Source: an uncultured Anaerolineaceae bacterium (lineage in GTDB: Bacteria > Chloroflexota > Anaerolineae > Promineifilales > Promineifilaceae). From it: 40,273 nucleotides of DNA. The notes under the pieces were generated by a model. It saw only the letters and a list, made by a program, of their open reading frames with translations. It ran no database searches and had not been told where the DNA came from. Where the stretch lies: assembly GCA_937967805.1 (NCBI GenBank), contig CALBTC010000046.1:1-40273 (forward strand), read 5' to 3'. A program made the position numbers and the translations under genes. Shown here one piece after another: positions 1 to 40,273 of this stretch (position 1 is its first letter; the number at the start of each line of letters is the position of its first letter).

Positions 1-705
1 ATGATGATCTACCGTGACGCGCTCGTCAAAGACGAAGCAGTTGCCCTGCCACAAGCTTTCTTCCGGCGGCACCGTTTCCAGATATTTTAGAATGCCATCC
101 TTCAGGTGAAACACTTCTTCAAAACCTTGTTCCAGCAAGTAGGCAGTGGCCTTTTCACAGCGGATGCCGCCGGTGCAAAACATGGCCACCTTTTTGTGGC
201 GGCCGGGGTCCAGATTTTGGCGCACAAATTCGGGGAACTGGTTGAAAGCGGCCGTTTGCGGATTGATCGCTCCGTTGAATGTGCCCAACTCCACCTCAAA
301 ATCATTACGGGTATCAACCAAAATCACGTCCGGATCGCTGATGAGGGCGTTCCACTCACTGGCGGGCACGTACTGGCCCACCTGTTTTTGTGGCGTGATG
401 TCCGGTCTACCGAGGTTGACAATTTCCTGCTTGAGCCGCACCTTCATCCGACCAAACGGCATAAAATCGGCCATGGATTCCTTGTGGGTCAGGTCGGCAA
501 AGGCCGGGGCCCGGCGCAGGTCAGCCAGCACGGCATCGACCCCGCTGCGGCTGCCGGCAATGGTGCCGTTAATCCCTTCGGCCGCCAGCAAAATGGAGCC
601 TTTGACCTCCTGGGAAATGCAGAAATCGCGCAACGGCCGTTGCCTCTGCTGGTAATCAGGCAATTCTACAAATTTATAAAACGAAGCGATGATTATTGAA
701 GACAT
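1..705 (-). CDS. trhO: tRNA uridine hydroxylase TrhO (rhodanese-like, YceA family), 3' end cut by window edge
   Basis: The 235 visible codons match the TrhO/YceA family, which carries out oxygen-dependent 5-hydroxylation of uridine 34 in some tRNAs. Residues 1-100 form the N-terminal domain, with the family signature [11 protein letters not shown] at 41-51. Residues about 115-220 form a rhodanese domain with the loop CTGGIRCEK, whose Cys177 is the expected catalytic cysteine. The family is normally about 310-330 residues, so roughly the last quarter lies outside the window. The start at 705 is chosen because a GGTGAG ribosome-binding-like sequence lies just upstream. It is read leftwards and shares no operon with the next gene, which ends in a terminator. 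Family assignment is strong; the enzymatic role is inferred from the family. Confidence 0.9.
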
Positions 706-772
706 GCTCACCACTATACCCCAAGGCAAAAAGCGTGTCATCCTGGCGGGGAGTCCAGCCGGGATAACACGC

Positions 773-807
773 AAAAAAAGTGAGACGCCGGCTAACAGCG
801 TCTCACT
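773..807 (-). terminator. Rho-independent terminator of the secreted-protein gene
   Basis: A perfect 10-bp inverted repeat (AGTGAGACGC at 779-788 and its complement at 798-807, 9-nt loop) is followed on the minus strand by seven T residues (773-779). It begins 9 nt beyond the stop codon of the gene at 816-1751 and separates it from trhO. Confidence 0.85.
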
Positions 808-815
808 CAATTCAA

Positions 816-1751
816 TTAAGCGCCCGAGTCCGGAGTGGTTTGAGGAATCGAGTTACCATTACCATTACCGTTTCCATTGCCACCGTCAGGGCCACCGAAG
901 CCACCACCGCGCAGGCCACCATGGCCGCCGTGCATACCGCGTCCACCATGACCGCCGTGGCCACCGAATCCGCCAAAATGGGGACCGCACTGGCTTAGCA
1001 GCAGGTCAGCCTGTTCCTGGGTAAGCAAACCATCGACGACTGCCTGTTCGAAAGCGGCGCTGCGGGCTTCGGATACGGCCGTCATCAACGTCTCCATATC
1101 GATGCCTTGCTCGTCGGCCAGCTCAAAAATGCGGGTGCCTTCATCGTGGGCGGCGGCCAGATCTTCCACCGTCAGGCCAAGCTGCTCGGCAATGACCGCC
1201 TGGGCATCATCCCGGCTAAAGATCTCTTTGGCCAGGTCGTGCAGGGCGCGCATCTCCAGCATCTCATCAAGCTGCTCCTGGGTGATCGTGCCGTCTTCCA
1301 CCAGTTGGGCCAGCATCGCTTCTTGCACGGCCGTTTGCGCCGTTTCCAGTTCTTCAACCGTCACGCCCAGCTCTTCGGCAATCAGGGCGCGCACTTCGTC
1401 ACGGTCGGGACGGCCGTCGGCGGCCAGCACGGCGTCTCTAACAGCGTCGTGAGCGGCATCCAGGTCCGCAACCGTCACGCCCAACTCCGCGGCCAGCAGC
1501 TCACGCGCCGCTTCCCGGTCGATGAGCCCGTGATGTTGCCCGCGCGGACCGTGATGTCCGAAACGGCCGAATCCAGGCATCGCATCTTCCGTTACTGTTT
1601 CGTCAGTTGATCCATCCTCTTCGGGCACGGTTACCGGATCATCTGTGTCCGGTTCATCCTGGGCAAAGGTGAGGGAACTGCCAATCAAGGCAGCCAGCGC
1701 CAGCAGCACAATCAAAATACCACCAATCTTTACCAATTTGCTTTTGTTCAT
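816..1751 (-). CDS. Secreted protein with tandem helical repeats and a Gly/His-rich tail, function unknown
   Basis: A 311-residue protein with a signal peptide: basic start [10 protein letters not shown], hydrophobic core 11-28, probable cleavage after Ala30. After an acidic linker come at least three related segments built around 'LxAExLGVTVxxLxxAxxxVxxA', two of them ending in 'QEQxDxxL'. These look like small repeated helical modules. The last 60 residues are Gly, His and Asn rich ([17 protein letters not shown]), and a second HHGPRGQHH patch follows the linker, which suggests metal binding, though this is not proven. The start at 1751 is preferred over an in-frame ATG 18 nt upstream because GGAGGT sits 6 nt before it. 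It is monocistronic, with its own terminator. I do not recognise a named family. Confidence 0.8.
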
Positions 1752-1890
1752 TTGTTTACCTCCGAACAATTTTTAATGCTGTTTCTTTATAATTGGCCGG
1801 CGTTTTTTTGCGTCGACAATCAAAGATTAGCAACAACTTGTTCAGAAAATGTGAAGAACTTTTAGCAAATTCGTAAAATTTATGATTGAA

Positions 1891-1962
1891 CTGCGGAGGC
1901 ACAGAGAACGCAGAGGATTTTCTTGGAGATTTTTTATCTCCGTGTCCTCTGCGTCTCTGCGG
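1891..1962. repeat. Imperfect palindromic intergenic repeat (CACAGAGA / CGCAGAGG type)
   Basis: CGCAGAGGA (1909-1917) pairs with TCCTCTGCG (1945-1953), and the stem extends with one bulge through CAGAGA/TCTCTG. An inner hairpin GGAGA...TCTCC lies at 1925-1941. The element sits between two minus-strand genes. Related sequences occur at 26320-26350, 29657-29722 and 37573-37664. Confidence 0.75.
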
Positions 1963-1974
1963 TAAAAATCGGAG

Positions 1975-4494
1975 TTATCTTTTGGCGGCTTCTAGACGGG
2001 ATTGAACGGCCGTAACCGAATCCAGCTTTAACACTTCAGCCGCTAACGCCTCGGCCTCCGGCAGCGACCATTGACGCAACGCGGCTTTTACGCCGGGCAC
2101 AGATGGCGCAGCCATGCTCAGCTCCGTCAGGCCCAGCCCCAGCAGTAGCGGCGTAGCCAGGGGGTTGCCGGCCATCTCGCCGCATATACCCAGCCAGATA
2201 CCAGCCTCTTTGGCGGCAACGGCCGTTTGCTTAATCATGCGCAAGACGGCCGGTTGCAGCGCCTGGGCCAGCTCGGCTACGTTCGCGTTACCCCGGTCGG
2301 CAGCCATCACGTACTGGGTCAGATCATTGGTGCCCAGGCTAAAAAAGTCGACCTCGGCAGCCAGCAGATCGGCCACGGCCACCGCCGAAGGCAGTTCAAC
2401 CATGATGCCAACTTCCATGTCGGCGTCAAACGGTTTGCCCTCGGCCTGGAGCTGCTCACGAGCGGTTTGCAGCATCTCTTTGGCGCGGCGCAGCTCCGCC
2501 AACGTACCAATCATGGGGAACATCAGCTTCACGTTGGCCGGGGTGCCATCAGCCAATACGCTGGCGCGCAAAATGGCGCGCAGTTGGGGCATAAAAATTT
2601 CCGGCTTGTCCAGGCAAAAGCGAATACCACGCCAGCCCAAAAACGGATTTTCTTCTTGTCCCAAATCCAGGTAAGGCAGCGGCTTATCGCCAACCACGTC
2701 TAGCGTGAGAATGATCAGCGGCCGACTGCCCTGGTTAGCCAGGGTGCCCAATCCGGCCACCACCTGCCGGTAGGCGGCCAGCTGCTCCTCCTCACTGGGC
2801 GCTTCGCTGCGATCCAGGAACAAAAACTCGGTGCGGAACAACCCCACGCCTTCGGCACCGTAGCTCAAGGCAACGTCTACGTCGTTGAGGCCACCGATGT
2901 TGGCAGCGACCTCAATGCGCAGGCCGTCGGCAGTTAATGCCGCCGCCTGGCCGGCATCTTTAGCGGCCTGTTGCTCCGCCTGCCAGACATCCCGGGCAGC
3001 CTGCAAGTTGGCAATTTCTGCCTTGTTGGGATTGAGCCAGAGCTGACCGGTACGGCCGTCCATCGCCAGCAGCGCCCCATCTTCCACCTGAGACAGCTGG
3101 TTGCCCACGCCCACCACGGCAGGAATGCCCAGGGCACGGGCTAAAATGGCGCTGTGCGACGTGACACCACCCAGCTCGGTGCAGATGCCCAGCACCTGTT
3201 TGGGGTCCAACTGCGCCGTATCGGAGGGGGTTAAATCGACGGCGGCCAGGATGTACGGCCGTTCTGCCTGCAAGGGTGGGAGTTCAACGCCCAGCAAATG
3301 GCGCAGCACCCGGTTGCCCACATCGCGAACGTCAGCCGCCCGCGCCTGGAAATAGGGATCATCCAGATTTTGAAACCTGGCAGCCGTTTGTTCTATGGCA
3401 TCGGCCCAGGCCGCTTCAACATTGATCTTGCTGGCGTCCAGGTAATTTTTTACGGCCGTTTGCAATTCCGGGTCTTGCACGATGAGCTGGTGTGCCTCAA
3501 AAATAGCCGCCTCTGCGACGCCAATCTTCTTTTCGGTTTTCTTTTGCAGCGATTCAAGCTCAGCAATGGTGGTTTGAACGGCCGTTTGCAGCCGCTCCCA
3601 TTCAGCAGCGCTCTCTTTGCCCGTCTCTCGCGGCACGGCGGGCAACTTGGGCCGGTACTGCAAAACCGGACCCATCGCCACGCCCGGTGATGCCGCCAGG
3701 CCATGAAGCGTGCCGTCTTTCAGCGCCGGCGCTGCTGGGGCAGCTTCTGCCACCTGTTGCTCAGCCTCCGTTTCACCAAAATTTTCCAAAGCAAGCTGTT
3801 TAAACGCTTCAAGCGCGGCGGCGCTGTCAGGGCCCACGGCCGTTATCTCAATCGTTTCACCCTGGCGTACCGCCAACGTAGTTACCTGATTGATGCTTTT
3901 GGCATTGGCCGCAGCCTTCCCTTTTTTGACAAGGATATCCGACTGGAACCGGTTGGCCGTGCGCACAAAGTTTACCGCCGGGCGGGCATGAAGTCCCAAT
4001 TTGTTGGCCACAACCAGGCTAAGTTGGCGGCGTCCGGCAGATGACAACAAGGAGTCGTCTACATCTGCGTCAGACGTCGGAGCAACCAGGTTAAGCTGCC
4101 TGATTTTGGCAGCCAGCGAGCCATCGGCTTCAACTAAAACCTGATCCAGGGTTCCGCCTACCATTGCCTGCACGGCCGCCGCCATGGTCCCTTCGACCAG
4201 CGGTGCCGTACTTAGCTTCACGTTCGCTTGCTGCTCTTCTGGCAAAAATTCCAGCGCCATTTCTGCGCTCAACAGCGCGCTGCCCAAATCCATGAGCACC
4301 AATACGCCATCTTCGCTATAGACTGACTTGATGGCCGCAAGCACCTTCATGGGATCAGTACCAATAGGCTGATCCGGATCGTCGATGCCGCCGGCTGTAG
4401 CCAGGGGTACCTGGCCCTGGGCAATTTGTTCAGCCAGTTCGCGAATACCATTCGCCAGAGCAGAACTGTGCGAAACAACAACAATGCCTACCAT
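1975..4494 (-). CDS. dhaM: DhaM-HPr-Enzyme I fusion: complete PEP-to-DHA-kinase phosphotransferase
   Basis: An 839-residue three-part PTS protein. Residues 1-130 form a DhaM (mannose EIIA-like) domain with VVVSHS and phosphorylatable His9. Residues 155-240 form an HPr domain with GLHARPA (His169) and the Ser46-equivalent region AKSINQV. Residues 262-835 form Enzyme I: GGVTSHSAILA with His447, GLFRTEFLF, a PEP-binding barrel with EVGIMVELPSA and FSLGTNDLTQY, and GICGEMAGNP with Cys771. E. coli DhaM carries only a truncated EI, whereas this one is full length and so should take phosphate from PEP itself and pass it to DhaL-bound ADP. It is the last gene of the glpF-dhaK-dhaL-glpK-dhaM series, 100 nt after glpK. 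Domain identification is very secure; self-sufficiency is inference. Confidence 0.95.
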   Translation of the reverse strand: MVGIVVVSHSSALANGIRELAEQIAQGQVPLATAGGIDDPDQPIGTDPMKVLAAIKSVYSEDGVLVLMDLGSALLSAEMALEFLPEEQQANVKLSTAPLVEGTMAAAVQAMVGGTLDQVLVEADGSLAAKIRQLNLVAPTSDADVDDSLLSSAGRRQLSLVVANKLGLHARPAVNFVRTANRFQSDILVKKGKAAANAKSINQVTTLAVRQGETIEITAVGPDSAAALEAFKQLALENFGETEAEQQVAEAAPAAPALKDGTLHGLAASPGVAMGPVLQYRPKLPAVPRETGKESAAEWERLQTAVQTTIAELESLQKKTEKKIGVAEAAIFEAHQLIVQDPELQTAVKNYLDASKINVEAAWADAIEQTAARFQNLDDPYFQARAADVRDVGNRVLRHLLGVELPPLQAERPYILAAVDLTPSDTAQLDPKQVLGICTELGGVTSHSAILARALGIPAVVGVGNQLSQVEDGALLAMDGRTGQLWLNPNKAEIANLQAARDVWQAEQQAAKDAGQAAALTADGLRIEVAANIGGLNDVDVALSYGAEGVGLFRTEFLFLDRSEAPSEEEQLAAYRQVVAGLGTLANQGSRPLIILTLDVVGDKPLPYLDLGQEENPFLGWRGIRFCLDKPEIFMPQLRAILRASVLADGTPANVKLMFPMIGTLAELRRAKEMLQTAREQLQAEGKPFDADMEVGIMVELPSAVAVADLLAAEVDFFSLGTNDLTQYVMAADRGNANVAELAQALQPAVLRMIKQTAVAAKEAGIWLGICGEMAGNPLATPLLLGLGLTELSMAAPSVPGVKAALRQWSLPEAEALAAEVLKLDSVTAVQSRLEAAKR

Positions 4495-4523
4495 AATTTT
4501 GGCCTACCAACCTGGGGTAATTA

Positions 4524-4562
4524 GAAGGTTCTCAACGGCCGTTTCAACCGCCAAGAACCTTC
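4524..4562 (-). terminator. Stem-loop between glpK and dhaM, possible partial terminator
   Basis: Perfect 9-bp arms GAAGGTTCT (4524-4532) and AGAACCTTC (4554-4562) enclose a 21-nt loop that itself contains the ACGGCCGT palindrome. Only a weak T-rich tail (TAATTA) follows on the minus strand, so it may allow read-through into dhaM or act as an mRNA-processing or stability element. Confidence 0.4.
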
Positions 4563-4594
4563 CTGATTAACAATCAAAAGACAGGGTTACTGGG

Positions 4595-6100
4595 TTACTC
4601 CTCCCAATCAAAGGTGCGAGTGACAGCTTTCTTCCACATCCGATATTTTTCTGTGCTGGCATCGCTGTCTTTATTGGGTTCCCAAGTCTTGTCCATACCC
4701 CAATTCTGACGCATTTCATCAGTGTTCTTCCAGAAGCCAACCGCCAATCCGGCAGCATAAGCCGCCCCCAGGGCCGTCGTTTCTGCCACCTTCGGCCGAA
4801 TGACGGGGACGCCCAACACATCTGCCTGGAACTGCATCAGCAAATTGTTGAACACCATGCCACCATCTACCTTTAAGGCGGTCAGATCAACTCCGGAGTC
4901 GGCATTCATCGCGTCCAAAACCTCGCGGGTCTGGTAGGCCGTTGCTTCCAGCGTAGCTCGGGCAAAATGACCGCGGTTTACGTAACGAGTAAGGCCGGCA
5001 ATGACACCTCGAGCGTCATCCTTCCAGTAAGGTGCGTACAAGCCGGAAAAAGCTGGAACAAAGTAGATGCCACCATTGTCATCCACGGTTTTTGCCAAAT
5101 CTTCTACTTCTGGAGCCGATTTAATCATCTTCAAGTTATCGCGCAGCCACTGTACCAGGGCGCCGGTAATGGCGATTGAGCCTTCCAAAGCGTAAACGGC
5201 CGGCTGCTTGCCAAATTTGTAGCACATGGTTGTCAGCAGACCATTCTTGGAGGGAACTGGTTCGGTACCGGTGTTCAGGATCATGAAGCAGCCGGTGCCA
5301 TAGGTGTTTTTGGCTTCGCCAGGGCTGAAGCAAGCCTGGCCAACCGTCGCCGCTTGCTGATCGCCTAAATCGCCAGCGACAGGGACGCGACCACCGAAGG
5401 GACCGTTGTCCAAAGTGTATCCATATACTTCGGACGAGGATTTTATTTCGGGCAGCATTGACATGGGGATGCCCATTGCTTTGGCGATATCTTCATTCCA
5501 GGTAAGCGTATCCAGATTCATGAGCATGGTGCGGGATGCGTTGGTCACATCGGTAACATGTTCACCACCGTCAACACCACCGGTGAGATTCCAGATGAGC
5601 CAGGTATCGATGTTGCCAAAGATGGCGTCACCAGCATCGGCAGCGGCGCGAATTTCTGGCACGTTATCGAGCAGCCATTTCACTTTCAGGCCGGAGAAGT
5701 AGGTAGCCAGAGGCAATCCAACCTGAGGCCGGAAACGATCTTGCCCACCGTCTTTAGCCATTTCGGCCACGATGCCGGCGTTACGGGTATCCTGCCAGAC
5801 AAGGGCGTTGTGGTATGGCTTGCCGGTGTTTTTGTCCCAAATGACAGTTGTTTCGCGTTGGTTTGTAATCCCTACCGCGGCCAAATCACCGGCGGAGATG
5901 CCGGCACGTTCCATGGCGCCTTTGATGACGTCTTTCGTGCGGTCCCAAATCTCCAGCGGATCGTGCTCGACCCAACCTGGTTTGGGGTAGATTTGCTCGT
6001 GTTCAAGTTGATGAGAAGCGACTGATTCGCCACTGTGATTGAAAATCATGCAACGGGTACTGGTGGTACCCTGGTCAATTGCTGCTACATATTTAGACAT
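4595..6100 (-). CDS. glpK: Glycerol kinase
   Basis: A 501-residue FGGY-family kinase that uses ATP to convert glycerol to sn-glycerol-3-phosphate in the cytoplasm. Visible signatures are the N-terminal phosphate loop DQGTTSTR (9-16), GITNQRET (77-84), WQDTR (102-106), the catalytic GDQQAA with Asp247, and [11 protein letters not shown] (268-278). Length and motifs are those of ordinary GlpK. A strong GGAAGGAG lies 6 nt before the start. It sits 49 nt after dhaL and before dhaM, so ATP-dependent glycerol and PEP-dependent DHA phosphorylation are encoded in one transcription unit. The G3P product would feed GlpD (13361-15091). Confidence 0.97.
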
Positions 6101-6149
6101 TTTTACTCCTTCCTCATACGTAACCTGCCAGCAGGCCAGATTACCTCAA

Positions 6150-6779
6150 TTACTCTTTAATCGTTTCTAACAAGGCGTTCAATATCAGGTAAGATGATGT
6201 AGCCCCAGGATCCTGGTGGCCAATACTACGTTCACCTAAATAACTGGCCCGGCCTTTACGGGCCTGAAGAGGTATTGTGTTTTTCATGCCTTGCTCGGCG
6301 GCGGCAACGGCCGTTTGCAGCATCTCCACCGTTCCTTTCCCTGCCGACAAGTCATCCTGCATGGCCTCAAGGGCGGGGGCCCAGGCATCATACATCGTTT
6401 TATCTTCCAGATTGGGCCGGCCTCTTTGCAAGATACCTTCAACACCAGCCTGAAGCAGCTTAAATAAATCGTCGTTGTTGAGCTCTTCCTTGGCAGCCAT
6501 CACCATGCCGCTGCGCATAAAAAACGTGCCATACAGCGGACCGCTGGCACCGCCAACGCTGGAAATAAGCGTCAGTCCGGCCGTTTTCAGGATGTTGCCA
6601 ATATCTTTGTCTGCCACCGTGGGCAACTTTTCCATCACCTTTTTGAATCCGCGATCCATGTTTATGCCGTGGTCGGCGTCTCCAATGGCAGAATCCAACT
6701 GGGTAAGATACTCTCTATTTTCCTTTAAAACGGCTGCGGTATTTTCTAGCCACTTCACTATCTGGTCTTTGGTTATCAT
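6150..6779 (-). CDS. dhaL: Dihydroxyacetone kinase ADP-binding subunit DhaL
   Basis: A 209-residue DhaL. It carries tightly bound ADP-Mg that is re-phosphorylated by DhaM and transfers phosphate to DHA held on DhaK. The metal-binding motif IGDADHG supplies Asp29, Asp34 and Asp36, followed by SSVGGASGPLYG and the C-terminal RKGRASYLGERSIGHQDPG nucleotide-binding region. Length equals the PTS-dependent DhaL of E. coli, not the fused ATP-dependent kinases. GGAG lies about 10 nt upstream. It follows dhaK after 113 nt that hold a palindromic repeat, and precedes glpK by 49 nt. Confidence 0.96.
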   Translation of the reverse strand: MITKDQIVKWLENTAAVLKENREYLTQLDSAIGDADHGINMDRGFKKVMEKLPTVADKDIGNILKTAGLTLISSVGGASGPLYGTFFMRSGMVMAAKEELNNDDLFKLLQAGVEGILQRGRPNLEDKTMYDAWAPALEAMQDDLSAGKGTVEMLQTAVAAAEQGMKNTIPLQARKGRASYLGERSIGHQDPGATSSYLILNALLETIKE

Positions 6780-6800
6780 GTAAGACCTGCTCCTTCTATT

Positions 6801-6891
6801 TCAGTAATCGGTATCCAGTGATCAGTATTCAGTGTTTTTGTTATTGCAATCTGATCACTGATTTCTGACAAACTGATTACTGATTACCGGT
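6801..6891. repeat. Palindromic intergenic repeat (CAGTGATCAG type) between dhaK and dhaL
   Basis: CAGTGATCAG (6816-6825) pairs perfectly with CTGATCACTG (6851-6860). The flanks TCAGTAATCGGTA and TGATTACTGATTACCGGT are also largely complementary, giving a long imperfect hairpin built of ATCAGT/ACTGAT units. It falls inside the proposed operon, so it could tune relative DhaK/DhaL output or mRNA stability (inference). Confidence 0.7.
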
Positions 6892-6892
6892 T

Positions 6893-7966
6893 TTAGGCTC
6901 CCCAGCGCAAACCGGGCGTGTTCACCGGTGCATCCCAGAATTTGAGAATTTCATCATCTGTCTTGACGAGGGTGATGGAACAACCCTGCATTTCTAGCGA
7001 GGTGATGTAGGGGCCAATCAAATTGCGGACAATCTTTACACCGCGTGCTTCACATTCGGCTGCCAATTTACGATAGACAGCGTACAGTTCAGATACTGGT
7101 GTACCACCCATGCTGTTAACAAAAGCAATAACGGAATCGCCAGATTTAAACGGTTCATCGGTGAGTTCTTTGTCGACCCAGGTACCGTTTTCGTTGTCCC
7201 ATTCACGCACGGTGCGGGTGTAGGCGTCATCATCCAAAACGGCCGCAGCCATCATGGCTGTAATTTCATCGACGGGTTTCATAGGCAGGCGCTGCCGCCC
7301 CGGCTCGCCGTGAATACCAATGCCGAATTCAAATTCGCCTTCGCCCAGGTCGAAGGTAGGTTTACCGGCTGCCGGTACAATGCAAGATGTCAGGGCGATG
7401 CCGATGGAACGGCCGTTCATATTCACTTTTCGCGCCAAATCGGCACATTGATCCAGGTCGTAGCCCGCTTCGGCGGCGGCACCCACGACTTTTTCAGCAA
7501 TCACCGTGGTGCCAACGCCACGCCGGCCAGCTGTATACAAACTATCCTTCACGGCTGCATCGTCGTCGATAAGAATGGATTGCACCTTGATGCCATCAGC
7601 ATAGGCCAGCTCTGCAGCTGTTTCAAAATTTAAAACATCCCCGGTGTAATTCTTAACCAGGAACAACACACCGGCTCCACCGTCCACAGCCTTGGCGCAT
7701 TCATACATTTGGTCTGGCGTCGGCGAGGTGAACACCTCACCAGGGCAGGCACCGTCTAACATGCCCATGCCCACGAAGCCACCATGCATCGGCTCGTGGC
7801 CGCTGCCACCGCCAGAAACCAGGGCTACTTTCCCTTCAACAGGAGCATCAGCACGCGTCACAAAAAAGGGATCGTAATTGACATTTAGCGCATCAGCATG
7901 GGCCAAGGCCATTCCCTCTAGTTGTTCTTTGACAACATCATCAACCCCATTAATTAATTTTTTCAT
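6893..7966 (-). CDS. dhaK: Dihydroxyacetone kinase substrate-binding subunit DhaK
   Basis: A 357-residue DhaK that binds DHA covalently and receives phosphate from DhaL to give DHAP. The substrate-binding segment [16 protein letters not shown] (51-66) includes His57, KNYTGD lies at 105-110, and GIGIHGEPG contains His219, the residue that forms the hemiaminal bond with the ketone. The length matches the PTS-type subunit. AAGGAG lies about 10 nt upstream of the start. It is separated from glpF by 152 nt carrying a terminator-like hairpin, so it may be transcribed by read-through or from its own promoter. Confidence 0.96.
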
Positions 7967-7990
7967 GTAACAACGCTCCTTGAATTAGGC

Positions 7991-8078
7991 AAAAAAGGCA
8001 GGTCACGCGCCGTCAGGTCTTTGTGTTCTTTTGAGAACGGGCAAAAAGTTTATGAAACCCTGTTCACCTGACCTGCCT
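7991..8078 (-). terminator. Terminator-like long hairpin between glpF and dhaK
   Basis: AGGCAGGTCA (7996-8005) and TGACCTGCCT (8069-8078) are perfectly complementary and are followed on the minus strand by six T residues (7991-7996). The 63-nt loop contains a second hairpin, GTTCT/AGAAC (8025-8038). It lies about 25 nt upstream of dhaK's start and could act as an attenuator separating glpF from the kinase genes. Confidence 0.55.
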
Positions 8079-8118
8079 CATATTAGGTCTTACGCTTATT
8101 ATTTGACTTTTCAGGTTC

Positions 8119-8844
8119 TTAGAACACCAGGTTCCAAACCAGCCCGCCAAGCACACCACCCACCAGAGGGGCCACTACCGGAATCCAACCATAGCCCCAA
8201 TCTGAATCACCTTTGCCAGCGATGGGCAGCAAGAAATGGGCAATCCGCGGGCCGAGATCACGCGCGGGGTTAATGGCATACCCGGTGGGACCACCCAAAG
8301 AGAGGCCAATACCCCAAACCAAAGCGCCTACCAGGTACGGGCCTAAACCGGCAGCGGGACTGCCATTGGTAGCACTGGAGAAAATAGCACCGACACCAAT
8401 CAACAGAACCATGGTGCCAATGATCTCTGTAACGATGTTCCAGGTCGTATCGCGAATGGCCGGAGCCGTAGAAAATACGCCCAACTTCAAGCCGGCATCG
8501 CTGGTTTCCGCCCAATGGCGATAGTAGCTTAACCAAACAATCACACCACCGACAAAAGCGCCAGCCGTTTGGATTAGCATGGTTACAATGGCCTGACCGG
8601 CATCATAGGTGCCCAAAATGAGCCACTTGCCAATCGTTACCGCCGGGTTAATATCAGCCTGGGGTGCGCCCGCGGATATGGCGACAAAAACGCCGACCAT
8701 AACCGCCATGGCCCAGCCTGTGGTTATCACAATCCAGCCGCTATTTTCGCCTTTGGATTTACTCAAGAGAACGTTGGCGACAACGCCATCACCCAAAATG
8801 ATTAAAAACATTGTGCCAAGAAATTCACCAAGCAGGTTATCCAT
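8119..8844 (-). CDS. glpF: Glycerol facilitator (aquaglyceroporin, MIP family)
   Basis: A 241-residue six-helix channel. Both half-helix motifs are present: INPAVT with Asn66, and INPARDLGPR with Asn192. Asp196 after the second NPA motif is typical of glycerol-conducting rather than water-only channels. It would let glycerol diffuse into the cytoplasm, where GlpK traps it. ATG 8844 is chosen over an in-frame TTG at 8853 because AAGGAG is 9-10 nt before the ATG but directly abuts the TTG. It is the first gene after the promoter/operator region at 9197-9290 and has a leader of about 345 nt. Confidence 0.95.
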   Translation of the reverse strand: MDNLLGEFLGTMFLIILGDGVVANVLLSKSKGENSGWIVITTGWAMAVMVGVFVAISAGAPQADINPAVTIGKWLILGTYDAGQAIVTMLIQTAGAFVGGVIVWLSYYRHWAETSDAGLKLGVFSTAPAIRDTTWNIVTEIIGTMVLLIGVGAIFSSATNGSPAAGLGPYLVGALVWGIGLSLGGPTGYAINPARDLGPRIAHFLLPIAGKGDSDWGYGWIPVVAPLVGGVLGGLVWNLVF

Positions 8845-9196
8845 TTTTTCCAACTCCTTAATAATCTACTTCTTCCTAAATTCTTTTTGCAGACTTGCAG
8901 TCGTAGGTGATTACTTTATGCTCCGCACTGCTCAGCCTACGCTGCCAAAACATGAAAACAACGCTATTGTTCTCGAGGGGTAAAAGTCGCCTTTTCTTCT
9001 TTAAGATTTGCCGATTCACCTCCTTACATATGAATAATTGCACCACCGTCGAACATTTATTTTTGCGATGAGCAGGCAAGAAGCTGCTGACGATGAACGG
9101 CCGCTCCGTACAAAAAATCTTCAATTAGAAAGTTTATTGGGCAATGAATACAATGTGAAGCTCTTCCTGCTCATGCAGTTTTCACAATACTGGGAT
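8845..9196 (-). other. Long untranslated leader of glpF containing an isolated perfect Shine-Dalgarno sequence
   Basis: If transcription starts near 9190, the mRNA has a leader of about 345 nt. Positions 9026-9016 read TAAGGAGGTGA on the minus strand, a full match to the 16S rRNA 3' tail, yet no ATG, GTG or TTG follows at normal distance. Weak reading frames here (for example 8876-9124) have no family resemblance. The leader may be regulatory, but I cannot assign a riboswitch class. Confidence 0.4.
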
Positions 9197-9226
9197 ACTA
9201 TACGAGGTGCGTGCCGAGTGTATCAA
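9197..9226 (-). promoter_or_regulatory. Probable sigma70-type promoter of the glpF-dha operon
   Basis: On the minus strand, TTGATA (9226-9221, 5 of 6 to consensus) and TATAGT (9202-9197, 5 of 6) are separated by 18 bp. It lies between dhaR and glpF, immediately downstream of the two operator palindromes. This agrees with the E. coli precedent of DhaR acting on a sigma70 promoter. Confidence 0.55.
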
Positions 9227-9241
9227 GAAAAAGGGTTAATT

Positions 9242-9290
9242 TGTTTCAGGTTGAAACAGATTGGCGAAAATAATGTTTCATAATGAAACG
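9242..9290. promoter_or_regulatory. Pair of TGTTTCA-N3-TGAAACA operators, probable DhaR sites
   Basis: TGTTTCA GGT TGAAACA (9242-9258) and TGTTTCA TAA TGAAACG (9274-9290) are near-identical dyads with centres 32 bp apart, about three helical turns. Their centres lie about 60 and 92 bp upstream of the inferred transcription start. Position and symmetry suit a dimeric Fis-type HTH activator such as the neighbouring DhaR; binding is inferred. Confidence 0.6.
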
Positions 9291-9304
9291 ATTGGTCAGG
9301 AGGT

Positions 9305-11299
9305 TTAACGTCCGTTTCTAAAACGCGCCGGGTCAATTTGGTGTAGTTTCATCTTGCGCCACAGGGTTGTCCGGCCAATTTCCAATTCGCGGGCCATCTC
9401 AGAAACGCGTCCTTTGCAGGCCCAGCCGGCCCGGATAATCGCCTCGCGCTCCGCCTCCGCTGCCGAGAGGACCGGCTGCGGTTCTGGTCCACGCCCCACC
9501 ACCACACGGCCGTTGCGCACGCTCTCCGGCAAATCCATCGAGCGAATCACGTAGTCGCTGCTCTGGTAGGCGGCACGCTCTAACACCATTTCCAATTCGC
9601 GTACGTTACCCGGCCACGGATAGCGATTCAAAATGGCCATCGCCTCATCGTCCAGCACCAAATTTTGGCCATGCCGCCGTGCTGAGCGCGCCAGCAGCCG
9701 CTTGGCCAGCAGCAATATGTCTTCGGCCCGCTGGCGCAAAGGCGGAATGGTGATGTGGAACACCGAAAAGCGATAATATAAATGTGACAAGAAGTTTCCT
9801 TCAGCCACAGATGCTTCCAAATCGGCCGTGGTGGCGGCGATGACGCGCACATCCACCGGAATGGGGCGCGTGCTGCCCAGGCGCATCACGTGCCCCGTTT
9901 CAATTACCTGGAGCAGCGCCGACTGCATTTCCAGCGACAGGCTCTCTACCTGATCCAGCAGCAGCGTGCCTTCATGGGCCAGTTCAAACTTGCTGGGACG
10001 GCCGTCTCGCCCCGACTCCTTTTCATACCCCATAAATTCGCTCACGATCAGCTCGCGGGGAATGGCCCGACAGTTAATCGAAATGAACGGTTTGTCAGCG
10101 CGGGCGCTGTCGTTGTGAATGGCGCGGGCCAGATGGTTTTTACCCACGCCTCCTTCACCGCGCAGCAAAACGGGGGCGCTGCCCCGCGCCGCAATGCGGG
10201 CCTGTCGGGTCACAGGACGCATGGCCGCCGACTCGGCAAAAATATCTTCCAGCTTGAGCATCGCCTGGCTACCCACCTGCTGATGCACCAGGCGGCGCAC
10301 CTGCTCCAACGGCCGCAGCATCATCATATAGCCAACGGGACGGCCGTATTCCCGCACCACCCGCAGCGTCACAATGGTTTGCAAATGCTCGCCAGAAATC
10401 TTGATAGCCAGCGTGACTTCCGTATCTTCTACATCCCGGTTGTCTGCCAGTGCCGTCTGCAGCACCTCTGGCAAATTCAACACCTCTGTTAAAGGCAGCC
10501 CCAGCACCGAATTCGGCGACAAATTTAGCAACCGCCCCGCCTGGGAGTTAACATGGTTGATCTTGCCGGCGCTGTTCCAGGTCAACACGCCTTCGGTGAT
10601 AGATTCCGTGATAGTGTTGAGCTCCGTTAAACGACGATTGGCTTCCTCTAGATAAAGCTCCGCCTGAAGCTGATTGCTGATAGCCCGGGCCACGGCCATC
10701 ACCAGGGACAACGTATGCGAGGTGGCGTCTTCCACGCTGTTCACCACGCTGATGATACCGATGATACGGCCGTTTACGTCATGAATCGGTGCGGCCGTAC
10801 TGGTGAACTTGTGGAATGTCTGAAAATAATGCTCTGCACCCACCACCTGAACCGGCATCGCCGCCACCAGGGTGACCCCCAGCGCATTGGTGCCCAGGTA
10901 TAGTTCAGACCAGTATGTGCCCACACCTAGTTGACGCGCCTCCACCGTTTCTTTCGCTACCTGATCACCGCTAAGGGATAACACACAGCCGGTACCGTCG
11001 GCCAGCAAAATTGCCGAACCGGAGCCTTCGATATATTGGTGCATATCCTCCATAAAAGGAATGGCAATGGTGATCAACTCTTGTTGGGATTTCAGCAAAG
11101 ATTGCAGCGCAGGTTGTCGCAGCCGTGGGGGACGAGGCTCATGGGTGGGGTCGGAAAGTGGGGCGCAGCGCTGCCAAGATCGGATAATATTGAGGTCCGG
11201 TTCTGCGCCGACAACGGCCGTTATCTGGCCCGTGGCCATAAAGGTTTGCCAATACTGCCGTAAAAGCGAATGATTAACCGGGTATCCGATTGGCTGCAT
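9305..11299 (-). CDS. dhaR: DhaR-type transcriptional activator (GAF-PAS-AAA+-Fis HTH) with a degenerate ATPase motor
   Basis: A 664-residue regulator. It has a GAF-like sensor (about 60-210), a PAS domain (about 225-330), an AAA+ enhancer-binding domain (about 350-590) and a Fis-type HTH (about 615-655, REAIIRAGWACKGRVSEMAR). Walker A is present (GEGGVGKN, 381-388), but Walker B reads LLLDQ instead of LDE. The GAFTGA loop that contacts sigma54 is missing: FMGYEKESGRDGRPS replaces it. From memory, E. coli DhaR also lacks GAFTGA and works with sigma70. In E. coli, DhaK and DhaL bind DhaR to sense DHA, and the same coupling is plausible here. No good ribosome-binding site precedes the chosen ATG. 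It is transcribed in the same direction as the operon it probably controls. Confidence 0.85.
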   Translation of the reverse strand: MQPIGYPVNHSLLRQYWQTFMATGQITAVVGAEPDLNIIRSWQRCAPLSDPTHEPRPPRLRQPALQSLLKSQQELITIAIPFMEDMHQYIEGSGSAILLADGTGCVLSLSGDQVAKETVEARQLGVGTYWSELYLGTNALGVTLVAAMPVQVVGAEHYFQTFHKFTSTAAPIHDVNGRIIGIISVVNSVEDATSHTLSLVMAVARAISNQLQAELYLEEANRRLTELNTITESITEGVLTWNSAGKINHVNSQAGRLLNLSPNSVLGLPLTEVLNLPEVLQTALADNRDVEDTEVTLAIKISGEHLQTIVTLRVVREYGRPVGYMMMLRPLEQVRRLVHQQVGSQAMLKLEDIFAESAAMRPVTRQARIAARGSAPVLLRGEGGVGKNHLARAIHNDSARADKPFISINCRAIPRELIVSEFMGYEKESGRDGRPSKFELAHEGTLLLDQVESLSLEMQSALLQVIETGHVMRLGSTRPIPVDVRVIAATTADLEASVAEGNFLSHLYYRFSVFHITIPPLRQRAEDILLLAKRLLARSARRHGQNLVLDDEAMAILNRYPWPGNVRELEMVLERAAYQSSDYVIRSMDLPESVRNGRVVVGRGPEPQPVLSAAEAEREAIIRAGWACKGRVSEMARELEIGRTTLWRKMKLHQIDPARFRNGR

Positions 11300-11312
11300 G
11301 ACACATTTTCAC

Positions 11313-11343
11313 AAAAAAAGGTGCCTGGCGCAACCTTTTTTTT
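11313..11343. terminator. A/T-flanked hairpin just upstream of dhaR start
   Basis: A7-GGT (11313-11322) pairs with ACC-T8 (11333-11343) around a short GC-containing loop. This makes a bidirectional terminator-like hairpin only about 14 nt before the dhaR start codon. It would lie in the dhaR leader and could attenuate dhaR, or simply separate divergent units. Confidence 0.45.
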
Positions 11344-11354
11344 GAAACGTAAAA

Positions 11355-11403
11355 CGTGATGCGTGAGGAGAAATGAATCACGTTTCACCTTTCACGCATC
11401 ACG
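11355..11403. repeat. Palindromic intergenic repeat (CGTGATGCGTGA)
   Basis: Perfect 12-bp arms CGTGATGCGTGA (11355-11366) and TCACGCATCACG (11392-11403) flank a short interior with further complementary bases (AACGTGAT / ATCACGTT). It lies in the divergent intergenic region between dhaR and the flavoprotein gene. Confidence 0.75.
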
Positions 11404-11430
11404 GGCTTATCCCATAAAGCCACAACTTTC

Positions 11431-11460
11431 TGGACAACCAGCTATCTTCTGCCCTATCAT
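11431..11460 (+). promoter_or_regulatory. Probable promoter of the alkyl-DHAP-synthase-like gene
   Basis: TGGACA (11431-11436) and TATCAT (11455-11460), each 5 of 6 to the sigma70 consensus, are spaced 18 bp. The predicted start near 11467 leaves a leader of about 26 nt before the ATG at 11493. Confidence 0.5.
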
Positions 11461-11492
11461 TCAAGAAAGCAAACACACAAAGGATGTCCCTT

Positions 11493-13088
11493 ATGAAACG
11501 ATGGAATGGTTGGGGGGATACGGCCGTAACCTACCCACTCCCCGAAAAAGCAGGCGATTATCTTATTAACCTCGTAGGCGAAGCCCAACCGCCGCGGGAC
11601 GCCACTCTGGACGACGTTGTCGCCACCGTACCGGAGAGTCGCCTACCCGCCCATCTCCTCATCAAAACGGACGCAGAAACGCGGCTGAAACACGCTCGAG
11701 GCCAGAGCTTCCCCGACTGGGTCGCCCTGCGCAGCGGCCACATCCCCGCCTTCCCCGACGGCGTCGCCTTCCCTAACACCGAAGCCGACGTGCGCACCCT
11801 GCTCCAATTTGCTCGCGACCACGACATAAAGCTGATTCCGTACGGCGGCGGCACCAGCGTGGTGGGCCACATCAACCCGGAGCCGGGCAACCGCCCCGTG
11901 CTCACCGTCAATTTACAGCGCCTCAGCCGCCTCACCATGCTGGACAGCACCAGCCAACTGGCTACCTTTGGCGCCGGCGTGGCCGGGCCGGAAATGGAAG
12001 CGCAGCTGCGGGCCAAGGGGTACACGCTGGGCCATTTTCCCCAATCGTTCGAATATTCGACGCTGGGCGGCTGGGTGGCCACGCGCTCCAGCGGGCAGCA
12101 GTCACGGGGGTACGGCCGTATCGAAGACCTGTTTGCCGGCGGCAAGCTGCTGGCTCCGGCCGGCGAACTTATCATGCCGCCGCTGCCGGCTTCCGCCGCC
12201 GGACCGGATTTGCGCCAGCTTGTGCTTGGTTCCGAGGGGCGATTAGGCATCATCACCGAAGCCACCGTGCGCATCTCCCCACTGCCGGAAAAAGAATCGT
12301 TTAATGCGATTTTCTTTCCTAATTTTGAAGCGGGGAAAACGGCCGTGCGCCAGATGCTCCAGGCTGACCTCCCCCTCTCCATGCTGCGCCTGAGCACGGG
12401 CGTGGAAACAGAAACCACGCTCGCCCTGGCCGGGCACGAGGTGCTCATCGGCACATTGGAACGACTGCTCAGCCTGCGCGGCGTCGATGAAGGCAAGTCA
12501 ATGCTGCTGCTGGGCTTTAGCGGCAACCGGCACATCGTCAACACGGCGCGCAGCGAGGCGGTGAGCCTGGCCAAAGACCATGACGGCATCCACGTGGGGC
12601 AGCAGTTTGGCAACCAGTGGCAAAAAGGGCGCTTCCGCACGCCTTACCTGCGCAATGCGCTGTGGGAGATAGGGTATGGAGTAGATACGTTGGAAACGGC
12701 CGTCACCTGGAACCAGGTGGACGCCACCCTGCACGACATCGAAACCAGCCTCAAAACAGCCATGGCAACGTTTGGCGAACGGCTGCACGTCTTCACCCAC
12801 CTGTCGCACATGTACGCTACCGGATGCAGCATTTATACCACCTACCTCTTCCGCCTGGCCTCTGACCCGGACGAGAATCTGGCACGGTGGACGGCAATGA
12901 AAACGGCCGCCAGCCAAGCCATCGTGCGCCACGGCGGCACCATCAGCCACCAGCACGGCGTCGGCCGCGACCACCAACCATACCTGGCAGCGGAAAAGGG
13001 CGAGCTGGGCATCGCCACACTGGGGGCAGTAGCGCGCCAGTATGATCCGGTTGGCATTATGAGTCCGGGAGTTTTACTAACAAGATAG
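11493..13088 (+). CDS. FAD-linked oxidase of the alkyl-DHAP synthase type
   Basis: A 531-residue VAO/FAD_binding_4 flavoprotein. It begins with MKRWNGWG, the N-terminal signature of alkyldihydroxyacetonephosphate synthase (AGPS), which swaps the acyl chain of acyl-DHAP for a fatty alcohol. The FAD-binding PYGGGTSVVG lies near residues 116-125, FPQSFEYSTLGGWVATRSSGQ follows at about 180-200, and the C-terminal active-site region reads SHQHGVGRDH near 495-505, where AGPS has a His cluster. Adjacent GlpD and the DHA/glycerol cluster supply DHAP-related metabolites. ATG 11493 is chosen because AAGGA lies 8 nt upstream, while an ATG at 11484 abuts it. A role in ether lipid synthesis is possible; other G3P/glycolate-type oxidases of this superfamily cannot be excluded. 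Confidence 0.75.
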   Translation: MKRWNGWGDTAVTYPLPEKAGDYLINLVGEAQPPRDATLDDVVATVPESRLPAHLLIKTDAETRLKHARGQSFPDWVALRSGHIPAFPDGVAFPNTEADVRTLLQFARDHDIKLIPYGGGTSVVGHINPEPGNRPVLTVNLQRLSRLTMLDSTSQLATFGAGVAGPEMEAQLRAKGYTLGHFPQSFEYSTLGGWVATRSSGQQSRGYGRIEDLFAGGKLLAPAGELIMPPLPASAAGPDLRQLVLGSEGRLGIITEATVRISPLPEKESFNAIFFPNFEAGKTAVRQMLQADLPLSMLRLSTGVETETTLALAGHEVLIGTLERLLSLRGVDEGKSMLLLGFSGNRHIVNTARSEAVSLAKDHDGIHVGQQFGNQWQKGRFRTPYLRNALWEIGYGVDTLETAVTWNQVDATLHDIETSLKTAMATFGERLHVFTHLSHMYATGCSIYTTYLFRLASDPDENLARWTAMKTAASQAIVRHGGTISHQHGVGRDHQPYLAAEKGELGIATLGAVARQYDPVGIMSPGVLLTR

Positions 13089-13229
13089 AATTGTCATTCT
13101 GAGTGAAACGAAGAATCCCTCTAAGCACCATCTGATCACACCTTCGCCCGCGAGCGAGATGGACATCATTGGAACGTTTTAGGGATGCTGGCTAACGATT
13201 GTTCTTTCAAAAAATAATCGGATTATGTG

Positions 13230-13282
13230 TCATTCCCGCGAAGGCGGGAATCCAGGTGTATGGGCTCCCGCCTTCGCGGGAG
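13230..13282. repeat. Repeat pair TCCCGCGAAGGCGGGA (REP-like), copy 1
   Basis: TCCCGCGAAGGCGGGA (13234-13249) and its complement (13266-13281) form a double palindrome, since each arm is itself self-complementary. A related copy lies at 34226-34304. A separate repeat-like fragment, GTCATTCTGAGTGAAACGAA, lies at about 13094-13113. Together they fill most of the 272-nt gap before glpD, in which I see no gene. Confidence 0.8.
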
Positions 13283-13360
13283 ACAAGTAAAGTTCGGGTT
13301 GCCTGGTAAAACTTTCAATCGGCAATGGCGTGCAGCATGACAGGCAAGGTTAACAACATT

Positions 13361-15091
13361 ATGTGGAATAACGATTGGCGAGAACAGATTTGGCAAAATT
13401 TGGGCCAGCCGTGGGACATTGTGATCGTAGGCGGCGGCATTACCGGGGCGGGGATTTTGCGCGAGGCAACCCGGCTGGGATTAAAAACCTTGCTGGTAGA
13501 GCAGCGCGACTTTGCCTTTGGCACCTCCAGCCGCAGCTCCAAGCTGGTGCACGGCGGGCTGCGCTACCTGCGGCAGGGCCGTATTGGGCTAACCCAGGCC
13601 AGCGTACAGGAGCGGCAAAAGCTGCAAGAATCGGCACCAGGGTTGGTAGACCCGCTGGGATTTTTGCTGGCCAACGTCAAGGGCAGCGGACAGCGGCGGG
13701 AAAAATGGCTCGTCCGGGCCGGGCTGTCTTTCTACGATTTGGTGGCGCTGCAATGGAGCCATCGTTACTACAGTCCGCAGGACGTGTGGATGCTGGCCCC
13801 CCGCCTCAACGTCCAGGATTTGGCCGGCGCGTTTCACTATTTTGACGCCCAAACCGACGATGCCCGGCTGGTGCTGCGCGTGCTGCGTGAGGCGGTTGCG
13901 GCAGGCGGCACGGCCGTCAACTACGTCGCCGCCATTGATCTTATTCGTGAAGGGGGCCAAGTAGTGGGGGCCAGGCTGCAAGATCGCGAAACAGGTAAAG
14001 AAACGGCCGTGCGCGCCAAAATCGTCATCAACGCCACCGGGGCCTGGGCCGATGATTTGCGGCAAAAGGTAGACCAGGAACCGCGGTTACGTCCGCTGCG
14101 CGGCAGCCACCTCATCTTCCCCCAATGGCGCTTTCCGCTGGCCCAGGCCGTCTCGTTTAATCACCCGCTGGACGGCCGTTTTGTCTTCATCTTTCCCTGG
14201 GATGGCGTGACGCTGGTAGGCACCACCGACGTGGATCACAGTGAAGCTTTGGACGACGAGCCCCACATCACCCCCGGCGAGGTGGCCTACTTAATGGCCG
14301 CCGTGGAATCCCGCTACCCATCGCTGGACCTGACGCTGGATGACGTGCTGGCTACTTTTGCCGGGGTGCGCCCGGTCATCAACACGGGAAAAACAGACCC
14401 CTCGGCCGAATCGCGCGACCACGTGGTGTGGACCGAAAACGGGCTGCTCACCGTGACCGGCGGCAAGCTCACCACCTTCCGCCTCATCGCCCTGGACGCG
14501 CTCAAAGCAGCCCGCTCTGCCCTGCCCGACTTACCCAAAATTGATGAGGACGATCCAGCCTTGGACGAAGTCACAGAAGATTTGCCCACCGTTTTACCGG
14601 AAACAATCCGGCGGCGGCTGATTGGGCGTTATGGGCAAGAAGCGGCAGAGCTTGTGGCGGCAGCCCAGCCGGGCGAATTGGCCGTTATCCCTAACACAAA
14701 CGTACTGTGGGCCGAGCTGCGCTGGGCGGCCCGCAGCGAGGGCGTGGTGCATCTGGATGATTTGCTGCTGCGACGGGTGCGGCTGGGGCTGCTCTTACCG
14801 GACGGCGCTGCGGCGCTTGAGGAGCGGATTCAGGCAATTTGTCAGGCAGAGCTAGGGTGGGAAGACGGCCGTTGGGCCGAAGAATGGGCAGCGTACCAGC
14901 AGCGGTGGCAGGCCAAATACAGCCTGCCACCAAAAGAAACAATCCCCGACTGGCACACCATGCTGCAAAAGCCGGAAACACCCACGCTTTCTCAGGAGGC
15001 AGCGCCAAACCGAACGGCCGTTGCCGGGCTATTATTGGGGACGGCTTTTGCCCTCATCTTGCTCTATTTTGGACTGCGTAAACGGAAATAA
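13361..15091 (+). CDS. glpD: Glycerol-3-phosphate dehydrogenase (quinone), with C-terminal membrane anchor
   Basis: A 576-residue FAD enzyme oxidising sn-glycerol-3-phosphate to DHAP and passing electrons to the quinone pool. It shows the dinucleotide motif VIVGGGITGAGI (21-32), RDFAFGTSSRSSKLVHGGLRYL and VTGGKLTTFR as in GlpA/GlpD, and a GlpD C-terminal domain with the RS-x-EGxVHLDDLLLRR motif. The last 25 residues are unusual: TAVAGLLLGTAFALILLYFGL followed by RKRK makes one transmembrane helix with a basic end (about 552-576), absent from typical GlpD. The start is uncertain: ATG 13361 has AAGG 11 nt upstream, and alternatives lie at 13325 and 13337. It follows the AGPS-like gene after a repeat-filled 272-nt gap. 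Confidence 0.93.
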   Translation: MWNNDWREQIWQNLGQPWDIVIVGGGITGAGILREATRLGLKTLLVEQRDFAFGTSSRSSKLVHGGLRYLRQGRIGLTQASVQERQKLQESAPGLVDPLGFLLANVKGSGQRREKWLVRAGLSFYDLVALQWSHRYYSPQDVWMLAPRLNVQDLAGAFHYFDAQTDDARLVLRVLREAVAAGGTAVNYVAAIDLIREGGQVVGARLQDRETGKETAVRAKIVINATGAWADDLRQKVDQEPRLRPLRGSHLIFPQWRFPLAQAVSFNHPLDGRFVFIFPWDGVTLVGTTDVDHSEALDDEPHITPGEVAYLMAAVESRYPSLDLTLDDVLATFAGVRPVINTGKTDPSAESRDHVVWTENGLLTVTGGKLTTFRLIALDALKAARSALPDLPKIDEDDPALDEVTEDLPTVLPETIRRRLIGRYGQEAAELVAAAQPGELAVIPNTNVLWAELRWAARSEGVVHLDDLLLRRVRLGLLLPDGAAALEERIQAICQAELGWEDGRWAEEWAAYQQRWQAKYSLPPKETIPDWHTMLQKPETPTLSQEAAPNRTAVAGLLLGTAFALILLYFGLRKRK

Positions 15092-15131
15092 ATCAAACCG
15101 CAAAGGGCGCAGAGTTGCTGCCAAATTTGGC

Positions 15132-15305
15132 TTATTGATTAACCATTCGGGCGTGCAGCGGTGTGGACGAGTTGCTGCTTTCTGCATTGTCATATTTTTC
15201 CGTCCACTCTTCATTGTGGCTCAGCCGTGAGGAGAGAGCAGCAGCAAATATGACGAGGGTAGCAGCTATCAGGCTTAGAATGGAGAAAATCAAGAGTGCC
15301 ATCAT
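15132..15305 (-). CDS. Small single-span membrane protein
   Basis: A 57-residue reading frame starting MMALLIFSILSL. It has one strong transmembrane helix (residues 1-24) followed by a hydrophilic, Asn/Ser/Glu-rich tail. The frame is open further upstream (to 15443), but that part has no membrane or domain character and the ATG pair at 15305/15302 is the natural start. No strong ribosome-binding site is visible. It is the only coding candidate in the 475-nt gap between glpD and the receiver gene. It is hypothetical and could be spurious. Confidence 0.35.
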   Translation of the reverse strand: MMALLIFSILSLIAATLVIFAAALSSRLSHNEEWTEKYDNAESSNSSTPLHARMVNQ

Positions 15306-15492
15306 TGTTTTCGTTCCCGGTTTTGCCGTTTGGTTTATATGAACGGCCGTTTGCTTAACAATGATCACACTATAGCGGAGGCGGCTTTTTAAGGCGACGA
15401 CATACGTGCCACGGCTCCTGCACTCAAGTGCGTCAGATTTCACATGAGCAGGTTACACTTCTATGAGCGGGGCACACCACCATGAATGGAAA

Positions 15493-15545
15493 TCTCACGC
15501 CAAGCCGCCAAGTGCGCCAAACGGTCTTTGCGACTTTGCGTGAGA
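15493..15545. repeat. Palindromic intergenic repeat (TCTCACGC / GCGTGAGA)
   Basis: TCTCACGCCAAG at 15493-15504 faces CTTTGCGTGAGA at 15534-15545, giving an imperfect hairpin 22 nt beyond the stop of the receiver protein. It belongs to the 'CGCAAAG' class of intergenic repeats also seen at 15097-15115 and 29657-29722. Nothing else recognisable lies between 15306 and 15567. Confidence 0.6.
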
Positions 15546-15567
15546 CTATTTTCTGATAGGCTTATTT

Positions 15568-15993
15568 TCAGGCTTCTATCTTTTTTGGGGAACTGTTCTG
15601 TTTTAGCGTGGTGTTGTTGACGGCCGTTTCTCCCAAAACTTCATCGATGTTGCGCGTCAGTTCATCCAGGCCGGTTGGTTTCACCAGGTAACGGTTGGCG
15701 CCTGCGTTTAATCCTTCCTGGATTGCCTCCTGGTGCGCCTTGCCGCTGAGCATGATGATGGGGAGTGCGGCCGTTTCTTGCATGCCGCGCAGCTTGCGGC
15801 ACAGCGCCAACCCATCCATGCGCGGCATCATCACGTCTAAAATTAAGACGTCTGGCTGGCATTCGGGAATTTTCTCCAATGCATCCAGGCCGTCATGGGC
15901 TACAAAGGATTGGTAACCCATCATCGTCAGCATGGTTGACAAAAGCTGCCGAATATCATGTTCGTCGTCCACCACCAGGACTGAGCAATTCAT
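15568..15993 (-). CDS. Stand-alone response-regulator receiver protein (CheY-like)
   Basis: A 141-residue protein consisting of a single receiver domain plus a short polar tail. The acidic pocket is VVDDE (Asp9, Asp10), the phosphoacceptor is Asp53 in LILDVMMPRMDG, the switch Ser/Thr is in IIMLSGKA, and Lys105 lies in YLVKPTG. There is no output domain, so it must act by protein contact, probably with a histidine kinase or phosphotransfer partner not in this window. ATG 15993 has GGAG 9 nt upstream, and an upstream GTG is less likely. It is monocistronic on the minus strand, divergent from aroC. Confidence 0.9.
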   Translation of the reverse strand: MNCSVLVVDDEHDIRQLLSTMLTMMGYQSFVAHDGLDALEKIPECQPDVLILDVMMPRMDGLALCRKLRGMQETAALPIIMLSGKAHQEAIQEGLNAGANRYLVKPTGLDELTRNIDEVLGETAVNNTTLKQNSSPKKIEA

Positions 15994-16176
15994 CTTCCGC
16001 TTCTCCACTTCTCCACTTCCAGAATGAAGACCCCGGAAACTGCTGGGGAAATATCTTGTTTGTTTGGATTGTGCCAGTTGGGAACTACTCTGGACAGAGT
16101 CTAAAATACCTTATTAAATAGTACTTACGGCCTATATTACGTATCCACATCTTTTCCAAGCCTCGGCCTGGAAATA

Positions 16177-16265
16177 AATTGTGAATTGTGAATAATGAAT
16201 GGGGAATTGTGATTGATCCTTGCTTCTGGATTTCATTCACAATTAACTGTTCACGATTCACAATT
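16177..16265. repeat. Palindromic intergenic repeat (AATTGTGAATTGTGAA)
   Basis: AATTGTGAATTGTGAAT (16177-16193) faces the largely complementary GTTCACGATTCACAATT (16249-16265), giving a long AT-rich imperfect hairpin. It lies 24 nt upstream of aroC in the divergent region with the receiver gene. Confidence 0.7.
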
Positions 16266-16288
16266 ATCGTAGAGGTAGAATAGAGATT

Positions 16289-17533
16289 ATGGAAATTTTA
16301 GGTGGTCCTCTATTTAGCGTGGCCGGAGCCGGTGAGTCGCACGGTCCCGGCATTACAACCGTCGTTTTTGGCTGTCCCCCTGGCCTCCAGCTCAGCCGCA
16401 GCCAAATTCAGGCCTATTTAGACCGGCGGCGGCCCGGCAGCAGCCGCCACGGCACCCCGCGCAACGAAAAGGACAAGGTGCTGCTGCTGGCCGGCCTTTA
16501 CCAGGATGACCACGATGCTCTCACCGCCGGACCCACCATTGAAGCCACGGTAGAAGGCATCACGTTTGCCACCACCGCCTACGAAACCGGCTTTACCACC
16601 GGTGAGCCGATCAGCGCGCTGGTGCTTTCTTCCTCGTCCAAATCACGCCATTATGACCAGTTTGCCGGGCCAACCGGCGCGGTTCGCCCCGGCCACACAG
16701 ATTTGGTGAAATACCACAAAGCCAAAGGGCACGTGGACATTCGCGGCGGCGGCCGTTCCAGCTACCGCAGCACCATTTCCGACGTGATTGGCGGCTCGAT
16801 TGCCCGCATCTTCCTGCAAGAAACGTTTGGCACCGTGATTTTGTCTTCCATCAGCCAGGTGGGACTACTGCAAAGCCGGCTCAGCCTGAGCGATCATTTC
16901 ACCCAACTGCTGCAAGATGGCGGTCCCGTTTCTAAAGAGCAAATCGCCCAGGTGGAACAGCAGCTAACCAGCGCCGAAATTCACAGCCTGGACGCCGAGT
17001 TTGCTGACGCCGCCGGTGAACTCATCAAGCAAACCCGCATTGATGGTGATTCAATTGGCGCAGCCGTGGAGGTTGTGGCGGTAAACGTGCCGGCTCTGGC
17101 CGGCGATCCGCTGTACAACAGCCTGAAGCTGCGGTTGATGGGCAGCTTGGGCGGGCTGCACGCGGCGCAGTCGTGCGAAATTGGGGATGGCTTTCAGGTA
17201 GTGGCCCGGCGCGGCAGCGAAAACAATGATCCCATTCGGCGCAGCGGTTACCAGGGCAATTCGCACGGCGGGTTGATTGGCGGTGTGACGACGGGAATGC
17301 CGCTGGTGTGCCGCGTTGGCTTTAAGCCCACGTCCACCATTGTCAAGCCGCAGCAGTCGGTGCAGAAAAACCTGGGGGAAATTGAGTTTATGCTGGAGAA
17401 GGGGCGGCACGATCCGTGCGTGGGCGTGCGCGCCGGCGTCACGCTGGAATCTCGCCTGGCCATTGAGCTGATGAACGCCGTGCTGATGCATCAGGCACGC
17501 ACAGTGGACCCGGATCAATTCAAGCTGTTTTGA
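16289..17533 (+). CDS. aroC: Chorismate synthase, divergent form with an insertion
   Basis: A 414-residue homologue of chorismate synthase, which converts EPSP to chorismate using reduced FMN in aromatic amino acid biosynthesis. Conserved features are GESHG with His18, the segment LDRRRPGSSRHGTPR, RPGHTD with His136, RGGGRSSYR (canonically GRSSARE), CEIGDGF, FKPTSTI and GRHDPCV. The family is usually 350-390 residues. Here an extra stretch of about 30 residues sits between the 'LAGLY' strand and 'TTGEP' (about 71-101), and several normally invariant positions differ (SSYRST for SSARET). A purine-rich GAGGTAGAATAGAG precedes the ATG. It may be the organism's sole AroC or a diverged paralogue; this window cannot tell. 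Confidence 0.9.
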   Translation: MEILGGPLFSVAGAGESHGPGITTVVFGCPPGLQLSRSQIQAYLDRRRPGSSRHGTPRNEKDKVLLLAGLYQDDHDALTAGPTIEATVEGITFATTAYETGFTTGEPISALVLSSSSKSRHYDQFAGPTGAVRPGHTDLVKYHKAKGHVDIRGGGRSSYRSTISDVIGGSIARIFLQETFGTVILSSISQVGLLQSRLSLSDHFTQLLQDGGPVSKEQIAQVEQQLTSAEIHSLDAEFADAAGELIKQTRIDGDSIGAAVEVVAVNVPALAGDPLYNSLKLRLMGSLGGLHAAQSCEIGDGFQVVARRGSENNDPIRRSGYQGNSHGGLIGGVTTGMPLVCRVGFKPTSTIVKPQQSVQKNLGEIEFMLEKGRHDPCVGVRAGVTLESRLAIELMNAVLMHQARTVDPDQFKLF

Positions 17534-17572
17534 TTTTTATCCGCAGATTGCGCAGATTTTTCTATAACGTGC

Positions 17573-17632
17573 AGACCCTAAGGGTTTGCTTTGAGAAGGG
17601 TAAGTTTTGATGCTAACAAACCCTTAGGGTCT
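17573..17632. terminator. 16-bp inverted repeat between convergent genes
   Basis: AGACCCTAAGGGTTTG (17573-17588) and CAAACCCTTAGGGTCT (17617-17632) are perfectly complementary with a 28-nt spacer. Each arm contains the small palindrome CCCTAAGGG. It lies between convergent aroC and the esterase remnant, where a bidirectional terminator is expected, and may also be a dispersed repeat. Confidence 0.6.
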
Positions 17633-17638
17633 CTCCTG

Positions 17639-18337
17639 TCAGAGCCAGAGGTCGCGCAGGAATTGGGCTTGTTTGCGCAGTTGGAAGGGACCGCCGCCTT
17701 CGTGGTTGTTGTAATTGTAAACAACCATCTCTTTGGCCCCCGAGTAATGGTTGTAGGCGGCATAAACGGTGCTGGGCGGGCAAATGTCATCCATCAAACC
17801 GACGGAAAAGAGCGCCTGGGCTTTGGCGCGGGCGGCAAAGTTCACCCCGTCAAAGCAAGAAAGGGTGTGAAACACGGTATCGACCTGGTCACGATGGGTG
17901 GCACAAAAGCGGCTAATTTCGTTGTAAGGATCAGTGCACACAAGTTCGGTGGCGCGCCGGTAGTGGCAGAGAAAGGGTACATTGGGCATGGCGACGGGCA
18001 CGGCCGTATCCAACCCCGCCACCGCCAATGTAATCCCCCCGCCCTGGCTGCCGCCGGTGATGGCAATCTGGTCGGGAATAACGGCCGGCTGCTGCCGCAC
18101 CAAAGCTAGCGCCCGCACCGCATCGACAAACACCCGGCGGTAGTAGTAGGTGTGCGGATCAAGAATTCCTTGCGTCATAAAGCCGGGCACATGTGAACCG
18201 GTGCCCTGCGGCGCCACGTCCACCGTGGCTCCTGGCCGGTTTTGCGACCAACCCTGGCCGCGCGTATCCATCACAAAGTAGGCAAAACCGAGGCTGGGCC
18301 AGGCGAGATGATCCAGCAAGAAGCCGCGCCCGCCGCT
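17639..18337 (-). pseudogene. 5'-truncated acetyl xylan esterase / cephalosporin-C deacetylase (AXE1 family)
   Basis: The frame encodes the C-terminal two thirds of an AXE1-family alpha/beta hydrolase. It begins [29 protein letters not shown], then GGSQGGG with the nucleophile Ser, [10 protein letters not shown] with the acid Asp, and NNHEGGG with the His. Family members are about 320 residues, so about 85 N-terminal residues, including the oxyanion-hole region, are missing. A TGA at 18340-18338 directly precedes the homologous segment, and upstream DNA shows no matching remainder in other frames. The only start is a TTG at 18319 without a ribosome-binding site. The homologous part is otherwise intact. 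It is best read as a deletion remnant; a short functional esterase is unlikely. Confidence 0.65.
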
Positions 18338-18464
18338 TCATCGAAAACTGGCTGAAATCGTAACAAATTTGCGCGCCTGACCCAAAATATCAGCCTTGTC
18401 CCCTATTTTGTAGCCTGATTATCGCAATCTCACTGTATTTTGCTGCACGCACACCAGAAAAATC

Positions 18465-18484
18465 GGGTACAATGTGGGGTACAA
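18465..18484 (+). promoter_or_regulatory. Direct repeat GGGTACAA upstream of the sigma-factor gene
   Basis: GGGTACAA occurs at 18465-18472 and again at 18477-18484, 12 bp apart, in an intergenic region lacking a convincing sigma70 promoter. It could be an autoregulatory promoter or operator of the sigma operon; this is speculative. The rest of 18338-18548 shows nothing else recognisable. Confidence 0.25.
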
Positions 18485-18548
18485 AACACCTTCAACCTAG
18501 CTGCAAATTAACTATAAAGAAACGTTATTGCTTCATCATGTAGTTCCT

Positions 18549-19277
18549 ATGTCTAGCAAAAATGAGTTTAGCTTGCTTTCGCTTCACGCCCTCTGTGACC
18601 GGTGTCATCGGGAAAGCGAACGGTTTTTTGCCCAAAAAGAACACGACCCGCGATTCTGTTATGAACTGTTTCGCCGGGCGTTTGTGCATGGCAATGAGTA
18701 TGCCTGGACCTGTTTGTATGAACAGTATAAAAGTCTGGTCATCTCCTGGGTCACACGTCATGCGCTTTACTCAGGATTGGGTGAAGAAGCCGATTATTTC
18801 ATGAACCGCGCTTTTGAGAAAATGTGGCAGGGGATTCCGGCGGAGAATTTCAGCAAATTTCCCGATCTAAAATCACTGCTGCGCTATTTGCAAATGTGTA
18901 CCAACGCCGTGATGGTTGATTTTGCCCGGTGGAAAGAACAGGCGCATTTGTGGGATCGAGCCAATCGCTCGACCAATGGGGACGAGGAAATTGATCCGTT
19001 CGCCACGATTATGGATGCTGGCAAACGGCCCGAGCGGGATGTGGCCCGGCGAGAAATGCAGGAAATTTTGTGGCAAAAGCTAAAGTCACTTTGCAATAAC
19101 GAAAAAGAGCATTTGGCCGTCCACGGCTACTTTGTGTTGGATTTAAAACCGCGCGAAATTTATGATCTCTATTCGGGAGATTTCGACGATGTTCGGGACG
19201 TCTCTCGCACTAAAGATAACTTTTTGGCGCGGATACGGCGCAATGATGAATTTAAGGAATTTTTGGATGATGCGTGA
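18549..19277 (+). CDS. Sigma70-family (ECF-like) RNA polymerase sigma factor
   Basis: A 242-residue protein. Residues 55-130 resemble sigma region 2 (LYEQYKSLVISWVTRHAL ... ADYFMNRAFEKMWQGIP ... LLRYLQMCTNAVMVDFARWKE), which binds the -10 element and core polymerase. Residues 170-232 resemble region 4 (LWQKLKSL ... KPREIYDLY ... TKDNFLARIRR), which binds -35. A Cys-x2-Cys pair (Cys16, Cys19) in the N-terminal extension is unusual. It is the first gene of an operon with a zinc-finger protein, TPR-CHAT protease and subtilase, so it probably controls this or a linked response. ATG 18549 is used; an in-frame TTG at 18528 is possible, and neither has a good ribosome-binding site. The call rests on pattern resemblance and is moderately strong. 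Confidence 0.75.
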   Translation: MSSKNEFSLLSLHALCDRCHRESERFFAQKEHDPRFCYELFRRAFVHGNEYAWTCLYEQYKSLVISWVTRHALYSGLGEEADYFMNRAFEKMWQGIPAENFSKFPDLKSLLRYLQMCTNAVMVDFARWKEQAHLWDRANRSTNGDEEIDPFATIMDAGKRPERDVARREMQEILWQKLKSLCNNEKEHLAVHGYFVLDLKPREIYDLYSGDFDDVRDVSRTKDNFLARIRRNDEFKEFLDDA

Positions 19278-19552
19278 AAAATGGCGCGGCATTCGTTTAT
19301 CTGGTTAGCAGCATAAAAATTGCTTGCTTTGGCAGAATCAACCCGCTATTGGGAAATCCCTATTCTGCCACAACATTGCGCACTCGCTTTTTGCAAAGCA
19401 ATGTAGGGGGCACAGGTTACACTGATATGAACGAAAATAAACAGCTTTTTCCGCTTTACCCGGTTTACTTTTCATTCCCGGCGTAACTCTGTCTCCCTAC
19501 TCGTTCACTTTCTAAGGCGGCTTCTACCACGCAATGATTAGGAGATTAAACT
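19278..19552 (+). other. Gap between sigma and zinc-finger genes with a hairpin
   Basis: This 275-nt gap holds GGCAGAAT (19331-19338) and ATTCTGCC (19362-19369), a perfect 8-bp stem with further inner pairing (TTGGGA/TCCCTA). There is no T-tract, so it is not a classical terminator. A 70-codon frame (19274-19486) lacks any domain character. The hairpin may modulate expression of downstream operon genes relative to the sigma factor. Confidence 0.4.
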
Positions 19553-20140
19553 ATGGCGCATATTGATGACAGTATCAAGGCTGCTCTTTACCGAATTACC
19601 TGTCCCGATAGCGCAACATTAGGCAGTTTTCATTTGGGGCTACTGCCAGAAGAGGCAGCAAAAGAGATTGCAGACCATGTGGCCATTTGTCCTCACTGCG
19701 TCCGAGAGGTTGAACAATTAGAACTGTTTTTGGCGGAAACGGCCGTTTTCCCACAACCCTCAACCGTCGAAAGAATTAAAGTCTGGATAGCCAAACGGCT
19801 GCCAAGCGGAGCACAATCAGGCAATACGTTGGGGACCCCTGCCTTTGCCTTACGCGGCGATGATACCGGACCATTAATGTACGAAGCAGGTGACGCCCAA
19901 TTGTCATTGGAGGTGCAGGACGATCCGGAACATCCGGGTCGCAAATCTATTTTGGGATTGGTTTTAGGTATTGAGACGGAGGCTGTAGAAGCCAGGTTGA
20001 TTCAGGGGGATGTGGTGGTTACGGCCGTTACCCTCGACGAACTGGGCAACTTCACCTTTACCGGCCTGGAGCCGGGAAAATATGAGCTCACGCTGTCAGG
20101 ACAAGATATAGAAATTCACGTACAGAACTTATTTATTTAA
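19553..20140 (+). CDS. Zinc-finger anti-sigma-like protein (zf-HC2 type) with a C-terminal beta-sandwich domain
   Basis: A 195-residue cytoplasmic protein. Residues 14-50 look like the zinc-binding anti-sigma fold: Cys17, then a helical segment, then DHVAICPHCVREVE with His42, Cys46 and Cys49 (H-x3-C-x2-C). Residues about 105-195 look like a carboxypeptidase-regulatory/prealbumin-like sandwich (VTLDELGNFTFTGLEPGKYELTLSG). No membrane segment is present, unlike many zf-HC2 anti-sigma factors. AGGAG lies 8 nt before the ATG. It sits between the sigma gene and the TPR-CHAT gene (27 nt gap). The likely role is to hold the sigma factor inactive, or to link it to the CHAT protease as a substrate; this is inference. 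Confidence 0.7.
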   Translation: MAHIDDSIKAALYRITCPDSATLGSFHLGLLPEEAAKEIADHVAICPHCVREVEQLELFLAETAVFPQPSTVERIKVWIAKRLPSGAQSGNTLGTPAFALRGDDTGPLMYEAGDAQLSLEVQDDPEHPGRKSILGLVLGIETEAVEARLIQGDVVVTAVTLDELGNFTFTGLEPGKYELTLSGQDIEIHVQNLFI

Positions 20141-20167
20141 TTTGTTATTTGTAGGAAAAAGAACACT

Positions 20168-23107
20168 GTGCTTACTGCTGATAAGGTAGACGTACCGAGC
20201 AAATCGATACCTGATATCCAGAAGCAAACGCCACAGAAAATAGTGGCGTTTCTGCTTGCCCTGCCAGATTTAACCACCCAGCAACAATTCCTCGTCGAGC
20301 ATGTTCCCCATTTAGAAGAATCAAAACAACGTGAAATTGCTGAATACCTGAAAAGTGAATCTTACCGCATTTTAAGAGCAGATCACGAGTTATGTACTGA
20401 AACCATTGCGCTTATCTTCCATTTAGCCGAGCTAAGCCAAATGCCTACCCATCGCGCAATTGGCCTTTTAGCCAGGGCAAATTATCTTGCTATTGGTCAA
20501 ACTGAATATCAGGAAGCCGTTAATCTTTACAACGAAGCAGCAGCCATTTACCAACAATCAGGACTCCCTGTAAAACAGGCGCAGTCACAAATTGGCAAGA
20601 TCTTTGCTTTGTCAAAATTAGGTCGTAACGAAGAGGCATTTTCTATTGGGGAATTCGCACGAAGCATTTTGTTAGAGCACGGGGAATGGTTTCATTTAGC
20701 CAATTTAATTATGAATCTGTCTATCGTTCGTTACCGGCTGGGTCACGATACAGAGGCTTTATCATTATTAGAGGAGGCCCGTGACTATTATTTGCAATTA
20801 GGCGACCAGGGGAAGGCTCATTTATTGGGCCTAGAGATTAACCGTGGCTTGATATTGCGAAATTTAGGGGAATTTGAAGCCTCAATCCAGGCACATGAAA
20901 AGGCACTGGCCTTAGGGCATTTAGGCGAGATTGTGGGCGTTGCACAGGCAAAACAAAATATAGCGTTGACCTACTTTGTGATGGGGAAATACAACGAAGC
21001 GCTAACCTTGCTCGATGAAGCGAGAGAAATTTTCTTATCCGATGAGCGATTTGGTCATGCTATGCTGGTAGAAATATTCACCAGTCACTGCCTGCTACAG
21101 CTGCGCCGATTTAGAGATGTTTTAGGAAAATCCAAACAAGCCTATCAATTATTCAGCCAGGCCAACACACCATTTGAGATGGGTCAGGTGCTCTTGAACC
21201 AGGCCAGCGCCTACTGCGGTTTGGAAGATTTTGGGAAGGCTTTGTCAGCGTTGGATAAGGCAAAAGAGTTTTTTGAAGAAGCAGATAATCGAATTGCGCT
21301 GGCAGACACAGATTTGCAGGTTGCGGCCGTATTGCTTCGCCAAGATAAACCTGAATTAGCTTTGAAAATTTCGCAAGCCAGCGAGCTGATTTTTGCTGAG
21401 TATGATTTACCGGTAGGCCAAGCCCGTGCCTGCCTGATTGCTGCTCAGGCAGCTATCAACAACGGTCAATTAAACGAAGCTGAAAAATTCATTTCGAAGG
21501 CTCTATCAATCGGTCACGAACATGAACTACCTGCCCTGACCTATCAGGGCCACCATTTGCGAGGACTTTTAGCTGTAACGCACAATCGGCCTGAAGAAGG
21601 ATTGGCTGCTTATCAACATTCAATTGCAGAACTGGAACGGCTGTACGGCCGTATGATGATTGAGTTCCGCGCCGATTTTGTGGCCGACAAAACCCAAATC
21701 TACGAAGATATTGTTGATCTAAGCCTGAACCTGGGCAAGCCAGAACTTGGGCTTCAGTATACAGAACGGGCCAAATCGCGTGCCCTACAAGACCTCCTGG
21801 CTCTGCGCATCAATTTATCAATTGAAGCCCGCAGTGATTCGGATATGCCTCTTGTTAACGAATTGCACCGGCTGCGCGCTGAACGAGATCGACTGTACCG
21901 ACGCTGGGAAACAGATGAAGAAGACGGGCAACGTGGCGAAACAGATGATTTGTTGGCTGCCCAACAACGTGTGGAACAAAAAGTTCACAACATCGAAAAG
22001 CGCATCACTGAATTATGGCATAAACTGCTCATCCGCAATGCTGATTACGCCCGCGATGCCTCTTTGTGGCAAGTGCGTACTGAACCTATTCAACCTTATT
22101 TGGATTCCAACACGCTTCTATTAGAGTTTTTCCAGGTGCACGGTCAGCTAGTTGCTTTCCTGGTTTCGGCCGAGTCGATTCACGCCGTGCGCCTGCCGAA
22201 TGTGATGGTGCCCATACAACAATTGCTTCAACTGTTCTGGTTGAATCTGCGCGCAGTCCCTCATAGTTCACATCGTCTTTTAGAATCCCATACCAAAAAC
22301 GCCCAGGGTATTCTCAACAAGATTTACCAACATTTGCTGGCCCCCTTGCAAGCCGAGATACGGGGCTTCCAACGATGGATTATCGTACCACATGGCTCCT
22401 TACACTACCTACCGACTCATGCACTTCATAATGGACAGCATTATTTGCTGGAACAGTACGAAATTAGCTATCTGCCAGGTGCCAGTTTGCTAAGGTATTG
22501 CCAGCAAACAAAAGCGGCAGAGGCTGGATTTTGGGCGATTGGGAACTCTTATAACGGCCGTTTACCTTACACGGTCCATGAGGCAGAAACCATTTCCAAT
22601 CTATGGCAGGGCCAGGTGCTGATTGAAAATAAAGCAACCATATCTGAAACCAGTATGGTTGCTCAGCAAAGCAGCATATTGCACATTGCCGCCCATGGCG
22701 ACTTTCGAGCCGATAATCCGTTATTCTCTGGCCTTGCCCTGGCCGATGGATGGCTCACCACGCTCGACATCTTCAATCTGCATCTGAATGCATCGCTAGT
22801 TACCCTCAGTGCCTGCCAAACTGGCCGCAGCGTCATTGGTGGTGGCGATGAACTGTTGGGACTCATGCGAGCTTTTCTTGGCGCTGGTGCCGCATCACTG
22901 GTTAGCACCTTATGGGCAGTAGAAGATCGCTCAACTGCTCAGCTGATGCTGCATTTCTACGAACAGCTGGCTGCCGGAACGACTAAAGGGGCTGCACTGC
23001 AAGAAGCACAATTAAGCCTATTGCGAACGATCAAAACGAACAAAGATTATCGTCATCCTTACTTTTGGGCACCCTTTTATCTGGTTGGCCACGCCAACCG
23101 CCTTTAA
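20168..23107 (+). CDS. TPR-CHAT caspase-like protease
   Basis: A 979-residue protein starting at GTG with AGGA about 11 nt upstream. Residues about 90-500 are tetratricopeptide repeats (for example GQTEYQEAVNLYNEAAAIY, FEASIQAHEKALALG, KYNEALTLLDEAREIF). Residues about 540-620 are charged and probably coiled coil. Residues about 640-975 form a CHAT domain, a caspase/separase-fold peptidase. The catalytic dyad is His843 in HIAAHGDF and Cys883 in LSACQTG, followed by GDELLGLMRAFLGAGA and STLWAVEDRST. TPR-CHAT proteins are known proteases, for example Csx29 of type III-E CRISPR; here no CRISPR gene is near. Flanked by sigma/zinc-finger genes and a subtilase, it probably senses a signal through the TPRs and cleaves a partner in the operon. 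Confidence 0.93.
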   Translation: MLTADKVDVPSKSIPDIQKQTPQKIVAFLLALPDLTTQQQFLVEHVPHLEESKQREIAEYLKSESYRILRADHELCTETIALIFHLAELSQMPTHRAIGLLARANYLAIGQTEYQEAVNLYNEAAAIYQQSGLPVKQAQSQIGKIFALSKLGRNEEAFSIGEFARSILLEHGEWFHLANLIMNLSIVRYRLGHDTEALSLLEEARDYYLQLGDQGKAHLLGLEINRGLILRNLGEFEASIQAHEKALALGHLGEIVGVAQAKQNIALTYFVMGKYNEALTLLDEAREIFLSDERFGHAMLVEIFTSHCLLQLRRFRDVLGKSKQAYQLFSQANTPFEMGQVLLNQASAYCGLEDFGKALSALDKAKEFFEEADNRIALADTDLQVAAVLLRQDKPELALKISQASELIFAEYDLPVGQARACLIAAQAAINNGQLNEAEKFISKALSIGHEHELPALTYQGHHLRGLLAVTHNRPEEGLAAYQHSIAELERLYGRMMIEFRADFVADKTQIYEDIVDLSLNLGKPELGLQYTERAKSRALQDLLALRINLSIEARSDSDMPLVNELHRLRAERDRLYRRWETDEEDGQRGETDDLLAAQQRVEQKVHNIEKRITELWHKLLIRNADYARDASLWQVRTEPIQPYLDSNTLLLEFFQVHGQLVAFLVSAESIHAVRLPNVMVPIQQLLQLFWLNLRAVPHSSHRLLESHTKNAQGILNKIYQHLLAPLQAEIRGFQRWIIVPHGSLHYLPTHALHNGQHYLLEQYEISYLPGASLLRYCQQTKAAEAGFWAIGNSYNGRLPYTVHEAETISNLWQGQVLIENKATISETSMVAQQSSILHIAAHGDFRADNPLFSGLALADGWLTTLDIFNLHLNASLVTLSACQTGRSVIGGGDELLGLMRAFLGAGAASLVSTLWAVEDRSTAQLMLHFYEQLAAGTTKGAALQEAQLSLLRTIKTNKDYRHPYFWAPFYLVGHANRL

Positions 23108-23220
23108 CCAAACCCGTTTAATCTATTCAGGAAAAACTCAAACCGGTTCGTTTAGATATTAAGTAGTGCCACTACTGCTTGGTGTAGAGTTGCGTTTTGA
23201 TACAAGAGGAGAAAATCAAA

Positions 23221-24933
23221 ATGAGCGAAGGTGAACCTAACAGACTTGTTAAATGGTATAGAAATCTGAACAACCTCAGTCACGAAAATCCCGGGATCCG
23301 ATTTCTCTTTATAGTTTTCCTCATCTTGCTTTTTATTCCGACCCTGGCAATGCTTTGTTCACTGCTGACGAGAACTCGTTCGCTTGTTGAGCCTACACCG
23401 GAACCCATTGCCTACGATCCAGACGATTATTTCGTCCCTGATCAAATAATTCTGACTGCCCAAAACATAGGCACAATACAAACTGTCTTAAACAGGATAA
23501 ATGAAACTGATGAGGATGAGGACCAAGCTCTCAGGATAATTAGAAGCTTCACAGTTGCGCTTCCACAGGAAACTCCCTTTTGTCCTGGGTTGCCTGCAAA
23601 TCTAGAAGGCCTGGGCAACTTCGCCATCGCCCTTGTAGAAATTGACAGAGACAACACCAGTATCACCCTCGAGGAGGCGTTGGAAACTTTGAGAGAATCT
23701 GCCGGGATTACTGCAGAACTCAATTTGATCGTCGGTAGCCCCAACTACCCCACGGGAAGCACAACATCCTGGCCTTATCAAACAGCAGACCCCCAGGATT
23801 ACAGCAATCAGTGGGCATTCCAAAATATAAACCTGGGAACTCGTAATTTAGCAGAAGATGGCGCCGGCGTGCGCGTGATTGTCTTTGATACTGTTCCATC
23901 TGCTTATGAGCGTCAAGAGCCGGGGACAAAAAGGGAAGAGAACACATTAACTGTTTCAGGCTCGCCTATCCAGGTCGATTGGGTCGATCAAAATGATCAA
24001 TGGTCTGTAAAAGTTAGTACTGTACAAGATGAGTTTGGTTTGCCAGAACCAGAAAGTGCCGGCGAAAACAAAGCTTTCGATTTGAGTAATCATGGCCTAT
24101 TTGTCGCCCAAATGGTTCATGCGGTCGCGCCGGCAAGCGACGTTGAGTTGGTTGAGGTTCTGAATGAAGATGCCGTTGGAAATATGTTTACGCTCATTCT
24201 GGCTTTTAACGAAAAACTCTTTCCAGTGGACGGGAATCCGCTCGCAACTGTAGCTAATTTGAGCTTGGGTATTCGCATTCCACCGCCTGAAGCACAAGAA
24301 CAATTTGAGCTGTCAACGGTAGGTGTGGAGGCATTATACACACTGATTCAACTGGCTCACTGCCGCAACATTGTGGTCGTTGCAGCCTCTGGCAACACCT
24401 CGGCATCGATTTATCCACCAGAATTAGCTGATTTGCCGGCTGATTGGAGCGCTGTTATCGGCGTGGCGGCATCTAATAGAGCTAACCAGCGCGCTTGTTT
24501 CTCAAATCAAGGTGAGATTGCCGCCCCTGGCGGAGATGGACGAATGCCACAAGACCCAATTCCTGCCACGCCACTCCCACTTGGTTGCCGTAACAGACTT
24601 GAAAAATGTGCGGACGGAAGTTGTGAATTTGCCGTCATTGGACCTATTATGCCTTCAAATGCAGGAAATAATGATACAGGTGAAACACAGCAAATTGGTC
24701 TGGCTTTTTGGAACGGCAGTTCCTTTGCCTCACCATTGGTAGCAGGGCTCGCTGCCCGAATTTTGGCTGAAAGTCCACAACTGTCGCCGGATGATGTGCG
24801 ACACATCATTGAGTGTGGTGCGACACAGGCGGAATTCCCGCATGATATTGAAGGACGACCTGACCGGCACATTGGCGACGGTGTGATCAATGTTGAAAAG
24901 ACGTTAACAACCTGTATGCCACCAACTGAATAG
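23221..24933 (+). CDS. Membrane-anchored subtilisin-like serine protease (S8 family)
   Basis: A 570-residue protein. A short cytoplasmic N-terminus is followed by one transmembrane helix (25-49, FLFIVFLILLFIPTLAMLCSLL) and a PTPEP linker. Next comes an N-terminal domain (about 60-190) and then the S8 domain with the triad Asp223 (VIVFDT), His291 (SNHGLFVAQMVH) and Ser501 (WNGSSFASPLVAGLAA), plus the oxyanion Asn392 (AASGN). The catalytic domain should be outside the membrane. ATG 23221 is chosen because GAGGAG lies about 10 nt upstream; an earlier TTG is unlikely. It follows the TPR-CHAT gene by 113 nt and ends the operon at a strong terminator. It contains no ACGGCCGT copy and is AT-rich compared with flanking genes. 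Confidence 0.92.
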   Translation: MSEGEPNRLVKWYRNLNNLSHENPGIRFLFIVFLILLFIPTLAMLCSLLTRTRSLVEPTPEPIAYDPDDYFVPDQIILTAQNIGTIQTVLNRINETDEDEDQALRIIRSFTVALPQETPFCPGLPANLEGLGNFAIALVEIDRDNTSITLEEALETLRESAGITAELNLIVGSPNYPTGSTTSWPYQTADPQDYSNQWAFQNINLGTRNLAEDGAGVRVIVFDTVPSAYERQEPGTKREENTLTVSGSPIQVDWVDQNDQWSVKVSTVQDEFGLPEPESAGENKAFDLSNHGLFVAQMVHAVAPASDVELVEVLNEDAVGNMFTLILAFNEKLFPVDGNPLATVANLSLGIRIPPPEAQEQFELSTVGVEALYTLIQLAHCRNIVVVAASGNTSASIYPPELADLPADWSAVIGVAASNRANQRACFSNQGEIAAPGGDGRMPQDPIPATPLPLGCRNRLEKCADGSCEFAVIGPIMPSNAGNNDTGETQQIGLAFWNGSSFASPLVAGLAARILAESPQLSPDDVRHIIECGATQAEFPHDIEGRPDRHIGDGVINVEKTLTTCMPPTE

Positions 24934-24945
24934 AAATTTAACAAG

Positions 24946-24982
24946 AAAAGCCCAGGTCGAAATGATCTGGGCTTTTTATTTT
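24946..24982 (+). terminator. Strong Rho-independent terminator of the sigma/CHAT/subtilase operon
   Basis: AAAAGCCCAG (24946-24955) pairs with CTGGGCTTTT (24967-24976), the stem extends inward with GTC/GAT, and TTTTTATTTT follows. It lies 12 nt after the subtilase stop codon and marks the operon end. Confidence 0.9.
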
Positions 24983-25062
24983 GCGTAATTGGACTGGCTG
25001 CCGGAAACGGCCGTCTGCACTTCGTTCATCTTCCCAGGAGAGGTGTGTTCAAGTCGTTTCCC

Positions 25063-25097
25063 GTCGGGCAAGCCCACAATTGATGGGCTTGCCCGAC
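25063..25097. terminator. GC-rich 13-bp hairpin
   Basis: GTCGGGCAAGCCC (25063-25075) and GGGCTTGCCCGAC (25085-25097) are perfectly complementary with a 9-nt loop, and CTGTTTTCTG follows. This is a second hairpin upstream of the GON-domain gene, either a back-up terminator or a repeat element. Confidence 0.5.
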
Positions 25098-25148
25098 CTG
25101 TTTTCTGCCTGTTGATTATTCCCTCATTGCAAGGTAAGCTACCCAAAT

Positions 25149-25976
25149 ATGCCACAAGCTAGACCTGCTCCCCAACCGTTTCTTACCTGGCTCCTTGTTA
25201 TTGGCGGGGCACTGGTGGTTTTAGCTTTTTACCTGGGCTATGTACTGCTCAACAAAAATGCCACCGCGCCAGACCAGCTGGAAGCCACCACCGTGGCCCT
25301 CATCGCCACACAGATTGCCACCTTGCAGCCCACGCCACCGCCGCCAACCCGCTTTGCCACGGTCACCCCGACACCCGTACCGCGCCCCAACTCCTGCGCC
25401 ATGATCAAGCAGCAGCAGCCGGCGGCAGAGGATGGACCGTATACGATTTATGTAAACGGCCGTTCCCCCGCCACCCTCTACTGCCACAACATGGACAGTA
25501 CGCCGCAGGAGTACCTCACCCTGCCCGCCAGCGAAACCGGTGGCAACTACAGCCTCATCAGCTACCCGGAAGGCGCCATCATTACCCGGTACGAAAAAGT
25601 GCGGCTTAACCCCAGCTCACTCATCATCGAACCCACCGACATGACCTTTGCTACCCTGGCCGAAAGCCTGACCGGGTACAATGCCATTTTTGGCGAGCAG
25701 CTGGCCACCTACCCGGTGACTACCTCCGATTTTGCCGTGGCCACCGGCTGCAACCGCAACCAGCCAAACGCCCCGCTGGGCCGAGCCAACATAGACCTGA
25801 CCGGCACGCCGTTTATCATCAGCCCGGAAATCAGCTTCACCAGCTTTGGTGGTGACTTAATGGAGACGATTAGCGAGGTGAGTGCCGATGGTAAAATGGT
25901 GACGCTGGCGGTAAACGGCCGCTGCGGTATCCTCAAACCCAGCGGCCCCATTCAGCTTGTCTATCAACAACCCTAA
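25149..25976 (+). CDS. Membrane-anchored protein with a GON-like domain
   Basis: A 275-residue protein. It has a short N-terminus, one transmembrane helix (about 12-34, FLTWLLVIGGALVVLAFYLGYVLL), a Thr/Pro linker (TPPPPTRFATVTPTPVP) and then a domain resembling the GON domain of ADAMTS9/20. Matching features in order are CAMIKQQ, DGPYTIYVNGRSPATLYCHNM, EYLTLP, YEKVRLNPSSLIIEPTDMTFA, a GRANIDLTGTPFIISPEIS strand block, and a final ADGKMVTLAVNGRCG. The domain should face outward. AAGGTAAG lies upstream of the ATG. It is separated from the subtilase by a terminator, so it is a separate unit. Binding partner unknown. The GON assignment is by pattern memory and needs a profile search. Confidence 0.7.
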   Translation: MPQARPAPQPFLTWLLVIGGALVVLAFYLGYVLLNKNATAPDQLEATTVALIATQIATLQPTPPPPTRFATVTPTPVPRPNSCAMIKQQQPAAEDGPYTIYVNGRSPATLYCHNMDSTPQEYLTLPASETGGNYSLISYPEGAIITRYEKVRLNPSSLIIEPTDMTFATLAESLTGYNAIFGEQLATYPVTTSDFAVATGCNRNQPNAPLGRANIDLTGTPFIISPEISFTSFGGDLMETISEVSADGKMVTLAVNGRCGILKPSGPIQLVYQQP

Positions 25977-26011
25977 CCTTATACTACAGATTATTCCAAA
26001 AAAGATTTGAT

Positions 26012-26079
26012 CCACAGATTACACAGATTGTCGCAGATTTTTTTGTGCTTTTAATCTGCGTAATCTGCGAAATCTGTGG
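26012..26079. repeat. Palindromic intergenic repeat (CCACAGATT / AATCTGTGG)
   Basis: CCACAGATT (26012-26020) pairs with AATCTGTGG (26071-26079), with inner copies of ACAGATT/AATCTGCG. A half-element of the same kind lies at 17540-17560 (CCGCAGATTGCGCAGATTTT). Confidence 0.7.
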
Positions 26080-26109
26080 TTTTTAGTTCCAATAGCTTGG
26101 AGAAAATAT

Positions 26110-26313
26110 ATGTGTCGTAGTATTAAACAATTACGCAATGCCGAAGTGCCGGCCACGCCGGAGGAGATTGAAGCCGCGGCTCTTCAATTTGTGCGCAAGG
26201 TGTCTGGCTACAGACGGCCGTCTCGCACCAACGAAGCCGCCTTCGAGCAAGCCATCACCGAAATCAGCACCGCCACCGCAAAGCTGCTCAACAGTTTAGT
26301 AACACGATCTTAA
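26110..26313 (+). CDS. DUF2277 family small protein
   Basis: A 67-residue protein starting MCRSIKQLRN and continuing ATPEEIEAAALQFVRKVSGYRRPSRTNEAAFEQA, the highly conserved pattern of DUF2277. Members are short, all-helical, cytoplasmic and of unknown function. The invariant N-terminal Cys2 is present. An AT-rich repeat lies directly upstream and a PEP/pyruvate-binding protein gene follows after 57 nt, so the two may be co-transcribed. The family call is confident; nothing can be said of the role. Confidence 0.9.
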   Translation: MCRSIKQLRNAEVPATPEEIEAAALQFVRKVSGYRRPSRTNEAAFEQAITEISTATAKLLNSLVTRS

Positions 26314-26370
26314 TGGCTTTTCTCAGCGTCTCTGCGCCTTTGCGTTAAAATTTTCCCAAAGGAGTTCGCC

Positions 26371-28023
26371 ATGCCCACTGGCCCACTCAGAACCACCACG
26401 CCCACCATCGACGTCTATATCAAGCTGGCCCAATACCCCATTCTCAGCGACCGCATTCGCCTGCGCATGCGCGAAGAGCTGTTCCGGCGTGGTATCGTCA
26501 AAAAAACCGACTTTGAGCAGGAAGTCAAAGATTTAGCCGTCGAGTCGCAGCGGCGCGAGGGGCTAAATAACCCCACCGTGCAGGAAGATGAAAGCGCCTG
26601 GCAGCGTCGCCTGGACACCATTCGCGATCTGCACACGGACAATTATTTCGCCAACAATCTGGGCAGCACCCTGCTGGAGCAGCTCATTGAAGAAGTGTTG
26701 AGTAATCAGGACAAAGCGCACCAGGCCGTTGAACTCACCTTTAACCCGGAAATTGCCCCGTGGGCGATGCTGTTTGAACAGGGCGAAGTGTACGATGCCC
26801 TGCCGCCGCCCGCTCAGGAAAAAGTGAAGCATCACCTGGAAGAAATAAAAGTGGTGCTTATTAAACGCCTGCTCAGCGACCAGCTTCCTTTTATTCGCGT
26901 CGCCAAGCACGTTTTTTCCATCAAAGATTTGAACTGGATTTACGAGCGGCTTATCGGCAGCGGCAAGATTGGCGGCAAGGCGGGCGGCATGCTGATGGCC
27001 TGGCACATCTTGGAGAAAGCCACCCATGACTTTGGCCCGGACATTGCCAGCCAAGTCACAATTCCCGACACATACTTTATCGGATCGGAAATCATCTACG
27101 AATTTTTGCTGCAAAACAAGCTGGAGCGGTTTGTCAACCAAAAATACCTGTCGCTGGAAGAGATGCGGGCCCAATATCCGGAGATTGTGGCCCACTGCCT
27201 GGCAGGCAAGATTCCCAACTACATTAAGGAGCAGCTTCGGGATGTTTTGTCCCGATTGAACGGCCGTCCCTTCGTCGTCCGTTCTTCCAGCCTGCTAGAA
27301 GACCATCTTGATTACGCCTTTGCCGGCAAATACACTTCTGTCTTTTGTCCCAACCAGGGCACGACAGAAGCAAATTTCGAGGCACTGCTAGACGGCATTC
27401 GTCGCGTTTATGCCAGTACCTTCAACCCGGAGGCGATGCTGGAACGGCAGGAACACGGCCTGATCGATTACGATGAACGCATGGCGATTATGATTCAATC
27501 GTTGATTGGCCATCAATACGGCCGTTACTTCCTGCCGACCATCGTCGGTGCCGGTCTCAGCCAAAATCCCTGGTTCAAGCAAAACGACAGCCGGGCCAAA
27601 GATGGCTGCCTGCGCCTGACCCTGGGTCTCGATGAGCGGGTTGATCTGCCATTGGAAGACAGCAAAGCGTGCATCATCTCCCTCAACGCACCGGACTACC
27701 TCAACGAGAACCAGGCGCTCATTCAGAAGAAAGTCAAAGTGGTGGACCTGGAAGAAAACAAGTTCAAACTGCTGCCCATCGGTGATATTTTACAGACGGA
27801 TTATCCATACGGCCGTTACCTGCTAGACCCGCAAACCCACCAGCTCACGTACGATCACCTCATTGAAGATGAAAAGTTCATCCGGCTGATGCGCACCGCC
27901 CTCACCCGCCTGGAAAACACCTACGGCGTGCCTGTCCAGTTTGAGTTTGCCCTGGAAATCATCGACGCGCCCGGCGGCCCCGATTACAAGCTGTACATTC
28001 TGCAATGCCATACGGCCGCTTAA
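26371..28023 (+). CDS. PEP/pyruvate-binding (PPDK N-terminal ATP-grasp) domain protein
   Basis: A 550-residue protein. About 190 N-terminal residues are of unassigned helical character. A PEP-synthase/PPDK-type nucleotide-binding domain follows: IGGKAGGMLMAW near 208-219, VRSSSLLEDHLDYAFAGKYTSVF near 308-330, and the RRVYASTFNPEAMLER block. The swivelling phosphohistidine domain and the C-terminal PEP-binding barrel of true PEP synthase are absent, so it cannot be a complete PEP synthase or PPDK. It could be a stand-alone phosphotransferase or a regulatory protein. AAAGGAG lies 6 nt before the start. Confidence 0.8.
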   Translation: MPTGPLRTTTPTIDVYIKLAQYPILSDRIRLRMREELFRRGIVKKTDFEQEVKDLAVESQRREGLNNPTVQEDESAWQRRLDTIRDLHTDNYFANNLGSTLLEQLIEEVLSNQDKAHQAVELTFNPEIAPWAMLFEQGEVYDALPPPAQEKVKHHLEEIKVVLIKRLLSDQLPFIRVAKHVFSIKDLNWIYERLIGSGKIGGKAGGMLMAWHILEKATHDFGPDIASQVTIPDTYFIGSEIIYEFLLQNKLERFVNQKYLSLEEMRAQYPEIVAHCLAGKIPNYIKEQLRDVLSRLNGRPFVVRSSSLLEDHLDYAFAGKYTSVFCPNQGTTEANFEALLDGIRRVYASTFNPEAMLERQEHGLIDYDERMAIMIQSLIGHQYGRYFLPTIVGAGLSQNPWFKQNDSRAKDGCLRLTLGLDERVDLPLEDSKACIISLNAPDYLNENQALIQKKVKVVDLEENKFKLLPIGDILQTDYPYGRYLLDPQTHQLTYDHLIEDEKFIRLMRTALTRLENTYGVPVQFEFALEIIDAPGGPDYKLYILQCHTAA

Positions 28024-28035
28024 CAGCAGCAGTGT

Positions 28036-28093
28036 AGATTGGACCATTTTTCTCCTGTGAAAGGCTGAATCAGAAAAGAAAATGGTCCAATCT
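28036..28093. repeat. Inverted repeat AGATTGGACCATTTT, copy 1
   Basis: Perfect 15-bp arms at 28036-28050 and 28079-28093 with a 28-nt loop. The same arms, with an unrelated loop, recur at 35966-36024. It lies just after the stop of the PEP-binding protein and could serve as terminator, but it is not followed by a long T-tract. Confidence 0.85.
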
Positions 28094-28112
28094 TTAGGCG
28101 TCGGATGCATAT

Positions 28113-28496
28113 ATGGATGAAAGAGCATTTACTTCCTTAATTGAGTTTCTATTAAAGGTACCCTCAATCACTGGGCAAATTGCAAAAGGGGCATCCGACG
28201 ATGGCCGTTGGTGGGTAAAATTCAATATCGGCATTCACCACGAACTAGCATGGCATACGGTACAAGAGTTAGGACATATCTTAAATTACCTCTCTCTTGA
28301 TGAACGCCTTCCGACATCTTTTTATCCAGTTTCGCCTCCACCTTTTATGAATGGAGGACCGGATGAATATCTATCATGGGTTATCGAGTGCCACAATTCC
28401 GAATTTCGTCCCGGTACCTGCGCAAAATGGCTTTCTGAGAGATTGCCAAAGCCAGTAGATGATTTATTACAATGGAGTGATGAACCAGACAGCTAA
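28113..28496 (+). CDS. Hypothetical protein, conserved-looking, function unknown
   Basis: A 127-residue soluble protein. It has a helical N-terminus (FTSLIEFLLKVPSITGQIAKG), then DDGRWWVKFNIGIHHELAWHTVQELGHILNYLSLDERLPT, then a proline-rich PVSPPPFMNGGPDEYLSWVIECHN segment and a C-terminal LSERLPKPVDDLLQW. I remember similar proteins in other bacteria but no named family. The compact size and acidic surface would fit an immunity-type or accessory protein, which is only a guess. A HTVQELGH stretch might recall a zinc motif but does not fit HExxH. It is bracketed by two repeats (28036-28093, 28621-28681) and slightly AT-rich, so it may be an insertion. Confidence 0.65.
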   Translation: MDERAFTSLIEFLLKVPSITGQIAKGASDDGRWWVKFNIGIHHELAWHTVQELGHILNYLSLDERLPTSFYPVSPPPFMNGGPDEYLSWVIECHNSEFRPGTCAKWLSERLPKPVDDLLQWSDEPDS

Positions 28497-28620
28497 CATC
28501 GCGCTACAACTTTAGTTATAGATTTTCCTTGCCCCAATTCCCTAGGGTAAGTTTTACCCCTCGCCAGATCACAAAAACACCCCCTCCAACTACACTGAAA
28601 GCATCTAGTTTTAACGAGCC

Positions 28621-28681
28621 AGGACTGGCAGTCCTTAACCAGCGCTTTGTCAGGGTAATGAGCCTAAGGACTGCCAGTCCT
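28621..28681. repeat. 17-bp inverted repeat (AGGACTGGCAGTCCTTA)
   Basis: AGGACTGGCAGTCCTTA (28621-28637) and its perfect complement (28665-28681) flank a 27-nt spacer. Each arm is itself nearly palindromic (AGGACTGGCAGTCCT). It resembles miniature repeat elements and lies 25 nt upstream of the ABC ATPase gene, in a 210-nt gap without other visible features. Confidence 0.8.
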
Positions 28682-28706
28682 AAAAAGCCAAAAGTTGGAG
28701 GTAAAC

Positions 28707-29651
28707 ATGAAACAAAATGGAAAGAATACGGCCGTCGCCATCCAGGTCGATCAGCTACAAAAATCGTATCCCGGCGTGAAGGCGGTGGACGGCGTCTCAT
28801 TCACCGTGCCGCGCGGCGAGATTTTTGGCCTGCTGGGGCCAAACGGTGCCGGCAAAACCAGCACCCTGGCCATTTTGGAAGGGCTGCGCCCGGCCGACGG
28901 CGGTCAGGTCACCGTGTTGGGCTACGACATTCGCCGGCAGCCGCGTGAAGTCAAACGGCGCATTGGCGTGCAGCTGCAGCACACCAGCCTGCTGCCCGAT
29001 CTCATGGCGATTGAACAGCTTATTTTGTTTGCCCGGCTGTACGGCCGTTCCCTCAACAAAACCGCCGCCCACAACCTGCTCAACGAAGTGGGTTTGGCCG
29101 ATAAAGCCAACGCCCTGCCCGATAAGCTCAGCGGCGGCCAGCAGCAGCGGCTGGCCCTGGCCCTGGCCCTGGTCAACGACCCGGAAATCGTCTTTCTAGA
29201 CGAGCCGACGGTTGGGCTGGACCCGCAGGCGCGCCGCCGCCTGTGGGAGCTGGTGCGCCAACTGCGCGACCAGGGCCGCACCGTCGTGCTGACCACCCAC
29301 TACATGGAAGAAGCCGAGACGCTGTGCCATCGTGTGGGGATTATGGATAACGGCCGTTTGCTGGCCCTGGACACCCCCGGTGGATTGATCAACCAACTGG
29401 CCGGCAGCAGCACCATCACCACTACCGCCCCGCTGCCCCTGGATGAAGTGAAAAAGATGGCCGGCGTGCAGCAGGCTGAGCAGGAAGGGGTCCTTTTGCG
29501 GCTGCAAACCAGCGACCCGGCCACCACCAACACCGCCCTGCTGGCCCTGGCTGATTCGCTGGCCATCCCCCTGCGCGATCTACACTTACAGCAGCCAAGC
29601 CTGGAAGATTTGTTCCTGCACCTCACCGGCCGCACCATTCGCGACGCGTGA
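28707..29651 (+). CDS. ABC transporter ATP-binding protein (ABC-2 exporter type)
   Basis: A 314-residue ATPase with Walker A GPNGAGKTST (about 45-54), a Q-loop region, signature LSGGQQQRLA, Walker B IVFLDEP, D-loop GLDPQAR and H-loop TTHYMEEA. A C-terminal extension of about 90 residues is typical of daunorubicin/lipid-exporter ATPases (CcmA/DrrA type). ATG 28707 is supported by GGAGG 5 nt upstream; a TTG 12 nt earlier is not. It pairs with the permease at 29748-30509 across a 96-nt gap filled by a palindromic repeat. Substrate unknown. Confidence 0.93.
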   Translation: MKQNGKNTAVAIQVDQLQKSYPGVKAVDGVSFTVPRGEIFGLLGPNGAGKTSTLAILEGLRPADGGQVTVLGYDIRRQPREVKRRIGVQLQHTSLLPDLMAIEQLILFARLYGRSLNKTAAHNLLNEVGLADKANALPDKLSGGQQQRLALALALVNDPEIVFLDEPTVGLDPQARRRLWELVRQLRDQGRTVVLTTHYMEEAETLCHRVGIMDNGRLLALDTPGGLINQLAGSSTITTTAPLPLDEVKKMAGVQQAEQEGVLLRLQTSDPATTNTALLALADSLAIPLRDLHLQQPSLEDLFLHLTGRTIRDA

Positions 29652-29656
29652 TATTC

Positions 29657-29722
29657 ACCGCAAAGGACGCAAAGAGCGCAAAGTTCTTTTCGTTTCTTTG
29701 CGTGCTTCGCGCCCTTTACGGT
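29657..29722. repeat. Palindromic intergenic repeat (CCGCAAAGGACGCAAAG)
   Basis: ACCGCAAAGGACGCAAAGAG begins at 29657 and faces CTTTGCGTGCTTCGCGCCCT, whose arm runs 29696-29722 and ends TTTACGGT. The arms are imperfectly complementary. It lies inside the two-gene ABC operon, where it would form a hairpin in the mRNA between ATPase and permease. Confidence 0.7.
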
Positions 29723-29747
29723 TCAAAGAAGATAAAAGGAGTTTATA

Positions 29748-30509
29748 ATGACGACACAAACCATTTCCCGATTCAACCCGGTAATCCCAATTTTGTATTT
29801 TGCCCGGACGCAGCTGCTGGCGATGCTGCGCAACTACAAGGCGCTGTTGATTGGCACGTTGACGCCCGTTTTTATCCTATCGCTCTTCTGGTTCACGGCG
29901 CGCGGCTCCGATGATGCCGGGGTGGTGGCCATGATGTTCCCCGTAATTGTCAGTTTTGGCGTGATGTTGGGGGGGTCGAATACGGCCGTACGCGCCGTCA
30001 ACTGGCGGCAGCAGAATCTGTTCCAGCGGCTGGCCGTCACCCCGGTGCCCGTCGGTCAGCTAATTTTGGGGGATGCCGCGGCTCAGACCGTCACCAGCCT
30101 GCTCCAGGGGATTGCCACGCTGCTCTTTGGCACGCTGGTGCTGGGCTTTGCTGTTGAGGTCGACGGCCTGCTATTGACGCTGCTGGTGCTGCTGCTGGCC
30201 AGTGCCTGCTTCATCGCCTTCGGCCTGGTGATCGCCTCCTTTGTCAACAAGGCAGAGGTGGCCAACCCAATCTACATCTTCAGCCTGATGCCGCTTTTCT
30301 TTTTGGGCGGTGGGCTGCCCGGCATTGCCCTGCCTACCGTGCTGCAATGGATTGGCCAATGGTCCCCGGTGGGCGTCACCAACGCCCTGGTGCTGCCGCT
30401 GCTGGTTGACGGGCAGGTGCCGGCGGGAGCGTTGCTGAAGATATTGGCGCTGGTGGGGTATACGGCCGTTTTCAGCCTGATCACCACCCTAAAATTCCGC
30501 TGGGAATAG
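29748..30509 (+). CDS. ABC-2 type transporter permease
   Basis: A 253-residue integral membrane protein with six hydrophobic segments (for example ALLIGTLTPVFILSLFWF, VAMMFPVIVSFGVMLGG, LLLTLLVLLLASACFIAFGLVIASF, PIYIFSLMPLFFLGGG). The ABC-2 signature region FLGGGLPGIALPTVLQWIGQWSPVGVTNAL sits before the last helix. It forms an exporter with the preceding ATPase; the substrate may be a drug, lipid or peptide. AAAAGGAG lies 7-8 nt before the ATG. The next gene, a NarL-type regulator, has its own promoter within the 62-nt gap. Confidence 0.92.
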   Translation: MTTQTISRFNPVIPILYFARTQLLAMLRNYKALLIGTLTPVFILSLFWFTARGSDDAGVVAMMFPVIVSFGVMLGGSNTAVRAVNWRQQNLFQRLAVTPVPVGQLILGDAAAQTVTSLLQGIATLLFGTLVLGFAVEVDGLLLTLLVLLLASACFIAFGLVIASFVNKAEVANPIYIFSLMPLFFLGGGLPGIALPTVLQWIGQWSPVGVTNALVLPLLVDGQVPAGALLKILALVGYTAVFSLITTLKFRWE

Positions 30510-30516
30510 ATGAATC

Positions 30517-30525
30517 TGGTATAAT
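30517..30525 (+). promoter_or_regulatory. Extended -10 promoter of the NarL-type regulator
   Basis: TGGTATAAT (30517-30525) is a perfect -10 hexamer with the TGn extension. No good -35 lies 16-19 bp upstream, as is common for extended -10 promoters. It sits 46 nt before the regulator's ATG. Confidence 0.5.
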
Positions 30526-30571
30526 CGGCCAACGATCTGCTATTTTGCCTTCACAGTTTGGAGACGCGAGC

Positions 30572-31225
30572 ATGACAATTCGCATTTTGTTGGTTGATGA
30601 TCAAGCTTTATTCCGCGAAGGGCTGCGCACGCTGCTCTCTGTACATGATGATTTAGAAGTGGTATGCGAAGCCGGCAACGGCCAGGAAGCCATCGACGCC
30701 GTTGAAAAATTGGCCCCGGATGTCGTGCTGATGGATTTGCGCATGCCGGTCCTCAACGGCGTGGCCGCCACCCGCCAAATTACCGAATCAACCGCCAACA
30801 GCCGCGTCATTGTGCTGACCACCTTTGACGATGACGAATACGTCTTTGACGGTTTGCGCGCCGGCGCGGTGGGCTATTTGCTCAAAGACGTGCCGTCGGC
30901 CAAGCTGGTGGAAGCGATTCGGGCCACAGCCCGCGGCGAATCGTTTTTAGAGCCGTCGGTGGCAGCCAAAGTGGTGGCCGAATTTTCGCGGATGTCCGGT
31001 TCCCAAACGGCCGCATCCCAGCAAAACCTCGTCGAACCCCTTTCTGAACGGGAGCTGGAAATTTTGGGCGTCCTGGCCACCGGAGCCAGCAATCGCGAAA
31101 TTGCCAACGATCTGTTCATCACCGAAGGCACCGTGAAAAACCACGTCACCAACATTTTAGGCAAGCTGGGCGTGCGCGACCGCACTCAGGCCGCCCTCAA
31201 AGCCAAAGATATGGGATTGATTTAG
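30572..31225 (+). CDS. NarL/LuxR-family response regulator
   Basis: A 217-residue two-domain regulator. It has a receiver domain with Asp9, Asp10 and phosphoacceptor Asp55 (VVLMDLRMP), the TTFDDDEYVF switch and LKDVPSAKL. A LuxR-type HTH follows: LSERELEILGVLATGASNREIANDLFITEGTVKNHV. ATG 30572 has GGAG about 9 nt upstream, and an earlier TTG (30545) is less likely. Similar clusters usually contain a DesK-type histidine kinase between the ABC genes and the regulator. None is here, so its kinase must be encoded elsewhere or lost. Its stop codon lies inside a perfect palindrome shared with the convergent methyltransferase gene. Confidence 0.94.
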   Translation: MTIRILLVDDQALFREGLRTLLSVHDDLEVVCEAGNGQEAIDAVEKLAPDVVLMDLRMPVLNGVAATRQITESTANSRVIVLTTFDDDEYVFDGLRAGAVGYLLKDVPSAKLVEAIRATARGESFLEPSVAAKVVAEFSRMSGSQTAASQQNLVEPLSERELEILGVLATGASNREIANDLFITEGTVKNHVTNILGKLGVRDRTQAALKAKDMGLI

Positions 31226-31264
31226 AGATTGGAGATTGAGCCGGCTCAATCTCCAATCTCTAAA
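31221..31264. terminator. Perfect 44-bp palindrome holding the stop codons of two convergent genes
   Basis: Positions 31221-31242 and 31243-31264 are exact reverse complements with no spacer (centre GAGCC/GGCTC). The TAG stop of the response regulator (31223-31225) and the TAG stop of the methyltransferase (31262-31260, minus) occupy mirror-image positions. TTTAG/CTAAA lies at the ends, so each transcript can form the same long hairpin. It is a probable bidirectional terminator. Confidence 0.75.
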
Positions 31265-31841
31265 CGCCATTTTTGCGGGCGATGAGCTGGGCCACATGGC
31301 GCATCTTGCCGGAGCGCTGGCCACGCACTTCGGTTTCGGCCGAGTGAATGATCTGGAAGTCAGCAAATGCCTGGTGCAGTTCGCCCGGTTCCAGGAAGTA
31401 GCTGGGTGTTTCTTCTTCCCCAACATGGACAAACGTCTCAAAAAAGAGCAGCCCGCCGGGGCGCAGCGCCTGGCGATAGGCGGCAAAAGCCGCCCGCTGC
31501 AAAAAGCGGAAGTTGAGAACGGCATCGACACAGTTTGGTGGAAAATAGGGCTGGGTGAGATCGAAAACGGCCGTTTCCACCCTCACCCCCAACGCCGCCG
31601 CCCGCTGCCGCAGCAGCCGCAGCCCCACCTCCGAAATATCCAGCGCCACCACCGGCAACCCCTGCTGCGCCACAAACAGCGCGTTCACCCCAACCCCCGC
31701 CGCCGCATCCAGCACTACCCCATCTTTAGGCAGCAGATGGACAAAATCTTGCAGCATGTAGCTGGGGTGGCCTTTTTGCCGGTATTGGCCGTCGGATCGG
31801 TAACGGCCGTTCCACTTCACTGCATCTGGGTGTTTGGTCAT
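31260..31841 (-). CDS. Class I SAM-dependent methyltransferase (TehB/UbiE-like)
   Basis: A 193-residue Rossmann-fold methyltransferase. Motif I is VVLDAAAGVGVNALFVAQQG (about 42-61), the acidic residue of motif II is in VVALDIS, motif IV region is VDAVLNF, and GGLLFFETF is the post-motif strand. The opening KWNGRYRSDGQY is typical of small TehB-like or tellurite/thiol methyltransferases. Substrate cannot be inferred. Its ATG overlaps the stop of dam by four bases (ATGA), so the two are translationally coupled. Confidence 0.85.
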   Translation of the reverse strand: MTKHPDAVKWNGRYRSDGQYRQKGHPSYMLQDFVHLLPKDGVVLDAAAGVGVNALFVAQQGLPVVALDISEVGLRLLRQRAAALGVRVETAVFDLTQPYFPPNCVDAVLNFRFLQRAAFAAYRQALRPGGLLFFETFVHVGEEETPSYFLEPGELHQAFADFQIIHSAETEVRGQRSGKMRHVAQLIARKNGV

Positions 31842-32641
31842 GTTTTGAAAAGCGCCAGCAGTTCGGCGGCTTTGTCCCGTTTGTCGCCGTTGCAGCTGAT
31901 GAAGCGGCGCACCGCAAACGTTTCGATCTCCGCCGCTTCGTACGCTTGGCGCACTTCCTCCGTATCGTGATTGGAAATGATGACGGGGATGCCGCGCCGG
32001 GCCAGCTTGGCCGCCTGCCGGGCCAGCTCGGTTTGCTCGGCCCAGCCAAAGCCGTTGGCACTGTAGCTGGTGAAGTTGGCCGTGTCGGATAGGGGCACGT
32101 AAGGCGGATCGCAGTAAACCACATCCCCCGGCTGGCAGGCGGTAATCGTGGTGACAAAGTTTGTGTGCTCAAAGGTAGCGTGTTGTGCTTGCTGGACAAA
32201 GTGGCGCATTTCAGCTTCGGGGAAGTACGGCCGTTTATACCGGCCAAACGGCACGTTAAAACCCCCTTTCATGTTGTAGCGACACAGGCCATTGTAACCA
32301 TGCTTGTTCATATACAAGAAAATGGCAGACTTACGCCACAGGTCGCTGGTGTTGTTGAACTCATCGCGCAGTTCGTAGTAACGATCTTTGTCGTTGGTTT
32401 CCGGCGTAAACAAGGGGCGGCAGTAGTCAATAAATCGCTCCCCTTCTGCCTGCAAATGTTTATACAAATTGATCAGGTCTTCATTGGCATCGGTGAGTAG
32501 ATACTTGGGATAGTCAGTGTTGAGGAACACGGCGCCGGAACCAACAAACGGTTCCACCAACCGTTCACCCGGCGGCAGCAGCGCTTTGATGCGGTCCACA
32601 ATTTTGTATTTGTTTCCGGCCCACTTGAGGAATGGTTTCAT
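31838..32641 (-). CDS. dam: DNA adenine methyltransferase Dam (GATC type)
   Basis: A 267-residue D12-class adenine-N6 methyltransferase closely following E. coli Dam along its length. It has FLKWAGNK (4-11), the SAM motif LVEPFVGSGAVFLNTD, the target-recognition segment RYNMKGGFNVPFGRYKRPYF (121-140, nearly the E. coli GATC-reading sequence), catalytic DPPY (178-181), TANFTSY, ISNHDT and a final LLALFKT. No restriction enzyme is nearby, so it is a solitary Dam. The gene lies 12 nt after a secreted-protein gene and is coupled to the next methyltransferase. Such similarity to a gammaproteobacterial protein may reflect horizontal transfer. Confidence 0.95.
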   Translation of the reverse strand: MKPFLKWAGNKYKIVDRIKALLPPGERLVEPFVGSGAVFLNTDYPKYLLTDANEDLINLYKHLQAEGERFIDYCRPLFTPETNDKDRYYELRDEFNNTSDLWRKSAIFLYMNKHGYNGLCRYNMKGGFNVPFGRYKRPYFPEAEMRHFVQQAQHATFEHTNFVTTITACQPGDVVYCDPPYVPLSDTANFTSYSANGFGWAEQTELARQAAKLARRGIPVIISNHDTEEVRQAYEAAEIETFAVRRFISCNGDKRDKAAELLALFKT

Positions 32642-32653
32642 AAAGTCAGGCCG

Positions 32654-33220
32654 CTACTCGCCACAGTCCGTTACCACATTAGCATGAGTTTCTGTGTCGA
32701 TGCCCGACGTTACCAGGAAGCCGCCATGATGCTCAAAGAAGAATTGGTCTCTGGCCGTGAGCTTGAGCAAATAACCGTCGTAAACGGCACCAATTTGCAG
32801 CGCACCGGCATGTTCTGGGGCACCCAGCCAGTGAAAGTGGGTGTATCCTTTCTGTCGCGGTATATCCTCGGCGGCCACGCACCACAATGGATGATCGCCC
32901 TCAGGCTTGTCCAGTAAGGTGGCTTGCAGCGGCACGCCGTGCAGCAGCCAACCTACACGGCACTCGTCGGGATTCATGGGGCAGTTGCTATGTTCGGCGG
33001 CAGGCACGCCGTCTACTGCCTCACCGGTGTAGCGAATGTAGAAAAAGCCGTTTAGCTGACCGTTGCCATGTACTTTAGTTTGCTGATGGGTATCAATGTG
33101 GTTGCCAAACAAAAAATCATAGGGGGCGGCGTGATCGCGCCAGGCATAGCCTGCGGCCAATACGGTGCCTGTAACCATGAAGCCAAGCAAACTGAAAAGT
33201 AATGCGATTCGTTTTTTCAT
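32654..33220 (-). CDS. Secreted hypothetical protein
   Basis: A 188-residue protein with a signal peptide (MKKRIALLFSLLGFMVTGTVLAAG, cleavage near 22-24). The mature part includes YDFLFGNHIDTHQQTKV, FYIRYTGEAVDGVPAAEHSNCP, a CRVGWLLHGVPLQATLL segment, GYTHFHWLGAPEHAG and a closing GIDTETHANVVTDCGE. Five cysteines in the mature part could form disulfides, and several His-rich spots (THFHW, FEHHGG) suggest metal binding, unproven. GGAG lies about 10 nt upstream. It follows the metallophosphoesterase by 52 nt and precedes dam by 12 nt, so it is co-transcribed. I do not recognise a family. Confidence 0.75.
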   Translation of the reverse strand: MKKRIALLFSLLGFMVTGTVLAAGYAWRDHAAPYDFLFGNHIDTHQQTKVHGNGQLNGFFYIRYTGEAVDGVPAAEHSNCPMNPDECRVGWLLHGVPLQATLLDKPEGDHPLWCVAAEDIPRQKGYTHFHWLGAPEHAGALQIGAVYDGYLLKLTARDQFFFEHHGGFLVTSGIDTETHANVVTDCGE

Positions 33221-33272
33221 CTGTCCATGCTCCTTTTCAAAAAATAATTAAATGGTGTTACCAGGGCGTCTG

Positions 33273-34046
33273 TTATTTAGGCATCTGTTCCAGCAGCCAC
33301 TGCCAGTGCGGCGGCTTTACGAAGGAGATAATCTCCCGCTCTTGCTGTAGATTATAGGCTACATGGCGCATTTCCATTGACCAGCCTTCCGCCTTACGCC
33401 AGGTGAGCAGGCCGTATTTGGCCCGCTTGTCGCCATCGCTAGGCAGGTTAACGGAGCTGATATTGGCTAGAACCATTTCACCCCAGCGGCGCACGTTGGG
33501 TACGTGCAGGTGGCCAAAGGCAATGATGCCCGCGGTGGTGCTTTCCAGCAACGGCCGTAATTCTTCATCACTTTGCGGCCATTTTACCTCGCCTATTTTT
33601 TCCTGCTGGAATTCCTCCGTCGGCATGATGGCCCGGTTTACGTCCAGCGGATTGGCGTGGACGATGAGCAGATCGTCGCTGGCAACGGGCGTTGGCCCAA
33701 TCCGGTGGCTAAACGGCAAACGCTGTAACCAGGCTAAGTGCTCTTGGCCAAGCTGCTGGCGCAGCCAGACGGCTGTCTGGTTGAAGCTTTCCCAGCGCTG
33801 TCGCTCCTCATCATTGGCATCATCGGGCAGTGGGCGGGGCGAGTGAATGAACTCGTCGGTATTGCCGTAAACAAAAACGTCTGTTTCGGCTTTAGCCAGC
33901 TCCAGGCACGCTTTGGGGCGCGCTCCCATCCAACACATATCACCGGCAAAGGCGATGAGATCAGGCGCCTGCTTTTTGATGTCGGCCAGGACCGTTTGCA
34001 GCGCCGTGAGATTGCCATGAACGTCTGAATAAACTGCGATTCGCAT
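33273..34046 (-). CDS. Metallophosphoesterase (calcineurin-like, YfcE/MJ0936-like)
   Basis: A 257-residue cytoplasmic phosphoesterase. The five-motif metal centre is visible: AVYSDVHGN (Asp8, His10), FAGDMCWMG, VYGNTDE, LLIVHANP and FGHLHVP. Family members hydrolyse small phosphodiesters or phosphate esters; the substrate is unknown. ATG 34046 has GGAG 7 nt upstream. The frame is open 24 codons further, but that part overlaps two repeat hairpins. It is the first gene of a minus-strand group with the secreted protein, dam and a methyltransferase. Confidence 0.9.
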   Translation of the reverse strand: MRIAVYSDVHGNLTALQTVLADIKKQAPDLIAFAGDMCWMGARPKACLELAKAETDVFVYGNTDEFIHSPRPLPDDANDEERQRWESFNQTAVWLRQQLGQEHLAWLQRLPFSHRIGPTPVASDDLLIVHANPLDVNRAIMPTEEFQQEKIGEVKWPQSDEELRPLLESTTAGIIAFGHLHVPNVRRWGEMVLANISSVNLPSDGDKRAKYGLLTWRKAEGWSMEMRHVAYNLQQEREIISFVKPPHWQWLLEQMPK

Positions 34047-34064
34047 CTGGTTTCTCCTACGTAA

Positions 34065-34105
34065 ATCGGGCATTTTTGCCCGATAGCCGGACAGGGATGT
34101 CCGGC
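34065..34105. repeat. Two tandem tetraloop hairpins
   Basis: ATCGGGCA-TTTT-TGCCCGAT (34065-34084) is followed directly by GCCGGACA-GGGA-TGTCCGGC (34086-34105). Both have perfect 8-bp stems. They lie just upstream of the metallophosphoesterase start, in its probable leader. Confidence 0.7.
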
Positions 34106-34225
34106 CTACGATTTTCATTCATCGTGGTGTGCACCTCGACTCATGGTGACTCCTGTAAAATAGCCCAATGCAGCAGATAGTTCAATTTCATTTAGCGTCT
34201 AAGCAAATTATCAGGTCATCCTGTG

Positions 34226-34304
34226 TCATTCCCGCGAAGGCGGGAATTCATACGCCTGGACTCCCGCCAGCCTGTCCCCGCGAAGGGGTGGGCGGGAGTG
34301 ACAG
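34226..34304. repeat. Repeat pair TTCCCGCGAAGGCGGGAA (REP-like), copy 2
   Basis: TTCCCGCGAAGGCGGGAA (34229-34246) shares its core with the element at 13234-13249. A second hairpin CTCCCGCC/GGCGGGAG (34261-34268, 34291-34298) encloses CCCCGCGAAGGGG. The outer ends GTCA and TGAC are also complementary. Apart from these repeats and the promoter at 34412, the 404-nt gap 34047-34450 shows no gene. Confidence 0.75.
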
Positions 34305-34411
34305 AGAAGGTATCTGCTACCCGGCTAAACTTTTAATCTGGGTAAGAATTGACCTATGCCTATGGATTATCGCTGGTGTGGCGTACAATCGCAAAAGGAG
34401 GCGCGAGAAGG

Positions 34412-34417
34412 TATAAT
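34412..34417 (+). promoter_or_regulatory. Candidate -10 element for the carboxypeptidase gene
   Basis: A perfect TATAAT at 34412-34417 lies 33 nt before the ATG. The -35 at proper spacing is weak (TCGCAA, 3 of 6), so confidence is limited. Confidence 0.35.
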
Positions 34418-34450
34418 TTGCCACCCAACTTCAACAAGGAGCGTGTCTAT

Positions 34451-35950
34451 ATGGCTGAAGCAGATAAAAAGGAAGAGAAAAATGGGGAAGAAAAAGAAAA
34501 AGCTCCCAAACCGGAACCCAAAGACAATCTGGTAGAAACAAAACACGTGGTGACCATCAACGGCCGTCGCATCAACTACACCGTCACCACCGGCACCATC
34601 GTGCTTAAAGAAGAGATTGAAAAAGAAGGCAAGGCAGAAGGGCACAAGCCAAAAGCAGAGATTTTCTTCATTGCCTATACCCGTGATGGTATCAAAGACC
34701 GCAAAAAACGGCCGCTTACCTTTTCCTTCAACGGCGGTCCCGGCTCGTCGTCCGTCTGGCTGCATTTGGGCGTGTTTGGTCCGCGCCGCATTGTCACCGA
34801 CGAGAAAGGCAACCTCTTACAGCCGCCTTACGACCTGATCGAAAACGAATACTCCATTCTGGACCAGACCGACTTGGTGTTTATCGATCCGGTAAGCACC
34901 GGCTACAGCCGCGCCGTGGCGGGGGAAAAACCTAAAGAATTCCATGCCTTCAAGCGGGACATTGAGTACGTGGGCGATTTTATCCGGCTGTATTGTTCGC
35001 GGTACGGCCGTTGGACCTCGCCTAAATTCCTGGCCGGCGAAAGCTACGGCACGACCCGCGCCGCCGGCGTGGCCGGTTACCTGCAAGAGCGGCACGGCAT
35101 GTACCTGAACGGGCTTATGCTCATTTCCGTCGTGCTCAACTTCCAAACCATTCGCTTCCCTGTAGGCAACGATCTGCCCTACATTTTGTACCTGCCCAGC
35201 ATGGCGGCCACCGCCTGGTACCACGACAAGCTGGATAAAAAGCTGCAAGCCAGCCTGGAAGACACAGTCGAAGAAGTGCGCCAGTTTGCCCTCACCGAGT
35301 ACACGCTGGCTCTGATGCAGGGTGCGGCCCTGCCGGAAAAAGAGAAAGTCAAAATCGAGAAGAAGCTGGCCCGCTACCTGGGCCTGTCTCTGGATTATGT
35401 CAAGCGCAGCAATCTGCGTATACAATATTTCCGCTACATCAAAGAGCTGCTGCGCGACCAGCACCGCACCGTCGGTCGGCTGGACAGCCGCTTTTTGGGC
35501 ATCGACCGGGATGCGGCCGGGGAGCATTTTGAATACGATCCCAGCTACGCCGTCATTCAAGGTCCGTACACCGCCACCTTCAACGATTACGTGCGGCAGG
35601 AACTCAACTACGAAAGCGATCTGCCCTACGAAATTTTAAACCCCAAAGTGTGGCCCTGGAATTACGAGCCACACCAAAACGAATTTGCCAACGTTGCCGA
35701 AACGCTGCGCCAGGCAATGACTATCAATCCTTACCTGAAGGTGTATGTCGCTAACGGTTACTACGATCTGGCCACACCGTTCCTGGCCACAGAATACACG
35801 TTCAGCCATTTAGACATTGATCCCACGCTGATGGACAATATCACCATGCACTACTATGAAGCAGGACACATGATGTACGCTCACCTGCCTTCGCTGGCGC
35901 AAATGAAGGTAGATATAGATAATTTTTTGGAAACGGCCGTACCCACCTAA
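34451..35950 (+). CDS. Serine carboxypeptidase-like protein (peptidase S10)
   Basis: A 499-residue alpha/beta hydrolase of the S10 type. It shows the oxyanion segment FNGGPGSSS (93-101), nucleophile Ser198 in GESYG, acid Asp439 in ANGYYDLATP and His473 in EAGHMMYAH. S10 enzymes remove C-terminal residues at acidic pH and are usually exported. This one has no signal peptide but a highly charged Lys/Glu N-terminus (first 25 residues), so it appears cytoplasmic. ATG 34451 has AAGGAG 10-11 nt upstream; the open frame upstream to 34349 is not homologous. It is followed by a repeat and the MttB-like gene. Confidence 0.92.
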   Translation: MAEADKKEEKNGEEKEKAPKPEPKDNLVETKHVVTINGRRINYTVTTGTIVLKEEIEKEGKAEGHKPKAEIFFIAYTRDGIKDRKKRPLTFSFNGGPGSSSVWLHLGVFGPRRIVTDEKGNLLQPPYDLIENEYSILDQTDLVFIDPVSTGYSRAVAGEKPKEFHAFKRDIEYVGDFIRLYCSRYGRWTSPKFLAGESYGTTRAAGVAGYLQERHGMYLNGLMLISVVLNFQTIRFPVGNDLPYILYLPSMAATAWYHDKLDKKLQASLEDTVEEVRQFALTEYTLALMQGAALPEKEKVKIEKKLARYLGLSLDYVKRSNLRIQYFRYIKELLRDQHRTVGRLDSRFLGIDRDAAGEHFEYDPSYAVIQGPYTATFNDYVRQELNYESDLPYEILNPKVWPWNYEPHQNEFANVAETLRQAMTINPYLKVYVANGYYDLATPFLATEYTFSHLDIDPTLMDNITMHYYEAGHMMYAHLPSLAQMKVDIDNFLETAVPT

Positions 35951-35965
35951 GAAACGCAAACGGCA

Positions 35966-36024
35966 AAGATTGGACCATTTTTCTAAAAGAATGAACTCCG
36001 CATAAGCCAAAATGGTCCAATCTT
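35966..36024. repeat. Inverted repeat AAGATTGGACCATTTT, copy 2
   Basis: Perfect 16-bp arms at 35966-35981 and 36009-36024 with a 27-nt loop. The arms match copy 1 (28036-28093) but the loop does not, which points to conservation of the stem rather than recent duplication of the whole element. Confidence 0.85.
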
Positions 36025-36058
36025 CAATTCATCAATTCAAATCATCCCGGAGACTCCC

Positions 36059-37567
36059 ATGGCCCGAAAACGCATGCGCAACCGGCCCAGCCCGCACGGC
36101 CCCAACCCCGACCAGGTTGCCAAAATCACCCAGCCTAAATGGACCCTGCCCCCCTACGAAATCGCCTCCACCGAACAGCTTCAGCTCCTCCACGACAAAT
36201 CGATGCAAATTTTAGAAGAAGGCGGCATCGCTTTTTACGATGATGAGTCGATACGCATTCTGGAACAGCATCAGGTTAAAGTTGTGGACCAGATCGCCTA
36301 CTTTGACCGGGCGCAGGTGATGGAATACTTGGCCAAAGCGCCCTCGCAGTTTGTGTGGAACGGCCGTAACCCGGAGCACAACGTCGTTTTGGGCGGCGAC
36401 CATGTGGTATTTGCCCCGGTGGTCGGCCCGCCGTTTATCCGCGATCTGGACCGGGGGCGGCGCGATGGCACGCTGCAAGATTTGCAGAATCTCATCAAGC
36501 TAAGCCAGACCATTCCCTACATGCACAGCCTGGGGGCTGAAAACGTCGTGCCGTCAGACGTGCCCATCGAATACCGCCACCTGGAAACGATGTACGCTCT
36601 GCTCACCACCGGTGACAAGCCGGTGATGGGCGTGTACCACACCGGCCCCATTGCCGCCGACACGCTGGCGCTGGCCAAAATTATGTACGGCGAGGAAGCG
36701 CTGCGGCAGAATCACATCCTGCACTGCGTCGTCAACGTCAGCAGCCCGCGCCGCCTGGATGACCGGATGCTCAGTATGCTCATCCAGTTTGCCCAACACA
36801 ACCAGATTGTGGACGTGACACCATTCATTTTGTCTGGGGCGATGGGACCGGTTTCCATTTTGGGCAAGGTGGCCCAACTCAATGCCGAAGCGCTGGCCGG
36901 CATCGTCTTTGCCCAGATGGTCAATCCCGGCACACCCTGCATTTACGGCTCCTTCCAGGCCGTTTTGGATTTGCAAAGCGGCGCCCCCGTCTTTGGCGCA
37001 CCAGAAAGCCAGCTTGCCCTCTACCTGAGCGCCCAACTGGCCCGGATGTACAACTTGCCCTTCCGCGCTGCCGGAGCCTATGCCAGCTCCAAAATTATCG
37101 ACGCCCAGGGGGCGTATGAAAGCGTGATGGCCATGTTCCCGTCGATGCTGGTACGGCCGAATTTTGTCCTGCACGCCGCCGGTTGGCTGGAAGGCGGGCT
37201 TACCGCCGGTTATGAAAAGTTTGTTCTCGACTGCGAGCTGCTGGGCATGTACCATCGCTACCTGCAAAACGTCAGTTGGGAAGAAGACGAGTGGGCGCTG
37301 GACACGATCATCAACGAGGTGCCGCCCGGCGGCCACCATTTGGGCAGCAGCCACACCATGCGCCATTACCGCACCGCCTTTTACCGGGCCAGCCTGTTTG
37401 ATTATGATTCGGCCGAGGCGTGGGAAGCCGGCGGCAGCATCGATTCCATTCAGCGGGCCAACCAAAAATACAAACAGCTCCTGCGCCAGTACGAAAAACC
37501 CGAACTGGACCCCGGCACCGACGAAGCCCTGCGCGACTTCATCGAGCGCCGCAAGCAGGAATTATAA
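36059..37567 (+). CDS. MttB-like trimethylamine/betaine methyltransferase family protein, non-pyrrolysine
   Basis: A 502-residue member of the trimethylamine methyltransferase (COG5598) family. Supporting segments are LPPYEIASTEQLQLLHDKSMQILEEGGI at the N-terminus, DGTLQDLQNLIKLSQTIPYMHSLG, SGAMGPVSILGKVAQLNAEALAGIVFAQMVNPGTPCIYGSF, the GAPVFGAPESQLALYLSAQLARMYNLPFR core and TMRHYRTAFYRASLFD near the end. It is read through without an in-frame amber codon, so it is of the non-pyrrolysine type (for example glycine-betaine methyltransferase MtgB). Its corrinoid partner and reductive activase are not in the window. GGAG lies 8 nt before ATG. The following M20 peptidase is 115 nt downstream, separated by a repeat. 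Substrate unknown. Confidence 0.88.
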   Translation: MARKRMRNRPSPHGPNPDQVAKITQPKWTLPPYEIASTEQLQLLHDKSMQILEEGGIAFYDDESIRILEQHQVKVVDQIAYFDRAQVMEYLAKAPSQFVWNGRNPEHNVVLGGDHVVFAPVVGPPFIRDLDRGRRDGTLQDLQNLIKLSQTIPYMHSLGAENVVPSDVPIEYRHLETMYALLTTGDKPVMGVYHTGPIAADTLALAKIMYGEEALRQNHILHCVVNVSSPRRLDDRMLSMLIQFAQHNQIVDVTPFILSGAMGPVSILGKVAQLNAEALAGIVFAQMVNPGTPCIYGSFQAVLDLQSGAPVFGAPESQLALYLSAQLARMYNLPFRAAGAYASSKIIDAQGAYESVMAMFPSMLVRPNFVLHAAGWLEGGLTAGYEKFVLDCELLGMYHRYLQNVSWEEDEWALDTIINEVPPGGHHLGSSHTMRHYRTAFYRASLFDYDSAEAWEAGGSIDSIQRANQKYKQLLRQYEKPELDPGTDEALRDFIERRKQEL

Positions 37568-37572
37568 AAAGC

Positions 37573-37664
37573 GGAACACAGAGGGACGCAGAGGAGGCAC
37601 AGAGCTTCACAGAGATTGCTTTTCCTCTGTGTAACTCCGTTTTCTCCGTGTAACTCTGTGTTCC
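37573..37664. repeat. Palindromic intergenic repeat (GGAACACAGAG / CTCTGTGTTCC)
   Basis: GGAACACAGAG (37573-37583) pairs perfectly with CTCTGTGTTCC (37654-37664), and a run of A follows. Inner copies of CACAGAG and CTCTGTGT extend the hairpin. It is the same class as the element at 1891-1962. Confidence 0.75.
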
Positions 37665-37682
37665 AAAAAAACCACAACAACT

Positions 37683-38951
37683 ATGAAAAAGTTTGAACAA
37701 GCCGTCCTCGACCAATTAGATTTTGACGGCCTGCTGCACGCGCTGGACCGACTGGTGCAGATTCCCAGTTTGGACGGCACTGCCGAAGAAGTAAAGGTGC
37801 AGGCGGAAACGGCCGTTCTCATGCAATCGCTCGGGCTGGAGGTAGAAACCTGGGAAATCGACTTTGCCGAACTGCAAACGCATCCCGCCTACACCGCCGA
37901 AGTGGAGCGCACCGCCGGCCTGGGCGTGCTGGGCAGCTACGGCCGTGGCGAAGGCCCCACACTCATCCTCAACGGCCACACTGACGTCGTTCCCGCCGGC
38001 GAACTGGAGCGCTGGCATTTTCCACCCTGGCGCGCCACCTTCAACGAGGCAGACGGCAACGTCTACGGCCGTGGCGCTTTAGACATGAAAGGCGGCCTTT
38101 GCTGCGCCCTGTTTGCCGTCAAAGCGATCATCGACGCCGGCGTGCAGCTAAAGGGGCGGGTGCTGGTACAGTCAGTCATTGGCGAGGAGGATGGCGGGGC
38201 GGGTACGCTGGCGGCTGTTCTCCATGGCCCAAAAGCCGATGCCGCCATCGTCGTGGAGCCAACGGAGCTAATGATTGCCCCGGCACAGGCTGGGGCCTAC
38301 AACTTCCGCGTGACCATCCCTGGCAAGGCGGCACACGGCGCCATGCGCTTTGAGGGTGTCGATCCGCTGGAGCAGTTTTTGCTGGTTTACCAGGCTATTC
38401 TCGATTTAGAAAAAATTCGCAACCAGGCTGACGATCATCCGATGTTTGCCAGCTATCCGGTGCCGTATCCCATTTGCGTGGGCAAAATTCATGGCGGCGT
38501 TTGGGCCTCGACCGTGGCCGAAACGCTCACGTTTGAAGGGCGCTACGGGGTGAAGATTGGTGAAGACCCGGCGGCGGCCAAACAACAGTTAGAGGATCAT
38601 GTGTTGACGGCCGTACAAACCGATCCCTGGCTCAAAGAAAATCCGCCCGTCATTGAGTGGTGGGGCGCCCAGTTTGACCCGGCTGAGATTGCGGCGGACC
38701 ATGCGATTGTGTTGGAAACGGCCGTTTCCTTCCAGGAGATCACCGGAACCTCTGCCCAAATCCAGGGCATGCCCTACGGTGCCGACATGCGCCTGCTGGT
38801 CAACGTGGGCGGCATCCCCACCATCCTCTTTGGCCCCGGCGACGTGCGCAAAGCCCACCAACCCGACGAACACGTTCCCCTGGCCGACCTCAAAACCTGC
38901 ACCCAAACCCTGGCCCTCACCATCCTCCGCTTTTGCCAGGTTGCCGACTAA
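37683..38951 (+). CDS. M20-family metallopeptidase (ArgE/DapE-like deacylase)
   Basis: A 422-residue di-zinc amidohydrolase of the ArgE/DapE/CPG2 type. The zinc ligands are visible: NGHTDVVP with His99, GRGALDMKGG with Asp, GEEDGG with the catalytic and ligand Glu, VVEPTEL, and a final AHQPDEHV. The dimerisation lid domain lies about 200-310. It would remove an acyl or formyl group, or cleave a small peptide or acyl-amino acid; exact substrate not deducible. It follows the MttB-like gene in the same direction. Five copies of ACGGCCGT occur in the gene (as Tyr-Gly-Arg and Thr-Ala-Val). Confidence 0.92.
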   Translation: MKKFEQAVLDQLDFDGLLHALDRLVQIPSLDGTAEEVKVQAETAVLMQSLGLEVETWEIDFAELQTHPAYTAEVERTAGLGVLGSYGRGEGPTLILNGHTDVVPAGELERWHFPPWRATFNEADGNVYGRGALDMKGGLCCALFAVKAIIDAGVQLKGRVLVQSVIGEEDGGAGTLAAVLHGPKADAAIVVEPTELMIAPAQAGAYNFRVTIPGKAAHGAMRFEGVDPLEQFLLVYQAILDLEKIRNQADDHPMFASYPVPYPICVGKIHGGVWASTVAETLTFEGRYGVKIGEDPAAAKQQLEDHVLTAVQTDPWLKENPPVIEWWGAQFDPAEIAADHAIVLETAVSFQEITGTSAQIQGMPYGADMRLLVNVGGIPTILFGPGDVRKAHQPDEHVPLADLKTCTQTLALTILRFCQVAD

Positions 38952-38989
38952 CCACAATTGTCATGCCGTTATTCACCTGCGCCCTCCCC

Positions 38990-39061
38990 TTGTCATTAGT
39001 GTAACGAGGAATCTTACGCCGCTTCCAGTCGTAGGATTCCTCACTGCGTTCGGAATGACAA
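38990..39061. repeat. Palindromic intergenic repeat (TTGTCATT ... AATGACAA)
   Basis: TTGTCATTAGTGTAACGAGG (from 38990) continues to AATCTTACG and faces the partly complementary CGTAGGATTCCTCACTGCG (from 39030), which continues to CGGAATGACAA (end 39061). The two halves form a large imperfect hairpin. A related fragment lies at about 13094-13113. Together with the promoter and leader hairpin this accounts for most of the 351-nt gap before the MerR gene. Confidence 0.65.
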
Positions 39062-39178
39062 TGGAGGTGGTATTCAGAAACAAGACCATCAAGGGGTTGT
39101 TTCTTTTCTCATAGAACGCCGTGCGCGGTGTGGCCGCTTTCAGACTGACAAGTTCGTGGATCAAATTCAAAATTCCCC

Positions 39179-39209
39179 TTGACATTGACGTTACGTCATA
39201 CTTTATGAT
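39179..39209 (+). promoter_or_regulatory. MerR-type promoter with 19-bp spacer and internal dyad
   Basis: TTGACA (39179-39184) and TATGAT (39204-39209) are separated by 19 bp. The spacer contains the dyad TGACGT-T-ACGTCA (39186-39198). Over-long spacing with an operator between -35 and -10 is the hallmark of MerR-activated promoters, and the MerR gene lies just downstream, so autoregulation is very likely. Confidence 0.8.
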
Positions 39210-39220
39210 GGTTCCAGTTG

Positions 39221-39276
39221 AACCTCCCGCAGGTTTAAACCAGGGCCAGGCTCGTAGACGAAACCTGCGGGAGGTT
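39221..39276 (+). other. 16-bp inverted repeat in the leader of the MerR gene
   Basis: AACCTCCCGCAGGTTT (39221-39236) and AAACCTGCGGGAGGTT (39261-39276) are perfectly complementary with a 24-nt loop. It lies wholly inside the predicted 5' untranslated region, ends 16 nt before the ribosome-binding site and has no T-tract. It may be an mRNA-stability or attenuation element. Confidence 0.6.
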
Positions 39277-39302
39277 TTCGTCGGAGCCTTGTGGAGATGC
39301 GC

Positions 39303-40046
39303 ATGTACACGATTAAACAGTTAGCCGACCTGGCCAACGTGAGCCGCCGCACTTTACGGTATTATGACCAGATTGATTTGCTGAAGCCAACGGCCGTTGG
39401 CGACAACAATTACCGTTACTACGATCAAGATACCGTCCTGCGGCTGCAACAAATCCGCTTCTACCAGGAGATGGATTTCAGCCTGGACGACATTCGGCAA
39501 ATTCTAGACAAGTCCGATTTCAACACGCTGCAATCGCTGCAAACCCAAAAAGGTGCGTTGCAGCAGCAAGCCAAACGGCTGGAGCGGTTGATCAACACCA
39601 TTGATAAAACGATCTTGCATTTAGAAGGAAAAATTAAGATGGACAACAAAGAATTATTCGCCGGCTTTGATGAAGCCAAACAAAAAGCATATGCCGAAGA
39701 AGCAGAACGCCGTTGGGACCCCAAGCTGGTGCGCGAATCCAACCAGCGCTGGAACCGGCTGAGCCTAGAAGAAAAGGAAGCCATCCTGCAAGAAGGCAAC
39801 CAGATTTACAGCGACATGATCGACCAGCTTGATGCTGAACCGGACAGCGAAGCTGTGCAGACCATTGTCGCCCGCTGGCACCAGCACATCCAGCACTTCT
39901 ACGAACCTGGCCTGGCCACGCTGCGCGCCCTGGGGCAAGGCTATGCCGCTGACCCCGCCTTCCGCGCCACGTTTGAAGCGATGCATCCCGACCTGCCGGA
40001 CTTCTTGCACGAGGCGATTACCGTTTACTGCGACAACAACAGCTAA
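39303..40046 (+). CDS. MerR-family regulator with TipAS-type ligand domain
   Basis: A 247-residue regulator. It has an N-terminal winged HTH (YTIKQLADLANVSRRTLRYYDQIDLLKP), a wing and RxYYDQDTVLRLQQIRFYQEMDFSLDDIRQIL, a coiled-coil dimer helix (about 75-105) and a C-terminal TipAS-like domain (about 115-245) of the kind that captures thiopeptides or other antibiotics in TipAL. TipAS features are the KYAEEAExRW-like helix (QKAYAEEAERRWDPK) and WHQHIQHFYEP. ATG 39303 has GGAG 6 nt upstream; in-frame GTG/ATG starts at 39291/39297 overlap that site. Its promoter shows the expected operator. Possibly a multidrug-sensing autoregulator. Confidence 0.92.
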   Translation: MYTIKQLADLANVSRRTLRYYDQIDLLKPTAVGDNNYRYYDQDTVLRLQQIRFYQEMDFSLDDIRQILDKSDFNTLQSLQTQKGALQQQAKRLERLINTIDKTILHLEGKIKMDNKELFAGFDEAKQKAYAEEAERRWDPKLVRESNQRWNRLSLEEKEAILQEGNQIYSDMIDQLDAEPDSEAVQTIVARWHQHIQHFYEPGLATLRALGQGYAADPAFRATFEAMHPDLPDFLHEAITVYCDNNS

Positions 40047-40072
40047 CCGTAGCCGCGCTTTCTTAGCGCGCG

Positions 40073-40103
40073 CGAGGATTGGAATCCTCGGCTGCATTTT
40101 TAA
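40073..40103 (+). terminator. Hairpin after the MerR gene
   Basis: CGAGGATT (40073-40080) and AATCCTCG (40083-40090) are complementary around GG, extended by outer GC-rich pairing, and GCATTTTTAA follows. It is a plausible terminator between the MerR gene and the next start. Confidence 0.5.
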
Positions 40104-40116
40104 TTGAGGAAAACTC

Positions 40117-40273
40117 ATGAAAAGCAAATGGATACCCACCAATGAATATTATCATCGCCTGCTGGCGGAGCCGGATGCCGGCAAGCGCGAGCAGCTTTAC
40201 CTGGAACGATTCGTCGAGCCGTGGCAGCAAATGATGAGCATGATGCAGCGGCCGGGCATGGAGCAAAACGATC
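40117..40273 (+). CDS. N-terminal fragment of an unidentified protein (runs off window)
   Basis: The first 52 codons of a gene begin MKSKWIPTNEYYHRLLAEPD and continue with KREQLYLERFVEPWQQMMSMM, a helical, charged sequence. GAGGA lies 7 nt before the ATG. The frame stays open to the window edge. It may be the start of a DUF2268-type predicted protease, often met near MerR/TipA regulators, but the diagnostic HExxH region would lie outside the window. Its position behind an autoregulated MerR gene suggests it could be part of the regulated unit despite the intervening hairpin. Confidence 0.65.
   Translation, partial: MKSKWIPTNEYYHRLLAEPDAGKREQLYLERFVEPWQQMMSMMQRPGMEQND

Follow-up and report, generated by a model that had tools for sequence, protein, structure and literature searches.

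The stretch of DNA analysed here (40,273 bp, hereafter the window) raises the question of why a single palindromic octamer, ACGGCCGT, recurs throughout it. The octamer is present in 60 exact copies (Table 1), the first at position 633 and the last ending at 39397, compared with 0.84 copies expected from base composition and 0.72, 1.69, 2.97 and 6.46 expected from Markov models of orders 1 to 4, respectively. A preliminary description of the window had estimated about 60 copies over this same span against about one expected, with copies in all three reading frames and between genes, and the recount reproduces it: 56 of the 60 copies are genic (split 28, 24 and 4 by reading frame, with genes assigned mechanically as the longest open reading frames) and 4 are intergenic. 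When palindromic octamers of the window are counted against a Markov background, as had been proposed for the genome, the runner-up among the 256 tested is CGCCGGCG with 8 copies. The near-variants said to recur do so, with 14 copies of ACGGCCGC on both strands together versus 7.1 expected (Markov order 3).

Table 1. Copies of ACGGCCGT and genes of interest in the window.
Feature	Position	Strand	Remark
chorismate synthase (aroC)	16289..17533	+	anchor for finding related genomes
Dam-type DNA adenine methyltransferase	31838..32641	-	TIGR00571 297 bits (cut-off 115); PDB 2g1p 7e-95
ACGGCCGT copy 1	633..640	.	exact match
ACGGCCGT copy 2	1075..1082	.	exact match
ACGGCCGT copy 3	1327..1334	.	exact match
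ACGGCCGT copy 4	1410..1417	.	exact match
ACGGCCGT copy 5	2006..2013	.	exact match
ACGGCCGT copy 6	2219..2226	.	exact match
ACGGCCGT copy 7	3052..3059	.	exact match
ACGGCCGT copy 8	3255..3262	.	exact match
ACGGCCGT copy 9	3452..3459	.	exact match
ACGGCCGT copy 10	3578..3585	.	exact match
ACGGCCGT copy 11	3836..3843	.	exact match
ACGGCCGT copy 12	4535..4542	.	exact match
ACGGCCGT copy 13	6307..6314	.	exact match
ACGGCCGT copy 14	7409..7416	.	exact match
ACGGCCGT copy 15	9506..9513	.	exact match
ACGGCCGT copy 16	9998..10005	.	exact match
ACGGCCGT copy 17	10340..10347	.	exact match
ACGGCCGT copy 18	10766..10773	.	exact match
ACGGCCGT copy 19	11214..11221	.	exact match
ACGGCCGT copy 20	11520..11527	.	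exact match
ACGGCCGT copy 21	12112..12119	.	exact match
ACGGCCGT copy 22	12339..12346	.	exact match
ACGGCCGT copy 23	12696..12703	.	exact match
ACGGCCGT copy 24	13910..13917	.	exact match
ACGGCCGT copy 25	14003..14010	.	exact match
ACGGCCGT copy 26	14172..14179	.	exact match
ACGGCCGT copy 27	14865..14872	.	exact match
ACGGCCGT copy 28	15014..15021	.	exact match
ACGGCCGT copy 29	15343..15350	.	exact match
ACGGCCGT copy 30	15620..15627	.	exact match
ACGGCCGT copy 31	18000..18007	.	exact match
ACGGCCGT copy 32	19739..19746	.	exact match
ACGGCCGT copy 33	20021..20028	.	exact match
ACGGCCGT copy 34	21645..21652	.	exact match
ACGGCCGT copy 35	22554..22561	.	exact match
ACGGCCGT copy 36	25007..25014	.	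exact match
ACGGCCGT copy 37	25456..25463	.	exact match
ACGGCCGT copy 38	26214..26221	.	exact match
ACGGCCGT copy 39	27260..27267	.	exact match
ACGGCCGT copy 40	27518..27525	.	exact match
ACGGCCGT copy 41	27809..27816	.	exact match
ACGGCCGT copy 42	28728..28735	.	exact match
ACGGCCGT copy 43	29041..29048	.	exact match
ACGGCCGT copy 44	29350..29357	.	exact match
ACGGCCGT copy 45	29982..29989	.	exact match
ACGGCCGT copy 46	30462..30469	.	exact match
ACGGCCGT copy 47	31567..31574	.	exact match
ACGGCCGT copy 48	31803..31810	.	exact match
ACGGCCGT copy 49	32227..32234	.	exact match
ACGGCCGT copy 50	33551..33558	.	exact match
ACGGCCGT copy 51	34560..34567	.	exact match
ACGGCCGT copy 52	35004..35011	.	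exact match
ACGGCCGT copy 53	35933..35940	.	exact match
ACGGCCGT copy 54	36360..36367	.	exact match
ACGGCCGT copy 55	37809..37816	.	exact match
ACGGCCGT copy 56	37939..37946	.	exact match
ACGGCCGT copy 57	38065..38072	.	exact match
ACGGCCGT copy 58	38607..38614	.	exact match
ACGGCCGT copy 59	38718..38725	.	exact match
ACGGCCGT copy 60	39390..39397	.	exact match

Of 56 genomes from a single order, probably Promineifilales, 28 carry ACGGCCGT genome-wide at 0.4-2.1 per kb, with a maximum of 15,176 copies in one genome; these are counts of relatives, the window's own genome being represented by its 40,273 bp alone. By contrast, no density of 0.2 per kb or above was found in 399 other Chloroflexota genomes drawn from the phylum. 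Pooled over 27 carriers (1.13 Mb, without overlaps), the observed/expected ratio (O/E) under a Markov model of order 3 is 74, a gross genome-wide over-representation of the kind that characterizes a highly iterated palindrome (HIP) in the sense of Elhai (2015). The preliminary description had named confinement to the window and a near-Markov frequency as outcomes that would count against its HIP1-like signal in a Chloroflexota genome; the signal is instead far above the Markov expectation and genome-wide in relatives. One loss is noted within the carrier clade (G433), and the sister-clade samples are without the signal. A residual trace is seen in the sister clade, where 13 of 24 Thr-Ala-Val tripeptides are encoded via ACGGCCGT. 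The HIP class of each genome is based on a sample of 4-285 kb and on the proportion of its CGGCCG copies that have matching flanks: G423, with a sample of 4 kb and a whole-genome density of 0.44 per kb, is classed as A-type mainly from its tree position, G014 and G420, at 0.51 and 0.42 per kb, are classed as 6-mer genomes, and the CGGCCG O/E of G451 (3.9) is barely above that of G447 (3.5) and G453 (3.4), both classed as non-HIP and both with the P0001 protein discussed below. The tree is midpoint-rooted and without support values (1,311 columns, the second protein mostly lost in trimming), and G019, G436 and G439 are absent from it.

The outer pair on the CGGCCG core differs by lineage. In related genomes the core is kept while the outer pair is changed, to TCGGCCGA in G018 and G435 and to GCGGCCGC in G445, and in six genomes of the order the core alone is in excess. 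The bases beyond the octamer are also lineage-specific: positions -3 and -4 are G in about half of the A-type half-sites, while position -1 is A or T in 94% of T-type half-sites and C in 60% of G-type ones. Variants one base off the octamer at position 1 (to T and G) are at 4.4 and 2.5 times expectation in carriers versus 1.7 and 1.7 in non-HIP genomes, while those at positions 2-4 are at 0.5-1.3 of expectation in carriers; deviation is thus greatest at the first and last positions and least in the core, as Elhai (2015) describes for HIPs. For five of the six changes at positions 2 and 3, the variants are at 0.51-0.69 of expectation versus 0.72-0.84 in non-HIP genomes (counts of 10-72). The sixth, C2>T, is at 1.11 of expectation versus 1.13; Vsr-like repair is rejected, as ATGGCCGT is not depleted. 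Gap statistics revealed no regular spacing of ACGGCCGT, the gaps being near-random (coefficient of variation, CV, 0.87-1.04); in one contig, G008 C12, the copies are mildly clumped (variance/mean 1.5-1.9).

Individual sites are strongly conserved, at the level of DNA rather than protein, and the conservation stops at the edge of the octamer. The window shares 22 of 25 sites with G003 (84% identity), and exact matches number 44 of 47 versus 11.9 expected at this identity and 40 of 43 versus 8.7 in a further comparison (overlaps removed, with each shared site counted once from each genome). The comparison of orthologous genes that had been proposed finds an excess of conserved sites in all seven genome pairs examined, which overlap in that three use query G007 and two use the window; the alignments used have at least 250 columns and 78% identity. 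Among codons whose amino acid is unchanged, 265 of 271 are kept inside the motif versus 3,059 of 3,972 outside. In rpoB, individual sites recur across the A-clade genomes (24 of 25 and 21 of 24). Substitution just outside shared sites is ordinary, only these flanks being informative since the sites were preselected as identical. The motif also shapes proteins: 876 of the 905 Thr-Ala-Val tripeptides in carrier samples (97%) are encoded by ACGGCCGT. Codon bias provides no explanation, as had been claimed; the preliminary description needs correcting only in that the motif itself acts on proteins. These figures follow the masking of 45 of 1,961 kb where fetched loci overlap, which left the picture the same (Thr-Ala-Val from 888/918 to 876/905; 96/104 to 78/85).

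ACGGCCGT is also found at 1-3.7 per kb on some phage and plasmid-like contigs among the matches listed, with a density that in some cases equals or exceeds that of chromosomes; these contigs were found via close motif pairs, which biases towards dense ones, and several of the loci derive from one contig.

The methyltransferase survey of the 56 genomes covered PF00145, PF01555, PF02086 and the P0001 family. The Dam gene of the window, similar to a DNA adenine methylase (2g1p), is rejected as the reader, with Dam-type matches in 45 of 56 genomes, HIP and non-HIP alike, and weak or no matches in carriers G010, G012 and G013. The m5C methyltransferases (PF00145; 26 of 56 genomes) are missing from 14 of 28 A-type carriers and are rejected as a common cause. 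The m5C proteins of G016, G449 and G392 are 67-76% alike (proteins were picked by position, and at least 4 of 30, read in the wrong frame, were left out of the comparison), and that of G449 is nearest in the PDB to 3lx6/3me5, 'cytosine-specific methyltransferase', which we take to be Dcm-like. PF01555 is likewise rejected as the common reader, with weak matches at most in G004, G019, G423 and G003, the first three of which have sub-cut-off PF01555 matches and no PF00145 match. None of these three families is, therefore, common to all carriers. The weak PF01555 matches pointed to P0001.

P0001 (about 660 residues) has the class I methyltransferase fold and motifs, including the DPPY-type motif IV of SAM-dependent amino-methyltransferases. 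Orthologs are present in 29 of 31 genomes with the 8-bp form (the exceptions, G019 and G443, may be incomplete assemblies) and in none of seven genomes with the 8-bp form lost or the 6-bp core alone (p 2.9e-6), where the seven reduce to three loss events on the tree (one in G433, one in G420 and one in a clade of five) and the genomes are non-independent. With G014 and G420 recounted as 8-bp carriers, the contrast is 29/33 versus 0/5 (hypergeometric p ~2.5e-4), and for 8-bp genomes versus all others it is 29/31 versus 14/25 (p 0.0013; genomes again non-independent). The family is nearly restricted to the order: a 400-genome draw from the phylum, with three candidates at most scored per genome, gave two close orthologs beyond the 56 genomes, and both of their genomes are without HIP in ~18-kb samples. 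P0001 is only a candidate reader of ACGGCCGT, because orthologs also occur in 14 of the 18-19 genomes with neither the 8-bp nor the 6-bp form, including all seven sister-clade genomes on the tree. Six genomes have CGGCCG excess but no P0001; thus, P0001 is not the cause of the core. In structure, P0001 comes closest to tRNA methyltransferases (Foldseek of the whole model gave no match at E <= 0.001), so the substrate could be RNA, and as the survey covered only three other families, the reader could belong to another. The methyltransferase guess of the preliminary description, and the search for a solitary enzyme that it proposed (run here in relatives), fail for PF00145, PF01555 and the Dam-type and hold in part for P0001, which tracks the 8-bp form with exceptions.

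The explanation we lean towards, at somewhat less than even confidence, is that ACGGCCGT is a HIP targeted by a dedicated palindrome-reading DNA enzyme, with copies that are actively kept in place on the chromosome; phage and plasmid-like elements carry copies too. The reader would be the solitary methyltransferase-like family of P0001 and its orthologs, which may modify the palindrome; modified sites would mark DNA as self, or mark a strand, during repair and recombination, and loss of a site would, as a consequence, be selected against or repaired back. A possible but rather doubtful alternative is that ACGGCCGT is bound by an abundant dimeric protein of the nucleoid or linked to replication, with a two-fold symmetric footprint of more than 8 bp, in which case selection keeps the sites and methylation is irrelevant. 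The symmetric base preferences beyond the octamer in A-, T- and G-types are consistent with such a protein, as are the core excess without P0001, the P0001 of the sister clade without HIP and the lack of a common family among the three methyltransferases; the near-random, at one contig mildly clumped, spacing and the density on phage and plasmid-like contigs argue against it, and the protein is still a hypothetical one with no candidate named.

Elhai's model, in which biased methyl-directed mismatch repair makes and protects functionless sites near methylated cytosines, predicts a G-methyl-C edge and a density that saturates at about one site per kb (available part of PMC4390886), whereas here A, T or G takes the outer position, densities go up to 2.3 per kb with near-random gaps, and G004, G019 and G423 have the m5C and PF01555 deficits given above. 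This by-product origin appears unlikely, even with mismatch repair available (MutL is above cut-off in 51 of 56 genomes), with variants at positions 2 and 3 scarcer than in non-HIP genomes, as if some had become HIPs, and with a force that would account for the strong effect on proteins. It is quite improbable that ACGGCCGT is a DNA-uptake signal favoured by transformable cells and spread by recombination: molecular drive can accumulate motifs without other function, and the motif is also on phage and plasmid-like contigs, but the known uptake consensus sequences in the available part of the same source are non-palindromic (PMC1939737), and the rpoB sites are shared across the A-clade. Codon bias, a protein motif or an assembly artefact has almost no chance of being correct; most copies are genic, with frames 0 and 1 predominant, but intergenic density is 0.8-1.8 per kb (three A-type samples), every frame is used, codon retention is far higher inside the motif than outside, 28 separate assemblies carry the signal and sister-clade samples do not. 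The intergenic and frame counts and the codon retention refute it.

More broadly, and with slightly greater reserve than for the enzyme-target explanation, palindromic 'address codes' may be a convergent genome-wide class beyond cyanobacteria: this Chloroflexota order would have its own CGGCCG-core code, with a lineage-specific outer pair and extension, that is kept site by site while synonymous positions drift, writes tripeptides into the proteome, is shared with phages and plasmids and has as its reader a solitary methyltransferase that is missing where the 8-bp form is lost. HIP1 was described in 1995 and, to our knowledge, has no agreed function to date. An independent case with another phylum and core, outer-pair switches, the G433 loss and a named candidate enzyme provides a comparative experiment, in which modification, binding and repair can be compared across genomes differing in one feature. 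Any theory of HIPs must also fit the protein effect and the occurrence on phage and plasmid-like contigs, and ACGGCCGT could mark such contigs as belonging to these uncultured hosts.

Among known systems, the restriction-modification specificities of EagI (CGGCCG) and NotI (GCGGCCGC) coincide with the 6-bp and G-type forms, respectively; the motif here is hugely abundant and not avoided, and the analysis identified no restriction-modification system of this kind. Like ACGGCCGT, Chi sites and DNA uptake sequences are short and strongly over-represented genomic signals. Chi is a directional, non-palindromic recombination signal, whereas ACGGCCGT is a perfect palindrome, therefore directionless, and differs in this from uptake sequences as well. 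P0001 weakly matches NCBIfam NF042963 and the PADLOC MTase_II, PglX and DUF1156 models but, at 76 bits versus a cut-off of 1000 and about 660 residues, is unlike DUF1156/PglX-type DNA methyltransferases, and no defence gene was recognised by eye in its flanks in four genomes. M.Ssp6803II of Synechocystis, linked to DNA repair and replication through GGm4CC methylation, targets GGCC, the sequence at the centre of ACGGCCGT, although its target is 4 bp and both enzyme and phylum are different (available part of PMC6560206). HIP1 proper is GCGATCGC, which is outside the top 15 palindromic octamers of the window, and the nearest loci are Anaerolineae/Chloroflexi rather than cyanobacterial records, which limits the name HIP1 but not the kind. 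Elhai's alternate HIPs are GGGATCCC, TCGATCGA, GGCGCC, rCCGGy and GCsGC, and no HIP that the available part of that source (PMC4390886) names contains CGGCCG. A literature search found no earlier report of a HIP outside cyanobacteria, which is how ACGGCCGT is filed here; it is set apart from the cyanobacterial HIPs by its phylum, its CGGCCG core and a cognate methyltransferase at candidate stage. Similarly to them, as far as that source describes (PMC4390886), it is a GC-rich palindrome with a density of about 0.5-2.5 per kb, soft outer positions and lineage-specific palindromic extensions, and the outer-base switch on a hexamer core seen in cyanobacteria as GCGATCGC/TCGATCGA is paralleled here by ACGGCCGT/TCGGCCGA/GCGGCCGC.

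The palindrome ACGGCCGT occurs exactly 60 times in the window, compared to 0.72-6.5 copies expected (Markov orders 0-4), and the runner-up among the 256 palindromic octamers has 8 copies. Mechanical gene calls put 56 of the 60 copies within genes, where the three frames hold 28, 24 and 4, and leave 4 in intergenic DNA. The preliminary description, which counted about 60 octamers versus about one expected and placed them in all three frames as well as intergenic DNA, is thus borne out. It is also extended, as the excess is present in whole genomes of relatives and not just in the window. These relatives were located by the chorismate synthase of the window, which retrieved 62 loci; the closest two (95% and 92% amino acid identity) come from metagenome assemblies that carry the labels Anaerolineaceae and Anaerolineae. 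This enzyme is also 65-71% identical to the chorismate synthases of many Rhodopirellula and Rubripirellula (Planctomycetota), a likeness that suggests an old transfer may have occurred. Among 20 whole genomes reached via Chloroflexota loci, 15 contain 2,982 to 15,176 copies of ACGGCCGT (reversed control, 20-459) and the remaining five contain 122-657. In the order around genome G002, 28 of 56 genomes carry 0.44-2.1 copies per kb; G014 (0.51 per kb) and G420 (0.42) have densities similar to those of the sparsest carriers, but their flanks mostly do not match. An even draw of 400 genomes across the phylum (G002 excepted) reaches a maximum of 646 copies in 3.6 Mb, in G164, itself a member of this order. 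Candidatus Leptofilum, the name on relatives of a protein found here, is placed by NCBI in Promineifilales, and we infer that the order of the carriers is Promineifilales.

The highly iterated palindrome (HIP) has several versions, counted in sampled sequence with overlaps removed: (i) ACGGCCGT (A-type), (ii) TCGGCCGA (T-type; 74 in 68 kb of G018 and 59 in 47 kb of G435), (iii) GCGGCCGC (G-type; 46 in 40 kb of G445), and (iv) the CGGCCG core with an outer pair that is not fixed, found in G014, G016, G420, G449 and G450 (observed/expected 6.1-8.4, order 2) and more weakly in G451 (3.9). In genome G432 (loci L126, L269 and L312), CGGCCG is scarce (3 in 29 kb, observed/expected 0.2) and the palindrome TGCCGGCA is in excess (22 in 29 kb, about 10-20 times expectation; 3,665 genome-wide), possibly as a replacement. 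In a midpoint-rooted tree of 53 genomes, based mainly on rpoB, the ACGGCCGT carriers make up a single clade in which HIP was lost once (G433), adjoined by a HIP-free sister clade of seven genomes, and the other versions fall in a second clade. GGCGCC is strongly avoided in G017, G164, G392 and G438-G442 (65 versus 428.6 expected in 286 kb pooled, with some overlap), as is GGGCCC (15 versus 160.8), an avoidance that resembles a restriction effect.

HIP sites are kept far above the expectation from context-matched substitution rates in seven pairs, in answer to the comparison with related genomes that the preliminary description proposed. Exact matches, counted in both directions with overlaps removed, are 44 of 47 (11.9 expected; 22 of 25 sites shared) for the window and G003, 40 of 43 (8.7; 20 of 23) for the window and G001, 78 of 85 (41.7; 39 of 47) for G007 and G020, 50 of 53 (23.4; 25 of 28) for G007 and G012, 34 of 39 (15.5; 17 of 22) for G007 and G004, 16 of 18 (4.7; 8 of 10) for loci L005 and L006, and 10 of 13 (3.8; 5 of 8) for loci L002 and L013. 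Where the amino acid is unchanged, 265 of 271 codons within HIPs are the same in both genomes, versus 3,059 of 3,972 outside. Beside shared sites the substitution rate is unremarkable, at 0.129 one position away, 0.100 at distances of 2-12 and 0.115-0.121 farther; thus, the protection stops at the edge of the 8-mer. In rpoB of the A clade, four sites are HIPs in 24/25, 21/24, 18/25 and 16/24 genomes, a fifth in 7/25, and five further sites in one genome each. One-off variants are close to background, position 1 excepted. Spacing is near random: the gap CV is 1.04 in a set of 562 sites, which is mildly clumped, 0.99 in one of 304 and 0.87 in one of 60. HIP is absent from the stretches read of the hairpin-like repeats of locus L187 (see table).

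The palindrome also marks the proteins. Sampled sequence from 27 A-type genomes contains 905 Thr-Ala-Val tripeptides (27.5 per 10,000 residues), and ACGGCCGT encodes 876 of them; the frequency is 3.9 in the sister clade (13 of 24 encoded by ACGGCCGT), 4.0 for four non-HIP genomes outside it, 5.8 for core-only (6-bp) genomes and 0.9-2.0 for the G and T types. Similarly, TCGGCCGA encodes 71 of 78 Ser-Ala-Asp/Glu in T-type genomes, and GCGGCCGC encodes 27 of 32 Ala-Ala-Ala in the G-type genome. The peptides at four rpoB sites (YGR, GRPL, GRPF) are common in HIP-free relatives too, while rpoB nt 3168 encodes TAV in seven A-type genomes and different residues elsewhere. HIP density is higher in coding than in intergenic DNA in five of six HIP-bearing samples, G435 being the exception. 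Therefore, the force acts on DNA and the proteins are remodelled by it; the earlier statement that neither codon bias nor protein motifs explain the palindrome stands as to cause, with the amendment that the proteins themselves have changed.

An IMG/VR scan for close ACGGCCGT pairs returned at least 120 loci, of which 22 of 120 among the matches listed are dense (6 or more copies, at a density of 1 per kb or higher), compared to 1/120 for the reversed motif and 0/120 for TCGGCCGA among the matches listed. A wider-spacing scan gave 13 further dense loci in 106 among the matches listed; with the founding pairs excluded, 33 of 226 listed loci still have 4 or more copies and a density of 0.7 per kb or higher. 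Clear phage genes are present in four of eight dense loci examined. The 100-kb contig 3300033417_000002 (loci L400, L454 and L544) has up to 3.7 ACGGCCGT per kb within 13 kb, above the whole-genome maximum counted (2.1), and looks plasmid-like from the FtsK-like and ParA-like genes of L400. Based on the motif alone, the hosts of the HIP-dense contigs are probably these bacteria. One such virus-collection contig (L543) encodes a 603-residue DNA methyltransferase (phrog_116) and two phosphoadenosine phosphosulfate reductase-like proteins.

Features of the window, of locus L187 and of HIP-dense loci
Feature	Location	Basis or remark
Glycerol and dihydroxyacetone cluster	window 1975-15091	
EIIA-HPr-EI fusion	within window 1975-15091	Pfam
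Glycerol kinase-like FGGY kinase	within window 1975-15091	Pfam
Aquaporin	within window 1975-15091	Pfam
Glycerol-3-phosphate dehydrogenase-like protein	within window 1975-15091	Pfam
DhaL- and DhaK-like proteins	within window 1975-15091	ORF reading
Regulator; FAD-linked oxidase	within window 1975-15091	ORF reading
Chorismate synthase	window 16289-17533	
249-aa protein (no Pfam match), 195-aa protein, TPR-CHAT protein and subtilase, clustered	window 18528-24933	looks like a putative regulated protease or conflict module
Short hairpin-like repeats	L187:8990-9090, 12630-12730, 14728-14830	many dispersed matches in G004, G012, G020
Large terminase	L432, L493	phage gene
Capsid/protease	L447	phage gene
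Tape measure	L504	phage gene

The explanation favoured, at somewhat less than even confidence, is an enzyme that would read and modify the palindrome, the sites being preserved as its mark. The candidate reader is P0001, a methyltransferase-like protein family. Since the core is in excess in genomes without P0001, and the P0001 gene is found without HIP in the sister clade, a second factor may set the core. The strongest rival is a protein that binds the palindrome and does not methylate it, because symmetric extensions are observed beyond the 8-mer. These are weaker preferences that vary by lineage: A-type half-sites have G at -3 and G at -4, each in about half, with A at -1 in 97% of those in G010 (34 half-sites) and C at -1 in 35-37% of those in the G007 group; position -1 is A or T in 94% of T-type half-sites and C in 60% of G-type ones. 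The 6-bp form has no clear extension past the core.

Selection on the cyanobacterial counterpart, HIP1, was reportedly studied by Xu, Lawrence and Durand in 2018. In the open-licence papers searched (for the motif, highly iterated or over-represented palindromes, CGGCCG methyltransferases and Chloroflexi), the signal was not found reported, and six terms for cases outside cyanobacteria are absent from PMC4390886. In cyanobacteria, GATC is read by one enzyme and CGATCG by another, both within HIP1 (PMC4390886). The Chloroflexota palindrome would be alike in this respect, with a second factor proposed for the core in addition to the candidate reader.
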